A program made the translations under genes and the position numbers. Under the pieces are notes generated by a model. The model did not search any database. It saw only the letters and a program-made list of their open reading frames with translations, and had not been told where the DNA came from. Below, in pieces: positions 1 through 64,000 of a stretch of DNA of 64,000 nucleotides (position 1 is its first letter; every line of letters begins with the position of its first letter). Origin of the DNA: Fluviicola sp. (GTDB lineage Bacteria; Bacteroidota; Bacteroidia; Flavobacteriales_D; Crocinitomicaceae); NCBI GenBank assembly GCA_002734085.1, contig NVXV01000017.1, positions 1 through 64,000 on the forward strand, read 5' to 3'.

Positions 1-25
1 TTCCATAAATTTTAGTATATTCATC
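1..25 (-). CDS. Possible 5' end of a gene leaving the window
   Basis: Reading leftwards from position 25 there is an ATG followed by seven open codons (MNILKFME) up to the window edge, preceded by a purine-rich stretch. It could be the start of a gene lying downstream of the secreted-protein gene on the same strand. Eight codons are too few to judge, so chance is possible. Confidence 0.25.
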
Positions 26-117
26 TTGCTTTTTTCTTCAAAACTAGACCGGCAGAACTTATTCTATTTACGTGCTGGTATTTTGTGGGGGAATCAGTAT
101 AAATATTAAGTTAAGTA

Positions 118-729
118 CTATTTCATACCTTTTTTCCACATGTATTTACCTAAAGTTTTTCCAGTTTTTGCAAAACCTTCACCAATACGAACTTCGTTAC
201 TGAAGTTTGGGCCGAATCCATCTCCAGGAGCATTTTCGCTACTTACCTCAAGTAAAACATTGTCTCTATTAGCTGTTTCTACAAACCTTAAAGTGGTTGT
301 TACTTTTGCAGGCTGCTTTGAAACATAGACGTCCCACCCTGGATACATCCATTTTACTTCAACAATCAATGTGTATTTTGCAGAAGAAAGTCCTTCTTCA
401 GCTTTAAATCCTTTGTTCTTTTTTGAAACAACGCCATTAACAAGGTCTAAAAATTTTGGTTGCCAAATGTTTTCTTTTGCAGAATGCCATTTTTTCTCCC
501 ATTTATCCCCTTCGCCAGTATTTTTTTCGTTGAGATCACCTTTACGATTTTCAATATATTCTGATTCGATTAAGTTGTCCTTCATCATCTTGAGATTACT
601 ATAATCGAACTCTACGTTCAACTCTTTAACACCTTTAAGGAAATCATAACTTCCTGACTCAACTTTCATGTTTTGTGCAAATGATCCAAACGCAAATGTT
701 AGCCCTAAGACCAAAAATAATTTTTTCAT
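118..729 (-). CDS. Secreted protein of unknown function
   Basis: The 203-residue protein starts with a clear Sec signal peptide (hydrophobic residues 4-18, likely cleavage after FAQ near residue 19). The mature part is mixed alpha/beta and rich in Lys and Glu, and I see no catalytic motif. I do not recognise the family; a DUF4410-like exported protein is a loose possibility. It follows the CrtI-like gene on the same strand after a 55-bp gap that holds an A/T-rich hairpin, so it may be a separate unit rather than the last gene of the pigment operon. The ATG at 729 is chosen because it gives the signal peptide. Confidence 0.8.
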   Translation of the reverse strand: MKKLFLVLGLTFAFGSFAQNMKVESGSYDFLKGVKELNVEFDYSNLKMMKDNLIESEYIENRKGDLNEKNTGEGDKWEKKWHSAKENIWQPKFLDLVNGVVSKKNKGFKAEEGLSSAKYTLIVEVKWMYPGWDVYVSKQPAKVTTTLRFVETANRDNVLLEVSSENAPGDGFGPNFSNEVRIGEGFAKTGKTLGKYMWKKGMK

Positions 730-730
730 A

Positions 731-763
731 ATTTTAGTATTTTTTGTATAAAAATACTAAAAT
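731..763. repeat. Perfect 14-bp A/T-rich inverted repeat
   Basis: Positions 731-744 and 750-763 are exact reverse complements with a 5-nt loop. The hairpin follows the stop of the CrtI-like gene (785) by 21 nt and ends one base before the ATG of the secreted-protein gene (729). It can fold on either strand. It may be a weak, G/C-poor terminator for the leftward pigment operon, or a structure blocking the start of the next gene. Confidence 0.55.
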
Positions 764-784
764 TCTCATCCTAAACTATTTATA

Positions 785-2437
785 TTAGACTTTTGTTCTC
801 CGAGCCTTGGTAGCCCTCTTCGTGTTCACCCATTCTGGCCAGGTCTCTGGATTGTCGGCGTCGTAAATCCTTAAAAACTGATCTTCTTTAGGAGTAAGAA
901 CCTTGTCAGCGTCTATTCCAAGGATATTTGCGGCAGCATTTACACCTGAAGAGGTTGCGCCAGTTACTCCATGAGATAGTGTACTTGATCCAGCTAAATA
1001 AAGATTTTTAATTTCTGTTCTGTTTTTGTACGCTAGAGGCCCTACGTGCATCAAGCTTTTTTCTGTACCATAAACATTTCCATCTGTAGCATCAATATAA
1101 TATTGGTTTGTTTTAGGGGTGCCCAATTCAACGGTTATGGCATGTTCTCTTGCATTAGGTATAAGTTGCTCAACATTATTCATCATTTTGTTAGTGACCT
1201 TTTCTTTAAACTCCTTATATTCTGCATTGTGGTAGTCCTTAAGGTTTTCGAAAGGCTTCATACAGTCGTAACTAACATAAGTAACTATCTCAAAGTTATG
1301 ATGTTTTCCATCGTAACTCGCTGGGTCTTTTAATGTCGTGCAACTCATAAAAACAGTTGGAAAAGTATCTCCTTTTGTGACATCTGTATTCGTTAACTCT
1401 TCAAAGTGATTATCAAGATTTTCATTCTTCACTAACCAATAATTTCCCGAATCCAACTTAAGTTCTGTTAGATCAATTTCTAATGTTAAGAAAAGGATAA
1501 GTGAGGTGACCGAGTATTTTGTTTTATTCAGTTTTTTAACTAAGCTTTTACTTAAATTATCCTTCCCTATTAAGCCAAAATAGGTTTTATGAGGATCAGC
1601 GTTTGAAACAATTGTGTTGCTATAATATTTTTCTCCACTATCTGTTTCTACTCCAATCGCTTCTTTCGCTTCGTTGAGTATAATCTTTTTGACTCCAGTT
1701 TCAGTTTTAACTATTCCGTTCTGCTTCTTAACAGCTGTTGTCATAGCTTTAACTATCCCACCTCCACCACCTAAAGGATAATAAGCTCCGTTTAAGTAAT
1801 GACCCATGACGGCACAATGTACTGGAAAACTAGCTTTTTTTGGTGGTAAACCATGATCTCCGCATTGTACATTCAAGTATGCTTTTAAAAATGGATCCTT
1901 CAAATGCCAATTGATAACCCTATTCAATGAAAAAAGTCCGTATTTTCCAACATCATGAGTTCTGAATGGTGCTGTTACTTTTTCCCAAACCGTTTTTAAT
2001 GTTGGCATTAATTGAATTTGGTTGTTTACACGTTCAACTAAACGAACATATTTGTCAATATATTCTGATTCATCTGGAAATCTTTCAGATAATTTTTTAA
2101 TGATGTTTTCCGTTCCTGCTGGATAGTCAAACACCCGATCTCCTACATGACAGTGTTCGAAACCGTTTTTATTCATTCTAAAGAAAACCAGGTCATTGGC
2201 AATACCTAAATCACAGTACATTTTGTTGGCTCCTTCACCTTCACCCAATTGTCCAACGTAGTGAACCCCTGGACTAAACCTATGCCCATTTATTGTGAAA
2301 CTATGACTCCATCCTCCAGGCACATAATGTTGCTCTAAAACAAGAACTTTATAACCATGTTGACCTAAAGAGATAGCTGTCGCTAAACCGCCTACACCAG
2401 AACCAATAACTATTGCATCAAACTGATTTTCATTCAT
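785..2437 (-). CDS. FAD-dependent oxidoreductase, CrtI/retinol-saturase type
   Basis: The 550-residue protein opens with a dinucleotide-binding fold (GSGVGGLATAISLG, residues 12-25) and an acidic residue at the end of beta-2 (VLEQHYVPGG). It closes with a second FAD-contact motif (GVTGATSSGVNAA, about residues 495-507). Length and motifs match phytoene desaturase and all-trans-retinol 13,14-reductase-like enzymes. It is the last gene of the leftward pigment unit, 39 nt after the LpxL-like gene. A role in redox tailoring of the polyene or resorcinol is inferred; the substrate cannot be read from sequence. A second relative lies at 15253-16782. Confidence 0.88.
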   Translation of the reverse strand: MNENQFDAIVIGSGVGGLATAISLGQHGYKVLVLEQHYVPGGWSHSFTINGHRFSPGVHYVGQLGEGEGANKMYCDLGIANDLVFFRMNKNGFEHCHVGDRVFDYPAGTENIIKKLSERFPDESEYIDKYVRLVERVNNQIQLMPTLKTVWEKVTAPFRTHDVGKYGLFSLNRVINWHLKDPFLKAYLNVQCGDHGLPPKKASFPVHCAVMGHYLNGAYYPLGGGGGIVKAMTTAVKKQNGIVKTETGVKKIILNEAKEAIGVETDSGEKYYSNTIVSNADPHKTYFGLIGKDNLSKSLVKKLNKTKYSVTSLILFLTLEIDLTELKLDSGNYWLVKNENLDNHFEELTNTDVTKGDTFPTVFMSCTTLKDPASYDGKHHNFEIVTYVSYDCMKPFENLKDYHNAEYKEFKEKVTNKMMNNVEQLIPNAREHAITVELGTPKTNQYYIDATDGNVYGTEKSLMHVGPLAYKNRTEIKNLYLAGSSTLSHGVTGATSSGVNAAANILGIDADKVLTPKEDQFLRIYDADNPETWPEWVNTKRATKARRTKV

Positions 2438-2476
2438 TTTTTGAACTCTTTGTTTATCTTAAACAATAGTATTTGA

Positions 2477-3352
2477 TTATGGTTTGCTCCAAAAATCAAA
2501 ATAATTAAACCATTGTAGTGGGTATTTCTCTATCATGGATGTTATATTATCTCTATAACTTTCTAGTACAATTCGTTCATTTTTATAATCAACTTCACCT
2601 TCTCGAGCGTATAAGTGATAATGAAAAGTGCTTTCTTTCATTACGTACACGAATAGAACTGGAACTTTTAACTTGGATCCAATTAGAAAAGGACCTGCTG
2701 GGAATCTGGCCGACTCTCCCAAAAAATCAATTTCTAAAAATTTACTTCCATCGACATATCTATCACCTGTCATACAAATGAATTCATTTTCAGATAATGC
2801 TTTATTGAAACCAAAAATATGAGACATGTCATCCTTTATGAGAATATATTTTGCTCTGGATTTAATTGAAAGGCCTTCGAGGTAGTTTTTGATTTTCTTG
2901 CGTTCTAGATCGGTTGTAACAAGGTTGATGTACATGTCTTCATCAAAATCATCAAAAAAGTACTCTGAAATTTCGAAATTTCCTATGTGAGCGCTAATTA
3001 ATACCCCCCCATTACCTTTTTCTAGTGTTTCACGTATTTTTTCAACACCGTCAAATTCATAGGTGAATTTGTCTTTCATCCCCGATGAAATTGCAATGCG
3101 ATCAATTAAGGTTTGACCAAAAACATAATAACTTTTGTAGATGCTAATTAGTGTTTTAAATCTTGAATATTCAAGGCGGTCTCGGAAATATTTTGAAATA
3201 CTTTTGCTGCTCTTCCAAGAAAAGAAGAAATAATATAAAGCAACAAAATATAAAATGAAGTATGAAAATCGAAGTCCAAGCTTTCTAATACTAAAAGCAA
3301 ATATTCTATAACCTAAAAGACTTCCTTTTGATTGACCACTCCATTCAGCCAT
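2477..3352 (-). CDS. LpxL/HtrB-like lysophospholipid acyltransferase
   Basis: A 291-residue protein with one or two hydrophobic segments at residues 28-45, then an acyltransferase domain with the HxxxxE motif (HIGNFE, H122 and E127) and a downstream GDR motif. This family moves acyl chains from ACP to lipid or lipid-like acceptors at the inner membrane. Aryl polyene and flexirubin clusters regularly contain such a gene, where it may attach the polyene acyl chain to a membrane acceptor. It abuts the ACP gene directly (stop at 3353, start at 3352), so the two are probably translationally coupled. Confidence 0.85.
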   Translation of the reverse strand: MAEWSGQSKGSLLGYRIFAFSIRKLGLRFSYFILYFVALYYFFFSWKSSKSISKYFRDRLEYSRFKTLISIYKSYYVFGQTLIDRIAISSGMKDKFTYEFDGVEKIRETLEKGNGGVLISAHIGNFEISEYFFDDFDEDMYINLVTTDLERKKIKNYLEGLSIKSRAKYILIKDDMSHIFGFNKALSENEFICMTGDRYVDGSKFLEIDFLGESARFPAGPFLIGSKLKVPVLFVYVMKESTFHYHLYAREGEVDYKNERIVLESYRDNITSMIEKYPLQWFNYFDFWSKP

Positions 3353-3607
3353 TTAGTCTTGCTTTTCTGCTACCTTCGAGTGTAGTACATCGTAAAAATC
3401 TTGAAAGGTTTCTATCCCTTTAAAGTCTTCCTCACCAAGTTTAACACCACTGATAGACTCAATAGCTACAACAAGATCTACATAGTCTAAACTGTCAAGA
3501 TCTAGCGTTTCTCTTAGATTTGCATCAGGTTTGATTGTGTCAATTTCAACCTCAAATTCATCAACGAGTACCTCGTTAACCTTTTCAATAATTTCGTTCA
3601 TTTCCAT
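3353..3607 (-). CDS. Acyl carrier protein
   Basis: This 84-residue acidic protein has the carrier signature LDLDSLDYVDL. Ser39 is the site for 4'-phosphopantetheine. It sits 2 nt after the ketosynthase gene and immediately before the acyltransferase gene, which points to a dedicated carrier for pigment chain extension rather than the housekeeping AcpP. The Sfp-type transferase at 33107-33670 is a candidate to activate it. A second ACP of the cluster lies at 24058-24327. Confidence 0.94.
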   Translation of the reverse strand: MEMNEIIEKVNEVLVDEFEVEIDTIKPDANLRETLDLDSLDYVDLVVAIESISGVKLGEEDFKGIETFQDFYDVLHSKVAEKQD

Positions 3608-3609
3608 AA

Positions 3610-4833
3610 TTAGTTCATTTTTTTCAGTACTAAAGCAGAATTCGTGCCACCAAATCCGAAAGAGTTTGACAAATATATATCAAATTTTTTATCAATCGTT
3701 TTACCAGTGATATTGACTTTTTTTGCGTCTTCGTCTGGATTCTCAAAGTTGAGGTTTGGAGCTATGAAATCATTCTGCATCATTAATGTTGAGTATATTA
3801 CTTCACTTGCGCCAGCCATCCAGCATTCGTGGCCAGTCAATGATTTTGTTGAGCTCACATAAGGACCATTTTCTCCAAAGACATCAAAAATTGCTTTAGC
3901 CTCATTCGCATCTCCAATAGGAGTTGATGTAGCGTGTGCATTTATATATTCAATATCTTTTGGACTTAATTTCGCTTGCTCAATAGCTCTTTTCATTGCG
4001 GTAGATGGTCCAACAACGTTAGGGGTTGAAATATGTCCACCGTTTGACGAAAAACCATAACCTAATATTTCAGCAATGATTGGAGCCCCTCTTTTTACAG
4101 CAGATTCGTAGCTTTCTACTACCAATGTTGCACCACCGCCACTTGGAATCAATCCATTTCTTGTAGAGTCAAAAGGTCTACATGCTTGTGTAGGACGATC
4201 TTCATCTGGAGAAAATACACCGAGGGCATCGAAGCTGCTCATGGCGTACTTATTTACTTCTTGTCCACCACCACAAACAATCATGTCTTGAAGTCCGTTC
4301 TTAATCATTAGAAATGCTAGTCCTATTGAATGTGACCCACTCGCACATGCCGCGCTAATTGTCATGTTTACCCCTCTCATTCTGAAAATTGTAGAGAGGT
4401 TCATAGTGATTGTAGAGTTCATGGATTTAAAAATAGCACCAGACCCAATAAGAGCTGTATCCATTTTCTCACGCATTATATCCGTGGCTTCAATGATTGA
4501 TTTAGAAACACTATCGTTCCCATAGATCAAACCTACTTCATTATTATCAATATACTCCTGATCGATTTTAGCATTTTCAAACGCCTCAATGGTCGCCATA
4601 AAGGCGTATTCACTTTCTTCACCCATACTGATACGTTGTCTTCGTTTCAACAAAGGTTTCAAGTCTGGTTTTGGTATATTTCCGGTAAGTCCAGATTGAA
4701 ATCCAAAATCTTTACGATCTTGATCAAAAATAATCCCAGACGTACCATTGTACAATGATTTTTTTACTTCGTCTAAGTTTGTACCGATACACGAATGTAT
4801 CCCCATACCAGTTATTACAACCCGTTTCTCCAT
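3610..4833 (-). CDS. Beta-ketoacyl-ACP synthase (KAS I/II type)
   Basis: A 407-residue ketosynthase with a full Cys-His-His triad: C163 in SAACASG, H300 in NAHATSTPIGD, H335 in LTGHECWMAGASE. Such enzymes condense malonyl-ACP with acyl-ACP. Neighbours on both sides (ACP and FabG, 2-6 nt gaps) make a minimal type II elongation set. It is one of three catalytically complete KAS I/II-like proteins in the cluster (others at 22846-24051 and 24915-26078), so chain-length or starter preference cannot be assigned individually. Confidence 0.92.
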   Translation of the reverse strand: MEKRVVITGMGIHSCIGTNLDEVKKSLYNGTSGIIFDQDRKDFGFQSGLTGNIPKPDLKPLLKRRQRISMGEESEYAFMATIEAFENAKIDQEYIDNNEVGLIYGNDSVSKSIIEATDIMREKMDTALIGSGAIFKSMNSTITMNLSTIFRMRGVNMTISAACASGSHSIGLAFLMIKNGLQDMIVCGGGQEVNKYAMSSFDALGVFSPDEDRPTQACRPFDSTRNGLIPSGGGATLVVESYESAVKRGAPIIAEILGYGFSSNGGHISTPNVVGPSTAMKRAIEQAKLSPKDIEYINAHATSTPIGDANEAKAIFDVFGENGPYVSSTKSLTGHECWMAGASEVIYSTLMMQNDFIAPNLNFENPDEDAKKVNITGKTIDKKFDIYLSNSFGFGGTNSALVLKKMN

Positions 4834-4839
4834 ATCTTT

Positions 4840-5577
4840 TTAGGAATAAATACCTCCGTTAATATTTACAATTTCACCGGTAATATAAGAAGCATTTTTT
4901 GAAACTAAAAAATTAACTAACTCTGCTACTTCCCAGGCTTCCCCAAATCTATTTGCAGGTACAAGCTTCACGAGTTCGTTTTCATCTAATTCGCTTGTCA
5001 TGTCCGTTTTGATAAAACCAGGAGCCACTGCATTTACTGTAATATTTCTTTTCGCAACTTCTTGGGCTAGGGCTTTTGTGGCAGCTACAACCCCACCTTT
5101 TGCCGCCGAGTAGTTTGTTTGACCAGGCGTGCCTTTAACACCAGAAACAGATACCATATTTACAATTCGTCCATATCTTTTTCGAAGCATTTTCTGAATG
5201 ACAAATTGAGTAACATTGTAAAATCCATTTAGACTAGTATTAACAACATTGGACCAGTCCTCTTCTTTCATCCACATGAATAAACCATCTTTGTTTATTC
5301 CAGCATTGTTCACAAGTACCTCGATCCAAGCATCTGGATTGTTTTTTTGCCAATTATCCAGAGTACTATCAACAGACTCTTTATCTGCAACATTAAAGGA
5401 GATTATTTCACCTTTGGTGCCATGAGATTCTACCAATTTTAATGTTTTTTCAGCTGCAACTTTATTTGAGTTATAGTTGATTAAAATATTGTAGTCGGTA
5501 TTCTTTGCGAGTATTTCACAAATCGCACTTCCAATCCCTCTTGATCCTCCCGTCACTAATGCATATTTCATATTCAA
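4840..5577 (-). CDS. 3-oxoacyl-ACP reductase, FabG-like SDR
   Basis: A 245-residue short-chain dehydrogenase with the nucleotide motif TGGSRGIG (residues 9-16), NNAG at 90-93, and the catalytic Ser with Y156-x3-K160 (YSAAK). It ends in a typical FabG C-terminus (SYITGEIVNINGG). It would reduce 3-oxoacyl-ACP in each polyene extension cycle. It lies between the WG-repeat protein gene (1-nt apart) and the ketosynthase gene (6-nt gap). It is the only FabG-like reductase in the pigment cluster. Confidence 0.92.
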   Translation of the reverse strand: MNMKYALVTGGSRGIGSAICEILAKNTDYNILINYNSNKVAAEKTLKLVESHGTKGEIISFNVADKESVDSTLDNWQKNNPDAWIEVLVNNAGINKDGLFMWMKEEDWSNVVNTSLNGFYNVTQFVIQKMLRKRYGRIVNMVSVSGVKGTPGQTNYSAAKGGVVAATKALAQEVAKRNITVNAVAPGFIKTDMTSELDENELVKLVPANRFGEAWEVAELVNFLVSKNASYITGEIVNINGGIYS

Positions 5578-6690
5578 CTATTTAAATAATTCTAAATTTT
5601 CATACCATTGATCACCTAAAAGGTTTCCTTCTGTGTCTAGGTAACCCCATCCCTCTCTAGTTTTAACACGAGACATACCTTCAATGAAGCCTTTTTCTTC
5701 AAACTTGAAAAGACCAAATCCTCCAGCAGTAATATCGTAATCAGGAGAGATAACCATTTTTCCAGCAGTGTCAATAAAGCCCCACCTTTTAATCTTAACT
5801 GGAGCTAAGCCACTTTCACTAAAGACTTCTGCATCTCTGTATTTCGGTTCAACAACCCAATTTCCTTCTAAGTCAATATAACCCCATTCTCTATCTAAAT
5901 AAACTGGAGCCAGACCATTCACAAAAGCTCTTGCTTTCTCAAACTGTGGAATAATAATCCATTCTCCAGCAGTGTTAATATATCCAACTAGATCAGCTTT
6001 TTGTGCGTATGTAACCCCTTCGTCATTAAAATCCCAGATTTTAACAACATCTTTTAAAGGGTTAAAGCTATTGTCTTTTACAATTCCAAAGACTTCCCCT
6101 TTTTTTGCCCAAATCGCATCACCATTGTACTCGCCTACATCATCATAGTCAATATCAACTACCACTTTACCAGCTTTGTCAATAAAGCCCCATCTATCAT
6201 ATTTTTTGACTTTTGAATAACCATTTTTATAATCCTTAATCTCCTGATATTCTGGTTCTACAATGATTTCTCCCTTGTTATTAATAATCCCTACATTCTC
6301 ACCTCTTCTAATAATCGCTCTACCTTCATAAAAATCATACAATTTGTCTGTTTGAGGAAAATTATTGATTTGATTTCCTTCTTTGTCAATGTAAATCCAT
6401 TTGTCGTCCTTTAAAACCACAGCAATTCCGCTATCAAATCTTTTTACTCTATCATAAACGGGTGAAATTACCCACTCTCCAGCTCTATCGATAAAACCCC
6501 ATTTGTCGTCTTTCATAACAGCAGCTACGTCATTACTAAAACTACCTGCATCTAAGTATTGATTATCGATGACCATTTCGCCGTCACGATTAATATATCC
6601 ATACTTCCCATCTAACCTCGCTAAAGCCAAATCTTGGGCACTAGATAGGAAGGTTACTGTGAGTAATAAAAATACTAAAAATGTTTTCAT
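5578..6690 (-). CDS. Exported WG-repeat protein
   Basis: The 370-residue protein has a signal peptide (residues 1-19, ending SSAQ) and about nine tandem units of roughly 30-40 residues with the WG-repeat pattern (KxGYINxxGE, KWGFIDxAGxWV and similar). These repeats form a beta-rich scaffold of unknown function, common in Bacteroidota. It lies inside the leftward pigment unit, 2 nt after the ammonia-lyase gene and directly before fabG, so it is co-transcribed with biosynthetic genes. Its part in the pathway is unknown; a periplasmic or surface binding role would fit. Confidence 0.88.
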   Translation of the reverse strand: MKTFLVFLLLTVTFLSSAQDLALARLDGKYGYINRDGEMVIDNQYLDAGSFSNDVAAVMKDDKWGFIDRAGEWVISPVYDRVKRFDSGIAVVLKDDKWIYIDKEGNQINNFPQTDKLYDFYEGRAIIRRGENVGIINNKGEIIVEPEYQEIKDYKNGYSKVKKYDRWGFIDKAGKVVVDIDYDDVGEYNGDAIWAKKGEVFGIVKDNSFNPLKDVVKIWDFNDEGVTYAQKADLVGYINTAGEWIIIPQFEKARAFVNGLAPVYLDREWGYIDLEGNWVVEPKYRDAEVFSESGLAPVKIKRWGFIDTAGKMVISPDYDITAGGFGLFKFEEKGFIEGMSRVKTREGWGYLDTEGNLLGDQWYENLELFK

Positions 6691-6692
6691 AG

Positions 6693-8216
6693 TTATTTAG
6701 TTTTCATTAAAAATTGCTTTGTATTTTCAATTAAACCATATAAAGGTTTGTCTTCAATTATATCAGGAATAATATCATCCAATGACTCTACAACTTCTTT
6801 ACTTTTTGTAGAGAGTCTGTCAGTCAACTCTAGATGTCTTATTGCCTGAACAATCGCAATAAGTTCAATACTCATCACCTCATAAGCATTTTCAATTGTC
6901 TTATTTGTAATTTGAGCTGCATTTGTTCCCATGCTAACAATATCTTGATTGTCATTATTACAAGGAATACTATGTACATACATTGAATTTGATAACATTT
7001 GATTCTCAGCTGTTGTTGAAGTCGCAGTAAATTGGGCGCCTTGAACACCATAGTTCAATCCCAATACTCCTCTGTTTACAAAAGGAGGTAAGATACTGTT
7101 TATCTTTGAGTTGAGTAAAAAATTCAACTGTCTTTCAGCTAGCATTGTCATCTTAGTAACAACCAACTTCAGCTTGTCCATTTCTAGTGAAATGTAATCT
7201 CCGTGAAAGTTTCCTCCATGATAAACTTGACCTCTCTCAAAATCAATAATTGGGTTGTCGTTTGCAGAATTCAATTCATTCTCTAATACAGTGCCTACTT
7301 GAGAAACGGTGTCAAATATTGGTCCTAATATTTGAGGAACACATCTAATCGAGTAATACTCTTGAACTTTTTCTTTGAATATTGTTTCGCTGACTTTTCC
7401 TGAGTAAAGGTGTTGCTCCCTTTTTTTGGTTAACTTACTATCTTTAAGATGATCTCTCATCATTTTGGCAATTATAGCTTGACCTTCGTGAAGTTTTACT
7501 TCGTTCAATTCTAATGAAAAGTGATCGTCGTAAGCTTCTACAAGTTCATTAATCATCGAGGAGCACTTTAAAGACCAGTCCACTAGGTTACTGGCATGAT
7601 TATGATTGATTAATCCAATACCTGTCATCACTGATGTGCCATTCATTAAGGCTAAACCTTCTCGTATTGAAACCTCTATAGGTCGAACACCTTCGCTCTC
7701 GAAAACTTCTTTGGTGGGTCTTCTCTCGCCTTTGAATATTACTTCACCTTCACCTATTAATACTAGTGCAATGTGAGATAATTGAACTAAATCACCACTA
7801 GCACCAACGCCACCATGTTCGAATATCACAGGGTAAATCTCTTTGTTCAATAGTTGACCAAGAACTCTAGTCACACTCGGGTGAACACCTGATTTTGCCT
7901 TTAATAATGAGTTAAGTCTAGCTAACATAGCTGCCCTAACAAAACTCACTGGTAAAACTTTGCCGACACCTGAAGCGTGGCTCCGAATCAAGTTGTATTG
8001 AAGTTGAACCCTATCATTTTCCGACACTCTGTATTGCGCCATAGGTCCAAAGCCAGTATTGACCCCATATATAATTTTGTCCTCCGAAAACGTCTTTAAA
8101 AAACCGTAACATTTTTCAACATTTTCTTGAGTTGTTTTTTCAATTTCAAGAGGTTGGAGTTGGTCGACAAGATTGATGAAATCTTTAATCGTCAAAAATT
8201 TGTTTAAAACAATCAT
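6693..8216 (-). CDS. Tyrosine ammonia-lyase (HAL/PAL/TAL family)
   Basis: A 507-residue aromatic amino-acid lyase with the MIO cofactor triad Ala139-Ser140-Gly141 in GGVGASGDLVQLSH, the catalytic Tyr50 loop (IIYGVNTGFGPMAQYR) and the NDNPI and TSTTAE motifs. The sequence closely follows, as I remember it, the characterised F. johnsoniae tyrosine ammonia-lyase, including the NLIRSH selectivity segment. It would deaminate tyrosine to 4-hydroxycinnamate, the aryl starter of flexirubin. It is the first gene of the leftward unit. Histidine ammonia-lyase is less likely, since no hut genes are nearby and the context is a pigment cluster. Confidence 0.9.
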   Translation of the reverse strand: MIVLNKFLTIKDFINLVDQLQPLEIEKTTQENVEKCYGFLKTFSEDKIIYGVNTGFGPMAQYRVSENDRVQLQYNLIRSHASGVGKVLPVSFVRAAMLARLNSLLKAKSGVHPSVTRVLGQLLNKEIYPVIFEHGGVGASGDLVQLSHIALVLIGEGEVIFKGERRPTKEVFESEGVRPIEVSIREGLALMNGTSVMTGIGLINHNHASNLVDWSLKCSSMINELVEAYDDHFSLELNEVKLHEGQAIIAKMMRDHLKDSKLTKKREQHLYSGKVSETIFKEKVQEYYSIRCVPQILGPIFDTVSQVGTVLENELNSANDNPIIDFERGQVYHGGNFHGDYISLEMDKLKLVVTKMTMLAERQLNFLLNSKINSILPPFVNRGVLGLNYGVQGAQFTATSTTAENQMLSNSMYVHSIPCNNDNQDIVSMGTNAAQITNKTIENAYEVMSIELIAIVQAIRHLELTDRLSTKSKEVVESLDDIIPDIIEDKPLYGLIENTKQFLMKTK

Positions 8217-8229
8217 TTACATAAATTTG
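8199..8229 (+). promoter_or_regulatory. Bacteroidota promoter for the rightward pigment operon
   Basis: TTTG at 8199-8202 is followed after 19 nt by TAAATTTG at 8222-8229, an exact match to the Bacteroidota -33/-7 consensus. Transcription would start near 8234, about 60 nt before the halogenase-like gene. The -33 box lies inside the 5' end of the divergent ammonia-lyase gene. Confidence 0.6.
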
Positions 8230-8264
8230 TTGGGTCAATAGTATTTGCTTACAACTATATAGCG

Positions 8265-8272
8265 CAAATATA
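8265..8272 (-). promoter_or_regulatory. Candidate -7 box for the ammonia-lyase operon
   Basis: On the minus strand TATATTTG (8272-8265) matches the Bacteroidota -7 element, 48 nt upstream of the ammonia-lyase ATG. I find no good TTTG at the right distance upstream, so this is weaker than the divergent plus-strand promoter in the same 78-bp gap. Confidence 0.4.
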
Positions 8273-8294
8273 ATAATGTTTTTTTCAAGTAGAA

Positions 8295-9524
8295 ATGATA
8301 AAAGAGAAAGTTGATGTTCTTGTGATTGGTGCCGGTCCTTCCGGATGTGTTTCTTCTGCTTATCTAAACAAAAACGGAGTGAATGTAAAAGTTGTCGAAA
8401 AGACTAAGTTCCCTAGACCTGTAGTCGGCGAAAGTTTTATTCCAAGAGTAATGGACCATTTTGAGGAAGTCGGTTTGATCCCTGCAATTGAAAAAGTTGG
8501 TTTTGAAAAGAAATGGGGAGCTCGTTTTATTCGAGGTGAAGAAAAATGTGTTTTTGACTTTAGTAAAAAATATGGTGAAGGTTGGGATTGGACATGGCAA
8601 GTTCCTCGCGCTGAATTTGACAATGTTGTAGCAGAAGAAGTGCAGCGGCAAGGTGTTGAAATAGAATTTCAATCCGAAGTTATTGACGTTAAGTTTGACG
8701 GAAGTAACTCAACTTCTATTATAAGAGATGTTGATGGTCAAATTAAAGAAATTGAAGCTAAATTTATCATAGACTCAAGTGGTTTCGGTAGAGTTTTACC
8801 TAAGTTACTTAATTTAGATGCACCATCTTCTGTTTCTGGACACTCTTCTATTTTTGCCCATGTAAAAGATATAAATAGACCTGACAACGAACATGGAACT
8901 TTAATTACATTTGATATAATTGAAACCGAAGTTTGGTTATGGGTGATTCCATTTTCAAATGGAAATACTAGTATTGGTGTTGTAGGACCAACGGAATATA
9001 TAGAGGGTCTTTCTCCTAAAGGTGATTCTGTTGAAGCACTCAGAAAAGTAATTGGAAGTTCTGATTTTTATCGAGATCGATTTATTGATTTAGACTTTCT
9101 ATTTAATCCTGTACTCTTGAAAAACTATTCGTGTTCAGTAAAGCAATTGTATGGTGATGGATTTGCTTTGACAGGAAATAGTTCAGAATTTCTTGATCCA
9201 GTATTTTCTTCGGGTGTGGCGTTTGCTACAGAATCGGGGATGCTTGCTGCAAAACTTATCACTCGACAGCTTAATGGTGAGAAAGTCGATTGGGAAGTAG
9301 AGTACACTGGGTATATGAAGAAAGGAATCAATGTTTTTTCTACATATGTAAAAGAATGGTATACTGGAAACCTTCAAAAACTGTTCTTTCACCAACCTGC
9401 AAATGCTGATGTAAAGGAAAAAATATGCGCAGTACTTGCTGGGTATGTTTGGGATGAGTCAAATCCTTTCGTTAAAAAACATGATCGAGTAATTAAGAAC
9501 ATGGCCTATACAATTGAAATGTAA
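8295..9524 (+). CDS. Flavin-dependent halogenase-like oxidoreductase
   Basis: A 409-residue FAD protein with GAGPSG at residues 12-17 and the halogenase hallmark WxWxIP (W214, W216, I218, P219). A lysine at K72/K73 in a GFEKKWGARF segment sits where phenolic and pyrrole halogenases have their catalytic Lys. Some flexirubins are known to carry chlorine on the aryl ring, so ring chlorination is the favoured role. Geranylgeranyl-reductase-type flavoproteins share the fold, but normally lack WxWxIP. A separate flavin reductase would be needed and is not seen in the cluster. First gene of the rightward unit. Confidence 0.78.
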   Translation: MIKEKVDVLVIGAGPSGCVSSAYLNKNGVNVKVVEKTKFPRPVVGESFIPRVMDHFEEVGLIPAIEKVGFEKKWGARFIRGEEKCVFDFSKKYGEGWDWTWQVPRAEFDNVVAEEVQRQGVEIEFQSEVIDVKFDGSNSTSIIRDVDGQIKEIEAKFIIDSSGFGRVLPKLLNLDAPSSVSGHSSIFAHVKDINRPDNEHGTLITFDIIETEVWLWVIPFSNGNTSIGVVGPTEYIEGLSPKGDSVEALRKVIGSSDFYRDRFIDLDFLFNPVLLKNYSCSVKQLYGDGFALTGNSSEFLDPVFSSGVAFATESGMLAAKLITRQLNGEKVDWEVEYTGYMKKGINVFSTYVKEWYTGNLQKLFFHQPANADVKEKICAVLAGYVWDESNPFVKKHDRVIKNMAYTIEM

Positions 9525-9566
9525 CGTTAAAGTACATTTATATAATTATACATAATAATATCGCTG

Positions 9567-9938
9567 ATGCTCCTAGAAAATTTTTATAAAGTAGAGAAAA
9601 TAGATAACTTAGATTCTAATAAGTACGAAGCTTATATTCACCTAAATAAGGGTCACGATATATTCAAAGGTCATTTTCCAAATAATCCTATTACACCAGG
9701 TGTATGTATGGTGCAAATCATTAAAGACCTAACTTCACAAGTAAAGGGTGTGAATTTATCGCTTATTAGTTCTAATAACATCAAATTTATGGCTGTTATT
9801 AATCCTGTTAACAATCCAGGCCTCAGACTCTCATTGGAATTAAAAGACAACGAAGATGGCACGATTAGTGTAAAAAACATCACATATTTTGATGAAACTG
9901 TAGCATTAAAGATGAGCGCTATTTATAAAATTAAATAA
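9567..9938 (+). CDS. Hotdog-fold dehydratase-like protein with an active-site Gln
   Basis: A 123-residue single hotdog domain with the FabA/FabZ motif KGHFPNNPITPGV. H36 is at the position of FabZ's catalytic His. The residue 14 places further on, Glu in FabZ, is Gln50 here (VCMVQ). The N-terminal LPHR segment of FabZ is missing. It could be a partner subunit that supplies the His of a mixed active site with the two proteins at 30023-30463 and 30533-30958, which keep the Glu but lack the His. Placed between the halogenase-like gene and a small exported protein gene. Confidence 0.8.
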   Translation: MLLENFYKVEKIDNLDSNKYEAYIHLNKGHDIFKGHFPNNPITPGVCMVQIIKDLTSQVKGVNLSLISSNNIKFMAVINPVNNPGLRLSLELKDNEDGTISVKNITYFDETVALKMSAIYKIK

Positions 9939-9940
9939 CT

Positions 9941-10426
9941 GTGAAAAGTATATTATTAACACTTGTATTGTTCCTTTCTATCCCCTCAAACGAAATTAAT
10001 GAGATCAGGCTGGCATTCAAAGATGCTAGTAAAAATGAAGAGAACGCTAGAGCTTTTTATGATCTTGTTAAGTCTGAAAAATACAGTGATGAGGTACTTT
10101 ATACTGCCTATAATGGAGCGTCGGAGGTGATATTATCCAAGTATATTGATGGAAGCATGGAAAAGTTGAAATACTTTAAGCAAGGTGCTAAAAAAATTGA
10201 TAAAGCTGTAGACCAGGATGAAATGAATATTGAAGTTCGATTTGTCAGATTAGTAATCCAGATGAATACTCCTGAATTTTTGAATTACAATGAAAATATA
10301 GATGAAGATAAAGAGTACTTATTAAACCATTACTCTAATTGTTCAAACAGTATTAAGAAAATGATAAGTGAGTATGTAAGTATGTCTGACTCATTTTCAA
10401 CAGAGGAAAAAAAACAATTAAAATAA
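9941..10426 (+). CDS. Small exported protein of unknown function
   Basis: A 161-residue protein with an apparent GTG start at 9941, 2 nt after the preceding stop, and an N-terminal signal peptide (KSILLTLVLFLSIPS). The rest is largely helical and charged (rich in Asp, Glu, Lys), without motifs I recognise. The tight packing, 2 nt after the hotdog gene and directly against the glycosyltransferase gene, makes it part of the rightward pigment operon. A periplasmic accessory role in pigment export is only a guess from the context. Confidence 0.78.
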   Translation: MKSILLTLVLFLSIPSNEINEIRLAFKDASKNEENARAFYDLVKSEKYSDEVLYTAYNGASEVILSKYIDGSMEKLKYFKQGAKKIDKAVDQDEMNIEVRFVRLVIQMNTPEFLNYNENIDEDKEYLLNHYSNCSNSIKKMISEYVSMSDSFSTEEKKQLK

Positions 10427-10432
10427 GTGATA

Positions 10433-11602
10433 ATGCAGGAAGGCCAAGCTAACAGTCTTAAATGTTGCGTTATTATCCCAACCTATAACAATCAAAATAC
10501 GCTTAAAAGAGTCCTTGATGGAGTGCTGAAGATTACAGATAAGGTAATAATTGTTAACGATGGTTCAACAGACGATACTAAATCTATATTAGCTCAATAT
10601 AAAGATGTTGAGCAGATTCACTTCAAAAAAAATATTGGTAAAGGGTTTGCGCTAAGAAAAGGATTTGAAAAAGCCCTTGACTTAGACTATAGTCATGCGA
10701 TTACCATTGATTCGGACGGCCAGCATTATCCTGAAGATATTCTCCTTTTTTTAGAATTCGTAAAAGACCAACCTGAAACATTAGTGATCGGCTCAAGAAA
10801 TATGAATCAAGAGGGAGTGCCAAATAAAAGTAGTTTTGGAAATAAATTTTCGAATTTTTGGTTTTGGTTTGAAACGGGGCTCAGTTTAAAGGATACCCAG
10901 TCAGGTTTTCGACTTTATCCGATTAAAAAAATGCCGAAATCATGGTTCACTAAAAAGTTTGAATTTGAAATTGAAGTAATTGTAAGAAGCGCGTGGAAAG
11001 GTATTAATGTTTGTAATATTCCAATACAAATAAAATACGATCCGGAAGAAAGAGTATCTCATTTCAGACCATTCAAAGATTTTTCGAGAATTAGTGTTTT
11101 GAACACTATACTCGTCTTGATTGCGATATTCTATATCAAACCTCGCGACTTTTTTAATCGATTCAAAAAAAAAAGCCTACGTGATTTTTTTATAGAAGAT
11201 GTTGTCGGAAGTAATGATAGCCCAAAAGTTAAGTCAACTTCTATATCGTTAGGTGTATTTATTGGCATCATTCCGATCTGGGGTTTTCAAACGATAACCG
11301 TAATTTTCTTAGCAATAACCTTTAGACTCAACAAACTGTTAGCATTTGCTGGTTCAAATATCAGTATCCCACCTATGATTCCAATTATCGTTTTCGCTTC
11401 TCTTAAAATAGGAGGGCTAGTCTTGAATAATGACGTCCCAGAAAATGAGATAGGTAATGGATTTAATTTTGGAAATCATTTGCTCGAGTACATTGTCGGC
11501 AGCTTTATTTTAGCGACCTTGTCGGCAATTTCAATCTGGTTTATTAGTTATTTTTTACTTTTAAAAATTGAAAGAAAATCATTGAAAAAAGATGACGAAT
11601 AG
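10433..11602 (+). CDS. Family 2 glycosyltransferase with C-terminal DUF2062 domain
   Basis: The N-terminal GT-A domain (residues about 10-220) has IIPTYNN, VNDGSTDDT and the metal/sugar-nucleotide DxD motif in TIDSDGQHYPED. The C-terminal 120 residues form a DUF2062 membrane domain (GVFIGIIPIWGFQT and further hydrophobic segments). I choose the ATG at 10433; a GTG at 10427 would add two residues. Such GT2-DUF2062 proteins occur in aryl polyene/flexirubin clusters and may glycosylate a lipid anchor or act as a dolichol-phosphate-mannose-synthase-like enzyme. The donor is unknown. It overlaps the next gene by 11 nt. Confidence 0.85.
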   Translation: MQEGQANSLKCCVIIPTYNNQNTLKRVLDGVLKITDKVIIVNDGSTDDTKSILAQYKDVEQIHFKKNIGKGFALRKGFEKALDLDYSHAITIDSDGQHYPEDILLFLEFVKDQPETLVIGSRNMNQEGVPNKSSFGNKFSNFWFWFETGLSLKDTQSGFRLYPIKKMPKSWFTKKFEFEIEVIVRSAWKGINVCNIPIQIKYDPEERVSHFRPFKDFSRISVLNTILVLIAIFYIKPRDFFNRFKKKSLRDFFIEDVVGSNDSPKVKSTSISLGVFIGIIPIWGFQTITVIFLAITFRLNKLLAFAGSNISIPPMIPIIVFASLKIGGLVLNNDVPENEIGNGFNFGNHLLEYIVGSFILATLSAISIWFISYFLLLKIERKSLKKDDE

Positions 11603-14600
11603 CTTTGTTGAAATATATGCTAAAGTAAAGAAGGCGAAAATTTTATTTTTTTCTTTGATATCCTTATTCCTTGCGGGGTGTTTTTATGTTGCTACTAAAA
11701 TTAATTTTGAAGAGGACATTACGCGGATTATCCCGAAAGGTGAGAAAAATGATATTACTGCAAAAGTCCTCCAACAATTAAATTTCTCGGACAAGATAAC
11801 AGTTATGATCGAGGCCAAGAATGAGTCCTCAAAAGAGAAGTTGTCCTCTGTCGCCAATGACTTTTTAGATACGGTTACTTACTATGATGAATACATAAAG
11901 GACATTCAAGGGAGTGTTGATAATGAGCAGATTGATGAAACTTTTGAATTTGTTTATAACAATCTGCCTTTATTTTTAGAAGATGTAGACTACTCAAAAA
12001 TAAAAAACAAATTAAGACCGGATAGCATTCGAAATACGATGCAACAAAATTACAACACCCTGATCTCTCCAACGGGTATTGTTGCTAAAAAATTCATTCT
12101 TAATGATCCACTAGGATTATCGTTTATCGGGTTAGAAAAACTTAGAAAAATAGGCATCTCGAAAGACTTTAAACTTAATGATGGTTTTGTATCAACATTA
12201 GATGGGAAGACCTTATTACTTTTTATAACACCTGTATACCCAGGTACAGACACTGAGCACAACGAAGCATTTGTAAATGAACTTTATGCTATTCAAGACT
12301 TAATTAATTCAGAGCACGATGGAGAAATTAAACTAACTTATTTTGGTTCTCCTTTTATTGCACTAGCAAATGCACGCCAAATAAAGTCTGACATTCAAAG
12401 CACTGTACTTATTTCGTTGGGAATCTTAATGCTAATTCTTATACTGTTTTATAGGAAGCTATATATCCCAGTAATTTTATTTATTCCTGCACTTTGCGGT
12501 GGATTAGTATCCTTAGCAGTTATGTATTTTTTAAAAGATTCGATTTCTGCAATTTCAATTAGTATTGGTGGTGTTTTACTGGGAATAACAATAGATTACT
12601 CCTTGCACATCATTACGCATTATCGTGAGCAAACGGATATAAACACATTGTACAAACACATCACGAAACCGATTTTAACCAGTAGTATAACTACCTCTGT
12701 TGCTTTTTTGTGTTTGATTTTTGTAAACTCTGAAGTACTCAGAGATCTTGGGATTTTCGCTTCGATTAGTGTAATTATTTCCGCAGTAGCTTCACTCATT
12801 ATTATTCCACAACTATATAAACCTAAAACAGAAAGAACCAATAATATTATTGACCGATTTGCAAATTATAAGTTTCACAGAAATAAGGTGCTAATAGCGC
12901 TTTGTCTCGCAGCAATTATCATCGGTGTATTTACCTTTTCAAAGGTCACTTTTAATAATAATATTGCAGACTTAAATTTCGTTCCCCAACCAATGAAAGA
13001 GTCTGAAAAACAGTTGGAAAACTTGGGAAGTATTGGTGCGAAAAGTATCTATTTATCTGTTTATGATACTGAAATTGAAGGGATACTTGATAAAAATAAT
13101 GACTTAGCATCACAGCTAAAAAAATTAAAAGATGAAGACCTGATAGAGGATTATACTTCACTAGGAAATGTTGTTTTGTCGAAGAAAACTCAGCGGGAGC
13201 GGATTCAGAAATGGAATTCGTTTTGGAGCGAGAATTCAGAGGATTCAGTCATAAACCGTGTAAATAGATCGGCCACAGATTTAGGTTTTAATTCAGATGC
13301 ATTTAAATCACTAGAAACCCTGCTTGAAAAAGATTTTAAGCCTATATCTCTAAAGGAATATGATAGTTTAGAAACTCTATTTATTGATGAGTTTTTGACT
13401 AATAAAGCGGGGTTTTTGACATTTTCTTCCATCTTAAAAATTGATAAAGACAATCGAGAAAAAGTAATTGAAGAGCTGGAAAGTGAAGACGTTGTTTTAA
13501 TTGATCGTAAACATTTAAATGAGCAATTTTTAGGACAGCTCAAAAATGACTTTGGCAATCTGATGAACTACTCCTTTATCGCTGTATTCATAATACTTTT
13601 AATCTTTTTTAGAAGGCTTGAATTGGCTTTAGTCAGTATGGTTCCAATTGTTTTAACAGGATTAGTTACTGCTGGAGCCATGTATCTATTAGACTTAGAA
13701 TTAAATATATTTAGTACGATTGTAACTACGTTGATTTTAGGCTTAGGGATTGACTTTAGTATATTTATGACTAGTGGACTTCAACAAAAGTATACTACAG
13801 GAGTAAACCAACTTAGAACTTACAGAACTTCTATTTTACTTGCTGTAATTACTACCGTTTTAGCCTTAGGAGCACTTATATTTGCTGAACATCCTGCTTT
13901 AAAGTCGATATCGCTTGTGTCCTTAATTGGGATATTATCAGCCATGATTATCACTTTCGTTTTCTATCCAGTAGTGTTTAGCATCTGTATAGAAAAAAGA
14001 CCAAGTAAAGGGAAGTCGCCAATAACACTGAGACTTTTTATTACAGCGATTTTATCCTTTTTCTACTATGGTTTTGGTGGGGTTATGTACTCGATTCTAG
14101 GGATGATAATTGTTCCTATTCTTCCCATGAAAAAGGAAAGAAAAATGAGAGTTTATAGGAAAGTAATAGCGAAATTTCTTATGTCTGTTATGTACTCTAA
14201 CTATGGCATAAAGAATAGAGTGAAAAATCCGCACAATGAGAAGTTTGAGAAACCAGCAATTATAATTCCGAACCATACTTCTTTCTTAGATACATTATCG
14301 ATGGGATTACTAGGAACTGAGTTTATCTTTTTGGTTAATGATTGGGTGTATAAATCACCTATCTTCGGAAAAGCTGTACAGATGGCGGGTTATTATCCAG
14401 TTTCTAAAGGGCTTGAAGGAGGCGAAGAGAAATTAATGGAGTTTGTTGAAAAGGGATATTCATTAATCATTTTCCCAGAAGGGACTCGTTCAATGTCTGG
14501 AGATATAGGACGTTTTCATAAAGGCGCTTTTCATTTAGCGAAGAAGTATAATATTGATATTGTTCCTTTATATGTTCATGGGAATCATAATTTATTACCC

Positions 14601-15251
14601 AAGGGAGATTTTATTATTTATGATGGAATCCATACCATGGAAATCGGTAAGAGAATAAAGTTTAATGAAAAGACTGAACATGGCGATGTACGGTCAATAA
14701 CAAGATCGATTAGTTCTGATTTTAAAAATAAATATCAGGAAATTCGTTATTCACTAGAAGACGAAAATTATTTCAAACAAAAAATTGAACTCAACTTTTT
14801 ATATAAAGCCCCAGATGTAGTGAAGTTAGCCAGAAAAGAGTTTAAAAATAATAAACACTTATACTATGCATTGAACCCTCATATTCCTAATAAAATGAAT
14901 ATACTAAGAATTGGAGATGATCTTGGAATTTGGGATTTAATGCTGGTTTTGCAACAAACTAAAAGAAAAGTTGTTTCCTATATTGAAAATGAGGAATATA
15001 GAAATGTGGCAGCGCAAAGTTATCTTTTGAAGTCGAAATCTATCGAGTATACGAATGACTATAGTCAAAAGGCGGATATTGTATTAATTACTGCTAATTT
15101 TGCAGAAGAAAAGATAATGAAAATTGTAGCAGAGCATAGCTATAAAGAAATAGTTGTCGTTAATAATATGTTTAATTATAAGCTTTTAGTTAAATTTAAT
15201 TACGATATAAAAATTGAAGACACTAACTTTGTCATCTTAAAGAAATCATAA
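11592..15251 (+). CDS. MMPL/RND-type exporter fused to a PlsC acyltransferase and a C-terminal Rossmann-like tail
   Basis: This 1219-residue protein has three parts. Residues 1-850 are an MMPL/RND transporter: TM1 near 15-35, an exported loop, a TM bundle about 270-410, TM near 433-452, a second loop, a bundle about 655-800, and a hydrophobic linker to about 850. Residues about 865-1060 are a PlsC/AGPAT domain with HxxxxD (H895-D900, NHTSFLD) and FPEGTR (961-966). The last about 150 residues contain ILRIGDDLGIWDL and look like a degenerate SAM-methyltransferase Rossmann fold. It probably extracts and exports a lipid-like pigment while acylating something at the membrane. Aryl polyene clusters also encode MMPL exporters and acyltransferases. 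Confidence 0.85.
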   Translation: MTNSFVEIYAKVKKAKILFFSLISLFLAGCFYVATKINFEEDITRIIPKGEKNDITAKVLQQLNFSDKITVMIEAKNESSKEKLSSVANDFLDTVTYYDEYIKDIQGSVDNEQIDETFEFVYNNLPLFLEDVDYSKIKNKLRPDSIRNTMQQNYNTLISPTGIVAKKFILNDPLGLSFIGLEKLRKIGISKDFKLNDGFVSTLDGKTLLLFITPVYPGTDTEHNEAFVNELYAIQDLINSEHDGEIKLTYFGSPFIALANARQIKSDIQSTVLISLGILMLILILFYRKLYIPVILFIPALCGGLVSLAVMYFLKDSISAISISIGGVLLGITIDYSLHIITHYREQTDINTLYKHITKPILTSSITTSVAFLCLIFVNSEVLRDLGIFASISVIISAVASLIIIPQLYKPKTERTNNIIDRFANYKFHRNKVLIALCLAAIIIGVFTFSKVTFNNNIADLNFVPQPMKESEKQLENLGSIGAKSIYLSVYDTEIEGILDKNNDLASQLKKLKDEDLIEDYTSLGNVVLSKKTQRERIQKWNSFWSENSEDSVINRVNRSATDLGFNSDAFKSLETLLEKDFKPISLKEYDSLETLFIDEFLTNKAGFLTFSSILKIDKDNREKVIEELESEDVVLIDRKHLNEQFLGQLKNDFGNLMNYSFIAVFIILLIFFRRLELALVSMVPIVLTGLVTAGAMYLLDLELNIFSTIVTTLILGLGIDFSIFMTSGLQQKYTTGVNQLRTYRTSILLAVITTVLALGALIFAEHPALKSISLVSLIGILSAMIITFVFYPVVFSICIEKRPSKGKSPITLRLFITAILSFFYYGFGGVMYSILGMIIVPILPMKKERKMRVYRKVIAKFLMSVMYSNYGIKNRVKNPHNEKFEKPAIIIPNHTSFLDTLSMGLLGTEFIFLVNDWVYKSPIFGKAVQMAGYYPVSKGLEGGEEKLMEFVEKGYSLIIFPEGTRSMSGDIGRFHKGAFHLAKKYNIDIVPLYVHGNHNLLPKGDFIIYDGIHTMEIGKRIKFNEKTEHGDVRSITRSISSDFKNKYQEIRYSLEDENYFKQKIELNFLYKAPDVVKLARKEFKNNKHLYYALNPHIPNKMNILRIGDDLGIWDLMLVLQQTKRKVVSYIENEEYRNVAAQSYLLKSKSIEYTNDYSQKADIVLITANFAEEKIMKIVAEHSYKEIVVVNNMFNYKLLVKFNYDIKIEDTNFVILKKS

Positions 15252-15252
15252 T

Positions 15253-16782
15253 TTGGAAAAGAAATACGACGTTGTAATTATTGGTAGTGGAATGGGAGGT
15301 CTTGTTTCCTCTGTTTTGATGGCTAAAGAAGGTTATAAAGTGTGTGTGTTGGAAAAAAACAACCAATACGGAGGAAACCTGCAAACTTTTGTCAGAGACA
15401 AAACAATCTTCGATACAGGCGTTCATTATATTGGCGGTTTAGCGGAGGGACAAAATCTATATCAATACTTTAAGTATTTGGGGATAATGGATGATTTTAA
15501 GATTAAGCGTATGGATATGGACGCTTATGATTATATAACTTTTGATGGTGACGAAAACAAATACCCACACGCACAAGGGTATGATAATTTCGTAAATCAA
15601 CTAAGTAAATACTTTCCAAATGAAAAAGAAACACTTGAAAAGTATTGTGAAGAAGTAAGAAAAATTTGTGATTCATTTCCTTTATATAATTTGGAGAAAG
15701 GTTCCGCTTATAATGAAAAAACACTCTCAATTAATGCGAAGAACTTTTTCGATAAATTAACGGATAATGAATTGTTAAAAGCAGTACTTTCTGGTTCAAA
15801 TTCACTTTATGGTGGAAATGGGAAGACTACACCTCTATATGTGCATGCTCTTTCTGTAAATTCATATATTCAGAGCTCTTGGAGGTGTATTAATGGTGGA
15901 AGCCAACTGTCAAAACTGTTAGTTAAAGAGTTAAGAAAGTATGGCGGAGATATATTTAAACATCAAGAAGTTACTTCATTCAAGTTTGAAAATGATGTAT
16001 TATCTGGTGCTGAAACGAAAAAGGGAAATGTCTATTATGCGGATAAATTTATTTCAAATGTTGATTTGAAAGCTACCATTCGAATGGTAGGGGCAGACCG
16101 ATTTAGAAAGTCATTTTTCAAGCGAATTGATAGATTAGCGGTAACACCGGCAGCGTTTAGTATCTATATTGTTTTTAAGCCAGAATCTTTCCCTTATTTG
16201 AATCACAACTATTATCATTTTAAGGATAAAAAAATGGTTTGGTCTGCTACAGAATATGATCCGAAAAAATGGCCAGAAGGGTATATGGTTTCTATGGGTG
16301 TAAATAGTGAAGATCAAAAATGGGCAGAGAGTATGACCGCAATGACCTATATGCATTTTGATGAAGTTGAACAGTGGGCTCAAACTAAAAATACGGTTGC
16401 TGGAAAAGAAGATCGTGGCCCTGAATACGAAAAATTCAAACAAGATCACATCGAGTTGCTTCTAGATGAATTAGAATTAAAATTTCCTGATATTCGTTCT
16501 TGTATTCGTACCGTTCATGCTTCAACGCCGCTGTCTTATAGAGACTATATAGGAGGACAAAAAGGAAATATGTACGGTTATGAAAAAGATTCTGATAATC
16601 CAATGAAAACCTTTATTTCTCCGAAAACTAAAATACCGAACTTGTTTTTAACAGGTCAGAGCATAAATATGCATGGTATGTTAGGTGTTACAATCGGTGG
16701 CGTAGTAACGTGTTCTGAAATTCTTGGTAGAGATTATTTAATAAATAAAATCAATAGTGAGGTGAATGAAGAAGTACAGTAA
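15253..16782 (+). CDS. Second CrtI/retinol-saturase-like FAD oxidoreductase
   Basis: A 509-residue flavoprotein starting at a TTG 1 nt after the previous stop. GSGMGGLVSSVLMAKEGY near residues 11-28 is the FAD-binding motif, followed by VLEKNNQYGG. A C-terminal LTGQSINMHGMLGVTIGG segment is the second FAD contact. It is a distant relative of the 785-2437 protein. CrtI-type enzymes desaturate or saturate conjugated chains, so a role in adjusting the polyene or resorcinol side chain is plausible but unproven. The 3' end overlaps the next gene by 17 nt. Confidence 0.87.
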   Translation: MEKKYDVVIIGSGMGGLVSSVLMAKEGYKVCVLEKNNQYGGNLQTFVRDKTIFDTGVHYIGGLAEGQNLYQYFKYLGIMDDFKIKRMDMDAYDYITFDGDENKYPHAQGYDNFVNQLSKYFPNEKETLEKYCEEVRKICDSFPLYNLEKGSAYNEKTLSINAKNFFDKLTDNELLKAVLSGSNSLYGGNGKTTPLYVHALSVNSYIQSSWRCINGGSQLSKLLVKELRKYGGDIFKHQEVTSFKFENDVLSGAETKKGNVYYADKFISNVDLKATIRMVGADRFRKSFFKRIDRLAVTPAAFSIYIVFKPESFPYLNHNYYHFKDKKMVWSATEYDPKKWPEGYMVSMGVNSEDQKWAESMTAMTYMHFDEVEQWAQTKNTVAGKEDRGPEYEKFKQDHIELLLDELELKFPDIRSCIRTVHASTPLSYRDYIGGQKGNMYGYEKDSDNPMKTFISPKTKIPNLFLTGQSINMHGMLGVTIGGVVTCSEILGRDYLINKINSEVNEEVQ

Positions 16783-18430
16783 GATATGTATTTATTTTTC
16801 ACTACTTTTTGTCATACTCTCCTGTGGTATGAGAAAATCTGTACGTCACCGACCTGATTTAGAAAGCTATAATAACACTCCTCCAGAAGTTAAAAAACAC
16901 CATGATAGTTTATTCACATCTGATGAAAACTACCTTTTAAAAAACAAATATGGTCAATGGGAACTCTATGTGGAAGGAGATCCGCTTGAGCGCGGGTTAG
17001 TCATTGGTGCTTTGGCGGATTCATTACTTTTGAAGCAGGAAAAAGTGTTTTTTGATAAAATCTCCGACATCGTTCCTTCCGAAAAAAAGCAAAAACGACT
17101 TAGAAAATTTATTCAATTCTATAATCGTAAGCTGTATTTGCATGTACCAGAAGAGTACAAAGCAGAAATATACGGCATGACCAGATATTCTTCTGAAGAG
17201 CACAATGATATTGCTCCCCCATACATCAGAGGTTTGTATTTACATGCTGCACATGATATTGGTCACGCTCTAGAAGACTTAATGATGGTTGGATGTACTT
17301 CCACGGCATTATGGGGTGATCAAACGGCAGATGGTGAACTATTAATTGGTCGTAATTTTGACTTTTACGCAGGAGATGAGTTCGCGGAAGAAAAGGTAGT
17401 TGCTTTTTTTAAACCAGATTCTGGAATCCCATTTATGTCTGTTACTTGGCCAGGTATGCTAGGTGTTGTTTCTGGAATGAACTACGAAGGGTTAACGATT
17501 ACAATGAATGCGGGTAAATCAAGTATTCCTTTGAAGGCGAAAAAACCAATTTCTATATTAGCTAGAGAGATTTTGCAATATGCTTCTAACATTGAAGAGG
17601 CGATTGAAATCGCAAAGGGAAGCGAAGTTTTTGTTTCTGAATCTTTAATGATTGGAAGCGCAAAAGATGGGAAAGCAGTATTAATTGAAATCTCTCCAGA
17701 TGAAATGGGGGTTTTCGAAGTGAGCAACACGCGACTCGTTTGTTCAAATCACTTCCAAAGTCAACCTTATGCAGATGATAAAAGAAACATCAAACACATT
17801 AACGAAAGTCATTCACAATTTAGATACAATAGAATGACTGAACTATTAAACGATACTACTAAATTTACACCAATTTCTCTTGCAAAAATTTTAAGAGATA
17901 AAAAAGGACTAGACGACGATTCAATTGGATATGGTAACGAGAAAGCATTGAATCAAATGCTCGCACATCACGCTGTGATTTTTAAACCAGAACAATTAAA
18001 GGTTTGGGTTTCTTCAAGTCCTTATCAACTTGGTGAATTTACAGCTTATGACCTAAACGAAATTTTTGGTGAGAAAAAAACGGAGTACGAATCACATTTG
18101 ATAGATTCTCTAACAATTCCTGAAGATGATTTTCTGCATACAAAGGCGTATGAGAATTACGAAAAATACCGTGTTGTAGATAGAATAATTGACAAAGCGA
18201 TTGAAAGTGAAGATGAGAATTTTGATTTGGGTCAACTGGAAGCGTACAGGGAACTCAACCCAAATCATTGGGTGGTTCACTATAAGTCGGGATTACTCTA
18301 TTACAGGGCAGAAAAATATAGTGAAGCAAAATCTGCCTTTGAAAGGGCACTTCAAAAAGAAATTACTACTTTAACGGACTGTTCTAAAGTTCAAGAAGCC
18401 CTAGAAAAGACAAACAAAAAGTTAAAATGA
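16766..18430 (+). CDS. Lipoprotein of the C45 / acyl-CoA:6-APA acyltransferase-like family
   Basis: The 554-residue protein starts with a lipoprotein signal peptide (lipobox ILSC, Cys20). The Ntn-hydrolase core runs from about residue 65 to 430. Its candidate nucleophile is C177 in VGCTSTALWG, followed by ELLIGRNFDF and GMNYEGLTITMN, typical of the C45 family (penicillin acyltransferase relatives). The last 60 residues look like one TPR unit (LYYRAEKYSEAKSAFERAL). Relatives cleave or make amide and ester bonds by acyl transfer. Its place in a flexirubin operon makes it one candidate for joining or trimming the aryl polyene ester outside the cytoplasm. Confidence 0.82.
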   Translation: MKKYSKICIYFSLLFVILSCGMRKSVRHRPDLESYNNTPPEVKKHHDSLFTSDENYLLKNKYGQWELYVEGDPLERGLVIGALADSLLLKQEKVFFDKISDIVPSEKKQKRLRKFIQFYNRKLYLHVPEEYKAEIYGMTRYSSEEHNDIAPPYIRGLYLHAAHDIGHALEDLMMVGCTSTALWGDQTADGELLIGRNFDFYAGDEFAEEKVVAFFKPDSGIPFMSVTWPGMLGVVSGMNYEGLTITMNAGKSSIPLKAKKPISILAREILQYASNIEEAIEIAKGSEVFVSESLMIGSAKDGKAVLIEISPDEMGVFEVSNTRLVCSNHFQSQPYADDKRNIKHINESHSQFRYNRMTELLNDTTKFTPISLAKILRDKKGLDDDSIGYGNEKALNQMLAHHAVIFKPEQLKVWVSSSPYQLGEFTAYDLNEIFGEKKTEYESHLIDSLTIPEDDFLHTKAYENYEKYRVVDRIIDKAIESEDENFDLGQLEAYRELNPNHWVVHYKSGLLYYRAEKYSEAKSAFERALQKEITTLTDCSKVQEALEKTNKKLK

Positions 18431-19713
18431 TTCCCGAGATAGAAAAAAGTAGTCCTGAGAATATCATTCAGTTTCAAGAAAAGAAATTGGCTGAACAATT
18501 GGTCTATCTAAAAGAGAATTCAATTTATTATCAGCGACTTTTTGATAAACACAACATCGATATTTCGACAATGAAGACGCTTCAAGATCTCGAACAAATT
18601 CCTGTCACTGATAAGTCTGATTTACAAGCTGAAAATGATGCTTTTTTCTGTGTTCCTAAAGAGCAAATCATCGACTTTGCAAGTACCTCTGGAACAATGG
18701 GGAAACCAGTTAGTTTTGGTCTCACAGATAAAGACTTGGATCGTTTGGCATATAACGAAGCGATCTCATTTGCTTGTGCTGGAATATCTAAAAATGATGT
18801 CGTTCAACTCATGACAACCATGGATAGAAAGTTCATGGCAGGTTTGGCGTATTTTTTAGGTCTGAGAAAGCTAGGAGCTGGTGTAATTAGAACGGGAGCT
18901 GGAATCCCTGAATTGCAATGGGACTCCATTTTAAGTAATAAACCAACCTTTTTAATTACGGTTCCTTCGTTTTTAATAAAGATGATCGAATACGCAGAAC
19001 AAAAAGGAATTGATATCAATAAAACGAGTGTAAAGACAGCGATTTGTATCGGTGAACCTTTACGAAAGCAAGACTTTTCTCCATCTGAACTTTCGAGAAG
19101 AATTAATGAAAAGTGGGGTATTAAACTCATATCAACTTACGCTTCTACAGAAATGAGTACTGCATTTACGGAGTGTGAATTTCAAAATGGTGGTCACGAG
19201 CACCCCGAGCTTATTATTACCGAAGTACTTGATGAAAACAATAAACCCGTTCAGGAAGGTGAAGTAGGTGAAATAACTGTAACAACATTAGGCATTGAAG
19301 CTGTTCCTCTTTTACGATTTAAAACAGGAGATTTAGCTCGGCTTTACAACGAGCCTTGTAAGTGTGGGAGAACAACCAAACGCGTAGGTCCAGTTCTAGG
19401 TAGGACGCAACAAATGATCAAGTACAAGGGGACAACTGTTTATCCGCCAGCGATGCACGATGTACTTAATTCTTTTGAAAACATTTCTGGACACGTGATT
19501 GAAGTGGAAAAAAATCAAATTGGAACAGACGATATTATTGTAAAAATTGTCAGTGAAGATCAATCCAATGAATTTGTTGACAACATCAAGAATCATTTTA
19601 GAGCCAAATTGAGAGTTACTCCAACAATAGAATTCATTAGCGTGCAAGAGCTCAATAAAATATCTTTCCCACCGAATAGTAGAAAGCCTAAAAACGTAAT
19701 CGATAAGAGATAG
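18427..19713 (+). CDS. Adenylate-forming enzyme, phenylacetate-CoA-ligase-like
   Basis: The 428-residue protein shows the ANL-family phosphate loop STSGTMGKPV (about residues 90-99), the STE motif in TYASTEMST and the hinge region RFKTGDLARL. A Cys-rich CKCGR stretch, common in PaaK-like ligases, follows. It overlaps the C45 gene by 4 nt and ends the rightward unit. In this context it most likely activates 4-hydroxycinnamate, made by the ammonia-lyase, for loading on an ACP. It is probably not the PaaK of the paa locus 30 kb away. ACP ligase versus CoA ligase activity cannot be told from sequence. Confidence 0.86.
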   Translation: MIPEIEKSSPENIIQFQEKKLAEQLVYLKENSIYYQRLFDKHNIDISTMKTLQDLEQIPVTDKSDLQAENDAFFCVPKEQIIDFASTSGTMGKPVSFGLTDKDLDRLAYNEAISFACAGISKNDVVQLMTTMDRKFMAGLAYFLGLRKLGAGVIRTGAGIPELQWDSILSNKPTFLITVPSFLIKMIEYAEQKGIDINKTSVKTAICIGEPLRKQDFSPSELSRRINEKWGIKLISTYASTEMSTAFTECEFQNGGHEHPELIITEVLDENNKPVQEGEVGEITVTTLGIEAVPLLRFKTGDLARLYNEPCKCGRTTKRVGPVLGRTQQMIKYKGTTVYPPAMHDVLNSFENISGHVIEVEKNQIGTDDIIVKIVSEDQSNEFVDNIKNHFRAKLRVTPTIEFISVQELNKISFPPNSRKPKNVIDKR

Positions 19714-19719
19714 CTTTAA

Positions 19720-19790
19720 CCGCAAAGGACGCTAAGAAGGCGCCAAAGCGCGCAAAAAAACTTAGCGAACTTTGCGCCTCCTCTGCGGAT
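19720..19790. repeat. Imperfect palindromic intergenic element
   Basis: The 86-bp gap between two convergent genes holds nested inverted segments: ccgcaaag (19720-19727) against ctctgcgg (19782-19789), gctaag (19731-19736) against cttagc (19761-19766), and ggcgccaaag against ctttgcgcc. It is GC-richer than its surroundings. It could be a bidirectional terminator, and it resembles a mobile-type intergenic repeat (genes, cgcaaag words) that I have seen in many bacterial genomes. Confidence 0.55.
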
Positions 19791-19799
19791 AACCCCACA

Positions 19800-20423
19800 C
19801 TACTCCCGCAAATAATACTTCATCTCAAAAGGAATCTCATTCGACTTAAAATGAATCGAATCAGCAATATCAGAAGTAGAAAAATATTCTATTTCAACTT
19901 TTTCCTTGAGTCGAGATACCTGTTTTACTTGTTGAATTGTACCAGATGAATTTTCATGAAGCTTCACTCTTTTAGATTGAAATTTCGAAGTGTAAATATT
20001 TTCTCCTTCCTTTTTGTAAATGGCCTCAACTTGATATTCAGAATTCACCAGCAATTCGAAGTATTTTTTGAGCTTTTTTACGATGATCTTTTTGTTTAAA
20101 TCTTCAAGAATGTAATTTACTTCAACTTCACCATTTTCAATTTTAAAATCCATTAACGTATTTCCAAAATCAGAAAGAAGTGCTACTCTTTTTTGAGTTT
20201 CACTTATTTTTTTTACAACTAAAATACCATTTAGTGAATTTCCGTAAGCCTCGATTTTACCAGAATAGAGATACTCAAAACCTGTTTCATTAAAGTAGGG
20301 GAGAACCAATGTTTTTTCGACATCCTTAGATACAAGTTCGCCATCTATTTGGTAGCTCTTGCAGGCAAAAAGACTCAGTAATGATAAACTAATGACTAAA
20401 TACGCTCTTGTCAATTGGAACAT
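19800..20423 (-). CDS. Lipoprotein of unknown function in the pigment operon
   Basis: A 207-residue protein with a lipoprotein signal peptide (lipobox LFAC, Cys21). The mature part has alternating hydrophobic strands and looks like a beta-rich outer-membrane lipoprotein. Aryl polyene clusters usually pair a LolA-like carrier with a lipoprotein, and here the gene overlaps the LolA-like gene by 35 nt, so a LolA/LolB-like acceptor or a DUF3261-type analogue is possible. It is the last gene of the long leftward unit. Confidence 0.8.
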   Translation of the reverse strand: MFQLTRAYLVISLSLLSLFACKSYQIDGELVSKDVEKTLVLPYFNETGFEYLYSGKIEAYGNSLNGILVVKKISETQKRVALLSDFGNTLMDFKIENGEVEVNYILEDLNKKIIVKKLKKYFELLVNSEYQVEAIYKKEGENIYTSKFQSKRVKLHENSSGTIQQVKQVSRLKEKVEIEYFSTSDIADSIHFKSNEIPFEMKYYLRE

Positions 20424-21012
20424 TTAGTTGTTTATTTTTAAAGGTGATAAGTGTATAATCTCCTGATGGCTCTATCAATTTGACTTGAGAAACTGTTGAG
20501 TCGTTTTTTGGGAAAGTCAATACCACTTTACTGATGTATTTTGTCATCGCCTTATTTTTTGGCGTTAGTTTAACTAAAATATTATCGCCTTTTTTGAAGT
20601 AACGAATATCAAATTCATCGTCATCAAAAAGATCTCCTTTCACACTACCAGAAATGAGTTTACTTATTTTTTGAAACATTTTTTGATCACCATCCACCGT
20701 GCTTTTTTTACCATTGTCATCAATATAAATCTTTTCATTTTTAAAGATGATGCTGTATTTATTTGGCTCGGTATATTGCCATCTTAACATGCCTTCTGCG
20801 CTCAGGTACATTTTTCCTTTTGATTCAATGTCGTTGGTTAAAAACTCCATGTGTTTGTTCTGAACAAAGTCTGTTTTAATTGATTTTAGATCTTTCGTAC
20901 CTTTTTCAACCATTGCTCTAAACTTAGTAGCTTCGCTGCTTGATAGCTCAGTTTCTTGCGAAAATGCAATGAATTGAAAAGAGATAATAAGTATCGTAAT
21001 ATATTTCATCAT
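20389..21012 (-). CDS. LolA-like outer-membrane lipoprotein carrier
   Basis: The 207-residue protein has a signal peptide (cleavage after AFSQ, near residue 19). The LolA pattern follows: SIKTDFVQNKH, GKMYLSAEGMLRWQYTEP, then an IIFKNEKIYI strand. LolA proteins ferry lipoproteins across the periplasm; paralogues in aryl polyene clusters are thought to carry the lipid-like pigment. Here it is embedded between the deacetylase and the lipoprotein gene, both overlapping it, which favours a pathway-specific copy over the housekeeping LolA. Confidence 0.88.
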   Translation of the reverse strand: MMKYITILIISFQFIAFSQETELSSSEATKFRAMVEKGTKDLKSIKTDFVQNKHMEFLTNDIESKGKMYLSAEGMLRWQYTEPNKYSIIFKNEKIYIDDNGKKSTVDGDQKMFQKISKLISGSVKGDLFDDDEFDIRYFKKGDNILVKLTPKNKAMTKYISKVVLTFPKNDSTVSQVKLIEPSGDYTLITFKNKQLNVPIDKSVFSH

Positions 21013-21773
21013 GTCGTTTCTTTTAAAAGTCCTTCAACCGTTACGCTACGGTAGTTGTTTGAATCCAGGTAAATCAACAATCGTTCCAATACTTTTACTG
21101 ACCTTTCTGATGTATCATGTAGCAAAATAATACTTCCAGGGTGAATTTGACGTATGATTCGATTGTATATTTTAGATTCATCGTGAATTAAGGTGTCTAA
21201 GGAGCGAACATTCCAACCTATAACTTTGTGTTTCGTTTTATTCAAAGCTCTAGCAATTCTGGGGTTTGTGACGCCGAAAGGGGGTCTGAAATAGGCTGGT
21301 TTCACACCACTATATTTTTCAATTGCTTCATCCGTTTTTTCAATTTCAGCTTTCACTGTTTTTGTCCAGGAAAATCCAATATCCTTCGAATGAGAGTACG
21401 TGTGATTACCAACTAGGTGCCCCTTTTCAATAATTAACTTCAATAATTCTGGTTCTTGTGCTACGTTTTTACCTACACAGAAAAACGATGCCTTAGCGTT
21501 GTATTTTTCCAAAAGGTCTAACACTTCTTTAGTGTATGAAGAAGGTCCGTCATCAAAAGTAATGGCAACCACTTTTTTGTTTGTTTTAACTTTAGTTAAT
21601 GCTTTTAAGTGATAGTTGGTTTGAATGAAAAAAGAACCATACAGAATAAGTAAGAACCATGCTACAAACCCCCAAATGAAATAGGAAAGTGACCAGCCAA
21701 GATTTAGATAACCAAAAACATAGATCAACGTGAAAAGTCCAAAGACAATATAGCCTAATTGATGCTTAGACAT
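21009..21773 (-). CDS. Polysaccharide deacetylase (NodB-fold), membrane-anchored
   Basis: A 254-residue protein with two N-terminal hydrophobic helices (about residues 8-26 and 29-50), then a NodB domain. Motif 1 is TFDDGP (D74, D75), motif 2 is HTYSH (H124, H128), and further motifs are RPPFG and LLHDT. These bind the metal and carry out de-N-acetylation of sugars. The active site would face the periplasm. Its substrate in a pigment operon is unknown; it might act together with the glycosyltransferase at 10433-11602. It overlaps its neighbours by 4 and 8 nt. Confidence 0.9.
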   Translation of the reverse strand: MSKHQLGYIVFGLFTLIYVFGYLNLGWSLSYFIWGFVAWFLLILYGSFFIQTNYHLKALTKVKTNKKVVAITFDDGPSSYTKEVLDLLEKYNAKASFFCVGKNVAQEPELLKLIIEKGHLVGNHTYSHSKDIGFSWTKTVKAEIEKTDEAIEKYSGVKPAYFRPPFGVTNPRIARALNKTKHKVIGWNVRSLDTLIHDESKIYNRIIRQIHPGSIILLHDTSERSVKVLERLLIYLDSNNYRSVTVEGLLKETT

Positions 21774-22833
21774 TTTTCAATAAAATTAAACTATGATCCT
21801 TTCCGCGATATTGATTGTAGATAAGCAGGTTTTTGATTTCTCCTTTTGGATGTGAGACTTCATTTTTGAATAATGCACCAGGAATAGATTGACTTCTAAG
21901 AATATCACTTCCTAATGAAACGGCTATCGAAGAAGATGTCATGAATTCTCCAAACAAATGCTTGTAATACAAAATAGCAGCTTCTCCAAATAAAGGCTCC
22001 AACTGATCATAGTAACTATCAAATTCGATATCTCCATTGTTTCCAAAAAGTATAACATCTATATCAGATGCTATTAAATCATTTGAAGCTAGGAAATCGT
22101 TGACGAAAGTCTCTAAGCCTGAGTTTTCCAAATTGTTTACAAACTTGACATCTGCCAATTTACAATAAGAATTTGCAGTCTTTTCTTTATCCAAAACAAA
22201 AAACGCTGCTCCTTCACCTGAAATACTTCCTTTTGTACGTTTATTAATTATATCATAAGGTGCTTCATCGTCACTTTTCGTGTGCTTAATAAGCTTGTAA
22301 AGTTTGGAAGTATGGTCTGCTAATTCATCAATTCCTCCAACAAGAACGTTTTGACCATCTTGATTTTCTACTTGCATTAGACCATCGAGTAGAGCAGATT
22401 CAAATGATACGCCAGTGTTAACGTAAGTGAAATTATACGCTTTACACTTTAAACCCAGTGCTACTTGACCACCAACTGTATTGTGCGTAGATTGAATAAA
22501 CGAAGTAGGCGTTAAATATTCTTCATCGTGATTTATCAGGTTATTCAGAAACTTTTCAGAGTCCTGCATGCAACCCATTCCTGTACCAGTGATGATTGCT
22601 CCCGGCGATTCTATTCCAGCATCATTAATGGCCATAGTTGACGCTACAATTCCATTCTTTACACCGCTACTCATTCTTCGAACGGCAGCTGGGGAGATGT
22701 AATCTTTGTAATTTGGCTTAACAACCTTGAGAATGTTTTCTTCAGAATAGACAATAGGTTCAATCAAATAGTCCTTTTCAAAACTTTTCTGAGCCGAAAT
22801 ACATCCAATTCCATTTATGTAACAATTCTCCAT
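21766..22833 (-). CDS. Ketosynthase-like chain-length-factor-type subunit (catalytic triad lost)
   Basis: A 355-residue thiolase-fold protein of the ketosynthase family. The active-site Cys region reads YVNTGVSFES, with Gly141 where Cys is expected. The first His motif is FGNNGD (about 264-269), with Asn in place of His, and the second is FGEFMTSSS (Glu296 in place of His). All three catalytic residues are thus absent. It lies 12 nt after the intact ketosynthase gene 22846-24051. This matches the KS:CLF pairing of type II polyketide synthases and the aryl polyene system, where an inactive partner sets chain length. Confidence 0.85.
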   Translation of the reverse strand: MENCYINGIGCISAQKSFEKDYLIEPIVYSEENILKVVKPNYKDYISPAAVRRMSSGVKNGIVASTMAINDAGIESPGAIITGTGMGCMQDSEKFLNNLINHDEEYLTPTSFIQSTHNTVGGQVALGLKCKAYNFTYVNTGVSFESALLDGLMQVENQDGQNVLVGGIDELADHTSKLYKLIKHTKSDDEAPYDIINKRTKGSISGEGAAFFVLDKEKTANSYCKLADVKFVNNLENSGLETFVNDFLASNDLIASDIDVILFGNNGDIEFDSYYDQLEPLFGEAAILYYKHLFGEFMTSSSIAVSLGSDILRSQSIPGALFKNEVSHPKGEIKNLLIYNQYRGKDHSLILLKNV

Positions 22834-22845
22834 CAGTTCTACTAA

Positions 22846-24051
22846 TTAGTGACTTTTGGTAAAAATTAAACTAGAGCAATTCCCACCAAAACCAAATGAA
22901 TTTGAAAGGATAGTATTGACCTCCTTGTGCCCTAATTCAGCCACAGGAGTTAAATCAAACTCTTTCATTTTATCCTTAAAATTGAGGTTTGGAAATATCA
23001 ATCCTTCTCGTAGCGCAAAAATGCTAAATACAGCTTCTATTGATGCCGCAGCAGCCAATGTATGTCCTGTGAAGGGCTTTGTTGAACTGAATTCAGGAAC
23101 CTTTTCACTATCCTTGTAAATATTAATAATTGCTCTTCCTTCCGATAAGTCATTATTGGGTGTTGCTGTACCGTGAACATTAATATAGTCTATGTCTTTT
23201 GGAGTTAACTCAGCAACTTCAAAAGCCTTTTTCATCGCTAAAAATGCACCTTCTCCATCTTCTGAGGAAGCTGTTTGATGAAAAGCATCATTTGCATTTG
23301 CATAACCAGAAACAAAAGCAATCGGTTGCTTATTTCTCTTTTTATATGATTTTTCAGATTCTAACACCAAATATGCTGCGCCCTCACCTAGATTTAAACC
23401 TTTTCTGTTTTCGTCAAAGGGTGTGTTGTAGGTATCAGATAAAATCATCAACGTATTAAAACCGTTCATTGTGAACTTAGACAATGCATCTGTTCCTCCT
23501 ACAATAACTTTATCTAAGCGTCCGGAAGAAATCATTCTTGCGCCCAGCATAATTGCATTGGCAGCAGATGAGCAAGCGGTACTTATGGTGGTTACAAAAC
23601 CATTTAGGCCGATATAGTCACAAATATTGTGGGTGTTGTTGCCTGCATCGTGACTTTGGATATATCTTCTGTTTTCTGGATTATCAATGAAATCGTAAAA
23701 ATACCTTTCTGTCATATCCATTCCGCCAACGGTTGTAGCGTTTATGAAACCAATGTCAGAATCGGATTTTACGTCTATTCCAGCATTATTGATTGCCTCT
23801 AGTGCTGCAATCGTACCAATCATTGAAGTTCTTGACCAGCTATTTTTTTGAGGTAATTTGAGGATAGATTCCAGTTCTTGGTTGGTTTTTTTGATCTCAC
23901 CGACAAGAATTTTATCTTTTAGCTTTGTATCGATATGCTCGATTTTGCTAATACCATGACGACTATTCTTAAGTGAATTTAGGTTTTCCTCCAAATCCAT
24001 TCCGATGGAAGAGATAATACCCATGCCCGTTATGGCTACCCTATTACTCAT
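22846..24051 (-). CDS. Beta-ketoacyl-ACP synthase, KAS II type
   Basis: A 401-residue ketosynthase with complete triad: C160 in STACSSA, H293 in NVHGTATP, H330 in FTGHTLAAAASIE. It sits between an ACP gene (6-nt gap) and the triad-less ketosynthase-like gene (12-nt gap), so it is probably the catalytic half of a KS:CLF heterodimer that extends the aryl polyene chain. Compared with housekeeping FabF it is the same length; only the context gives the special role. Confidence 0.92.
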   Translation of the reverse strand: MSNRVAITGMGIISSIGMDLEENLNSLKNSRHGISKIEHIDTKLKDKILVGEIKKTNQELESILKLPQKNSWSRTSMIGTIAALEAINNAGIDVKSDSDIGFINATTVGGMDMTERYFYDFIDNPENRRYIQSHDAGNNTHNICDYIGLNGFVTTISTACSSAANAIMLGARMISSGRLDKVIVGGTDALSKFTMNGFNTLMILSDTYNTPFDENRKGLNLGEGAAYLVLESEKSYKKRNKQPIAFVSGYANANDAFHQTASSEDGEGAFLAMKKAFEVAELTPKDIDYINVHGTATPNNDLSEGRAIINIYKDSEKVPEFSSTKPFTGHTLAAAASIEAVFSIFALREGLIFPNLNFKDKMKEFDLTPVAELGHKEVNTILSNSFGFGGNCSSLIFTKSH

Positions 24052-24057
24052 TGAGTT

Positions 24058-24327
24058 TTATTTTGTTCTATTCTCCTCTATGAATTTTGCCATAGTCTCA
24101 ATAGATTCAAATATTTTTTTTCCTTCTTTTGGGTCAGTAAGCTTGATTCCGTAGTCTTTGTCCAACATAACAATTAGCTCTAAAGCGTCAATTGAATCTA
24201 ACCCAAGACCTTCACCAAATAAGTTGTCATTGTCGTTAATATCTTCAACAGATATATCCTCCAAATTCAATGAAGTAATAATCTTATTCTTAAGTTCTGT
24301 TTTTAATTCTCCCATATCGTTACTCAA
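24058..24327 (-). CDS. Acyl carrier protein
   Basis: An 89-residue carrier protein with the signature GLGLDSIDALEL; Ser45 takes the phosphopantetheine arm. It overlaps nothing essential: the stop is 6 nt from the ketosynthase gene, and its 5' end overlaps the short thiolase-fold gene by 8 nt. It is a pathway ACP for the KS:CLF pair downstream. It differs clearly from the ACP at 3353-3607, so the two may serve different stages, such as polyene and alkyl chains. Confidence 0.94.
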   Translation of the reverse strand: MSNDMGELKTELKNKIITSLNLEDISVEDINDNDNLFGEGLGLDSIDALELIVMLDKDYGIKLTDPKEGKKIFESIETMAKFIEENRTK

Positions 24328-24922
24328 TCAATGTTTTTAAATGTTCTTTTGAATGTTCCGTTTTGCCATTTGGCGAGACCTTGTACACAAAAGCGTTATA
24401 ATTGTCTTTATTCACCTCAACCCAGGCGCACAGTACGGAAGACGCTTTGTTTAAATGAATTAGACTATTGGCGTAATCAACCATGAATTCAGGGTTAAAG
24501 TCCTCAAAGATAAAAAAAGAATTTTCACTTCTCAATTTATATTTGATACTAATTTCTCCTAATGCAATGTTAGGGAGGGTGTAAACAAAGTTTGCGGGGC
24601 TCGGATAATAATCATCTTTATCTTCTATTGTACTTTGATGCTTTAGATCAACGTCAATACATGAAGATTTATTGGAAAGCAAAAGTGCCATATCATCTTC
24701 TATTGCACCTTCTGAGTTATCCAGTAATATTGAAGCAATAACAATGGACAGCTTACACAATGGATCCATCTTATAAAACTTTGGGTAATCAATTTCAAAA
24801 TGTTTGTAAACTGACTTTATAAAACCGTCAAAGTTTTTTTCTTCATTCGTAAAGAGTACCTTGTCATCAAGAATAACTTGACCATTACTTATTCTGCAAT
24901 AATGATGAATCCCGTTATTCAT
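24320..24922 (-). CDS. Short thiolase-fold (ketosynthase-related) protein
   Basis: About 200 residues. I choose the ATG at 24922, because the longer reading to 24967 begins with TTG and overlaps the upstream gene by 53 nt. A central segment, SPANFVYTLPNIALGEISIKY, resembles the region of ketosynthases around the active site, but with no Cys there. The protein is only half the usual length. It may be a degenerate ketosynthase that acts as a structural or priming partner. Similar short proteins are found in Bacteroidota pigment clusters. Function unknown. Confidence 0.72.
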   Translation of the reverse strand: MNNGIHHYCRISNGQVILDDKVLFTNEEKNFDGFIKSVYKHFEIDYPKFYKMDPLCKLSIVIASILLDNSEGAIEDDMALLLSNKSSCIDVDLKHQSTIEDKDDYYPSPANFVYTLPNIALGEISIKYKLRSENSFFIFEDFNPEFMVDYANSLIHLNKASSVLCAWVEVNKDNYNAFVYKVSPNGKTEHSKEHLKTLIE

Positions 24923-26078
24923 TGGTGTTGAATTTTTGAAAAATGACAGCGGTATTACTTCCTCCAAATCCAGAAGCTGTTTTTAGCACTGTATGGATTG
25001 ATTTTGATTGTGTTTGAGCGCTAATATTTAATGGAAGAGTAACACCCATCTCGTCAAATCCAAAGGAAGGAGGTATTTTGTTTTCGTCAGCTGAAGCAAG
25101 CGAAATGACTGTTTCCAATAATCCTGCAGCTCCCAATGTATGACCAAAAAAACCCTTAAGACTAAAAAGAGGAGTTTGTGCAAGATCAGCGCGACTAAAA
25201 GCTTGTGCCTCCATTTCATCATTGTAGTTTGTAGCCGTACCGTGAGAAGAAATCATATCAATATCTTTTGGTTTCACTCCCGCTTCTTTGATTGCTTTTT
25301 GAACACTTTGAAATAATCCTTCACCTGTTCGGGATGGACCAGAAATGTGATTTGCATCGTTAATCGAGCTCTCTCCTGTAATTTTATAACTATTTGAAGT
25401 TAAAAGTGATTTGTCTTTTGTAACAAACATCGCTGCTGCTGCTTCTCCAAGTGTAATTCCATCTCTGTTTTTAGAGTAAGGTTTACACGGTTTTGGACTA
25501 ACGGCTTGAAAAGACTGGAATCCAGAAAATACGAATTTTGAAAACAAATCGGCTCCTACAACTACAATATGGTCATATTTGTCAGTTTGAATCAGTCTTT
25601 TTGCTACAGAAACTGCCATGATTCCTGATACACAAGCGTTGGATAAAACAATAGGCTGTGTTTTTATATCCATTGCTTTACTGATTTTACTTGCTGTGTT
25701 GTGCAAATAATAATTTTCAATTTCAGCATTGTCAAGCGCATCTATATTTCCTTTTGTAGTTGAAAATATAATTCCGCATCTTTTACTGAATACGTGACTG
25801 TATTTGGTGACAATGCCGTTCAATACAATCAAAATCATTTTTTCCAGCTTCGAAAAAGGACCTTCGTAGTTTAACTTTGAAAATTCTTTTTCAATTACTG
25901 TTTCACTAATAATAGCACCATAGAATGGAGATTCACTTAAATCAGAATTGCTATGTTTTTCAATGGCTAAATTACCTTTGTCGATTGCGACTAAATTTTC
26001 AGATACATTGCTCCCGGCTGGAGATAGACAATTTCCAGAGGTCGCATAAACTGATATATTAGAAAAATCCTGATCCAT
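24915..26078 (-). CDS. Beta-ketoacyl-ACP synthase
   Basis: A 387-residue ketosynthase with the triad C149 (SNACVSG), H279 (SSHGTATNYND) and H313 (FFGHTLGAAG). The N-terminus is more divergent than in FabF (ATSGNCLSPAG). It directly follows the thioesterase gene (sharing one base) and overlaps the short thiolase-fold gene. It is the third intact KAS I/II-like enzyme of the cluster; priming with the aryl starter or making the alkyl chains for the resorcinol are both possible. Confidence 0.9.
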   Translation of the reverse strand: MDQDFSNISVYATSGNCLSPAGSNVSENLVAIDKGNLAIEKHSNSDLSESPFYGAIISETVIEKEFSKLNYEGPFSKLEKMILIVLNGIVTKYSHVFSKRCGIIFSTTKGNIDALDNAEIENYYLHNTASKISKAMDIKTQPIVLSNACVSGIMAVSVAKRLIQTDKYDHIVVVGADLFSKFVFSGFQSFQAVSPKPCKPYSKNRDGITLGEAAAAMFVTKDKSLLTSNSYKITGESSINDANHISGPSRTGEGLFQSVQKAIKEAGVKPKDIDMISSHGTATNYNDEMEAQAFSRADLAQTPLFSLKGFFGHTLGAAGLLETVISLASADENKIPPSFGFDEMGVTLPLNISAQTQSKSIHTVLKTASGFGGSNTAVIFQKFNTNE

Positions 26079-26524
26079 TAATTGAATTTTACTTTTTCCT
26101 TCCAGTTTTGGTAAAATTCTGGTGGATAAAGAGATAATTCACCATTTACATTAACAAAAGCTTGAATAGTTTCTCCAGTACAAACCAATTCTTTATGTTG
26201 ATTGTAAATTTCATAATGGAAAATCATTTTAGCGGCTGGCGTATCTAAAATCTTAGTTTCCACAGTAAACGTGTCTCCATATTTTAAAGGAAGCTTATGG
26301 TCACAACTTGATTTTACAATGGGTGTTGAGAAGTCGTTCTCGTGAATATCCAAATAACTTATCCCGTGTTTCCTTCCAAATTCTTCTCTACCTTCTTCAA
26401 AGTAAGCTATATAGTTTCCGTGCCACACAATACCAAGCGGATCTGCATCATTAAACTTAACCCTTCCTTCATAAACAGTAGTAAGATGTGAAACTTCGTT
26501 ATACTTGGTTCGTTTTTTTCTCAT
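26078..26524 (-). CDS. Acyl-CoA/acyl-ACP thioesterase, 4HBT hotdog family
   Basis: About 148 residues in one hotdog domain with the 4HBT pattern: RVKFNDADPLGIVWHGNY (Asp and His motif), then a long helix with FEEGREEF. I take the ATG at 26524; the longer reading to 26536 starts with TTG. The family hydrolyses acyl thioesters, and an equivalent gene is present in aryl polyene clusters. It could release chains or clear mis-primed ACP. It overlaps the ABC permease gene by 26 nt. Confidence 0.87.
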   Translation of the reverse strand: MRKKRTKYNEVSHLTTVYEGRVKFNDADPLGIVWHGNYIAYFEEGREEFGRKHGISYLDIHENDFSTPIVKSSCDHKLPLKYGDTFTVETKILDTPAAKMIFHYEIYNQHKELVCTGETIQAFVNVNGELSLYPPEFYQNWKEKVKFN

Positions 26525-27776
26525 AAGCCACTGCAATAGTAATATTAATTATAAAGAAAGTCAATAATAATAGCAAGTTTGGAACAAGAGCAAATAAGCC
26601 AACATCTCTTAATAAAACATCGTAAAAACCTTCTAATCCCCAATTCATCGGAGATATTTTAGCCATCATTTGCATTGATTCAGGCATGGCGAAAACAGGG
26701 AACCATAATCCACCGACTGCGGCTAATATTACAACAGATGTAGCGCCAAATGGAGCAGCTTGTTCGTGTGTTTTAGCGATAGTACCAATCAATACTCCAA
26801 AACCAATTGCGGCTAATCCTGCGAAGAGTGCAACAATACTCATATTGAAAAGTTTTCCATCAATGTTTAAATTGGGTAATCCCATAGCAGGGAAGAGGTA
26901 TATTCCCACCAACAACATGAGGAAAAACTGAATCATACAAACTACTAGATATACAATGATTTTACTCATCATTAATTGAAATTTAGAAATTGGCAAAGTT
27001 CTCAACCGAATATATGTTCCTTGATTTTTTTCTTTTACTAAATTGATAGAAAGCGGTATAACAATAAAAAAGATGGCAAATAATGTCCATGAAGGAAGGT
27101 TGTGCTCAACAGCATTCGGTTTTACTCCGCCTTTGTCTAGATTGATAGATGTTTCTGTGAACTTAATTAAGTTTTCGCTTCCAAAGAAGTCAATGTTTGC
27201 TCCGAGTTCTTTTTCGAATGATTTGTAAATGGTGTTTTTTTCAAGTTCTGAAACCATTCCTTCAATGCTTCTTTTGATATTTGAAGTAAAAGATTCTCGT
27301 AATGCAGGGTCAAAATAGATCTTAACTTCTTTTGCCTTTTCCGAAGAAGCAAGCGGTACGGTTTCATTTTCTGAAGGCATAACTTGATTCAGTAGATTCT
27401 CAACTTGTTTGTTGGTTTGTTCATCTATGAATTCAGAAAACGATTCAGGGATAACGATAAGAATTTTGTAATCGCCACTTTTAATCAAAGCGCGTCCTTG
27501 TTCTTCCGTTAACTTTTTATCTTCTAAGGATGTAATAATTTGATAATTGCCATTACTTTTTAAGTCAGAAATGATATTACTGGATAGTTCACCATCGTCG
27601 TTATTTGCAAGTAGTATAGGTAATTGTATATTGTTTTGTCCTTCCTCTACGCTATTCTGAATGGAGGTAATTGTTATAATTAAAACAACAGGCATTAAAA
27701 AGATAATCGCAAAACCAACGATATCTCTTTTGAGCAGACGAAGCTCTTTTAATATGGCATGAAAAATCTTAAACAT
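26499..27776 (-). CDS. ABC-2 type transporter permease
   Basis: A 425-residue membrane protein: TM1 at about residues 17-40, a large extracytoplasmic loop (about 40-230), then five hydrophobic segments between about 230 and 420. This is the ABC2_membrane_3 layout seen in lipid, polysaccharide and drug exporters. It overlaps the ATPase gene by 8 nt. One permease and one ATPase gene would give a homodimeric exporter. In this operon the cargo is probably the pigment or a precursor, working alongside the MMPL exporter. Confidence 0.9.
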   Translation of the reverse strand: MFKIFHAILKELRLLKRDIVGFAIIFLMPVVLIITITSIQNSVEEGQNNIQLPILLANNDDGELSSNIISDLKSNGNYQIITSLEDKKLTEEQGRALIKSGDYKILIVIPESFSEFIDEQTNKQVENLLNQVMPSENETVPLASSEKAKEVKIYFDPALRESFTSNIKRSIEGMVSELEKNTIYKSFEKELGANIDFFGSENLIKFTETSINLDKGGVKPNAVEHNLPSWTLFAIFFIVIPLSINLVKEKNQGTYIRLRTLPISKFQLMMSKIIVYLVVCMIQFFLMLLVGIYLFPAMGLPNLNIDGKLFNMSIVALFAGLAAIGFGVLIGTIAKTHEQAAPFGATSVVILAAVGGLWFPVFAMPESMQMMAKISPMNWGLEGFYDVLLRDVGLFALVPNLLLLLTFFIINITIAVAYEKKTNQV

Positions 27777-28521
27777 GATCTCTTAACTCTTTACCGGTTG
27801 TGTCTATAAATATCTCTTCAAGTGTTTTTACTTTTCCATCTTTAATCAGTACTTCTTGAGTCGGACCTTGGACTTTGATTTTTCCATTGTCGATAATTGC
27901 GACGTTTGTGCAAAAGGATTGGGCTTCACTGAGTAAATGAGAAGAGTAGATAATTGTTGTGCCTTCCTTGTTCAAATGATTCAGGAAATTAATTATCGCA
28001 TGTTTGGATTGGACATCAACTCCCACTGTAGGTTCATCGAGAAACAAGATTTTAGGACTATGTAAAACTCCCGCTAATAAATTGATTCGTCGCTTCATTC
28101 CGCCAGAAAAAGTGTCAATTCTACGATTGATAAATTTTTCTAACCCCATTTTGGAAATACCTTCTTCTATCTTTTTAGCTAACTCCTCTTTTTTTATCCC
28201 ATACATACTACCAAAAAACTCGAGGTTTTCTCGGGCAGTTAATTTTGGATAGAGAGCATATTCTTGAGGCACAGCTCCAATAATTTGTTTTAATTTGTTT
28301 GAATTTTTTGAAAAATTTAATCCATCTATCGTAAAAGAGCCATTATTAGGTTTGATTAGTCCCGTGAGAATTGAAATTAATGTTGTTTTACCCGCACCGT
28401 TTGGTCCTAAAAGTCCGAGAATCTCTCCTTTTTTAACGGAAAGACTCAAGCCGTCCAAAGCCATGAAGTCGGTCCCTTTGTATTTTTTCGAAATTCCTTT
28501 TACTTCAATGATATTGTCCAT
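27769..28521 (-). CDS. ABC transporter ATP-binding protein
   Basis: A 250-residue ATPase with Walker A (GPNGAGKTT, about residues 40-48), Q-loop (VPQEYALY), signature (FSGGMKRR, about 140-147) and Walker B (LFLDEPTVGVD). The first in-frame ATG is at 28521; a GTG lies one codon upstream. It powers the permease encoded just downstream. It starts 3 nt after the BtrH-like gene, so acyl transfer and export are co-expressed. Confidence 0.95.
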   Translation of the reverse strand: MDNIIEVKGISKKYKGTDFMALDGLSLSVKKGEILGLLGPNGAGKTTLISILTGLIKPNNGSFTIDGLNFSKNSNKLKQIIGAVPQEYALYPKLTARENLEFFGSMYGIKKEELAKKIEEGISKMGLEKFINRRIDTFSGGMKRRINLLAGVLHSPKILFLDEPTVGVDVQSKHAIINFLNHLNKEGTTIIYSSHLLSEAQSFCTNVAIIDNGKIKVQGPTQEVLIKDGKVKTLEEIFIDTTGKELRDHV

Positions 28522-28524
28522 CAC

Positions 28525-29523
28525 TTATAATGACTTTTTAAGATCTGTGAAAAGTTTTCGCTCTTTATCGGAAATATCAATCATCATTTCTGATAATTGT
28601 TGATAAGCATTATCATCTTTCACTCTTTCCTTACAAACTCGTGAAGCATGTAATGCGAAATCTCGCCAATCATCACCAATTTCAGTCATGTTTTGAGATA
28701 AATCATTGAGTGATGGGTTTCCTAAGATAGTTGCTGCTTCTTGCAAAAATGCAGCATAAATAAATCGAAAACCACCACCTCCAGTTCCAATTTCTTCTTG
28801 CATCCGAATGATTTGTGCTAAATAGTGATTAGCCTTTTTAATACCCACTTTTTTTGGCCATTTCGCTACTTTTTTACCAACGAATTTAATACCATTAACA
28901 CCAACGAGTGGAACTGGTGCTAACATATCTTTTGTCGTTTTTTTTATGCCTGAAAGAACTGCTTTTTCAATATTAACTTCTGTAGGAACTGAAGTGGGAT
29001 AATACATATGACCTTTGGGTGCGAAAGCACCTTTAGCGAATCGTACTTTAGCGAGTTCTTTTTTAGTAAGCACAGAGGTAGTTTCCATCACAGGATCACT
29101 GATGAGGTAGTTATCTCCTTCCTTCCCGTAAACAACAAGGTTGTGCGCATTAAAATGAAATCTATATTCATCTGGAAAATAAGGTAAATGATAAACGCCT
29201 ACTTGAAGGCCAGAAGGAATTCCCAAGTCAAGGTTTCTGTCTAAAGCGGCAAACGCTTTTTCTTCATTCGAAAAACGTTCTCTTTTAATCTTAATATTTA
29301 ATTGCTTTGCAGCTCTGGAAAATATGATCCCAGGCATAGGGCGATAACTTATTGCTGGTGCATGATTTACTTTGAGAAAAGGAATGTACACGTAAAAGAT
29401 ACCCGATCCAATTCCGAAAACTAAAGGTTCACTGATGTCTAAACCATTAAATTTTAAAACATTCGAGGCAACTCCGTTTTCGCAATGCGCGGACTGGTGA
29501 TGCTGAAATTCAACTATTTTCAT
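28525..29523 (-). CDS. BtrH-like ACP-dependent acyltransferase (BtrH N-terminal + DUF4872)
   Basis: A 332-residue protein. Residues 1-150 match the butirosin BtrH N-terminal domain, with HCENGVASNVL near residue 13 (candidate nucleophile Cys14) and a later HFNAHNLVVYG region (candidate His) followed by SDP. The C-terminal half fits DUF4872. In butirosin synthesis BtrH moves an acyl group from an ACP to an acceptor. In a flexirubin cluster this suggests ACP-to-phenol transfer, i.e. making the ester between the aryl polyene acid and the dialkylresorcinol. That last step is inference. It overlaps the upstream small gene by 14 nt. Confidence 0.85.
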   Translation of the reverse strand: MKIVEFQHHQSAHCENGVASNVLKFNGLDISEPLVFGIGSGIFYVYIPFLKVNHAPAISYRPMPGIIFSRAAKQLNIKIKRERFSNEEKAFAALDRNLDLGIPSGLQVGVYHLPYFPDEYRFHFNAHNLVVYGKEGDNYLISDPVMETTSVLTKKELAKVRFAKGAFAPKGHMYYPTSVPTEVNIEKAVLSGIKKTTKDMLAPVPLVGVNGIKFVGKKVAKWPKKVGIKKANHYLAQIIRMQEEIGTGGGGFRFIYAAFLQEAATILGNPSLNDLSQNMTEIGDDWRDFALHASRVCKERVKDDNAYQQLSEMMIDISDKERKLFTDLKKSL

Positions 29524-29917
29524 TAAAGTCTTTTAATTCGTTTACTTCTATTTCGAACACTTCAGCATATTTTTTGATTACGGTGTCGTTCAGTTTTTTA
29601 AAAACTTTTGGTTTTGCGTGGCGTTTTACTATCCATTTCCGTTTTCCCATGTAACTGGCAAGAATACTCCAATCCATACGAGAAAGCTCCATAAAATAGA
29701 CAATCGGACTTTTTTTACCTTCTAACACTAACTTTTTAGCATTTTCAATGCGTTCATTCAAGTCCTCCATGGTAACTTCTAGCGCTATCGTTTTTGGTTT
29801 CCACCCAGAGCTTAAAGCTGTAGAGTACTCTCCATTTTCGTCAACAGCATAACACATCTCTTTCATGTCTTTTGAAGAAAGCGAACTCTCGTCTTGAGGT
29901 ATGGAATCTTTTTTCAT
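29510..29917 (-). CDS. Small conserved-looking protein upstream of the BtrH-like gene
   Basis: A 135-residue soluble protein with no signal peptide and no motif I recognise. It is rich in Lys and Glu, with a central helical part (LNERIENAKKLVLEG) and a basic C-terminal half that could form an HTH-like fold. The 14-nt overlap with the BtrH-like gene indicates translational coupling. It is the first gene of the long leftward unit, so a regulator or a BtrH partner are both conceivable. Confidence 0.75.
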   Translation of the reverse strand: MKKDSIPQDESSLSSKDMKEMCYAVDENGEYSTALSSGWKPKTIALEVTMEDLNERIENAKKLVLEGKKSPIVYFMELSRMDWSILASYMGKRKWIVKRHAKPKVFKKLNDTVIKKYAEVFEIEVNELKDFNENS

Positions 29918-29940
29918 TTTGATTAACCAATAGTTAAGTA

Positions 29941-29948
29941 CAAATATA
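29941..29948 (-). promoter_or_regulatory. Candidate -7 box for the long leftward pigment unit
   Basis: Minus-strand TATATTTG (29948-29941) matches the Bacteroidota -7 element, 24 nt upstream of the first ATG (29917). No clear TTTG lies at 19-22 nt upstream. It would drive the 13-gene run ending at 19800. Confidence 0.4.
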
Positions 29949-30022
29949 ATATTGATTACTTAAAAAGGCGAAGAAGTTGGGAGGAGATATAATTGGTACT
30001 GAGAATTATCGACAAAAGGAAT

Positions 30023-30463
30023 TTAAACGTGAATAATTAAATTAAAACTACTCTCTGCAATTTTGACATCATCACAATAGGTTTCGCAAATCATGTCACA
30101 ATTAAAAATATCACCTACTGGGTGACTTGAAATTAATCTACCATGAGTGGTTAAGGTTTTGTTTAATAAAGGCAAGTTAAAAATCTCAACACTTTTGATT
30201 TTACTAATATATCCTTGAATCGAATAATTCTCGTCTCCTTCATTTTGATCAAAATAAGGTCTTCCAATTATACCAGAACTTGTTTGAGCTGCGTTTTCAA
30301 TAATTCCAATTTCGCTCAATGCACCATTTTCTAAGAAAATATTATCTTCCAGTATTTCTAGCGTGGTTGTAATCTCTTCGTCATTAAGACATGTTATTTC
30401 GTCAACCATTAACATTGGTTTTCTGTGCGGTAAAAACCGTCTTATATCAATGGGGAAATCCAT
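30023..30463 (-). CDS. FabZ-like hotdog dehydratase subunit lacking the catalytic His
   Basis: A 146-residue hotdog protein with the FabZ N-terminal motif RFLPHRKPMLMVD and the helix motif IIENAAQ. E56 aligns with FabZ's catalytic Glu. The His that should lie 14 residues earlier (GHFP in FabZ) is replaced: the segment reads NIFLEN, with Ile42 at the His position. The neighbour 30533-30958 has the same change. It may need a His-bearing partner such as the 9567-9938 protein. It would form the double bonds of the polyene. Confidence 0.82.
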   Translation of the reverse strand: MDFPIDIRRFLPHRKPMLMVDEITCLNDEEITTTLEILEDNIFLENGALSEIGIIENAAQTSSGIIGRPYFDQNEGDENYSIQGYISKIKSVEIFNLPLLNKTLTTHGRLISSHPVGDIFNCDMICETYCDDVKIAESSFNLIIHV

Positions 30464-30532
30464 GATGCTAAAATAGCAAATTTTAATTTTTGTAATTTGA
30501 AATACAGATAGTATTTTTCAAAATGTAAATAT

Positions 30533-30958
30533 CTATTCAGCCAAAACAGTTTTAAGTTGTGCTGAGATAATTGGTTTGTCGTCACAGGTAACGGTTGCAT
30601 CGACTAGAGTGACACCCATAAATTCCTGTAATACTTTAACATCTGTTTTAATTATTTCACCAACCTTAGGCAGTGATATCAATTTTACATTTTTTATTGA
30701 GCCAATATATCCTGTTGGTGCTTTTTTATTCTTAAGGAAGAAATCATAATTCGTATGTAAAGCTATGGATTGAGCCATGTTTTCAATTAAACCAGACTCA
30801 TTGAACTCATCATTTTCAACAAATAGATTGTCAGATAAGATTTCAAATCCAGTCGTTATTGAGGTTTCCTTAAAATCATACAAAAAACTAACCATAACAA
30901 ATGGCTTTTTCTGTGGAAGTAACTCTTCAACTTTACTTTTTGTAATTATTGTATCCAT
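30533..30958 (-). CDS. Second FabZ-like hotdog dehydratase subunit lacking the catalytic His
   Basis: A 141-residue protein related to its neighbour at 30023-30463. LLPQKKPFVMVS replaces the LPHR motif of FabZ, and LIENMAQ keeps the Glu (E59). The His position is Leu45 (NLFVEN). The two proteins probably arose by duplication and could form a heterodimer, as dehydratase pairs are found in aryl polyene clusters. It starts 16 nt after darB, so it is likely in the darAB unit. Confidence 0.82.
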   Translation of the reverse strand: MDTIITKSKVEELLPQKKPFVMVSFLYDFKETSITTGFEILSDNLFVENDEFNESGLIENMAQSIALHTNYDFFLKNKKAPTGYIGSIKNVKLISLPKVGEIIKTDVKVLQEFMGVTLVDATVTCDDKPIISAQLKTVLAE

Positions 30959-30974
30959 AGTCTGACTAATATAA

Positions 30975-32117
30975 TTATTCTACCGTAAGTAGTGCATAAG
31001 CAAAGTTGAATCTTCCGCTTTCAGGAACTGAAAGTAAGATTTTTTCTCCTTTCTTAATATCTTTTTTGTTCATCAATTCTTCTAACATAAGATAAATAGA
31101 ACCAGCACCAACGTTTCCAACTCTGTCTAAGTTTGTAAACAGTTTGTCTTCGGAAATGTTCACGCCTTGTTCCTGTAATCCAACTAATAATTTATCTCTG
31201 AAATAAAATGAGGAAATATGAGGTAAGAAATGGTCTATTTCTTCAGCATTCAAATTGTTTTTTTCAATCGCAGCTTTTAAACTTTGAACTCCCTTTTCAA
31301 TGATGTGCTTGTCTAAAAGTTTGACATCTTGTTTTATTGAAAAGATAGATTGTTCTCCCCACTCCTTTGAAGAGTAGTGGCTCCATGAGTTTAACGTACC
31401 ATCTTCAAGTTTGTCGGCTGCAGCGTACATACATACATCTAGTTTACCTGCAAATGACATTGATTCCATCCATTCAATTTTTAAATTGAATTTGCTGTTT
31501 TTATTCGGTTCGTTTTCTAAAAGAAAGGCACCAGATCCATCTGATAACATCCATCTTAAAAATTCTTTCTCAAATGCAAGTACCGGCTTTTCGTTTAGTT
31601 TACGAACTGTTTCTAGCTCATTTTCAAATTTATTCGAATACAACCACGTTGAGATTCTTTCAGAACCAGCTGCTACGGCATTTTTAGTCATATTTGATTT
31701 GACAGACATATAGGCATATTTTAATGCACTCATTCCAGCACTACATATTCCAGCAGAAGAATTTATTTCTATAGGTCGACTTTTCATTAAACCGTGAACC
31801 ATTGCAGCATGAGATGGCATATTTTGATCGGGAGATGATGTACCAACAGATAGCAACTCAATATCATCCATCTTAAAGTTTTCATCAGTTAATCCCTTGA
31901 TTGCTTCAAAAGTAACTTCTGCGTTCGAATGAGTGATATTACCATTTTTATCAATAGCATAATGGCGATTTAGAATTCCGTTATTTCTAAGAATTATAGC
32001 CTTTACTTTTGAAGATCCTTCCAGAATACCTAGCACTTCACCCATTTCTTCATTTGATATGGGTTCATTCGGTAAAAACTTGGCTGATTTGGTTATATAT
32101 ACGTTCTTCATACTCAT
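30975..32117 (-). CDS. darB: Dialkylresorcinol-forming ketosynthase DarB (KAS III-like)
   Basis: A 380-residue KAS III-family protein with Cys-His-Asn triad: C125 in SAGICSAGMSALKYA, H300 in LPHISS, N335 in RVGNVGAGS. It is longer than FabH (about 317) and matches the DarB type, which condenses a 3-oxoacyl and an enoyl chain and cyclises them to the dialkylresorcinol ring. darA lies directly upstream (start and stop share one base), as in other flexirubin/DAR loci. The product would be the resorcinol half of flexirubin. Confidence 0.88.
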   Translation of the reverse strand: MSMKNVYITKSAKFLPNEPISNEEMGEVLGILEGSSKVKAIILRNNGILNRHYAIDKNGNITHSNAEVTFEAIKGLTDENFKMDDIELLSVGTSSPDQNMPSHAAMVHGLMKSRPIEINSSAGICSAGMSALKYAYMSVKSNMTKNAVAAGSERISTWLYSNKFENELETVRKLNEKPVLAFEKEFLRWMLSDGSGAFLLENEPNKNSKFNLKIEWMESMSFAGKLDVCMYAAADKLEDGTLNSWSHYSSKEWGEQSIFSIKQDVKLLDKHIIEKGVQSLKAAIEKNNLNAEEIDHFLPHISSFYFRDKLLVGLQEQGVNISEDKLFTNLDRVGNVGAGSIYLMLEELMNKKDIKKGEKILLSVPESGRFNFAYALLTVE

Positions 32118-33022
32118 TATTCAATTCCTCGGTAATAGTTCATTTCGCGATCAATTTTTCTTTTCTTAATAGGATAAGTTATTAAAAATAATAGAAATAC
32201 TATAGGCGAAATGATCCAAATTGCTAGCCAAAGATAAATTTTAAAAAGAAATAATTTAAAAGATCGATTTTTATTTTTTGATAAGACAAATTTTGACCAA
32301 AGTGAAAACATTTTGTTTGCCTTTTGATCCATTAATACAAGAAATGGTTTTGTTAAAACACCACCTGCGTTATAAAGTTCATTTGGAAGGTCTTTAAAAT
32401 CATCTTTTTCGATCTTATTTAAGATAATCTCTCCAAATTTTGAGGCAGCATCAATATCTCTCTGCGCAACGCCAGGCTTTGGGAAAATTCCGTAAAGTTT
32501 GGTTTTCTTTCCACTAAACATCCAATGAACAATTGTAATAACACTTACATGGTTGATATGTCTATCTACAAAAGAAACGTTTCCTACTAGATTTCCATTA
32601 GCTTGGGCAATTAGTTTTTTTACTTTTTCATGAGACATCACCCACATGTTGCGGCAACCGATAACAGTTATAATTGGTGTGTCACCCATGATTTTTTTTG
32701 CATAAGAGCTCTTTAAAAAAGAGTTGATCGGGATAGACGGGCTTAAAAACCAAACCTGATAAGAAAAAATAATAAGGTCGTATTTCTTATCTAAAATGTC
32801 TTTTGGTGGAGGAATAATATCTACAGGGATCTGCTGAAAAGACTCTGGGAAAGCGTCGTAAAAACTCTTTCCACTCCAGGGGAAGGGGAAAGGATTCTCT
32901 GGCTGAATATTGTAATAGTCTATTTCACAATAGTCTGATTCTTTGATGGGTGCAATTAAGTTGTTTGAAATTTCCTTAAGTTGACCACTTTGAGAATAAT
33001 ATATTACGAGTATCTTTTTCAC
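32117..33022 (-). CDS. darA: DarA, flavodoxin-like enzyme of dialkylresorcinol synthesis
   Basis: The 301-residue protein begins at a GTG (33022) with a flavodoxin FMN-binding loop (IYYSQSGQLKEISNNL, about residues 6-21) and has a FPFPWSGKSF segment typical of DarA. Two hydrophobic helices near the C-terminus (about 250-285) suggest membrane attachment. DarA is assigned the oxidation/aromatisation step that follows DarB's condensation. The gene pair darA-darB is diagnostic for flexirubin-type clusters. A good promoter lies in the 84-bp gap upstream. Confidence 0.86.
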   Translation of the reverse strand: MKKILVIYYSQSGQLKEISNNLIAPIKESDYCEIDYYNIQPENPFPFPWSGKSFYDAFPESFQQIPVDIIPPPKDILDKKYDLIIFSYQVWFLSPSIPINSFLKSSYAKKIMGDTPIITVIGCRNMWVMSHEKVKKLIAQANGNLVGNVSFVDRHINHVSVITIVHWMFSGKKTKLYGIFPKPGVAQRDIDAASKFGEIILNKIEKDDFKDLPNELYNAGGVLTKPFLVLMDQKANKMFSLWSKFVLSKNKNRSFKLFLFKIYLWLAIWIISPIVFLLFLITYPIKKRKIDREMNYYRGIE

Positions 33023-33070
33023 AATCTATAATAGCCCCATTTCAAATAATTTTCATCAAATAAGGGAGTG

Positions 33071-33103
33071 CAAAGGTAGTGATTTTTATATCAAAACTAT
33101 CAA
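33071..33103 (-). promoter_or_regulatory. Candidate promoter for darAB
   Basis: On the minus strand TTG (33103-33101) is followed after 22 nt by TACCTTTG (33078-33071), close to the Bacteroidota consensus. Transcription would start near 33066, about 44 nt before the GTG of darA. It lies just downstream of the phosphopantetheinyl transferase gene. Confidence 0.5.
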
Positions 33104-33106
33104 TTC

Positions 33107-33670
33107 TTATGTCCAGGTAAGGAGGTGATTTTCAAATATTAAATAATTCAACAGAAAGTCAGCATGTGCATAATTAAGCGCAATACTTTTATCCGACTCA
33201 TCTATTTTTTTGATAGAAACCTCATTCTTTAAGTCTGGAATTTCACCGGAATGCATTTTATAAAATGCTTCTTTGGCTGTCCAAATTAGGTGCAAGTTTA
33301 TTTTGCTCAACTCTATACTTGACTCCTCAGCTTCATTAACAAAATAGTGTTTTCCTTTTGCTAACGAGCTTTTGAATACCTGGATGTCAACACCGACAGG
33401 CTTGTTTGACAGATAGATTGCATAGTGACCACCATAATGTGAAATTGAGATGTGGGTGTAGATTGAATTTGAAGTAAAGGGTGCGCCATTCGATTTATAT
33501 TCTAATATTAAACCCGCGTCAATCGAAGTAAGCATTTCATGAACTTCTTGCCTTTCAATCTCTTTCTTTTTTAAGCCATTCCCTGTTTTCTCAAAGTGAC
33601 TTTCATCTTTCCAGGCAATAAGTTTTGAACTTGAGTTGTTCACTAAGTATTTTAGATTTTGACTCTTCAT
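33107..33670 (-). CDS. 4'-phosphopantetheinyl transferase, Sfp superfamily
   Basis: A 187-residue protein with the family's metal and CoA motifs: PVGVDIQ (about residues 101-107) and the WTAKEAFYK helix (about 140-148). SHYGGHYA corresponds to the His motif. It is shorter than Sfp itself (about 224). It probably activates the two pathway ACPs. It directly abuts the Nramp-like gene upstream and is separated from darA by 84 nt. It marks the edge of the pigment cluster. Confidence 0.88.
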   Translation of the reverse strand: MKSQNLKYLVNNSSSKLIAWKDESHFEKTGNGLKKKEIERQEVHEMLTSIDAGLILEYKSNGAPFTSNSIYTHISISHYGGHYAIYLSNKPVGVDIQVFKSSLAKGKHYFVNEAEESSIELSKINLHLIWTAKEAFYKMHSGEIPDLKNEVSIKKIDESDKSIALNYAHADFLLNYLIFENHLLTWT

Positions 33671-34921
33671 TTACAAATACTCAATTAAAAACCATCCTAA
33701 AAAACCAAATAAATAAATGATACCTAGCCAACTTAAAAGACGCATGAATTTCCCTGGACTATTTTCTTTTCCGATTTTATCAGACATTACTAATCGGAAG
33801 TTGAGAATTGCAATAAGTGGAGCGACGATAAACGACAAAGTTGTAGCAGAATTGACAATTAGCGAAAAACTGTTTTTATCGCCTTGATAAGCTAAGATTA
33901 ACGAAAGCCCACCCGCTGCAACAACAAAAGGCATAATTCTGTTTAATTGTAGTTTTCGTTTGCGTTCCACTTTCTTTTTGTCGAGCAACGTAATAGAGGC
34001 TCCTAAAGCTCTGCTAAACCCATCTATTACTGTTAGAAACGTAGAAAACATAATTGAAAATGCGGCAACAGAAATAATATACCTAGACCATTCTCCGATT
34101 GACGTTGTATAAAGTGAAATAACAAAAGCAGAGAAATCAGCGCCGGACTCTGGAACAGAAATACCACTTCCATATACTAACAAGGCTCCCATACCTAAAA
34201 ATAGAAATGCCAGCACTGCAGAAATCCAATAGCCTAGTCCAAATTCCTTTATGACTTCTTTTACCGATGACTTATATCCTGTTTGCTTTACTTTTTCTAC
34301 CGTCCACAATGAATTCCAGGTAGATAAATCAATCGCTGTTGGCATCCAGCCCATGAGAGGAAGTAAAAAAGCCCAAGCCTTTTCATTCATTGGAGGGAAA
34401 AGAGGCATTTCCGTTGAAGGGCCTTTATACATCGCAGCAAAAAAAGCGAAAACCGTTGTGATTAAAAGAACAATTCCAAGCACTTTTATCAGTTTTTCCA
34501 TGACATTGAACTGACCAAAAACGAGTAAGGCCGTACAACCAATAAATAATACATAATGCGTGAAATTTGGAATTCCCGTAATTTCAGAAAGTCCAAATAG
34601 GTTTTCCATAAAACCAATGGTTACAGCACCCACGGCGGCTGTAACAAACAACATGGAAACGACAGTCATTGCCAAATAGGCGTAGAGCCAAAATTTATGT
34701 AGCCTATAATAACCTGAAATAATAGATTCACCTGTGGCTGCTGCGTATCGAGAGCCGTATTCAAAAAAAGGATATTTCAATATGTTGGCCAGCGCCACAA
34801 ATCCAATCAATGTAAACCCAAATAAAGCTCCCGCCTTTGTACTTTGCACTAGGTGACTAACACCAATTGCAGTGGCAGCGAATAAAATCCCGGGACCTAA
34901 TATGTTTTTCCAATTAGTCAT
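33671..34921 (-). CDS. Divergent Nramp-family transporter
   Basis: A 416-residue integral membrane protein with about 11 hydrophobic segments and the Nramp N-terminal layout (GPGILFAATAIGVSHLV, residues 9-25). The metal-binding DPGN of TM1 is replaced by GVSH, and the TM6 MPH motif by a GWMPTAIDLS segment without His. Transport of Mn2+ or Fe2+ by the canonical mechanism is therefore doubtful; Mg2+, Al3+ or another substrate, as in Nramp-related proteins, is possible. It sits 4 nt from the lipoprotein gene upstream and abuts the phosphopantetheinyl transferase gene. Confidence 0.85.
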   Translation of the reverse strand: MTNWKNILGPGILFAATAIGVSHLVQSTKAGALFGFTLIGFVALANILKYPFFEYGSRYAAATGESIISGYYRLHKFWLYAYLAMTVVSMLFVTAAVGAVTIGFMENLFGLSEITGIPNFTHYVLFIGCTALLVFGQFNVMEKLIKVLGIVLLITTVFAFFAAMYKGPSTEMPLFPPMNEKAWAFLLPLMGWMPTAIDLSTWNSLWTVEKVKQTGYKSSVKEVIKEFGLGYWISAVLAFLFLGMGALLVYGSGISVPESGADFSAFVISLYTTSIGEWSRYIISVAAFSIMFSTFLTVIDGFSRALGASITLLDKKKVERKRKLQLNRIMPFVVAAGGLSLILAYQGDKNSFSLIVNSATTLSFIVAPLIAILNFRLVMSDKIGKENSPGKFMRLLSWLGIIYLFGFLGWFLIEYL

Positions 34922-34925
34922 TCAA

Positions 34926-35585
34926 TCAGGCTGTCCATTCGTTGTGTACAAGTGCTTTTAACTTCCAAGTTCCTTTCACTTTTTCGATAACCAGCATCAA
35001 GGAACGCCAATCCATTCCCATAGATTCTTCTGATGCAGGTTTGTGAATTTCAATGATTGTAGCATTTGGAAAAACTTCTTTGACATTATTTAATTGGTTT
35101 CCTCTTGAGGGAATAGTGTCTTTCAATAATTCATTTGACTCAGCAGTAAGATTAAAGTCAGTAACGAATCGATTAAAATATTCCTGAATAGACAATTTAA
35201 TTTCCTCTCCCGAACCGTCAAAAGTTCCCCAAACCACTTTCTTTTCTGTTTCGAAAAGGACATTGAATTCAGGTTTAGTTAACGAAACTATTTTTGATGT
35301 ATCGACATAAGCATAAGGAGACAAGTATACTTTTTTAGCAACGAAATCATTCCATTTTTCATAAGACTTTTCATTGAGGGTTTTGGCGACATATTGAGCG
35401 AACTCAATGGCAGTCATCTTTACTTCTTCTTGAGCAGTATCTTGCTCTTCGACCTCTTCATCCGTTACTAACTGTTCATCCTCTTGGGGTTGCTTATCGC
35501 TTGACTCCTCCGTTGATGAGGTTTCACAGCCTATAAATGAGAAAATTATAAATGCGGTTAGCAACCTAAACTGTAGTGTATTCAT
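34926..35585 (-). CDS. Lipoprotein of unknown function
   Basis: A 219-residue protein with a lipoprotein signal peptide (lipobox FIGC, Cys20), then an acidic linker (residues 21-55, rich in Glu, Asp and Gln), and a globular domain from about 58. The globular part ends in strands (LMLVIEKVKGTWKLKALVHNEW), like NTF2-like or SnoaL-type folds. No motif shows an enzyme. It shares a tight junction with the Nramp-like gene, so it may be functionally linked to it. Confidence 0.8.
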   Translation of the reverse strand: MNTLQFRLLTAFIIFSFIGCETSSTEESSDKQPQEDEQLVTDEEVEEQDTAQEEVKMTAIEFAQYVAKTLNEKSYEKWNDFVAKKVYLSPYAYVDTSKIVSLTKPEFNVLFETEKKVVWGTFDGSGEEIKLSIQEYFNRFVTDFNLTAESNELLKDTIPSRGNQLNNVKEVFPNATIIEIHKPASEESMGMDWRSLMLVIEKVKGTWKLKALVHNEWTA

Positions 35586-35684
35586 AAGAATTTGATCAAC
35601 TGTTCTGTACGAAAATACAATTTTTTTGGAATCATAATTAAAAGATAATCGGGATTGTTATAATTAGAGTGATGTAAATATGTC

Positions 35685-35938
35685 GTACCTACGGCACTCA
35701 TAAAATGAGATCTTACTTTTTATCTCTGGCATGAATGCCTGAGCTAAAAAATGACAGTGCTTACAGCACTAAAAGTATGTTTTATTTTGAATCAGATAAG
35801 TTTATCATAAGTAAGTTGTAGCCTCCAAGAATAAACTAGAAGGTTACTACTTTCAAAAAGTGTTGTAACCACGAATATTTTTAGTTCCTGCGTTCATGCA
35901 GAATAAAAATATTCTCCTAATAAAAGTGTCGTAGACAC
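35685..35938. repeat. Cluster of REP-like palindromes (cluster 1)
   Basis: The 433-bp gap 35586-36018 has no gene that I can support. It holds several short palindromes: gtacctacggcac (35685-35697), ggcatgaatgcc (35728-35739), agtgcttacagcact (35756-35770), a long imperfect hairpin at 35873-35914 (11-bp arms), and gtgtcgtagacac (35926-35938). The first and last share their form, 5-bp arms around a 3-nt loop with a gtgcc/ggcac consensus, with units in clusters 2 and 3. They look like REP elements moved by a TnpA-REP transposase elsewhere in the genome. Confidence 0.65.
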
Positions 35939-36018
35939 GACCCATAAAACAGAGTATATCTTATTTTTCAATGCATTTTAAATTTCTCAAAACATTTCTT
36001 ATTCAGATTTTACTTAAT

Positions 36019-36759
36019 TTAGAACTGATTTAGAAATTCAGTCTCTTCTCCTTTTTTGAGTGCCTTCAAATAAGCCGAGCCTATAATTCCTCCATTCAGA
36101 TTTTTAGCAGCACCATTAAAACTGTGGCGATCACTGATTCCAAAACCAATCATGACGGGTGTTGCACCGCAAAGACTTTTAATTTCTTCGTATCGTGCAC
36201 TAAGTTTATTGTTACCAGCGACTTCTCCTCCTGTGATGCTGTTGGTGGACACCAAATAAACAAATCCGTTTTTTGATAATTCTGCTGCTTTTTGAATTCT
36301 TGCATCTGTTGTACGAGGAGTTACCAAAAAACAAACGGGTATTTCAAACGCTTCAAATATGCTTTTATAGCGCTCTTGGTATAAATCGATTTCCAAATCA
36401 GGTATAATAAACCCAGAAACATTGGCCTTTTTTGAAAGCTCTAAAAAACGTTCTAGCCCAAACAAAAGAATTGGATTTAGGTAGCCCATAAGTACAATCG
36501 GAAGTGTAGACTTTCTTTCATTTAATTGCCCGAAAAGTATGTCTAAATTCATTCCGTTTTGAAGGGCAATCGTACTGGTCTCTTGAATAGTGGGGCCATC
36601 TGCCATCGGGTCTGAAAACGGAATTCCGAGTTCTATAAAATTAACATTTTTACTATCAAATAGTGCTAGCTGACGATCTAAGTCATCTATTTTTGGATAA
36701 CCAGCCGTTGTGAATATACTGAGAAGTGGCTTACTTTGATTTTTAAAAAGTGCTTTCAT
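36019..36759 (-). CDS. trpA: Tryptophan synthase alpha subunit
   Basis: A 246-residue TIM-barrel protein that cleaves indole-3-glycerol phosphate. The catalytic pair is seen as E43 ([11 protein letters not shown]) and D54 (MADGP), with the phosphate loop GFGISDR and IIGSAYLK near the C-terminus. It is slightly shorter than the E. coli enzyme (268). It is the last gene of the trp operon and overlaps trpB by 17 nt. Confidence 0.97.
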
Positions 36760-37939
36760 CGTACTTATTGTTTAATAGTGTTTGCATGTCTTTGTCGCCT
36801 CTACCAGATAGATTTATAACTACGACATCATTTTTTTTGAATTCACAATGATTGAGAGCAGCCAGTGCATGCGCCGTTTCTAATGCGGGAATAATTCCTT
36901 CTGATTTAGCCAAAAGTTGTGCTGCGTTTAAAGCTTCATTGTCGTTTATCGCTATTGCTTCAACACGACCAGAACTGATGGTTGCTGCGTGTAAAGGACC
37001 AATACCTGGATAATCCAGCCCCGCAGAAATGGAGTGAGGCTCCACAATTTGTCCGTAAGCATCTTGCATCAATAAGGTATAGGATCCATGAATTACTCCG
37101 GGTTTACCCAAAACAGCTGTAGCCGCAGACTTACCACTTTTAATGCCTAATCCACCAGCCTCAACAGCAATTAAACGAACGTTTTCATCGTCATAGAAAT
37201 GATAAAATGCACCGGCAGCATTACTTCCTCCACCAACACATGCAATGACAATATCTGGCTTCTCATGATTTGTTTTCTGCAGTAATTGCTTTTTGATCTC
37301 CTCACTTATCACCGCTTGAAAATAAGCAACCATAGCAGGATAGGGATGAGGACCAACTACTGACCCAATCAAATAAAATGTATCTGGATTATTGATCCAA
37401 TGACGAATGGCTTCGTTGGTTGCATCTTTCAGGGTTTTACTTCCACTTTCAGCTGAAACAACTTTTGCACCCATGTATTTCATTCGCTCCACATTAGGAG
37501 CTTGTCGATCGATATCTTTTGCTCCCATGTAGATGGTACACTCCATATCCATTAAAGCGCAAACAGTAGCCGTTGCAACACCGTGCTGTCCGGCTCCTGT
37601 TTCTGCGACAATTTGTGTTTTACCCATTCGTTTTGCGAGTAAAATTTGACCAATGGTATTGTTGATCTTGTGTGCACCTGTGTGGTTTAAATCTTCTCGT
37701 TTCAGAAATATTTGAGCGCCGTGTTTTTCTGATAATTTTTTGGAGAAATAAAGCGGGGTTGGTCGACCAACATAGTCTTTCAGCAAATGCTTAAACTCTG
37801 CAATAAAGTCTTCATCACCTTTATACTTGAAAAATGCCTCTTTGAGTTCCTGAACAGAAGGGTAAAGTAACTCTGGAATATAGGCTCCTCCAAACTCACC
37901 GTAAAATCCTAGTTCGTCTGTTTCTAAAATACTTTTCAT
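36743..37939 (-). CDS. trpB: Tryptophan synthase beta subunit
   Basis: A 398-residue PLP enzyme that joins indole and serine. The Schiff-base lysine is K91 in [13 protein letters not shown], and the glycine-rich phosphate loop is [14 protein letters not shown] near residue 58 is family-typical. Length matches TrpB1 (about 397), so it should need the alpha subunit encoded just downstream. It overlaps trpF by 4 nt. Confidence 0.98.
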
Positions 37940-38541
37940 GATTTTAATTCTTTTACAAATAAGTTAATCTCTTCAATGTTTTTTAATCCGGGTTTAGTTT
38001 CAAATCGACTGTTGATGTCGATACCAAAGAATAAAGGATGTTGAATTTCTTTAATAGCTTGAACATCACCTGATGAAATTCCTCCACTCAAGAAAAAAGG
38101 AGTTTTACCCTTATATTCGTTGATGAAATTCCAGTTAAACTTTTCACCAGAACCACCTCTTAGCTTTGTCTTTGTGTCGAATAGAAAGTAAGCGCAACAG
38201 TCTTCATAATCACGTGTTTTTTTGAAATCTTGCTTATCTGAAATGGCAAAAACTTTAACTACTGGTTTTACAGACTCGTTAATTGATTTTGAAAACTCTG
38301 GAGACTCGTCGCCATGCAACTGAATATAGTTCAAACGATATTCTGAAGCAGCATTTTCAATTTCATGCTTAGGTGAATTAACAAAAACACCGAAAGAAGG
38401 TAAATGTGATTTTAATTGATTCCCCCCAATGAACCTTGGTGAGTTTTTCGTAAAAATATGACCTATGAAGTCTATCTCACGAATCTCATCCAAAGCTTTA
38501 ATGTTTTGGTGGTCTCTCATACCACAGACTTTGATTTTCAT
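37936..38541 (-). CDS. trpF: Phosphoribosylanthranilate isomerase
   Basis: A 201-residue barrel protein starting KVCGMRD, with the catalytic Cys at residue 6, [12 protein letters not shown] in the middle and [12 protein letters not shown] as the phosphate loop. It catalyses the Amadori rearrangement of PRA. It is a separate protein here, not fused to TrpC as in enterobacteria. It overlaps trpB and trpC by 4 nt each, giving translational coupling. Confidence 0.96.
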
Positions 38542-39323
38542 TGTGTGACTGTTTTAAGCTGAAATGATTCAATTTTTGCGCTCGGGTTTTTATTGCCGAC
38601 AATCGATTCTCCAATGAGTGCACCGTGATATCCTAAAGACGCCAGAAATTCAGTTTCTTTAGAGGTCTTTATTCCAGACTCTGAAATAAGAGTAATATCA
38701 TTTGGTAAATAGGGACGAAGTTTTTCACTAATTGATAAATCTGTAGCTTGTTTCTTTAAATCTCGATTGTTTACACCTAAAATACTGATCTCATCATTGA
38801 ATTTTTCCAACTCACTGTGTTCATGAACTTCCATTAGAACTTCTAGTCCCAGACTGTTTGCTATTAGTGCAAGTTCTTTGAGGTGCTGTTTTTCGAGTAC
38901 AGAGGCTATCAAAAGTATACAATCTGCACCCATCGCCTTGGATTCAAAAATTTGATATTCATCCACAATGAAGTCTTTTCTTAAAACGGGAGTCTCTACT
39001 TCCTTTTTTACTTCTAACAAGTCAAGGTAATGACCACCGAAGTATTTATTGTCCGTAAGTACTGAAATTCCTGCGACCCCGCTATCTGAATAACGCTTCC
39101 CTAATTGTGTTGGATTGAGATCAGTTCTGATGGCTCCAGCGCTGGGAGATTTTCGCTTCATTTCGGCAATTATTCCGAAATTTTTCGAACGAATAGAATC
39201 ACTTAACGAATTACATTCAAGTTTGAAAAATTCAGAATCCTCCAAGTTCTTTCTACTGACTTGTTTTTTTAAGTGTTCTACCTCCTGTCTTTTATGGGCG
39301 ATTATTTCTGTTAGTATATTCAT
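38538..39323 (-). CDS. trpC: Indole-3-glycerol-phosphate synthase
   Basis: A 261-residue barrel enzyme with IIAEMKRKSPSAG (E54, K56, K58, SPS), later VLRKDFIVDEYQI, VLMEVHEHSEL and SESGI. These are all conserved TrpC blocks. It converts CdRP to indole-3-glycerol phosphate. The start is 2 nt after the trpD stop. Confidence 0.97.
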   Translation of the reverse strand: MNILTEIIAHKRQEVEHLKKQVSRKNLEDSEFFKLECNSLSDSIRSKNFGIIAEMKRKSPSAGAIRTDLNPTQLGKRYSDSGVAGISVLTDNKYFGGHYLDLLEVKKEVETPVLRKDFIVDEYQIFESKAMGADCILLIASVLEKQHLKELALIANSLGLEVLMEVHEHSELEKFNDEISILGVNNRDLKKQATDLSISEKLRPYLPNDITLISESGIKTSKETEFLASLGYHGALIGESIVGNKNPSAKIESFQLKTVTQ

Positions 39324-39325
39324 GA

Positions 39326-40327
39326 TTAATTCGTTTTATGATATTTGATAAATGATTCAAAATGGCGAAATGCATCACCTGAATGGATGTGAGCAAGAGC
39401 AGTTGCAAAAGCTTCATCTATTTTTTTAGCTGGATTTAAAGTAACGATTCCCTGTGCCGTATTAAGCGCGACAACAAGGTTCTGAGAAGAAGTTCCTTCA
39501 CCTTTTAAAATGCTTGTGAGAATTTGCGCAGCTTCCTCAGTACTGTCTCCCCCGTGGATTTCTTGCGGGTTGATACTTTCCACGTTTACGTTTGTTGCAT
39601 TTAGAATCGTATCATCCAACTTTGAAAAGACACGCGTATCTCCCGTTAAACTTATTTCATCGTATCCATCCATACTGTGCAAAACTGAATAGTTTTTACG
39701 ATGCGAACTCAATACGTGGTGATAGATTCTGGCAAGTTCCAAACTAAATGTACCCGTTAATTGATAGGCAGGTTGCACTGGATTTACAAGTGGTCCCATG
39801 ATATTGAAAAAAGTTGGAATACCAAGTGATTTTCTCAGCGGAGCCACTTTTTTCATTACTGGATGGAATAGTGGAGCGTGTAAGAAACATAAATTGAATT
39901 GTTCTTTTTGCTTATTTAAGTCGCCTGAGTCATTTGAAAACTTTACGCCTAAATGTTCCAATACATTTGAAGAACCGCACATTGAGGACACGCCATAATT
40001 TCCATGCTTTATAACTTGATAACCCATACTTGCCAGTACAAAAGAAGTTGTAGTTGAGATGTTAAATGTGTTCTTCCCATCTCCGCCCGTTCCACATAAA
40101 TCGATTGCATTTGAAGCATCAATGTCTGGTGTTATAGCCAGCTCAAGAAGTGCTTCCCGAAAACCTTGGATTTCATCCAATGTTAATGATCTTGTTTGTA
40201 GTGAAACCATTAGACCAACAATTTCGTGGTCTGAAAAGGCATCTTTTCCAATACCTAGAATGATTTCTTTGGCTTGACTTTTTGTCAAACTTCTATGTTG
40301 TATTAATTGTGTTAATGTTGCTTGCAT
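39326..40327 (-). CDS. trpD: Anthranilate phosphoribosyltransferase
   Basis: A 333-residue enzyme with the PRPP motif GTGGDGKNTFN (from about residue 79 with this start), HGNYGVSS and NIMGPLVNP. I choose the ATG at 40327; the frame could begin at a TTG at 40339, but the ATG gives the usual N-terminus. It overlaps trpG by 16 nt. Here trpG is a separate gene, unlike the TrpG-D fusion of E. coli. Confidence 0.97.
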   Translation of the reverse strand: MQATLTQLIQHRSLTKSQAKEIILGIGKDAFSDHEIVGLMVSLQTRSLTLDEIQGFREALLELAITPDIDASNAIDLCGTGGDGKNTFNISTTTSFVLASMGYQVIKHGNYGVSSMCGSSNVLEHLGVKFSNDSGDLNKQKEQFNLCFLHAPLFHPVMKKVAPLRKSLGIPTFFNIMGPLVNPVQPAYQLTGTFSLELARIYHHVLSSHRKNYSVLHSMDGYDEISLTGDTRVFSKLDDTILNATNVNVESINPQEIHGGDSTEEAAQILTSILKGEGTSSQNLVVALNTAQGIVTLNPAKKIDEAFATALAHIHSGDAFRHFESFIKYHKTN

Positions 40328-40887
40328 GATACTATCCAATTATTAATTATTGTTCTGCCTTCGGGTGTCAAAACGCTCTCTGGATGGAATTGAATTCCGT
40401 AATTTTTTCTTGTTTTGTGCGCGAGTCCCATGACTTGATTATTAAAGTTTGCGATAGACTCGAGCGAGTTGGGTAGGGTAGCATTCACTTGCCAACTGTG
40501 ATATCGACCCACAGTCAGTTTGTTATTTAAAGATTTGAATAGAAAATTAGAATTGTCAATTTCAATATCAGATGATTTTCCGTGAATAATTTCTGGTGCA
40601 ATTTCATTTGCTCCACCATAATATTCAGCAAGCGCTTGATGTCCTAGGCATACGCCGAGAATTGATTTACTTTCACCGAATTGATCTATTACTTTGAGTA
40701 AATCTCCAGCTTCTGAAGGAATTCCTGGTCCTGGAGAAAGTAAAATCCCATCTGCTTTAGCCAGAATATCATAGTCGATTTCGTCGTTTCGCATGACAAT
40801 TGTTTGTTTAACAGCGTCATTTTCTCTAATGTATCGAACAAGGTTGAAAACAAAAGAGTCGTAGTTATCTATTATTGCTATTTGCAT
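40312..40887 (-). CDS. trpG: Anthranilate synthase glutamine amidotransferase subunit
   Basis: A 191-residue class I amidotransferase with nucleophile C80 (GVCLGHQAL) and the His-Glu pair H168/E170 (QFHPESVLT). The oxyanion motif LSPGPGIP is at residues 50-57. It supplies ammonia to TrpE. It might double as PabA, since no second copy is seen here. It overlaps trpE by 10 nt and trpD by 16 nt. Confidence 0.97.
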   Translation of the reverse strand: MQIAIIDNYDSFVFNLVRYIRENDAVKQTIVMRNDEIDYDILAKADGILLSPGPGIPSEAGDLLKVIDQFGESKSILGVCLGHQALAEYYGGANEIAPEIIHGKSSDIEIDNSNFLFKSLNNKLTVGRYHSWQVNATLPNSLESIANFNNQVMGLAHKTRKNYGIQFHPESVLTPEGRTIINNWIVSCKQH

Positions 40888-42275
40888 GTCAGTTCTGGTT
40901 TTTTCGTTTGTGATTTTTGGATGGCACTTCGAATTGCACGGAGTTTATTGTCGACTTCTTGATACTCACTTTCTGAAATACTATCAAGAACAATTCCGGC
41001 TCCAGCTTGATAGTGAAGTTCGTTGTTTTTTGATAAGATGGAACGAATAACAATTGCCATATTGATATCACCATTGGCACTTATGAAGCCAATGCCTCCT
41101 CCATAAAACTCTCTTTGCTTCTCTTCGTATTTTGAAATCAACTCGAGCGCTTTTGGTTTCGGTGCACCTGAAAGGGTTCCAGCAGGGAAAGTATTTAAAT
41201 AAAGTTCCAATGCATTTTTCATTTCCACTTGTCCAGTAATTCTGGAAACCAAATGAATTACATGACTGAAAGATTGAATCTCTTTCAATCGATCTACTTT
41301 GACATTTTCGCAGTATTTACTCAAATCATTTCTTGCTAAATCGACCAACATCGTATGTTCTGCATTTTCTTTTTCATCTTTTTTTAGAAATTCAGTTTTA
41401 GCCATGTCTTCATCATGATCTCCTGTCTTTTTTACAGTTCCTGCAATCGGATGGATTTCTGCAATTCCATTTTTGACAATGAGTTGAGCTTCTGGTGAAG
41501 ATCCAAATAGACGATGTGTTTCGTAGTCAAAATAAAATAGGTAGGGGGAAGGGTTCGTTCGTCTTAACTGACGGTAAACTTGAAAGTCTTCTCCTACAAA
41601 TCGTTGACTAAATCTTCTCGAAAGAACAATTTGAAAAACATCTCCACGACGCACATGTTCTTTACCTTTTTCAACGATTGATTTAAAGTGATTTTTATCG
41701 AATGGTGTTGTTTCTTCATGGTGTAACTCAAACGGATAATCCGGATAGTTTCTAAAGTTTATTTTATGCAGAAGGTCGTCAAAATTTTCAGTGAAATCAG
41801 AAGTTGTATTCTCTATGATTGTACCTTCATCGTTAAAATGATCCAGTATAATCATGTATTTGTAAAGGACGAGGTGAACATCTGGTAGGTCAAACGACTT
41901 CTCTTTTTCAATCACCTTTTTCTCAAGGTACCTGGAAGTTTCAAAACCAGTATAAGCAAAGAAACCGTTTAAACTATTTTTATTTTCGAATTGAAATGTA
42001 TCGATGAGTTCATGCAGAATTTCTGCGATGTTTCGTTTTACAAAAGTACTTTTACTTTGCACTTTTCCCTCAAGAATCAACTCATAAGCTCCATCACGAA
42101 TTATGATTTCAGCTAAAGGCTCAAAGCCAATGAGGGACTTACTATCTGAGCGATCGTGGTAGTCGTTACTTTCCAGTAAACAGGGCTTGCGATACTGATC
42201 TCTCAGACTTAAATAAATGCCTACAGGTGAATGTGTATCGGCATTAAAAGATTTATGTTTTGAATAAATATTCAT
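40878..42275 (-). CDS. trpE: Anthranilate synthase component I
   Basis: A 465-residue chorismate-binding enzyme. The N-terminal LLES motif (residues 33-36) is the tryptophan feedback site, so enzyme inhibition probably adds to the attenuation control upstream. Catalytic-domain motifs include VLSRRFSQRF, HPIAGTVKKTG, SFSHVIHLVS, TLSGAPKPKALE and GAGIVLDSISE. First structural gene of the operon, 33 nt after the attenuator terminator's T-run. Confidence 0.97.
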   Translation of the reverse strand: MNIYSKHKSFNADTHSPVGIYLSLRDQYRKPCLLESNDYHDRSDSKSLIGFEPLAEIIIRDGAYELILEGKVQSKSTFVKRNIAEILHELIDTFQFENKNSLNGFFAYTGFETSRYLEKKVIEKEKSFDLPDVHLVLYKYMIILDHFNDEGTIIENTTSDFTENFDDLLHKINFRNYPDYPFELHHEETTPFDKNHFKSIVEKGKEHVRRGDVFQIVLSRRFSQRFVGEDFQVYRQLRRTNPSPYLFYFDYETHRLFGSSPEAQLIVKNGIAEIHPIAGTVKKTGDHDEDMAKTEFLKKDEKENAEHTMLVDLARNDLSKYCENVKVDRLKEIQSFSHVIHLVSRITGQVEMKNALELYLNTFPAGTLSGAPKPKALELISKYEEKQREFYGGGIGFISANGDINMAIVIRSILSKNNELHYQAGAGIVLDSISESEYQEVDNKLRAIRSAIQKSQTKKPELTCK

Positions 42276-42308
42276 TTTAAAGATGTGTTTAATAAAAAAA
42301 ATGGGAAC

Positions 42309-42340
42309 AAAAAAAACGGCTTCTCGTGTGAGAAGCCGTT
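42309..42340 (-). terminator. Intrinsic terminator of the trp attenuator
   Basis: Minus-strand stem with perfect 10-bp arms (42340-42331 and 42324-42315), a 6-nt loop, and a run of eight T (42316-42309). It lies between the leader peptide and trpE, with trpE starting 34 nt downstream. Placed before the first gene of the operon, it can only be a regulated terminator. Confidence 0.88.
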
Positions 42341-42389
42341 CGGAATACTATAGTATATTAAATACTATGATTGCCAGCTCAACTCACAC
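42326..42389 (-). promoter_or_regulatory. Candidate antiterminator pairing of the trp leader
   Basis: The leader RNA carries GUGUGAG (minus strand 42389-42383, in the Trp17-Cys18-Glu19 codons). It is complementary over 7 nt to CUCACAC in the rising arm and loop of the terminator (42332-42326). A ribosome stalled at Trp codons 10-12 would leave this segment free; one that finishes the leader would cover it. A/T-only arms at 42350-42356 and 42362-42368 can also pair and may act in a competing or pausing hairpin. Confidence 0.55.
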
Positions 42390-42439
42390 CATCGTGAATT
42401 TAGCCACCACCAATTTGTATTTAAATTTAATTTCGTCAT
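42365..42439 (-). CDS. trpL: trp operon leader peptide with five Trp codons
   Basis: A 24-codon reading frame, from ATG 42439 to TAG 42365. It encodes a peptide with Trp at positions 10, 11, 12, 17 and 22, i.e. five of 24 residues including a Trp-Trp-Trp run. A frame so rich in Trp codons directly before a terminator and the trp structural genes is strong evidence for a ribosome-stalling attenuator. No Shine-Dalgarno sequence precedes the ATG, and the promoter -7 box ends only 7 nt upstream of the ATG, so the leader mRNA may start almost at the start codon. Confidence 0.88.
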   Translation of the reverse strand: MTKLNLNTNWWWLNSRWCELSWQS

Positions 42440-42446
42440 CGTGGAA

Positions 42447-42479
42447 CAAATATAGAGAATAAGATTTTATAAAAACAAA
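42447..42479 (-). promoter_or_regulatory. Promoter of the trp operon
   Basis: Minus-strand TTTG (42479-42476) is followed after 21 nt by TATATTTG (42454-42447), an excellent match to the Bacteroidota -33/-7 promoter. Transcription should begin around 42443-42440, very close to the leader-peptide ATG at 42439. Confidence 0.75.
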
Positions 42480-42583
42480 TTTTTGTTGAGAAAAGTTTTT
42501 AATTGTCTTGTTGAACGAGGGTTGTGATTGTCCTAGGTGGTTTCTCGCTTTTTGCTCGAAATCGTAATGAACTGGTTGAGACG

Positions 42584-42847
42584 TTAATTCTCAGAAACTT
42601 TCTTCCTCCGCGGATTCTCAGGCACTGGATCATGTCCACAACCGCCCCAGGGATGACAAGATGCAATGCGTTTTATTGCCATCCAGCCACCTCTTAGAAC
42701 ACCCCATTCTTTCAAAGCCTCAATGGAATACTGAGAACAAGTAGGGGTATATCTGCAGCTCGCTGGCAAAATGGGACTAATAATCCATTGATAAATTTTA
42801 ATCAATAGAATAAAAGGAAACCGTATGATTTTCTTGATAATTTCCAC
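42584..42847 (-). CDS. yidD: Membrane protein insertion efficiency factor YidD
   Basis: An 87-residue protein of the YidD family with [37 protein letters not shown] and an N-terminal amphipathic/hydrophobic helix (residues 8-22). The start is a GTG at 42847. YidD assists YidC-dependent membrane insertion. It is usually next to rpmH/rnpA/yidC, but here stands alone between mutS and trp. A -7-like box (42859-42852) ends 4 nt upstream of the GTG. Confidence 0.95.
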
Positions 42848-42851
42848 GCTG

Positions 42852-42859
42852 CAAAGTTA
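42852..42859 (-). promoter_or_regulatory. Candidate -7 box for yidD
   Basis: Minus-strand TAACTTTG (42859-42852) matches the -7 consensus and lies 4 nt before the GTG start of yidD, which would make a leaderless transcript. No TTTG at the right spacing is seen, so support is limited. Confidence 0.35.
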
Positions 42860-42922
42860 AGGTAATTTCAATAAGTTACGTGATGGGTAACCAAACTGCA
42901 GTCATTAGGATAGAGATGGATC

Positions 42923-43143
42923 GTGCCTACGGCACTCAGGCGTCAGGTGGATTTTAGTTGACCTAGACTTTCAAGTCTAGGTTAAGTGTTGTTCGTGCCT
43001 ATTGGCACTGAGAGCAATCTGGATCAAGTCCCAGAGGGACGACCAACTTTTAATCATGGGTGTGAACCCATGGTTAAAAAAAGCGAGAACCCTTTTTGGC
43101 GCGTGTTTTTGTCCTAAAACCGTGACAAAAATATCCTTAGGAC
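42923..43143. repeat. Cluster of REP-like palindromes (cluster 2)
   Basis: The 300-bp gap 42848-43147 between yidD and mutS has no gene I can support. Palindromes in order: gtgcctacggcac (42923-42935), a perfect 10-bp inverted repeat with 2-nt loop (42961-42982), gtgcctattggcac (42995-43008), gtcccagagggac (43028-43040), catgggt/acccatg with A/T flanks (43048-43078), and gtcctaa/ttaggac (43111-43143). The first is nearly the same as units in clusters 1 and 3. Confidence 0.68.
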
Positions 43144-43147
43144 AACC

Positions 43148-45775
43148 TCACTTCTTCTTCGACCCCGTCAACTTCTTAATCTCATTCAACTTAAACAACG
43201 CCTCGACAGGAGTCAGTGTATCGATATCCATATTTTGTACTTCATCTCTGATTTGCTCCAGAACAGGATCGTCTAATTGAAAGAAGCTCAATTGCATATC
43301 TGAAGAATTGCCCGCTTGAACAATCTTCTCCTTTTCCTTTCCACGGGAAGAATTTTCGAGTTCAGATAGCATTTTAGTTGCCCTTTGAACTACAGCGTTA
43401 GGCATACCCGCTAATTTCGCTACGTGGATACCAAAACTGTGTTCGCTTCCACCTTCGATAAGTTTTCTTAGGAACAAAATTTTTGTGCCGACCTCCTTCA
43501 CAGAAACGGTATAGTTTTTAATACGTTCAAACTTATTGGTCATTTCATTCAGCTCGTGATAGTGGGTTGCGAATAAGGTTTTACACTTCGCTTTCGGATG
43601 CTGGTGAATGTACTCCGCAATTGCCCAAGCGATAGAAATCCCATCATACGTACTTGTACCGCGACCGATTTCATCCAATAACACTAAACTTCTTGGAGAA
43701 AGGTTGTTCAGAATACTCGCTGTTTCATTCATTTCTACCATGAATGTCGATTCACCAGAGGAAATGTTGTCTGAAGCCCCCACACGTGTAAATACTTTAT
43801 CCACGACTCCAAGTTTGGCAGATTTCGCAGGGACATAACATCCCATCTGAGCCATCAAACTTATCAAAGCGGTTTGACGCAAAATCGCACTTTTACCAGA
43901 CATGTTGGGCCCGGTAATCATGATGATTTGCTGCGTTTCATTGTCGAGGAACACATCGTTTGGAATGTACTCTTCTCCAAGCTTCATCTCCTTTTCAATT
44001 ACAGGGTGACGACCTTCTTTGATGTCTAAACTATACTTCTCCGTCATTTCTGGACGATTATAGTTGTTTTGCTCCGAGATGTTTGCAAAAGCATTCAAAC
44101 AATCCAGTTGACTAATTAAGTGTGCGTTGAATTGGATGGGAGTGATGTAATCTGCCATGGAGAAAATCAACTCCTGAAATAATTGCCGTTCAAGCGTTAA
44201 AATCTTTTCTTCGGCACCTAATATTTTATGTTCGTATTCTTTGAGTTCTTCAGTGATGTATCGTTCAGCATTTACAAGTGTCTGCTTTCGAATCCACTCT
44301 TCGGGAACTTTGTCTTTGTGTGTGTTTCTTACTTCGATGTAATAACCAAACACATTATTAAAAGCGACTTTCAAACTTGTAATGCCCGTTCTTTCAGATT
44401 CGCGTTGTTGTAATTCTTCTAAATAGGATTTCCCAGAATTCGAAAGTTTGCGCAATTCATCTAATTCTGCGTGAAATCCATCCGCAATGACTTTTCCTTT
44501 TCCGACTTGTATCGCAGGGTCTTCATCCAGTTGAGTATTGATGAGTTCAATTAATTTATCACAAGGATTCAGTCGATCAACGATAGAGAGTAATGCTTCC
44601 GATTTTGTTTTCTTCAACAATTCCTGAATCGGTTTTACCTGCAACATGGTTTTGCGCAGTTGATTCACTTCTTTCGGGTTTACTTTTCCTACGGCAACTT
44701 TAGAAGCCAGTCGTTCTAAGTCATTAATATCTTTTAATCGTTGTCCCAATTCATAGCGCACCTCTTCGTTTTTCAAAAGTGCTTCAACGGCATCTAATCG
44801 TTTATTGATCGGTGCCATTTCTTTTAAAGGCAAAACAATCCATCGTTTCATCATTCGTCCTCCCATGGGAGTGACGGTAGCGTCTAGTACATTCAAAAGT
44901 GTTGATCCTCCTTCATTTTGAGAATAAATCAACTCTAAATTGCGTGTTGTAAAACGATCGAGCCAGACGTATTTGTCTTCTTCAATACGCGCGATTTTTG
45001 TGATATGGCCTAACTTGTGATGTTGCGCTTCAGAAATGTAATGTAAAATGGCACCTGCAGCGATGATTGCTTCGTCCAATTCTTCAACCCCGAATCCCTT
45101 TAAGTTTTTTGTTTTGAAATGCTTGTTTAAGTTCTCACGTGCAAAATCTTCCTGAAACACCCAGTCTTCTAATTTGAATGAGTGATACTGAGTACCAAAA
45201 CGCTCGTTGTACAGACTGCTTTTTTGTTTTGAAAAGATGATTTCGCTCGGATCAAAGCCCTGGAGTAATTTATCGATGTACTCAAAGTCTCCTTGAGCCA
45301 ACATAAACTCTCCTGTTGAAATATCCAAAAAGGAAATTCCATGAATGTTTTTTCCTAAATGAATCGCCGCAAGGAAGTTGTTCTTTTTTTGTTCTAACAC
45401 TTGATCATTCAAAGAAACTCCTGGCGTTACAAGTTCTGTTACACCTCTTTTGACAATTGTTTTTGTCATTTTTGGATCTTCCAACTGATCGCAAATCGCA
45501 ACACGTTCACCGGCGCGGACTAGTTTTGGTAAATAAACATCTATTGAGTGGTGTGGAAAGCCAGCTAATTCAATATGTGAAGCAGAACCGTTTTTTCTTT
45601 TTGTAAGAATGATTCCTAAAATGCGAGCCGCTTTGACTGCGTCTTCACCAAACGTTTCATAAAAATCACCAACACGAAACAAAAGCAACGCACCAGGGTG
45701 TTTTGCCTTGATTTGATTGTATTGTTTCATCAAAGGAGTTTCGCTCGACTTTTTTTCTTTTGCTGTTTTCGCCAA
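43148..45775 (-). CDS. mutS: DNA mismatch repair protein MutS
   Basis: An 875-residue MutS1 with the mismatch-reading FxE motif (F38, E40 in [13 protein letters not shown]), Walker A GPNMSGKS at 622-629, [13 protein letters not shown] and [10 protein letters not shown]. It binds base mismatches and recruits MutL. The start appears to be a TTG at 45775, giving a short basic N-terminus before TPLMKQYN as in relatives; an ATG at residue 16 would cut into the conserved region. It is a single-gene unit divergent from the SpoU methyltransferase. Confidence 0.97.
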
Positions 45776-45866
45776 AATGAATTTGTTTGTGTTACTTTGT
45801 AGACTGTAAAAATAGTTGCTTCGTTTCGGTCAACCAACATCGATTCGAATTCATTTATCAAAATTT

Positions 45867-46394
45867 ATGAACAGAAAGTTAAAACTTTGGGAGTTAAACC
45901 GTCCAACCGTAGAAGAATTTAAAGATAAGGAAAAGTTTCCTATTATTTTAATCCTCGATAACATCCGAAGTTTGTCAAATGTTGGAGCCTTTTTCAGAAC
46001 TGCCGACGCGTTCAACGTAAAGAAAATCTACCTCTGCGGCATCACCGCCAAACCGCCCCATCGTGAAATCCAAAAAACTGCACTCGGCGCAACCGAATCG
46101 ATAGAGTGGGAGCACGTGGAAGATGCGGTCGCTTTAATCAAATCACTCAAAAAGCAAAAAGTAAAAGTTTGTTCTATCGAACAAGCCGAAAAAACAATCC
46201 CATTGAACGAATTTAAAGTGGATAATTCAGCGGAGTATGCCTTGGTTTTTGGTAATGAAGTGGATGGCGTCCAGCAAGAAGTTATTGATCGCTCTCATCA
46301 TATTTTGGAGGTTCCGCAGTTTGGAACAAAGCATAGTTTAAATGTATCTGTTTGTGCTGGGGTTGTGCTTTGGGAGTTTGTGAGGGGGTATTGA
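45867..46394 (+). CDS. SpoU/TrmH-family RNA 2'-O-methyltransferase
   Basis: A 175-residue SPOUT-fold protein (ATG at 45867; a longer TTG-started form reaches 45816, but adds an unlikely N-terminus). The three SpoU motifs are present: NIRSLSNVGAFFRTADAF, LVFGNEVDGV and VPQFGTKHSLNVSVCAGV, forming the knotted SAM site. It has no extra RNA-binding domain. tRNA Gm18 or another tRNA/rRNA ribose position are possible targets; it is TrmH-like but I cannot assign the site. Confidence 0.9.
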   Translation: MNRKLKLWELNRPTVEEFKDKEKFPIILILDNIRSLSNVGAFFRTADAFNVKKIYLCGITAKPPHREIQKTALGATESIEWEHVEDAVALIKSLKKQKVKVCSIEQAEKTIPLNEFKVDNSAEYALVFGNEVDGVQQEVIDRSHHILEVPQFGTKHSLNVSVCAGVVLWEFVRGY

Positions 46395-46463
46395 GGGGTT
46401 AAAGTAATGACGTATATGTTGTTTTTCAGTGTTTAGAAATAATTCACTAATTTCACAATTGAT

Positions 46464-46946
46464 ATGACTAAAACACTCTTTATAATTTCTTTAGTTCTAA
46501 CGATTTCATGTTCTCTTTCATTGACACACGATAACCATCAGTCAATGCAAAATATTCAATCAACTCAGATATCAAAAGATAATGTCTTTGACAAAATTTT
46601 ATTAGTTGTAAACAAGGAAATTAAATTTGAAGAAATAGCAATTACCTATGATGAATTAATAAATCAATTTTCAGATGATTTCAGAGAGAAATTTGTTAAA
46701 GATGGTGGTGATATTTTCAATAAATTACTGCCTAAATGGAGGGTCGAGTCAATCCAAAGAATAAAGCAAACTTGTCCTGGTAATGATGCTTCAATTATCA
46801 GTAGGAAAATTAATCTTGATAAATCAGACACTGAAATAAAAGCCTACACAGGAGAATTAATTATAAATTGTGAGGACAAAAGTTCAAACTTGAAGTTTTC
46901 AGCTTTTGAAATGAACGGTAATTTATATGTCACAAAGATTCAATAA
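46464..46946 (+). CDS. Lipoprotein of unknown function
   Basis: A 160-residue protein with a lipoprotein signal peptide (lipobox ISC, Cys16). The mature part is mixed alpha/beta with two further Cys (CPGND and INCEDK), which might form a disulfide. I do not recognise the family. It is alone between the methyltransferase gene (69-nt gap) and another exported protein gene (59-nt gap). Confidence 0.75.
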   Translation: MTKTLFIISLVLTISCSLSLTHDNHQSMQNIQSTQISKDNVFDKILLVVNKEIKFEEIAITYDELINQFSDDFREKFVKDGGDIFNKLLPKWRVESIQRIKQTCPGNDASIISRKINLDKSDTEIKAYTGELIINCEDKSSNLKFSAFEMNGNLYVTKIQ

Positions 46947-47005
46947 AAAGAAAAACTTTTAAGATACGTTTTACAAAAATGTTACTTACTTGAACAATCA
47001 ATAAA

Positions 47006-47950
47006 ATGAAACCCAAAAAATTCACATTCCTCTTTTTTCTGTCACTCTTTATGACATTCAAGGTCTTCTCACAAACAGATAACCTACGGATAATAATCCA
47101 TCACCAAATTCAAGAGGAAACACCTTGTTTCGTGCTAACGATATACAATAAAAGTGATACTGTTTATGCTCGAACTATATTAGATGAATATGAGGTTTCA
47201 ATTGACAGTTTAGCCAGTGGGAAGTATTTAATTAACCTAAAAAATTGCGGTTCTGAATCTGATGATTTAATTCAATCTATCACACAGAATGTTGAAATCA
47301 AACCATTTCAAATTGCAGAGCTTGTTTTTGATTTCTCCCGATATATCAATTACATCGAAGTAGATACAATTTCTTCAAACGAAATAATAAAATCGAGAAT
47401 CGAGTCTCAGTTTAGATTATCCTACTTTGATTATAGATGGAATCCTAACGGAATTAATCCAAAGTTTAACTTAGGTGTTGGCTGGTCCGGATATCATTGG
47501 AACTCCTTTTCAAAACATTTTGGTTTCTTAGTTGGTGGCGGCGCTAGTTATATGTTTGCTCCATTAAGAATAGAGCCGAGTTCCGCTTCAATCTATCAAG
47601 AAGAAGTGGAATCCAATTATTACAGTTACTTAAGCGGACAATTTGATATGAAGTTTAGGTTTTCAAGTTTAAATCAACAAAGTAAATATATTAAAGGTCA
47701 TAGTGTTTTTTTCGATATTGGTGTGCTGTACAATCTCCCTTTATACTTTAAAAAAGTAACCCGTTTTAACATTCGAGACAAAATGGTCAATAGCTTTATT
47801 CATCAGTACACAGATGCAAGAGCCTATGTCAATATTGGATTTACAAACGTACAATTTTTCGTCTCATATCGCCCTTTTGACTTTATACGTGGAGACTTTC
47901 AAGAGTTGCCTAAATACAACGCAGGGCTTAAGGTCAATATTAATTATTAA
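47006..47950 (+). CDS. Exported protein, possible outer-membrane beta-barrel
   Basis: A 314-residue protein with signal peptide (hydrophobic residues 6-21, cleavage near VFSQ). Residues 25-120 look like a small beta-sandwich. From about 125 the pattern of alternating aromatic and hydrophobic strands (LSYFDYRWNP, FGFLVGGGASYMF, YLSGQFDMKFRF, SVFFDIGVLYNL) and the last residues GLKVNINY, ending in an aromatic, suggest an outer-membrane barrel. No known family is recognised. It is followed after 11 nt by the GIY-YIG gene. Confidence 0.75.
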   Translation: MKPKKFTFLFFLSLFMTFKVFSQTDNLRIIIHHQIQEETPCFVLTIYNKSDTVYARTILDEYEVSIDSLASGKYLINLKNCGSESDDLIQSITQNVEIKPFQIAELVFDFSRYINYIEVDTISSNEIIKSRIESQFRLSYFDYRWNPNGINPKFNLGVGWSGYHWNSFSKHFGFLVGGGASYMFAPLRIEPSSASIYQEEVESNYYSYLSGQFDMKFRFSSLNQQSKYIKGHSVFFDIGVLYNLPLYFKKVTRFNIRDKMVNSFIHQYTDARAYVNIGFTNVQFFVSYRPFDFIRGDFQELPKYNAGLKVNINY

Positions 47951-47961
47951 CAACAAAACCC

Positions 47962-48390
47962 ATGTTCGACGAACTAACAAAATACAAAAACAAAAACCAC
48001 TTCTTCTATTCATCAGATCAGGATTTGAGTGATGTTTGTAATGCTCCGAAAAATGCGAGCGGGATTTATCTTGTCTATGAACTAAAAAATGGGAGAATTA
48101 AATTGGTTTATATCGGTTCTTCCGGGAAAGTTCAAAATGATGGACAAATCAAGCATCGCGATGGAGGAATGTTTGATAGGATTGTGAATGGACATCAATT
48201 TGGGAAAATTCCAAGGAAAAAATCATGGAAACAAAAGTTAATTGATGAAGACATTGATGCTTTGGATGTTTATTGGTATGAGACTGTAAATAAAGACGTG
48301 TTTGATATCCCCGCTTTTGTGGAGGCTCAGATTTTACAAAGGTTTTTAGAGGTTTATGGACGGTTTCCTAGGTGGAATGGAGTGCTGTAA
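47962..48390 (+). CDS. Stand-alone GIY-YIG domain protein
   Basis: A 142-residue protein with GIY at residues 34-36 and YIG at 50-52, 13 residues apart as in GIY-YIG nucleases. An Arg (R66) and a Glu in PAFVEAQIL may be the other catalytic residues. There is no second domain. It could be a small endonuclease of a repair, restriction or homing type. The stop codon lies inside a REP-like palindrome (48382-48394), so the C-terminal codons come from the repeat. Confidence 0.68.
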   Translation: MFDELTKYKNKNHFFYSSDQDLSDVCNAPKNASGIYLVYELKNGRIKLVYIGSSGKVQNDGQIKHRDGGMFDRIVNGHQFGKIPRKKSWKQKLIDEDIDALDVYWYETVNKDVFDIPAFVEAQILQRFLEVYGRFPRWNGVL

Positions 48391-48468
48391 GCACGGCCAG
48401 CGCATTGCAATGGCAGCAATGCCGTTGTATAAGTAATTATCCCCTTCAACCCGAGTGCCGTTAGGTAC
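48382..48468. repeat. Cluster of REP-like palindromes (cluster 3)
   Basis: Between the convergent GIY-YIG and T9SS genes: gtgctgtaagcac (48382-48394), a ggcagcaatgcc-type unit (about 48412-48423), and gtgccgttaggtac (48455-48468). Arm sequences match units in the clusters at 35.7 and 42.9 kb. The first unit overlaps the end of the GIY-YIG gene. Confidence 0.6.
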
Positions 48469-48543
48469 GATATACCTATGTAAATGACTAATTCTTTTGA
48501 TGGGTTTTTCAATTGAAATGTGTTTACCCTGTTTGTTTGTGTC

Positions 48544-49437
48544 CTACTCAACTAAAACCTTCCCACCCCCCAAAGACTTACCATTTAGTTCCAACAGCAC
48601 AAAATAAGTTCCACCCTCCAATTTAGAAATGTCAATACTTGATTTGACCAATTTATCCTCTAATACAACTTTACCATTCAAATCAATGATTTGATAATAA
48701 GTTTCACTTGGCTTGATAGTGTTGGAAAGCTCGACTGTGATATTATCACTTGCAGGATTTGGATAAAGTTTAATCTTTTCAGTTTCTAGGATCTCCGATT
48801 CAATATTTAAACTCTGACAGTCAGGAGTACCGTTGAGATAAATACAGTTTCCATCGTCGTAGCATCTTAAATCATACGAGGCTGGTTTGTCCATTATATT
48901 TTCCTGACAATAGTCGAAATAAGCAAATCCGCGTTCAACACTTCCATAATAAGAATAGAAAGTATCCACCACCGTAGAAGGAACATCGTAGCTATAAGCA
49001 ATCCATTTATTCACGCAACCATTTATAGTTACTCTGCCGGTATCAAGTACTTCTATATAAATATCTTCAGTACAAGATTGATTGACTAAACTCCAGCTAT
49101 CTCCCGGTGAAGCTTTTAAATTGATGAGCGTGTCAAACTGTGTTTGGGTGGTAAAATAGATGATGCTGTCTTCCTCATAAGTAAAAAAAGGATCTCCCTG
49201 ACTAGTGTAACCAGGAACTCCAAAATTGGAGTATTCATGTAATATTGTGACTTTGCTACACGGTTTTGTATTGACGAGGGTGTCTTTTTCAACCTCATAT
49301 GTCGTAAACCCTTCAATACCAAAGGAGAAATAATCATAGCCCCATGTTGTACCAACTGTCGCCCAATTTACATTTTGGCTAAATCCGCAAAATGAAAGTG
49401 AAAGAAATAGAATTAAAGAGAAGGATAGGAGCTTCAT
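48544..49437 (-). CDS. Secreted protein with T9SS type A sorting domain
   Basis: About 297 residues from the ATG at 49437, which gives a clean signal peptide (KLLSFSLILFLSLSFCGFSQ); a longer frame reaches 49482. The middle is a beta-rich domain with several Cys. The last 75 residues are the type A sorting signal of the type IX secretion system: KLYPNPASDNITVE, then IIDLNGKVV, IDISKLEGGTYFVLL. The protein should cross the outer membrane by the T9SS and be released or anchored. Its own activity is unknown. Confidence 0.88.
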   Translation of the reverse strand: MKLLSFSLILFLSLSFCGFSQNVNWATVGTTWGYDYFSFGIEGFTTYEVEKDTLVNTKPCSKVTILHEYSNFGVPGYTSQGDPFFTYEEDSIIYFTTQTQFDTLINLKASPGDSWSLVNQSCTEDIYIEVLDTGRVTINGCVNKWIAYSYDVPSTVVDTFYSYYGSVERGFAYFDYCQENIMDKPASYDLRCYDDGNCIYLNGTPDCQSLNIESEILETEKIKLYPNPASDNITVELSNTIKPSETYYQIIDLNGKVVLEDKLVKSSIDISKLEGGTYFVLLELNGKSLGGGKVLVE

Positions 49438-49629
49438 AGTGTGTTGTCTAAGTGTTTTTCGAAGATAAACCAAAACTGCCAAAAAGCCAAATACTAAATC
49501 ATTTTAAAACAAAAGAAATCTGAACAATCGTGTCAGGAGAATTTTCCTAAAATTATCACAAGGAACTATGAATTTTATGTTTCGTTTTTGAAATAGCTCG
49601 CTCAATGAACGAGAGATGAAAATTGTTAT

Positions 49630-49899
49630 CTATTTTTTCTCCTCCAAATCCATCTCACAAACTGGACAATGACCGGGACTATCATAGACTTTATCCCCTT
49701 CGCACTCCATCGGGCATTGGTAATTAACCTCACCTTCTGCAGCATGTTCTCCATGGTGTTCATGTTCTTTGTCTCCGTTGTGGTGATATTTACCGTGCTC
49801 AGCTGGGTCGGGTTGTGTTGTGTTTTCGTCTTCGCCGCAGCTTGATAAAATTAGACCTATTGAGAGTATTATCGTTACAGAAAATAGTACTTTTTTCAT
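49630..49899 (-). CDS. Lipoprotein with heavy-metal-binding domain
   Basis: An 89-residue lipoprotein (ATG 49899; lipobox LSSC). A His-rich linker (HGKYHHNGDKEHEHHGEH) is followed by a heavy-metal-binding domain of the CusB/YHS-like type (YQCPMECEG and CPVCEMDLEEK). It probably binds Cu, Zn or similar in the periplasm or outer membrane. It is downstream of paaD on the same strand, separated by 76 nt, so co-transcription is possible but not required. Confidence 0.85.
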   Translation of the reverse strand: MKKVLFSVTIILSIGLILSSCGEDENTTQPDPAEHGKYHHNGDKEHEHHGEHAAEGEVNYQCPMECEGDKVYDSPGHCPVCEMDLEEKK

Positions 49900-49975
49900 A
49901 ATACAAGATTTATTTCCCTTAAGAAACAAAAAAATGTAGAGACATCCAAAATTGAAGGTTGGTATTATTTAGTTG

Positions 49976-50470
49976 TTACTTCAAACACTTAAAGTAATCA
50001 AACGGCTCTAGGCAATCATTACACTTGTAGTGAGCTTTACAAGCCGTACTCCCAAATTGTGAAACCATTTTAGTGTTTTTAGACTTACATAATGGGCAAG
50101 GAACTATTGTTTTGTCTCCAAATAAAACCGATTTGTCTACTTCATCTTGTGGGGGTGCAATTCCGTACTCCTCCAACTTTCTTTTTCCCTCTTCGGAAAG
50201 CCAGTCGGTAGTCCAAGCGGGGGAAAGTACGAGTTTTACATCGACTTCCAGTTCTTCTTTTTGCAATCGTTCTTTGATGTCTTCTTCAATGACTTGCATC
50301 GCAGGACAACCAGAATAAGTGGGTGTAATCAGAATCTGCCAACGCCCATTTTTTTGCTTATTCACTTCGCGCACAACCCCAAGATCAACAACAGTTAATA
50401 CAGGAACCTCAGGATCTTTTACGTCCTCAAGGAAGTCCCAAATTTGTTCTGCCGTTATGTCTTTTGTCAT
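49976..50470 (-). CDS. paaD: 1,2-phenylacetyl-CoA epoxidase subunit PaaD
   Basis: A 164-residue protein with an N-terminal MIP18/DUF59 domain (VKDPEVPVLTVVDLGVV, then TPTYSGCPAM) and a C-terminal Cys-rich zinc-ribbon-like tail (CPLCKSKNTK, CKAHYKCNDC). PaaD helps assemble the metal or Fe-S centres of the epoxidase. It lies last in paaABCD, 145 nt after paaC with a short repeat in the gap. Confidence 0.95.
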   Translation of the reverse strand: MTKDITAEQIWDFLEDVKDPEVPVLTVVDLGVVREVNKQKNGRWQILITPTYSGCPAMQVIEEDIKERLQKEELEVDVKLVLSPAWTTDWLSEEGKRKLEEYGIAPPQDEVDKSVLFGDKTIVPCPLCKSKNTKMVSQFGSTACKAHYKCNDCLEPFDYFKCLK

Positions 50471-50540
50471 TGTGGTTTTAATATTTACAGCTACCTGTTA
50501 ATCAGGGTTGTGGCACACTTGTGTCGACCATGGCGTCGGT

Positions 50541-50576
50541 AGAGTTTCTCAGAGAAGCACAGAGGCTCACAGAGTT
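50541..50576. repeat. Short purine-rich intergenic repeat-like element
   Basis: The gap between paaC and paaD holds a run of agag/cacagag words (50541-50576) followed by T7. It is of the same general look as the 19720-19790 element and a type found scattered in many bacterial genomes. It breaks the paa operon without obviously forming a strong terminator. Confidence 0.35.
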
Positions 50577-50615
50577 TTTTTACTTATTCTCCGCTCTCAT
50601 TCTCCACTCTGAACC

Positions 50616-51374
50616 TTACCATTCCATTCCTGGGTGTGTGCGTTGCACGTATTGTAGTTCTGCGAGTAGGTATCCTAAATGTTCAGAGTGAATACCTTTT
50701 CTTCCACCGTCGAGCTGCCATTTTTCTTTTGGAAGCGAAAGCGTTGCTTCGTCCAAAACAGCTTTTATGTTGGCATCGTAAGTAGATCTAAATTCAGATG
50801 TATCACAAGCAACTCCTTCTTTGATTAACAATTCATCTACTTCGTCTTGGTAAAAGAGTTCATCAATAAAGCGTGATAAGTCAGTAACAGATTCTTGAAC
50901 ACGATTGTGAGATTCCTCAGTTCCATCGCCTAAACGAATAACCCATTCAGAAGAATGTTTTAGGTGGTATTTCACTTCCTTAATGGACTTAGCAGCAATT
51001 GCAGCAATTTGCTCGTCTTTGCTTTCCATTAAACGTTCATACAATAAGATTTGAAAATGATCAAATAAGAATTGACGCACGATTGTTTTACCAAAATCGC
51101 CATTGGTTTGTTCTACTAAGAGAACATTTTTATACTCTCTTTCGAGACGTAAAAAAGCCAAATCATCTTCGTCTCTACCTTTGTCTTCAACTTTTGCGGC
51201 GTATTGATATAATTCTGTCGCCTGACCAACTAAATCTAAAGCCAAGTTGGTAAGAGCGATATCTTCCTCCAAAATCGGGCCGTGACCACACCATTCAGAT
51301 AAACGATGCCCCAATATCAACGTATCGTCAGCGCGACGAAGTAAATATTCAAATAATGCTTCTTGCTTTGTCAT
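50616..51374 (-). CDS. paaC: 1,2-phenylacetyl-CoA epoxidase subunit PaaC
   Basis: A 252-residue helical protein of the PaaA/PaaC ferritin-like fold, with LGHRLSEWCGHGP near the N-terminus and HSEHLGYLLAELQYVQR at the C-terminus. PaaC is the structural, non-catalytic partner of PaaA. It starts 11 nt after paaB. Confidence 0.95.
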   Translation of the reverse strand: MTKQEALFEYLLRRADDTLILGHRLSEWCGHGPILEEDIALTNLALDLVGQATELYQYAAKVEDKGRDEDDLAFLRLEREYKNVLLVEQTNGDFGKTIVRQFLFDHFQILLYERLMESKDEQIAAIAAKSIKEVKYHLKHSSEWVIRLGDGTEESHNRVQESVTDLSRFIDELFYQDEVDELLIKEGVACDTSEFRSTYDANIKAVLDEATLSLPKEKWQLDGGRKGIHSEHLGYLLAELQYVQRTHPGMEW

Positions 51375-51385
51375 TGATGTAAAAA

Positions 51386-51673
51386 TTACATGTGTTTAAT
51401 TCCATCTGGAACTTCATAAAATGTTGGGTGTCTGTACGCTTTTGAGTTTGCGGGTTCAAAAAGCGGACCTGCTTCAGAAGGAGAAGAAGCCGAAACATGT
51501 TCAGACTCAACTACCCAAATGCTAATTCCTTCGCTTCTACGTGTGTATACGTCACGTGCATTTTCAATTGCCATTTCAGCATCGGCAGCTCTTAAACTAC
51601 CTGCATGTTTGTGACTTAATCCTTGTTTACTTCGGATGAAAACTTCCCAAAGTGGCCATTCTTTCTTACTCAT
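51386..51673 (-). CDS. paaB: 1,2-phenylacetyl-CoA epoxidase subunit PaaB
   Basis: A 95-residue protein matching PaaB along its length: WEVFIRSKQGLSHKHAGSL, ARDVYTRRSEG and SIWVV. PaaB bridges PaaAC heterodimers. It lies 11 nt after paaA and 11 nt before paaC. Confidence 0.96.
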   Translation of the reverse strand: MSKKEWPLWEVFIRSKQGLSHKHAGSLRAADAEMAIENARDVYTRRSEGISIWVVESEHVSASSPSEAGPLFEPANSKAYRHPTFYEVPDGIKHM

Positions 51674-51684
51674 AATATAATTTT

Positions 51685-52668
51685 TTACGAAGCTTTTTTG
51701 CGATTTGCACGTTTTTCAGCATAAGCATTTGCTGCTTCGCGAATCCACATTCCTTCTTCTTTTGCTTTTTTTCTTGCTTCAACACGTTCCTTATTACAAG
51801 GACCATATCCTTTAACAACTTGCCAAAACTCGTCCCAATTGATTTCACCGAAATCGTAGTGACCTGTTTCTTCGTTAAACTTCAAGTCATTGTCTGGAAC
51901 TTTAAGTCCAATCAACTCTGCCTGAGGAACAGTAACATCCACAAACATTTGACGTAATTCATCATTCGTGTGACGTTTGATTTTCCAAGCCATTGATTGC
52001 GCAGTGTGCTTAGAATCTTTGTCGCTTGGACCAAACATCATTAATGCTGGCCACCACCATCTATTTAAAGATTCTTGTGCCATTTCCTTTTGTTCTGGAG
52101 TACCTTGTGCCAATTTAGTTACAATCTCAAAACCTTGTCTTTGGTGAAAAGATTCCTCTTTACAAACACGTACCATTGCTCTAGCGTATGGTCCGTATGA
52201 ACAACGACAAAGTGGAACTTGGTTCATAATCGCTGCACCATCTACAAGCCAACCAATCATTCCCATATCTGCCCAAGTTAAACTAGGGTAGTTGAAAATA
52301 GATGAATATTTAGCTTTTCCAGAGTGAAGATCATCAATGGTCTCTTCACGATCCGCTCCTAGCGTCTCTACGGCACTATATAAATAAAGCCCGTGTCCAG
52401 CCTCATCTTGAATTTTAGCTAATAAAACAGCTTTTCTTCTTAAGTTGGGAGCGCGAGTGACCCAATTCCCTTCTGGTAACTGACCAACAATTTCGGAGTG
52501 CGCATGCTGTGAAATCTGACGAATCAATGTTTCACGATAAGCGTCCGGCATCCAATCTTTTGGTTCAATTTTTATCTCGTTGTCAATTTTTTCCTGAAAC
52601 TGACGTTCGAGTTTTGAAATATCTTGTTTTTCCATGACTTTAAAAATATTAGTGTTTGTTTCACTCAT
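51685..52668 (-). CDS. paaA: 1,2-phenylacetyl-CoA epoxidase catalytic subunit PaaA
   Basis: A 327-residue diiron monooxygenase subunit. Iron-site motifs are seen in SQHAHSEI (Glu) and [12 protein letters not shown] (ExxH), with a second ExxH in [11 protein letters not shown]. It epoxidises the ring of phenylacetyl-CoA using electrons from PaaE. It is the first gene of paaABCD and is divergent from the reductase genes. No paaFGHJKZ genes are in the window. Confidence 0.97.
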
Positions 52669-52695
52669 AAAGGATGTAATAAAACAAACTCCCTA

Positions 52696-52703
52696 CAAAT
52701 TTA
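52696..52703 (-). promoter_or_regulatory. Candidate -7 box for paaABCD
   Basis: Minus-strand TAAATTTG (52703-52696) is a consensus -7 element 28 nt upstream of paaA. The nearest upstream TTG (52732-52730) is 26 nt away, a little far, so the match is partial. Confidence 0.42.
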
Positions 52704-52723
52704 ACAAATAAATATGAAGTTGG

Positions 52724-52751
52724 TTTTGTCAACTTACATGACTTTTGTCAA
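52724..52751. promoter_or_regulatory. Direct repeat in the divergent paa control region
   Basis: The 9-mer ttttgtcaa occurs at 52724-52732 and 52743-52751, 19 nt apart (about two helical turns), between the two divergent paa promoters. It could be a regulator-binding site, for example of a TetR-type phenylacetate regulator. No regulator gene is present nearby. Confidence 0.4.
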
Positions 52752-52815
52752 TTTCTGATTTATATCATTAATGTACATTATTTTTAGATTGTGACCAAAA
52801 AAACGGCTTTATTGT

Positions 52816-52823
52816 TAATTTTG
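52816..52823 (+). promoter_or_regulatory. Candidate -7 box for the paaE operon
   Basis: TAATTTTG (52816-52823) matches the -7 consensus 22 nt before the ATG of the first reductase gene. A TTG at 52789-52791 lies 24 nt upstream, slightly longer than usual. Confidence 0.45.
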
Positions 52824-52845
52824 TATCCATTCAATAAAAAAAGCT

Positions 52846-53922
52846 ATGAATCCAACATTTCACGAATTAAAAGTTGTTGATGTTAGAAGAGAAACTGAAG
52901 ATGCAGTCTCAATCGCATTGGATGTTCCAGAAGCCTTAAAAGAGCAATATTCTTATTTATCTGGACAATATCTTACTTTTAAAAAAGAGTTTGACGGTGA
53001 AGAACTACGTAGGTCTTATTCAATCTGTTCTGGAATTGAAGATGGAGAGTTAAGGGTTGCTGTTAAAGAAGTACCTAAAGGACGATTTTCAACTTTTGCA
53101 AATCAAAAGCTTAAAGTGGGAGACCAACTAAATGTAATGACTCCAACTGGAAACTTTACAACTAAGTTTGATGAGAGTACAGACAAGTCATATGTCTTTT
53201 TTGCTGCGGGGAGTGGAATTACACCAGTTATTTCTTTAGTAAAATCGATATTAGAGAAATCGCCAAAAAGTGACATCACATTATTCTACGCAAACAAGGG
53301 TATAGATAGTGTAATATTTAGAGAGGAGCTAGAAGACTTGAAAAATGAGCATATGGATAACTTTAGGTTGATTCATATATTTAGTCGAGAAAGTATTGGG
53401 AATAAGTTGCAAAAAGGGCGATTGAACCATGAGAAAGTAGAATTGTTGTATAATGTATTACTGAAAGGACAATCTATCGACGAAGTTTTTGTCTGTGGAC
53501 CAGAGCCTATTATTTTTGCAGTGAAAGAAACATTTGAAAAATTTGGGTTTGATAAAAACCATGTGCACTTTGAATTGTTTACTACTCCGGTAAGAGGAGA
53601 AAATAAAGAGCATCACAAACGAAATCATGATGAGCCTCAAATTCACGCAAATGTGAAAGTTATTCTTGATGGTGAACAAACGCTGATAGCATTGGACTCC
53701 GATGGAGATAGTGTGCTAGAAGCAGCACAAAAAGCTGGAGCAGATGTTCCATTTGCTTGCAAAGGAGGTGTTTGTTGTACTTGTAAAGCGAAAATACTTG
53801 AAGGTACAGCAAAAATGGATGTTAATTACGCATTAGAAGATGACGAAATAGAAGCAGGATATATTTTAACTTGTCAGGCTCATCCTACAAGTGATCAATT
53901 GGTTGTTTCGTATGACGAATAA
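52846..53922 (+). CDS. paaE: PaaE-type ferredoxin reductase (1,2-phenylacetyl-CoA epoxidase, subunit E)
   Basis: A 358-residue flavo-iron-sulfur reductase. FAD domain with RRSYSICSG, NAD(P) domain with FAAGSGITPVIS and VCGPEPI, and a C-terminal plant-type 2Fe-2S ferredoxin domain with C305, C310, C313 and C343. It passes electrons from NADPH to PaaA. It is divergent from paaABCD, which supports the assignment. A second gene of the same kind follows after 22 nt, and either may serve the epoxidase. Confidence 0.88.
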   Translation: MNPTFHELKVVDVRRETEDAVSIALDVPEALKEQYSYLSGQYLTFKKEFDGEELRRSYSICSGIEDGELRVAVKEVPKGRFSTFANQKLKVGDQLNVMTPTGNFTTKFDESTDKSYVFFAAGSGITPVISLVKSILEKSPKSDITLFYANKGIDSVIFREELEDLKNEHMDNFRLIHIFSRESIGNKLQKGRLNHEKVELLYNVLLKGQSIDEVFVCGPEPIIFAVKETFEKFGFDKNHVHFELFTTPVRGENKEHHKRNHDEPQIHANVKVILDGEQTLIALDSDGDSVLEAAQKAGADVPFACKGGVCCTCKAKILEGTAKMDVNYALEDDEIEAGYILTCQAHPTSDQLVVSYDE

Positions 53923-53944
53923 ATGATATACAAAAAACTATTTT

Positions 53945-55033
53945 ATGGGATTTTTAGGAAAATTATTTGGTGAAAAGAAAGAGAAAAAGAAGAAAGATGA
54001 TTTTGCTAATTTAAAAATTGCTTCCATCGATCGTTTAACCGCAGACGCTGTAAAAGTCACATTTGATGTGCCAGGTGAAAATAAAATGGATTTTTCTTTT
54101 TTACCAGGTCAATATATAAATTTAAATGTTGAGTTAGAAGGTAAAGAATACCGTAGATCTTATTCAATATGTAGTGGTTTAGATGAACCGTTAGCAATTG
54201 GCGTAAAAGAAGTAGATGGAGGTGTTGTTTCGACTTGGTTGAATAGAGATGCCAAGGAGGGAGATGAGATAAAAGTTACTTTTCCTATGGGGAACTTTAC
54301 AATCTCAAAACTTGATGGACAATACTTAGCTTTTGCAGCAGGAAGTGGTATAACCCCTTTACTATCAATTGCAAAATTCTTTGGAAAAGCACAAGATTCG
54401 AAGTTGGTTTTATATTATGGTAATAAGAATGATGATTCAATCATGTTTTACGATGAACTTGAAGCGCTTCGTGACGATAATGTTGATACGAGACATATTT
54501 TATCACGCCAGGAAAAAGAAGGTTTCTTACACGGTCGTCTTGTCAAAGATAAAATCAATGAATTGATTAAGTCAGATTTGGATTTATTAAAATCTAAAGG
54601 TTTTTATTTATGTGGTCCTGAAGAGATGATTCTAAGTGCTTCAGAAGCATTGAAAACATTTGGTGTTCCCGAAGAAAAAATTCATTACGAATTATTCACT
54701 ACGCCGACTTTGATGAAATCGAAAAAACAAGAATCAGTAGCTCAATTTGAAGGACTTTCTAAGGTAACTGTAATTCTAGATGACGAAGAAGAACACTTCG
54801 ATTTGGAAACTGATGGAGTGTCTATTTTAGAAGAAGCAGAAAGCTATGGAATTGATGCTCCGTTTTCATGTAGAGGAGGTGTTTGTTGTACTTGTAAAGC
54901 GAAGGTCTTAAAAGGAGCTGCAAAAATGGACAAAAACTTTTCTTTAACTGATGAAGAAATTGAAGAGGGTTTTATTCTGACTTGTCAGGCACATCCAAAT
55001 AGCGAAGAAATTATAGTAAGTTATGATGAGTAA
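53945..55033 (+). CDS. Second PaaE-like ferredoxin reductase paralogue
   Basis: A 362-residue protein with the same three-domain layout as its neighbour: RRSYSICSG, FAAGSGITPLLS, LCGPEEM, and 2Fe-2S Cys at 309, 314 and 317. A lysine-rich N-terminal extension (GEKKEKKKKDD) is extra. A 30-nt block around the Fe-S cysteines is identical in both genes (53763-53792 and 54874-54903). This points to tandem duplication, perhaps with gene conversion. Its electron acceptor may be PaaA or another oxygenase. Confidence 0.88.
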   Translation: MGFLGKLFGEKKEKKKKDDFANLKIASIDRLTADAVKVTFDVPGENKMDFSFLPGQYINLNVELEGKEYRRSYSICSGLDEPLAIGVKEVDGGVVSTWLNRDAKEGDEIKVTFPMGNFTISKLDGQYLAFAAGSGITPLLSIAKFFGKAQDSKLVLYYGNKNDDSIMFYDELEALRDDNVDTRHILSRQEKEGFLHGRLVKDKINELIKSDLDLLKSKGFYLCGPEEMILSASEALKTFGVPEEKIHYELFTTPTLMKSKKQESVAQFEGLSKVTVILDDEEEHFDLETDGVSILEEAESYGIDAPFSCRGGVCCTCKAKVLKGAAKMDKNFSLTDEEIEEGFILTCQAHPNSEEIIVSYDE

Positions 55034-55715
55034 AAACATTGTAATCATAGGCGCAAGTCGTGGAATAGGGAAGGAACTGGTTCAGTTGTTTGCGAATAAT
55101 GAAGGTAACCATATCATTGCTTTGTCGCGTAATGTAGAAGCAATGTCCGAGTTTGATCATCTAAAAAATGTCACCTATAAAGCATTTGATCTTTCAAGTT
55201 CAACAGTATTAGAAGATTTAACTCAAATTCTATCTGAAATTAAATCGGTCGATATATTAATTAACAATGCTGGTAAACTGGTAAATAAGCCTTTTTTAGA
55301 ACTGACTAAAGCAGATATTGAGTCATGTTATCAGACAAATGCCATAGGTGTTATGTTGTCAACTCAAGTGGTTGTTCCAAAAATGCTGAATAAAGGAGGA
55401 CATATTGTAAATATATCTACAATGGGCGCATTCCAGGGAAGTGTCAAATTCCCAGGTTTATCCGCTTATTCGACTTCAAAGGCTGGGCTTGTGAGTTTCA
55501 CCGAATTGTTTGCAGAAGAATTTAAAGAGACTAAAATTAAAATGAATTGTCTTTGCCTTGGAGCAGTGCAAACCGAAATGCTAGAAGAAGCATTCCCAGG
55601 ATTTCAAGCCCCGTTATCAGCAAAGTCAATGGCGCTATATATTCACGACTTTGCTTTAAACGGACATAAGTATATGAACGGTAAAATATTACCCGTTAGC
55701 TTGAGTACTCCTTAA
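55023..55715 (+). CDS. Short-chain dehydrogenase/reductase
   Basis: A 230-residue SDR with GASRGIG (residues 10-16), NNAG (81-84), Ser132 and Y149-x3-K153 (YSTSK). It overlaps the second reductase gene by 11 nt, so it is co-expressed with the paa reductases. The substrate is unknown; it is not a clear match to any core Paa enzyme, and PaaH belongs to another family. Confidence 0.88.
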   Translation: MMSKNIVIIGASRGIGKELVQLFANNEGNHIIALSRNVEAMSEFDHLKNVTYKAFDLSSSTVLEDLTQILSEIKSVDILINNAGKLVNKPFLELTKADIESCYQTNAIGVMLSTQVVVPKMLNKGGHIVNISTMGAFQGSVKFPGLSAYSTSKAGLVSFTELFAEEFKETKIKMNCLCLGAVQTEMLEEAFPGFQAPLSAKSMALYIHDFALNGHKYMNGKILPVSLSTP

Positions 55716-56074
55716 TTCTGCGCAACGTTACTTTTTGTTTCTTTGCTTTCAAAACGTGTAGGTTTCAACTCGAAACTTAAGATTTCTGATTTTTCAGCAT
55801 GGAAGAATGTTTCCACTGTACATTTATCGATAGTCGTGTTTGAGGAAATAAAAAGAATTCCCTTTTCATTATATCTTGTTTGCACATTAAATTTTTGATT
55901 TTGTACTTCAAAGATATGATCTACAAATTTTCGAACGGTGTTTCTAGGCTCCTTATTGGCAAACTGTGTTACATCAAATTTAATTTCATAATTGTATTTG
56001 TATCCAATTTTTGATTGTGAAAAGGATAAATTGCTCATTAGAACAATAGCGAGTGTAAATAGAATTGTTTTCAT
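55712..56074 (-). CDS. Small secreted protein of unknown function
   Basis: A 120-residue protein with a signal peptide (KTILFTLAIVLMSNLSFSQ). The mature part is beta-rich, with a short FNVQTRYNEKGI region that suggests a compact sandwich. No known family recognised. It converges with the SDR gene, the two stop codons overlapping by 4 nt. Confidence 0.72.
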   Translation of the reverse strand: MKTILFTLAIVLMSNLSFSQSKIGYKYNYEIKFDVTQFANKEPRNTVRKFVDHIFEVQNQKFNVQTRYNEKGILFISSNTTIDKCTVETFFHAEKSEILSFELKPTRFESKETKSNVAQN

Positions 56075-56250
56075 TTCATATTGTTTTAATTCACAGGTTA
56101 AATTTACTGTGACATGTTACAACTATGAAAGTACAAAGAGTTCAAATATTACACATTGCTTAATCGAGACTAAAAAATCAAAATAAGTAATACTACTTAA
56201 TTGCGGATATGTGAATATATATGTAATGAGTTGAAATAGGTAAAATAAAA

Positions 56251-56281
56251 AAAGCTGTCCCAAATAACTCGGGACAGCTTT
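56251..56281 (-). terminator. Intrinsic terminator after the TPR lipoprotein gene
   Basis: Perfect 11-bp arms (56251-56261 and 56271-56281) with a 9-nt loop, followed on the minus strand by a T-rich run. It lies 27 nt after the stop of the TPR lipoprotein gene (56308). The rest of the 233-bp gap to 56075 shows nothing I can assign. Confidence 0.85.
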
Positions 56282-56307
56282 TAAAGTTTATAATAAGATT
56301 TTTATAA

Positions 56308-58020
56308 CTATTTCACAATTGCTGTGAAAGAAGCATTATCTAAGTATTTAATAAACTCACGGTCTTGAGCAGCTTTACTTTTCAATGAACCGTCTTTTGC
56401 AAATGCATCTTTTAAGTTAGTAACAATTACGTCTAATTTATCTTGACGAGCACCAACAATTGCTTTCAAATAATATCCGTCAGCTGTTTCAGCATCGTCA
56501 GATTCATTAACTGTTGATTCAGCTGAAGCTGCATCTTTGTTTAAAAGTTGAGCAAGTGCTTTGTTGTATGATGCATCACTACCAAAACTAGAGATCGCTT
56601 CTTCATAGTTTCCGTCTTGAATAGCCAGGATTCCTTCGTTGTAAGAAACTTGTTCTCCTGCACCTGAAGCCTCGCTTAAAAGAGCTTTAGCATTATCACG
56701 CTCTCCGTTAACACCAGCTACTGCAGCTAAATTATTTTTAGAAATTTCATTTTCTTGAATTCCGTTTGCTTTCTCAAATTTAGCTTTAGCTTCACTTATT
56801 TTGTTTTGAGTGTAAAGTACAGCTCCGATATTGTTTACTGGACGGTGATCTTCTGGGAATAAACGAGCAGCTTCTTTGTAAAGGCGCATTTTTTCATTTA
56901 AATCATCTGTTAAAGTTGCAGTAAATAAAATCTCTTCAAGATCCAATGTGTCGATATTTGATTTTGAAAGAGAAACTAGCTCTTCATCAGAAAATCCAGT
57001 CAATTCATAATTGATAACGATTTCCGAACGACGTTGGTGAGGGAAAATGTTTTTATCAAGGTAAGTAAATGTTTTACCTAAATCACGCATTGCTTGCTCA
57101 CGAGCAGTAGGAGTCTTCTGCATCTCAAGGATGTTAAGAATCAAATCTTTTTCAGACTTCTCCATATCAGAAGCTAGAAGTGTTTTCTTGAATCCTGCGA
57201 AATCTTCACCCTTACCAACTGTAGAGTAGTTATCTCCGTTTTGACCAGCCTCGTTTTCTACTTTTTTCATAGCTGCAACTTTCATTGAAGCTTCTTTTGC
57301 AGTTGTAGCACGATCAGTTGATAAAGTATTGTTTTTATCTTCTTCACCTTCAATTGAAGCGAATGCTGTGATTGAAATGTTTTTGATTTCAATTTTTGGA
57401 TTTGTTTGTGCCGCAGCCATGAAATCTTTCATTGCTATAATGTCATCATCTTTCATTTCAGATGAACGAACTTCAGAACGACCTTTTAGGTAATTGATTT
57501 CAGCAATTTGCTGTTCATTCGTTACACGTTGAAATTTGTCAGCAGAATAAATGATACGGAAATCTTTTCTCACTAAAAGAGGAGTAACAACCGTTGCATC
57601 AGCAATTTTTGTTTTTTCTATTACTCCTTTTTCTTTATCTCCTTTGAAAACTTTACCTGTAACAGAAAGTTCAGAAACCTCCATATCTGGAGAGTAAGCA
57701 ATTACGTCTTCATAAACTACTTTTCCTCCTGGTTTGTAAGGAATAACTGTACCATTAGCTGTTGCTTTTTCACCTACAACGGTAATTGGCTTAAGTGCGT
57801 GAGAACCAATTGCTGGAGTAATCTCTGCATACGCTTTTTTCTTAATTCCTTTTTCTGGGAAAGTAATATCTACTTTTACTTTCACACTATCTCCGTGCAT
57901 TTCTAGTGGGTCTGGAGTAACTGCGTAGTCTAAATCCTTTAAAAGATCACAACCAGTTGTCATTATACCAGCCGCAGCTATAAATGCTAAACTTTTGATA
58001 CCTTGTTTTTTCATTATCAT
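56308..58020 (-). CDS. TPR-containing lipoprotein
   Basis: A 570-residue protein with lipoprotein signal (lipobox TTGC, about Cys24). The N-terminal half is beta-rich and contains ITAFASIEGEEDKNNTLSTDRA, reminiscent of OmpA-family sequences. The C-terminal half has several TPR-like helical repeats (RLYKEAARLFPEDHRPVNNIGAVLYTQNKISEAKAKFEKA begins one). The start may be the second ATG at 58014. It is probably a well-expressed surface or periplasmic protein: it has its own strong terminator. Function unknown. Confidence 0.82.
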   Translation of the reverse strand: MIMKKQGIKSLAFIAAAGIMTTGCDLLKDLDYAVTPDPLEMHGDSVKVKVDITFPEKGIKKKAYAEITPAIGSHALKPITVVGEKATANGTVIPYKPGGKVVYEDVIAYSPDMEVSELSVTGKVFKGDKEKGVIEKTKIADATVVTPLLVRKDFRIIYSADKFQRVTNEQQIAEINYLKGRSEVRSSEMKDDDIIAMKDFMAAAQTNPKIEIKNISITAFASIEGEEDKNNTLSTDRATTAKEASMKVAAMKKVENEAGQNGDNYSTVGKGEDFAGFKKTLLASDMEKSEKDLILNILEMQKTPTAREQAMRDLGKTFTYLDKNIFPHQRRSEIVINYELTGFSDEELVSLSKSNIDTLDLEEILFTATLTDDLNEKMRLYKEAARLFPEDHRPVNNIGAVLYTQNKISEAKAKFEKANGIQENEISKNNLAAVAGVNGERDNAKALLSEASGAGEQVSYNEGILAIQDGNYEEAISSFGSDASYNKALAQLLNKDAASAESTVNESDDAETADGYYLKAIVGARQDKLDVIVTNLKDAFAKDGSLKSKAAQDREFIKYLDNASFTAIVK

Positions 58021-58112
58021 TTTATTAGTTCTTGCTTATTTACGATTGCAATAATAATGATTTTTTTTAGCACTTGAAAAAAGAAGTTGATATAAAATAA
58101 AATTGTTAATAA

Positions 58113-58625
58113 TTAATTTTCACACAATAATAGGTTTGACTTGTCGTTGCAGTCCTCAATCAAACGGCGGATATTCATCCTAGTCCTAGGATCTACAAGG
58201 TTTTTAGCGACATCACGGAGTGGTATTAAAACAAATTTTCGTTCGTAAATCTTTGGATGAGGCACCTTTAAATTTTTTGTATCAATTATCCTTTGACCGT
58301 AAAAAAGTATGTCTATATCGATGATTCTGTCAATATATCCAGAATTTTCAACCCTAATTCTACCTAATTTATGCTCAATACTATGAATAATCTTTAAGAA
58401 TTCATGCGGTTCTATTTGAGTTTGTGTTTGAGCGCATATATTTAGAAAATCTTTTTTGCTATCAAACCCCTTTGCTTTTGATTCATAAAACGGAGAAATA
58501 ATCACCTTTTGGTTGAGTGTTTCCTCTAGTTGTTTTACTGCATTCAAGATATTCTTTTTTCGATCTCCTAAATTACTTCCTAAGCTTAGGTAAACTTTGT
58601 CCTCTCTTTTATTGTCGTAAGCCAT
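58113..58625 (-). CDS. folK: 2-amino-4-hydroxy-6-hydroxymethyldihydropteridine diphosphokinase
   Basis: A 170-residue HPPK with the N-terminal LSLGSNLGDR motif, GRIRVENSGYIDRIIDIDIL (which carries the Mg-binding DxD) and VPHPKIYERKFVLIPL. It pyrophosphorylates the pterin in folate synthesis. It is a single gene, divergent from sppA. Confidence 0.95.
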   Translation of the reverse strand: MAYDNKREDKVYLSLGSNLGDRKKNILNAVKQLEETLNQKVIISPFYESKAKGFDSKKDFLNICAQTQTQIEPHEFLKIIHSIEHKLGRIRVENSGYIDRIIDIDILFYGQRIIDTKNLKVPHPKIYERKFVLIPLRDVAKNLVDPRTRMNIRRLIEDCNDKSNLLLCEN

Positions 58626-58726
58626 ATTAACCTGTTAACTAAAATTCTCGCCATTTGTAACTATTTCAATTAGAAATAACTTCTTTTTATCTACTTTTAT
58701 AGATTCAAAATTACATATTAGTTTTT

Positions 58727-60505
58727 ATGGAAAAGAAAAAAGTATCGTTTGGTCGTATTTTTTGGCCTAGTCTTACAGCAAGTATTGTGTTGTTATTCAT
58801 TATTGGGACAATTATAGCAATAATGATTAGCAGTGTGTTAGGATCAAAACCAGTATACTCGGTTGAGAATAAAACGGTTCTTCACATGACATTGAAAGGT
58901 GAAATTGGAGAAATGAGTAAGTCAGATTTAAGTCCAAGTACACTGAGCCTTGTGAATAGAGTTGGTTTGGTTGACTTGTTGTATGGACTAGAGAAAGCAG
59001 CGACTGACGACAGAATTAGTGGTGTGTTTTTGGAGTTAGAAGGCGCTCAGTGTGGCTATGCTACAGCAACGGAAATTAGAAATGCAATCAATAAATTTGA
59101 GGAGTCAGGTAAATTCGTCGTGGCTTATAATAAAGGAGAAGCAGTTTCCCTAAAGCAATACTATATTGCTTCCGCTGCTGATGAAAGCTATGGGTTTCCT
59201 TCTACAATGTTTGAATTTTTAGGGTTGGGAACTGAATTGGTCTTTTTTAAAGGCATGTTCGATAAATTAGATTTAGAAATGCAAGTGATTCGTGGCTCGA
59301 ATAATGATTTTAAAAGTGCTGTAGAGCCTTTCTTTTTAACAGAAATGAGCGACTCTAGTAGATTACAGGTAAAAAGGTACTTGACTGGTATTTGGGATAA
59401 TGTAAAAGCTGACATTGGCGACGAAAAAAGTATAGATAGTAAAACATTAGGTATGTATGCTGATAGTAGTTTAATTCGCCGTATTACACATGCAGTTAAA
59501 TATAACCTTATCGATGATGAGAAATATAGAGATGAGGTTATTGCGTTGATTGGTGAGAAATTAGAAGTGAAAAATGTTGAAGACATTAAATTTAAGAGTT
59601 TTGAAACTTACGCGCAAAAGAAATTTAAATCAAATCAATCTATCAATCATGTGAAAAAAGCTAATATAGCTGTGATTGTAGCAGAAGGAGCAGTAGTTAC
59701 TGACGGTGAAGGATTGAGTAGCGCAAACATCACAAAATTGTTTCAAAAAGCACGTAGAGATGAAAATATTAAAACAATTGTTTTTAGAATAAATAGCCCT
59801 GGAGGCAGTGCTTTAGCGAGTGATGAAATTTGGCGTGAAGTAAAATTGGCAAATGAAGAAAAGAAAGTAATTGTTTCAATGGGGGATGTTGCAGCGTCTG
59901 GAGGTTACTATATCGCTGCACCTGCTGATAGAATATTTGCTCAGGCAACAACGATTACTGGATCGATTGGCGTATTTGGAGTAATACCTTATACAGGTGC
60001 AATGTTCGAAAATAAACTAGGTTTATCTTTTGACCGTGTCAGCACAAATGATCATGCTGTTCTTTCGACAAATAAAAAGTTATCAGAAGAGGAATATGCA
60101 ATGATTCAAGAAGAAGTGGACTACATCTACGATCAGTTTTTGTCTAGAGTTTCTGATGGTAGAGGAATGACTAAAGAGGCTGTAAATGTTGTAGCTCGAG
60201 GTCGTGTGTGGACGGGAGAAGATGCAAAGAAAAAAGGACTAGTCGACGAGATTGGAGGCTTACAAGATGCAATTAATTATGCTGCAAAACAGGCTGGGAT
60301 AGACAGTACAGATCGTATGGTTCGCTATTATCCGAAGGTTGAAGAAAAAGCATGGATGGAAATAATAGAGGCTTTGGAGGGTGATGAGAATACTTCAAAA
60401 GAATCTGAATTCCCTCAAGAAATGATGGATCTCTATAAGAGAATTCGTTCGATTGAAAACCTAACTGGAATTCAAGCAAGACTGCCTTATGAGATTGTTG
60501 ATTAG
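58727..60505 (+). CDS. sppA: Signal peptide peptidase SppA, 67K type
   Basis: A 592-residue membrane serine protease. One N-terminal TM helix (residues 17-37) is followed by two S49 domains. The Ser-Lys dyad is K196 (NDFKSAVEPF) and S391 (DVAASGGYYI). It degrades leftover signal peptides. The length matches the long two-domain form (E. coli 618), in which the two halves together form the active site. Confidence 0.95.
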   Translation: MEKKKVSFGRIFWPSLTASIVLLFIIGTIIAIMISSVLGSKPVYSVENKTVLHMTLKGEIGEMSKSDLSPSTLSLVNRVGLVDLLYGLEKAATDDRISGVFLELEGAQCGYATATEIRNAINKFEESGKFVVAYNKGEAVSLKQYYIASAADESYGFPSTMFEFLGLGTELVFFKGMFDKLDLEMQVIRGSNNDFKSAVEPFFLTEMSDSSRLQVKRYLTGIWDNVKADIGDEKSIDSKTLGMYADSSLIRRITHAVKYNLIDDEKYRDEVIALIGEKLEVKNVEDIKFKSFETYAQKKFKSNQSINHVKKANIAVIVAEGAVVTDGEGLSSANITKLFQKARRDENIKTIVFRINSPGGSALASDEIWREVKLANEEKKVIVSMGDVAASGGYYIAAPADRIFAQATTITGSIGVFGVIPYTGAMFENKLGLSFDRVSTNDHAVLSTNKKLSEEEYAMIQEEVDYIYDQFLSRVSDGRGMTKEAVNVVARGRVWTGEDAKKKGLVDEIGGLQDAINYAAKQAGIDSTDRMVRYYPKVEEKAWMEIIEALEGDENTSKESEFPQEMMDLYKRIRSIENLTGIQARLPYEIVD

Positions 60506-60602
60506 GAACTAGTTTTCAGGACTCACATTCATCCAAATAGATGATGCTTGCTGTTTTATCTTAAATTAATTTTAATTTTACGGCAACTCTATTATTGTTT
60601 GG

Positions 60603-61028
60603 ATGAAGAAAGGCTTGGTTTCTCTATTTCTGATTAAATTGAAGTTCGCGGCTTCATCAGCCCTTGCAACAATAGTTGATTATTTTCTTTATCTACTATT
60701 GGAGAGTTCTGTTTTTAGTCCTGTTATTTCAAATTTAATATCCGCTTCGGTGGGAATGATAATAAATTTTGCAATTCAAAAACGATATATATTTACTTTA
60801 AAGCGGAAAGTGGCTACAGTCTTCCTGATTTCAGTGCTCGTTTCGCTTGGAGGGATAGGTCTAAGTACTTTGTTTATTTATCTATTAAACAAAATTGCAT
60901 TCTTCAATGAATACCAGTTTGTGACAAAGGCAATTGTTATCGGAATTATTTTTAACTACAACTTCTATTTTAAACGATTCGCCTTCGAAAAGCGATTTTT
61001 ACCTGAATTAAATAAACGCAATGACTAA
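60603..61028 (+). CDS. GtrA-family membrane protein
   Basis: A 141-residue protein with four hydrophobic helices and the GtrA pattern: KFAASSALATIVDYFLYLLL near the N-terminus, then GMIINFAIQKRYIF. GtrA proteins are thought to flip or assist lipid-linked sugars. The 8-nt overlap with the downstream PMT-like glycosyltransferase gene supports such a joint role. Confidence 0.88.
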   Translation: MKKGLVSLFLIKLKFAASSALATIVDYFLYLLLESSVFSPVISNLISASVGMIINFAIQKRYIFTLKRKVATVFLISVLVSLGGIGLSTLFIYLLNKIAFFNEYQFVTKAIVIGIIFNYNFYFKRFAFEKRFLPELNKRND

Positions 61029-62526
61029 TTCTTTCTTACACGTTTACAATAAGTCTTTGTTCTGGAAGATACTAACGTGGTTGGTTTTCCTCGGTGTTAT
61101 TTACTTCCCGATATTCTTGCACCTTGGATCATTACCAGTAGCACTTTGGGATGAATCTCTTTTTGCTTTGAGGGCACTATTTATGTATGACAATTTAGAA
61201 TATATGATAGACTTTAATCAATTTGAAGGATTGTCTGATCATATGAATACGAAGTTGCCTTTCACAACATTTTTTCAAGTGTTAGGGATTAAAATATTTG
61301 GCGTAAATGAATTAGGTATCCGATTGCCAATAATTTTTATCTTTTTAGGGCTTTCATTTTGGATTTATACGTTTTTTAAAAAACAGTTCAGCGTTTCTTG
61401 GGTGGGTGGTGCTTTTGTTTTATTACTCGTAATTAGTTATGGTTTTGTAGGAGAACATATGCTCCGAACAGGGAATCAAGATGTACCATTTGCTATGTAC
61501 TTATTGTTAGCGACACTCTATTTTTGGAAATATATAGAGTACAAAAAAATCAGTGATGTATTGTTGTTCTCATTCTTTATGATTGCTGCTTTATTAACTA
61601 AAAACCTTCTTTCGGTGATTGTTTTACCTGGAATACTCGCATTTATTTTATTAAAAAAACACCGCTTTAAAGAAGTGATGGGGAGCTATAAAACCTATAT
61701 GTCAGCCATAATAATAGCAGGGGCTTATATTCTAACTTTAGTTTATTTTGAATGGCAATACCCAGGTTTTTTTGATAGAATGTGGAACTATGAATTATTA
61801 GGTCGTTATACGAACACTATTGAAGGTCATAGCGGTGGATTCTTTTTTTATTTTGACATTTACTTTAATCAAAATAGTTCCTATTTAGGATACTTTGCAC
61901 TTTTTGGGCTTTTTGTTCTATTTGACAAAAATGCTGACATCAGGTTGAAACGATTAACCACCTTGTTATCTCTGGTATTTGTTTCCTATCTACTGTTTAT
62001 TTCTATTTCTGCGACCAAAACGGAGTGGTACGTTGCTCCTTTATATCCTTTTGGTTCTTTGATAGCTGTTTTGGGTATTTTTCATTTAAATCAAGTTTAT
62101 ATTTTAAAATCCTCTGTACCTATTAAAATTTTCATCGGTGCTTTAATCTTGGTTTTGTTCTCTGGAAATTATACATCTGTTATAAATAGTGTTTACAAGG
62201 AAGAACCGAAAAACGGGACACAGATTTACGGTTATCATCTTAAAAACAATAGCGTTTCATTGGGAAAGAAATTCTATATCATAGATTCGAGATTTGGTTC
62301 ATCTGCTTATTTTTCTAAAGAAATTTACAATAGGAATCATGGATATGACATCATTTATGCTGAAAATTTTGAAGATATGGAGATGCCAGCCAAAGTATTT
62401 ACTTGTAGACCCAATGAAATGAGGCTGATTGAAAATAATTTTAAATTTGAAATCATCAACGATAAGGCGATGCATTGCAAAGGTTATTTGATAGTTGAAA
62501 AGTTAAATAATCAGAAAATCCAATAA
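61021..62526 (+). CDS. PMT/ArnT-like membrane glycosyltransferase
   Basis: A 501-residue protein with about 11-13 TM segments and the GT-C N-terminal loop motif WDESLFALRA (Asp-Glu), followed by KLPFTTFFQVLGIKIFGVNELGIRLP. It belongs to the PMT/ArnT-type GT-C transferases, which move a sugar from a polyprenyl phosphate to lipid or protein in the periplasm. Acceptor and sugar are unknown. The GtrA-like protein upstream may supply the donor. Confidence 0.87.
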   Translation: MTNSFLHVYNKSLFWKILTWLVFLGVIYFPIFLHLGSLPVALWDESLFALRALFMYDNLEYMIDFNQFEGLSDHMNTKLPFTTFFQVLGIKIFGVNELGIRLPIIFIFLGLSFWIYTFFKKQFSVSWVGGAFVLLLVISYGFVGEHMLRTGNQDVPFAMYLLLATLYFWKYIEYKKISDVLLFSFFMIAALLTKNLLSVIVLPGILAFILLKKHRFKEVMGSYKTYMSAIIIAGAYILTLVYFEWQYPGFFDRMWNYELLGRYTNTIEGHSGGFFFYFDIYFNQNSSYLGYFALFGLFVLFDKNADIRLKRLTTLLSLVFVSYLLFISISATKTEWYVAPLYPFGSLIAVLGIFHLNQVYILKSSVPIKIFIGALILVLFSGNYTSVINSVYKEEPKNGTQIYGYHLKNNSVSLGKKFYIIDSRFGSSAYFSKEIYNRNHGYDIIYAENFEDMEMPAKVFTCRPNEMRLIENNFKFEIINDKAMHCKGYLIVEKLNNQKIQ

Positions 62527-62569
62527 AACGGTAAGTCTTATAAAATAAAGACTTACCGTTTTATTGGAT
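62518..62569. terminator. Bidirectional terminator with a 22-bp stem
   Basis: Arms 62518-62539 and 62548-62569 are fully complementary around an 8-nt A/T loop. The stem carries A and T runs at both outer ends, so it can stop transcription from both sides. It overlaps the last codons and stop of the GT-C gene (62524-62526) and lies 24 nt from the stop of the convergent PspC gene. Confidence 0.85.
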
Positions 62570-62592
62570 ATGCGGTTAAATACGAAGTTGAT

Positions 62593-64000
62593 TTAATCCA
62601 AAATACAATTTGAACACATCATTCCACCTTCTGAGCTAATCCAAGTTGTCCGATGATCAAAATCGTCATAATCTAAGCTGTGAGTAGCTTTAATATCAAA
62701 GATCATTTCTTTGTGTGTCTCTGGTAGAGTTACCGATTTATCTAGCGGAACTCTTATTTCTAAAGTTACATGTTGTCCTCTTATTTTATGATCTTTTGAG
62801 AAAGAATATACACTAGGAACAATAAGGGAGTCATTTTTGAAGACAGGTTTGTAATCTATGTTTTTGGCATTATCTAATGCTAGCTTTGTTGTTCTTCCAT
62901 TACTTATTTTTATTAATGTAACTTTGTAGTCCTGTATGGTGCTGTCACGTAACACTCTAAAGCTTGGCAGACCAATTTCAATTTTATCGTCATCTATAAA
63001 AAAGTAGTCATGTACTTCCCAAAACTCAGTTTCGTCAACATTGTAAATGTTGTTTCCCTTGTAGTTTATCACCAAGTTAAGGTTAGTTAGTGAGTCAGAA
63101 TAGTTTGTTATTTCTTCCTCAAGCTCATAATCACTTTTAAACTGCATCCCAAGTTCTATACTTGAATAACTAAATAAACAGATGGCTACAATCCAGATTA
63201 TTAATCCACCTAGACTTGGAGCTTTCATTTTTCCTTTGTAATTGAATAGTAGTTTTAAGCCTAAACTAGTTATTGCAAGTAAAGGAAACAGTATGATTAT
63301 AAATAAAGACCAGAAATTCATTAAAGAAGACCCTGAAGGATAAAGCACGTCAAAAAAGGTATTCAAATTATTACCTAAGCTACTTGCTGTAAATGAAACT
63401 AAATCTGAATCACCGAAAAACACAATGGATATTAATACGATTGCAATAACCCCACCTATTAAGAATCCAGCGCCAATAAACTTTCCAAGTATTTTTAGAA
63501 TTGAACTAATAACACTCCCACTTTTATTGACTGACTTTTTAATTGATCCTGCTGCCCTGTTAGCTCCTGATTTTGCATCTTTTGAAAATCCAGAAACATA
63601 GTCCTTAATGTTGTCAAGGTTAACTGGTTGTCCGCGCATTTGTAATTTTTGAGCAGTTGTTTTTGCTTCAGGTATTACGGCCCAAAGTATAATGTATACT
63701 AATATACCACTACCGCCTAGAATAACCATTAAAACAAATAGGATTCGGATAATTACGGGATCTACTTGAACATAGTGACCTAAACCAGCACAGACTCCAC
63801 CTATCGTAGCGTTTTCTTCATCACGATAAAGTCTTTTACTTGTTTTTTCGTTTATGTTCTCTTCTTGAAAATTTTGATTTGAGTCATTACTTTCGTCTCC
63901 GTCCACTTTGTAGTCTGTTGGCCGTCCCATGATCTCCATTACTTCTGTTACATCTAGTTCTGTTATAACTTGTTTGGAATCATTTAGTTTTTCATGAAAC
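62593..64000 (-). CDS. PspC-domain membrane protein, 5' end outside the window
   Basis: The frame stays open to position 64000. An ATG at 63939 is internal: the codons upstream read FHEKLNDSKQVITELDVTEV, which continues into MEIMGRPTDY, the usual run-up to the PspC domain in Bacteroidota. The PspC domain (KRLYRDEENATIGGVCAGLG, then a TM helix) follows, then four to five more TM helices and a C-terminal beta-rich region with CSNC near the end. PspC proteins respond to envelope stress. In relatives a PadR-type regulator gene often lies just upstream; here it would be off the edge. Confidence 0.88.
   Translation of the reverse strand, partial: FHEKLNDSKQVITELDVTEVMEIMGRPTDYKVDGDESNDSNQNFQEENINEKTSKRLYRDEENATIGGVCAGLGHYVQVDPVIIRILFVLMVILGGSGILVYIILWAVIPEAKTTAQKLQMRGQPVNLDNIKDYVSGFSKDAKSGANRAAGSIKKSVNKSGSVISSILKILGKFIGAGFLIGGVIAIVLISIVFFGDSDLVSFTASSLGNNLNTFFDVLYPSGSSLMNFWSLFIIILFPLLAITSLGLKLLFNYKGKMKAPSLGGLIIWIVAICLFSYSSIELGMQFKSDYELEEEITNYSDSLTNLNLVINYKGNNIYNVDETEFWEVHDYFFIDDDKIEIGLPSFRVLRDSTIQDYKVTLIKISNGRTTKLALDNAKNIDYKPVFKNDSLIVPSVYSFSKDHKIRGQHVTLEIRVPLDKSVTLPETHKEMIFDIKATHSLDYDDFDHRTTWISSEGGMMCSNCILD

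Follow-up and report, generated by a model that had tools for sequence, protein, structure and literature searches.

Which protein serves as the dehydratase of the polyene synthase in a flexirubin-type pigment cluster is the question raised by this locus, which we analysed in a window of 64,000 nucleotides (contig NVXV01000017.1 of Fluviicola sp.). The cluster is of the flexirubin type, as FlxY, DarB, DarG and DarH all scored over their NCBIfam cut-offs (Table 1). The preliminary description had noticed no complete FabZ in it, and this agrees with a search of the whole genome for the FabA/FabZ family, in which two matches over the cut-off were found, one protein of the window (P0001) and an LpxC-FabZ fusion, besides two weaker matches. 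The fusion lies on another contig and is the sole over-cut-off match with both the catalytic His and the catalytic Glu.

Table 1. Dehydratase candidates and other pigment-cluster genes in the window
Feature	Position	Strand	Basis or remark
His chain P0001, ApeI-like, 123 aa	9567..9938	+	GHFP with His36; Gln50 at FabZ Glu position
Glu chain P0003, ApeP-like, 141 aa	30533..30958	-	Glu59, without GHFP loop; FlxF-like by gene order
Second tandem Glu chain P0002, ApeP-like, 146 aa	30023..30463	-	Glu56, without GHFP loop
DarB, dialkylresorcinol ketosynthase	30975..32117	-	NCBIfam, 593 bits, cut-off 550; conserved upstream neighbour of Glu-chain pair
DarG	29510..29917	-	NCBIfam flexirubin DarG, 194 bits, cut-off 170; conserved downstream neighbour of Glu-chain pair
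DarH, BtrH-related acyltransferase	28525..29523	-	NCBIfam, 509 bits, cut-off 300
DarA-like dialkylresorcinol condensing enzyme	32117..33022	-	so named by position; no NCBIfam match at E <= 1e-5
Acyl carrier protein	3353..3607	-	PF00550
Ketosynthase	3610..4833	-	domain search
Short-chain dehydrogenase, presumed ketoreductase	4840..5577	-	domain search
Aromatic amino acid lyase, FlxA-like	6693..8216	-	domain search and gene order
FlxY acyl-CoA ligase	18427..19713	+	NF053551, 709 bits, cut-off 520
Second acyl carrier protein	24058..24327	-	PF00550
4HBT thioesterase	26078..26536	-	domain search; presumably hotdog fold; no dehydratase candidate

The coordinates of three hotdog genes and the residues named in their products (H36 and Q50, E56, E59) had been given previously, although without strands, and all of them were found again in the translations. 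Each of the three proteins lacks the combination that defines FabZ, His and Glu within one chain: the His chain P0001 has only the former, and the Glu chains P0002 and P0003 have only the latter. It had also been suggested that Ile42 of P0002 and Leu45 of P0003 replace the His. There is indeed no conserved His in any register, but these two residues represent just one possible register, the loop of the Glu chains being approximately 4-5 residues shorter than that of FabZ. HMMER alignment of both P0003 and P0002 placed the gap within this loop, and hhalign set I42 of P0002 opposite the FabZ His and was ambiguous for P0003.

Another His filling the gap is held to be unlikely. In the alignments of P0003 (143 rows) and P0002 (110 rows), no column within the 13 residues before the Glu had His above 30%, some His occurring there in 16 and 11 rows, respectively. 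Elsewhere, His was present at columns 68 (74%) and 60 (66%) of P0003, and at position 13 (LPHR; 110/110 rows) and column 95 (63%) of P0002. His13 is also found in the genome's own FabZ and in E. coli ApeP, and His68 of P0003, 9 residues beyond the Glu, falls within the predicted helix that also holds this Glu, and many single-type relatives lack it; judged by conservation and position, all of these appear unlikely replacements for the catalytic His.

An alignment across flexirubin relatives, as proposed in the preliminary description, was based on 67 genomes in which both kinds of chain were found (33 within the order and 34 in a phylum set picked by a P0002 search). The GHFP His of the His chain and the Glu of the P0003-type chain were kept in all 67, and a P0002-type chain was present in 30, always with its Glu. 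The residue 14 positions after the His (+14), where FabZ has its Glu, was variable (Q 46, E 16, A 2, D 1, R 1 and N 1). Thus, the absence of its own Glu from the His chain, true of the window, is not universal among relatives, 16 of which retain it. Because this position varies, only a mixed site holds both residues in every genome. The conservation of the two residues is beyond chance, the His being one of 6 invariant columns among 123 in the His-chain alignment (60 rows) and the P0003 Glu one of 5 among 141 (63 rows). In a second set of loci, the Glu was present in 80/80 for P0003-type and P0002-type chains alike, and all of the 143 P0003 and 110 P0002 rows carried both this Glu and the AQ-motif Gln.

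These data also bear on the possibility that the His chain is complete by itself, as a homodimer using Gln50 or water for the Glu, and that the Glu chains are non-catalytic partners which shape the tunnel, like HadA and HadC for HadB. The 16 His chains with their own Glu could act as homodimers, one more has Asp, E. coli ApeI has Asp at the same position, and a 60-row tree explains the +14 variation by only five changes, all of which speaks against a split site or for a self-sufficient His chain; a precedent is HadAB/HadBC, with a centre believed to be in HadB according to the accessible text (PMC3245277). However, 50/67 His chains have Gln, Ala, Arg or Asn at +14, and a partner Glu that is invariant in every set counted above would be needless in a purely structural partner. 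We therefore regard self-sufficiency as unlikely.

The two kinds of chain also occur together. Among 199 genomes of the order, 33 had a Glu chain, and the same 33 had a His-chain match at E <= 2.7e-12, the best match in the other 166 being 2.1e-7; in the phylum set, co-occurrence was 34/34, the set having been chosen by the P0002 search. It holds even where the genes are ~400 kb apart (genome G179), and in another genome (G547) they are adjacent. Among the listed true relatives, we noticed no frame long enough to encode a fusion of the two chains. One may ask whether the housekeeping LpxC-FabZ, the genome's only over-cut-off FabA/FabZ match with both residues, dehydrates the polyene intermediates while the hotdog proteins of the cluster do something else. 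Against this, the His and Glu chains are retained together with their catalytic residues in 67 genomes, and aryl polyene (APE) synthesis, a related pathway, is equipped with a dedicated ApeI:ApeP, which makes such a role extremely improbable.

What the analysis shows is which residues are present, how they are conserved, that the chains co-occur, that both Glu chains have a predicted FabZ fold, and that E. coli ApeI/ApeP and 6QSR divide the residues likewise; from this we infer how the chains pair, catalyse and might share out the work. It is likely that the His chain and a Glu chain constitute a FabZ-like heterodimer with one site, the dehydratase of the flexirubin polyene, for which P0002 would be a competing second Glu chain. 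P0001 and P0003 would form the 3-hydroxyacyl-ACP dehydratase of the polyene synthase, with one working site in which His36 is opposite Glu59 in the manner of ApeI:ApeP, and the mirror site (Gln50 and the loop without His) would be dead. P0002 would compete for the same His chain, and the resulting alternative heterodimer, again with one site (His36 and Glu56), may act on a different substrate or chain length. The composite site from two chains put forward in the preliminary description agrees with the conservation, with the trans arrangement of FabZ and with ApeI:ApeP (6QSR), but is not new; its mixed-dimer interpretation is partly supported and probably largely right, the same division being known already from ApeI:ApeP.

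With regard to the second Glu chain, the P0002-type proteins form one clade and are encoded beside the first Glu chain in 30/67 genomes, with one His chain. The puzzle of three chains posed earlier is thus, on comparison, one His chain and one Glu chain (67/67) and one extra Glu clade. The pointers to which of the two corresponds to ApeP are mixed: by search scores P0003 is nearer than P0002 to the single-copy Glu chains, in the tree P0002 falls within these on long branches, and within the two alignments the ApeP model was matched by relatives of P0002 only. We rejected the idea that loss of the Glu in the His chain is tied to the presence of a P0002-type chain. At +14, Gln stands in each of the 30 tandem genomes, and the 37 others have E 16, Q 16, A 2, D 1, R 1 and N 1. 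The 60-row tree needs a single change for the tandem label and two for E/non-E, and it offers 1 independent pair, so the correlation, possibly one inherited clade, shows nothing.

The two Glu-chain genes were neighbours in 80/80 loci of the second set, with a gap of less than 60 nt in 79 loci and of 69 nt in the window, and the second was never found without the first (30/30). This would fit a pair of Glu chains binding each other as a pseudo-dehydratase (for intermediate binding, chain-length control or as a scaffold), with the His chain pairing with one or neither. Such a pair would have no catalytic His, the unbroken retention of Glu and of the AQ Gln in both chains is hard to reconcile with it, and close spacing is common in operons; we find this reading quite improbable. 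The reading we prefer is still a one-site heterodimer of the His chain and a Glu chain, in which either Glu chain may perhaps serve, as in HadAB/HadBC; binding of the second Glu chain to the His chain is suggested by residue conservation and co-inheritance. A further tentative possibility, to which we lean somewhat less than not, is that three genes yield two dehydratases by partner exchange, in which a single His chain combines with either of two interchangeable Glu chains, each dimer having one composite site, and the Glu chain picks the substrate, choosing early versus late polyene, or polyene versus the dialkylresorcinol arm.

These results point to a split-site pair of ApeI:ApeP-like design as the enzyme that dehydrates the polyene in flexirubin clusters, and with such a pair, annotating His and Glu chains singly as FabZ-like dehydratases would be misleading. 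The extra Glu chain offers a compact, testable case of a shared catalytic half with different partners, and in Flavobacterium johnsoniae and relatives the three genes are amenable to one-by-one removal with colour as readout.

The ApeI:ApeP dehydratase of aryl polyene clusters was reportedly crystallised as a heterodimer from Xenorhabdus doucetiae by Grammbitter et al. in 2019 (PDB 6QSR). Whether the complementarity had been described was left open in the preliminary description; the same division is seen in E. coli ApeI/ApeP and in this structure. E. coli ApeI has the His with Asp at +14, and ApeP has the Glu without a His 14 residues before it. Chains A and B of 6QSR show the same division, although in chain B a His precedes the Glu by 8 residues, where E. 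coli ApeP has none. In ApeI:ApeP and in the window pair alike, one chain carries the GHF motif with its His and lacks Ala-Gln after the Glu position, and the other has Glu-x-x-Ala-Gln without the GHF His. Both systems are type II polyene synthases, and ApeI:ApeP and the window Glu chains share the FabZ fold. They differ in that ApeI of E. coli and 6QSR has an acid (Asp) at +14 where the window His chain has Gln, and in the second Glu chain, which is not a feature of ApeI:ApeP. For A. baumannii ApeI/ApeP, a single active site per heterodimer is given in the accessible part of a 2021 paper (PMC8041823).

The ApeI-like family PF22818 gave 19.1 bits for P0001, under its cut-off of 28.5, and was matched by 18/25 members of the His-chain alignment at E <= 0.01. 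The ApeP-like PF22817 did not match P0002 or P0003 at E <= 1; it matched 5/30 members of the P0002 alignment and 0/20 of the P0003 alignment, and none of these 20 P0003 relatives matched any Pfam family at E <= 0.01. Using hhalign, E. coli ApeP was aligned with P0002 (probability 93.4) and P0003 (78.3), the P0002 profile scoring higher with the genome's own FabZ (96.4). The fold comparison covered the two Glu chains, whose models (pLDDT 92.3 for P0003 and 87.8 for P0002) are predicted FabZ folds. Against 6qsr_B, Z was 19.9 (rmsd 1.8, 136 aligned) for P0003 and 17.8 (rmsd 2.1, 135 aligned) for P0002, in both cases approximately 1 below the best FabZ chains; for P0002 this chain was not among the best 50 Foldseek matches and appeared in a second structural comparison. 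The structural search thus did not separate ApeP from FabZ, plain FabZ fitting the Glu-chain models equally well.

In FabZ itself, the site is formed in trans by His58 of one subunit and Glu72' of the other, according to the accessible text of PMC2692856. The window pair would share this arrangement and, as predicted for the Glu chains, the fold; FabZ has both residues in each chain and two sites per homodimer, whereas here they are on separate chains. In the accessible portions of PMC8041823, PMC8253772, PMC3992019, PMC3949708, PMC8358021, PMC12664062, PMC3245277 and PMC2692856, flexirubin clusters are not described as having a divided active site or three dehydratases. While the split-site division itself is known, the second Glu chain beside the first, with one His chain, is the part for which we found no description in the accessible literature. 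In the flexirubin cluster of Chitinophaga pinensis, FlxS and FlxF are named as polyene dehydratases, and in the accessible account neither their pairing nor a division of residues nor a second Glu chain is mentioned (PMC3992019). The compact cluster of genome G106 has a Glu chain and a His chain in an order compatible with FlxF and FlxS, the His-chain counterpart being at the FlxS-like position, a match made by gene order in this genome and not by C. pinensis sequence. The Azoarcus arcuflavin cluster, for a polyene-dialkylresorcinol pigment, has two dehydratase-annotated genes, ArcI and ArcS; in the accessible table no dar gene is annotated as a dehydratase, whereas here, compared by annotation, darB and darG flank the Glu-chain pair (PMC3949708).

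The closest likeness for one chain with two partners is HadAB/HadBC of mycobacterial FAS-II, in which, as far as the accessible text goes, a shared chain has two alternative partners for early and late elongation and the catalytic centre is believed to be within this shared chain, HadB (PMC3245277). Here, one His chain with two Glu chains is known from the genes of 30/67 genomes. HadB is believed to carry the catalytic centre, whereas the shared His chain of the window has Gln50 and the Glu is in the partners. Partner exchange would follow the logic of HadABC, but with the catalytic pair split between the chains, so that the shared chain would be inert without a partner.

The three small proteins (see the table) have a hotdog fold of the FabZ kind. 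P0001 (the His chain, ApeI-like) exceeded the Pfam cut-off for FabA and matched the ApeI-like family below cut-off, and P0002 and P0003 (the Glu chains) reached no Pfam cut-off and gave weak matches to the NCBIfam FabZ models. AlphaFold2 models of the Glu chains were confident (pLDDT 92.3 for P0003 and 87.8 for P0002), and their structure matches were FabZ chains and chain B of PDB 6QSR, entitled 'The Dehydratase Heterocomplex ApeI:P from Xenorhabdus doucetiae'. The P0002 profile aligned better with the genome's own FabZ than with Escherichia coli ApeP. Since the window proteins fall below the Pfam ApeI-like and ApeP-like cut-offs, they are described here as ApeI:ApeP-like in working and are not filed in those families.

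Coordinates of the features discussed
Feature	Sequence	Positions (strand)	Length
P0001, His chain	window	9567-9938 (+)	123 aa
P0003, first Glu chain	window	30533-30958 (-)	141 aa
P0002, second, tandem Glu chain	window	30023-30463 (-)	146 aa
Frame between carrier protein and ketosynthase	window	24320-24967	215 codons
Protein inside polyene operon	window	5578-6690	
Flavin-dependent protein	window	8295-9524	
Second carrier protein-ketosynthase-ketosynthase set	L096 (G106)	3482-6034	
Cluster, two pieces	C1 (G179)	1638129; 2034772	

As the preliminary description had claimed, P0001 combines His36 in GHFP with Gln50 at the position of the FabZ Glu, 14 residues later (+14), and the Glu chains carry Glu56 (P0002) and Glu59 (P0003) but not the His. 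The loop of the Glu chains has no GHFP and is 4-5 residues shorter than that of FabZ. Both Glu residues sit in Glu-Asn-x-Ala-Gln, the FabZ counterpart being Glu-Ala-x-Ala-Gln. The GHFPxxPxxPG loop is found only in the His chain, and the Glu helix and an N-terminal LP[HQ] motif in the Glu chains; thus, the split covers more than two residues. The claimed absence of a complete FabZ from the pigment cluster agrees with the genome's FabA-family matches over cut-off: the only other one, with both residues, is the FabZ portion of a fusion to LpxC and lies on a different contig. Columns 60 and 68 of the P0003 relatives (143 rows), which share a predicted helix with the catalytic Glu, are occupied by His in 66% and 74% of cases, respectively.

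All three proteins were searched in 199 genomes of the order and P0002 in 395 of the phylum, where the 34 other positive genomes were then searched with P0001 and P0003; counts for the His chain and the P0003-type Glu chain take in all 67 genomes found. Alignment of the catalytic positions across clusters, as had been proposed earlier, confirmed the division: His was kept in 67/67 His chains, and Glu in 67/67 P0003-type chains (none with His at -14) and 30/30 P0002-type chains. Position +14 of the His chain varied (Gln in 46, Glu in 16, Ala in 2, and Asp, Arg and Asn in one each), although only five changes fall on the 60-row tree. With His and Glu invariant and +14 variable, a mixed-chain site is therefore the only site with both residues in every genome. 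The naive chance of both catalytic columns being invariant, disregarding motif clustering, is ~6/123 x 5/141 = 0.002. A scan of named genomes gave at least 569 confirmed P0003 relatives; in the best 80 (mostly Flavobacterium, including F. johnsoniae CI04), which are all of the tandem type, with both Glu chains, because they are the nearest relatives, Glu was kept in 80/80 of each Glu chain.

Within the order, 33 of 199 genomes carry the Glu chain, and it is exactly these that match the His chain at E <= 2.7e-12. Among the other 166, the top His-chain match (2.1e-7) was a 155-codon frame, and those ranking below it were mostly 400-600 codons long, as LpxC-FabZ fusions are. Both the His chain and the P0003-type Glu chain occurred in 34/34 genomes of the phylum set, which was picked by the P0002 search and is thus biased towards Glu chains, so that 30/67 is no prevalence for the second Glu chain; six of the order's 33 Glu-chain genomes have it. 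The His-chain and Glu-chain genes can be adjacent, as in G547. In G179, of the same genus, the cluster lies in two pieces ~400 kb apart, one with the His chain and the other with the Glu chains.

By its sequence, the window belongs to a flexirubin cluster. Its proteins exceed the NCBIfam cut-offs for FlxY, DarB, DarG and DarH, and Pfam matches include two carrier proteins, ketosynthases, a short-chain dehydrogenase, an aromatic amino acid lyase and a 4HBT thioesterase. The 215-codon frame had no Pfam match at E <= 1e-3 and no NCBIfam match at E <= 1e-5; a possible identity is that of a ketosynthase N-terminal or chain-length-factor-like protein. The protein inside the polyene operon is WG-repeat-like and has counterparts in G115, G073 and G105. 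The flavin-dependent protein, divergent from the lyase gene, resembles the halogenase CmlS (150.8 bits, far below the cut-off of 900) and may halogenate or hydroxylate the aryl ring.

A compact cluster in G106 has the order lyase, ketoreductase, ketosynthase, carrier protein, acyltransferase, Glu chain, thioesterase, ketosynthase ... His chain. The gene order of the Chitinophaga pinensis flx genes is compatible with it, and the authors of that work called FlxF and FlxS dehydratases (PMC3992019). After the ABC transporter, G106 has a second carrier protein-ketosynthase-ketosynthase set; the window has one such set. In the tandem type, to which the window belongs, DarB and DarG flank a pair of Glu chains: the order DarB, P0003, P0002 was found in 24/24 loci, with DarG next in 23/24, and in 80/80 of the named set (the best 80 of at least 569), with DarG in 79/80. 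The second Glu chain occurs in four families (f1, f3, f16 and f17). The relatives of P0002 group in a single clade (SH-aLRT 100), as do the matching His chains (SH-aLRT 99), which indicates one origin of the second Glu chain on these trees.

The ApeI of E. coli CFT073 combines GHF-His with Asp at +14, and its ApeP combines Glu with Phe at -14. Chains A and B of 6QSR are split in the same way; in chain B, unlike in E. coli ApeP, a His stands 8 residues ahead of the Glu. The ApeI:ApeP complex was reportedly stable by native mass spectrometry. The FabZ catalytic site itself combines His58 with Glu72' from the other subunit (PMC2692856); together with the ApeI and ApeP residues, this makes the split-site reading expected from a known kind. 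His36 and Glu59 would most likely act jointly at one of two interface tunnels, and the other tunnel would have neither His nor Glu. HadAB/HadBC offers the nearest parallel for the second Glu chain; there, HadB is common to both and the partners are assigned to early and late elongation (PMC3245277). By analogy, we infer that the second Glu chain could have such a role, sharing P0001, although here the common chain would be the one without the acid.
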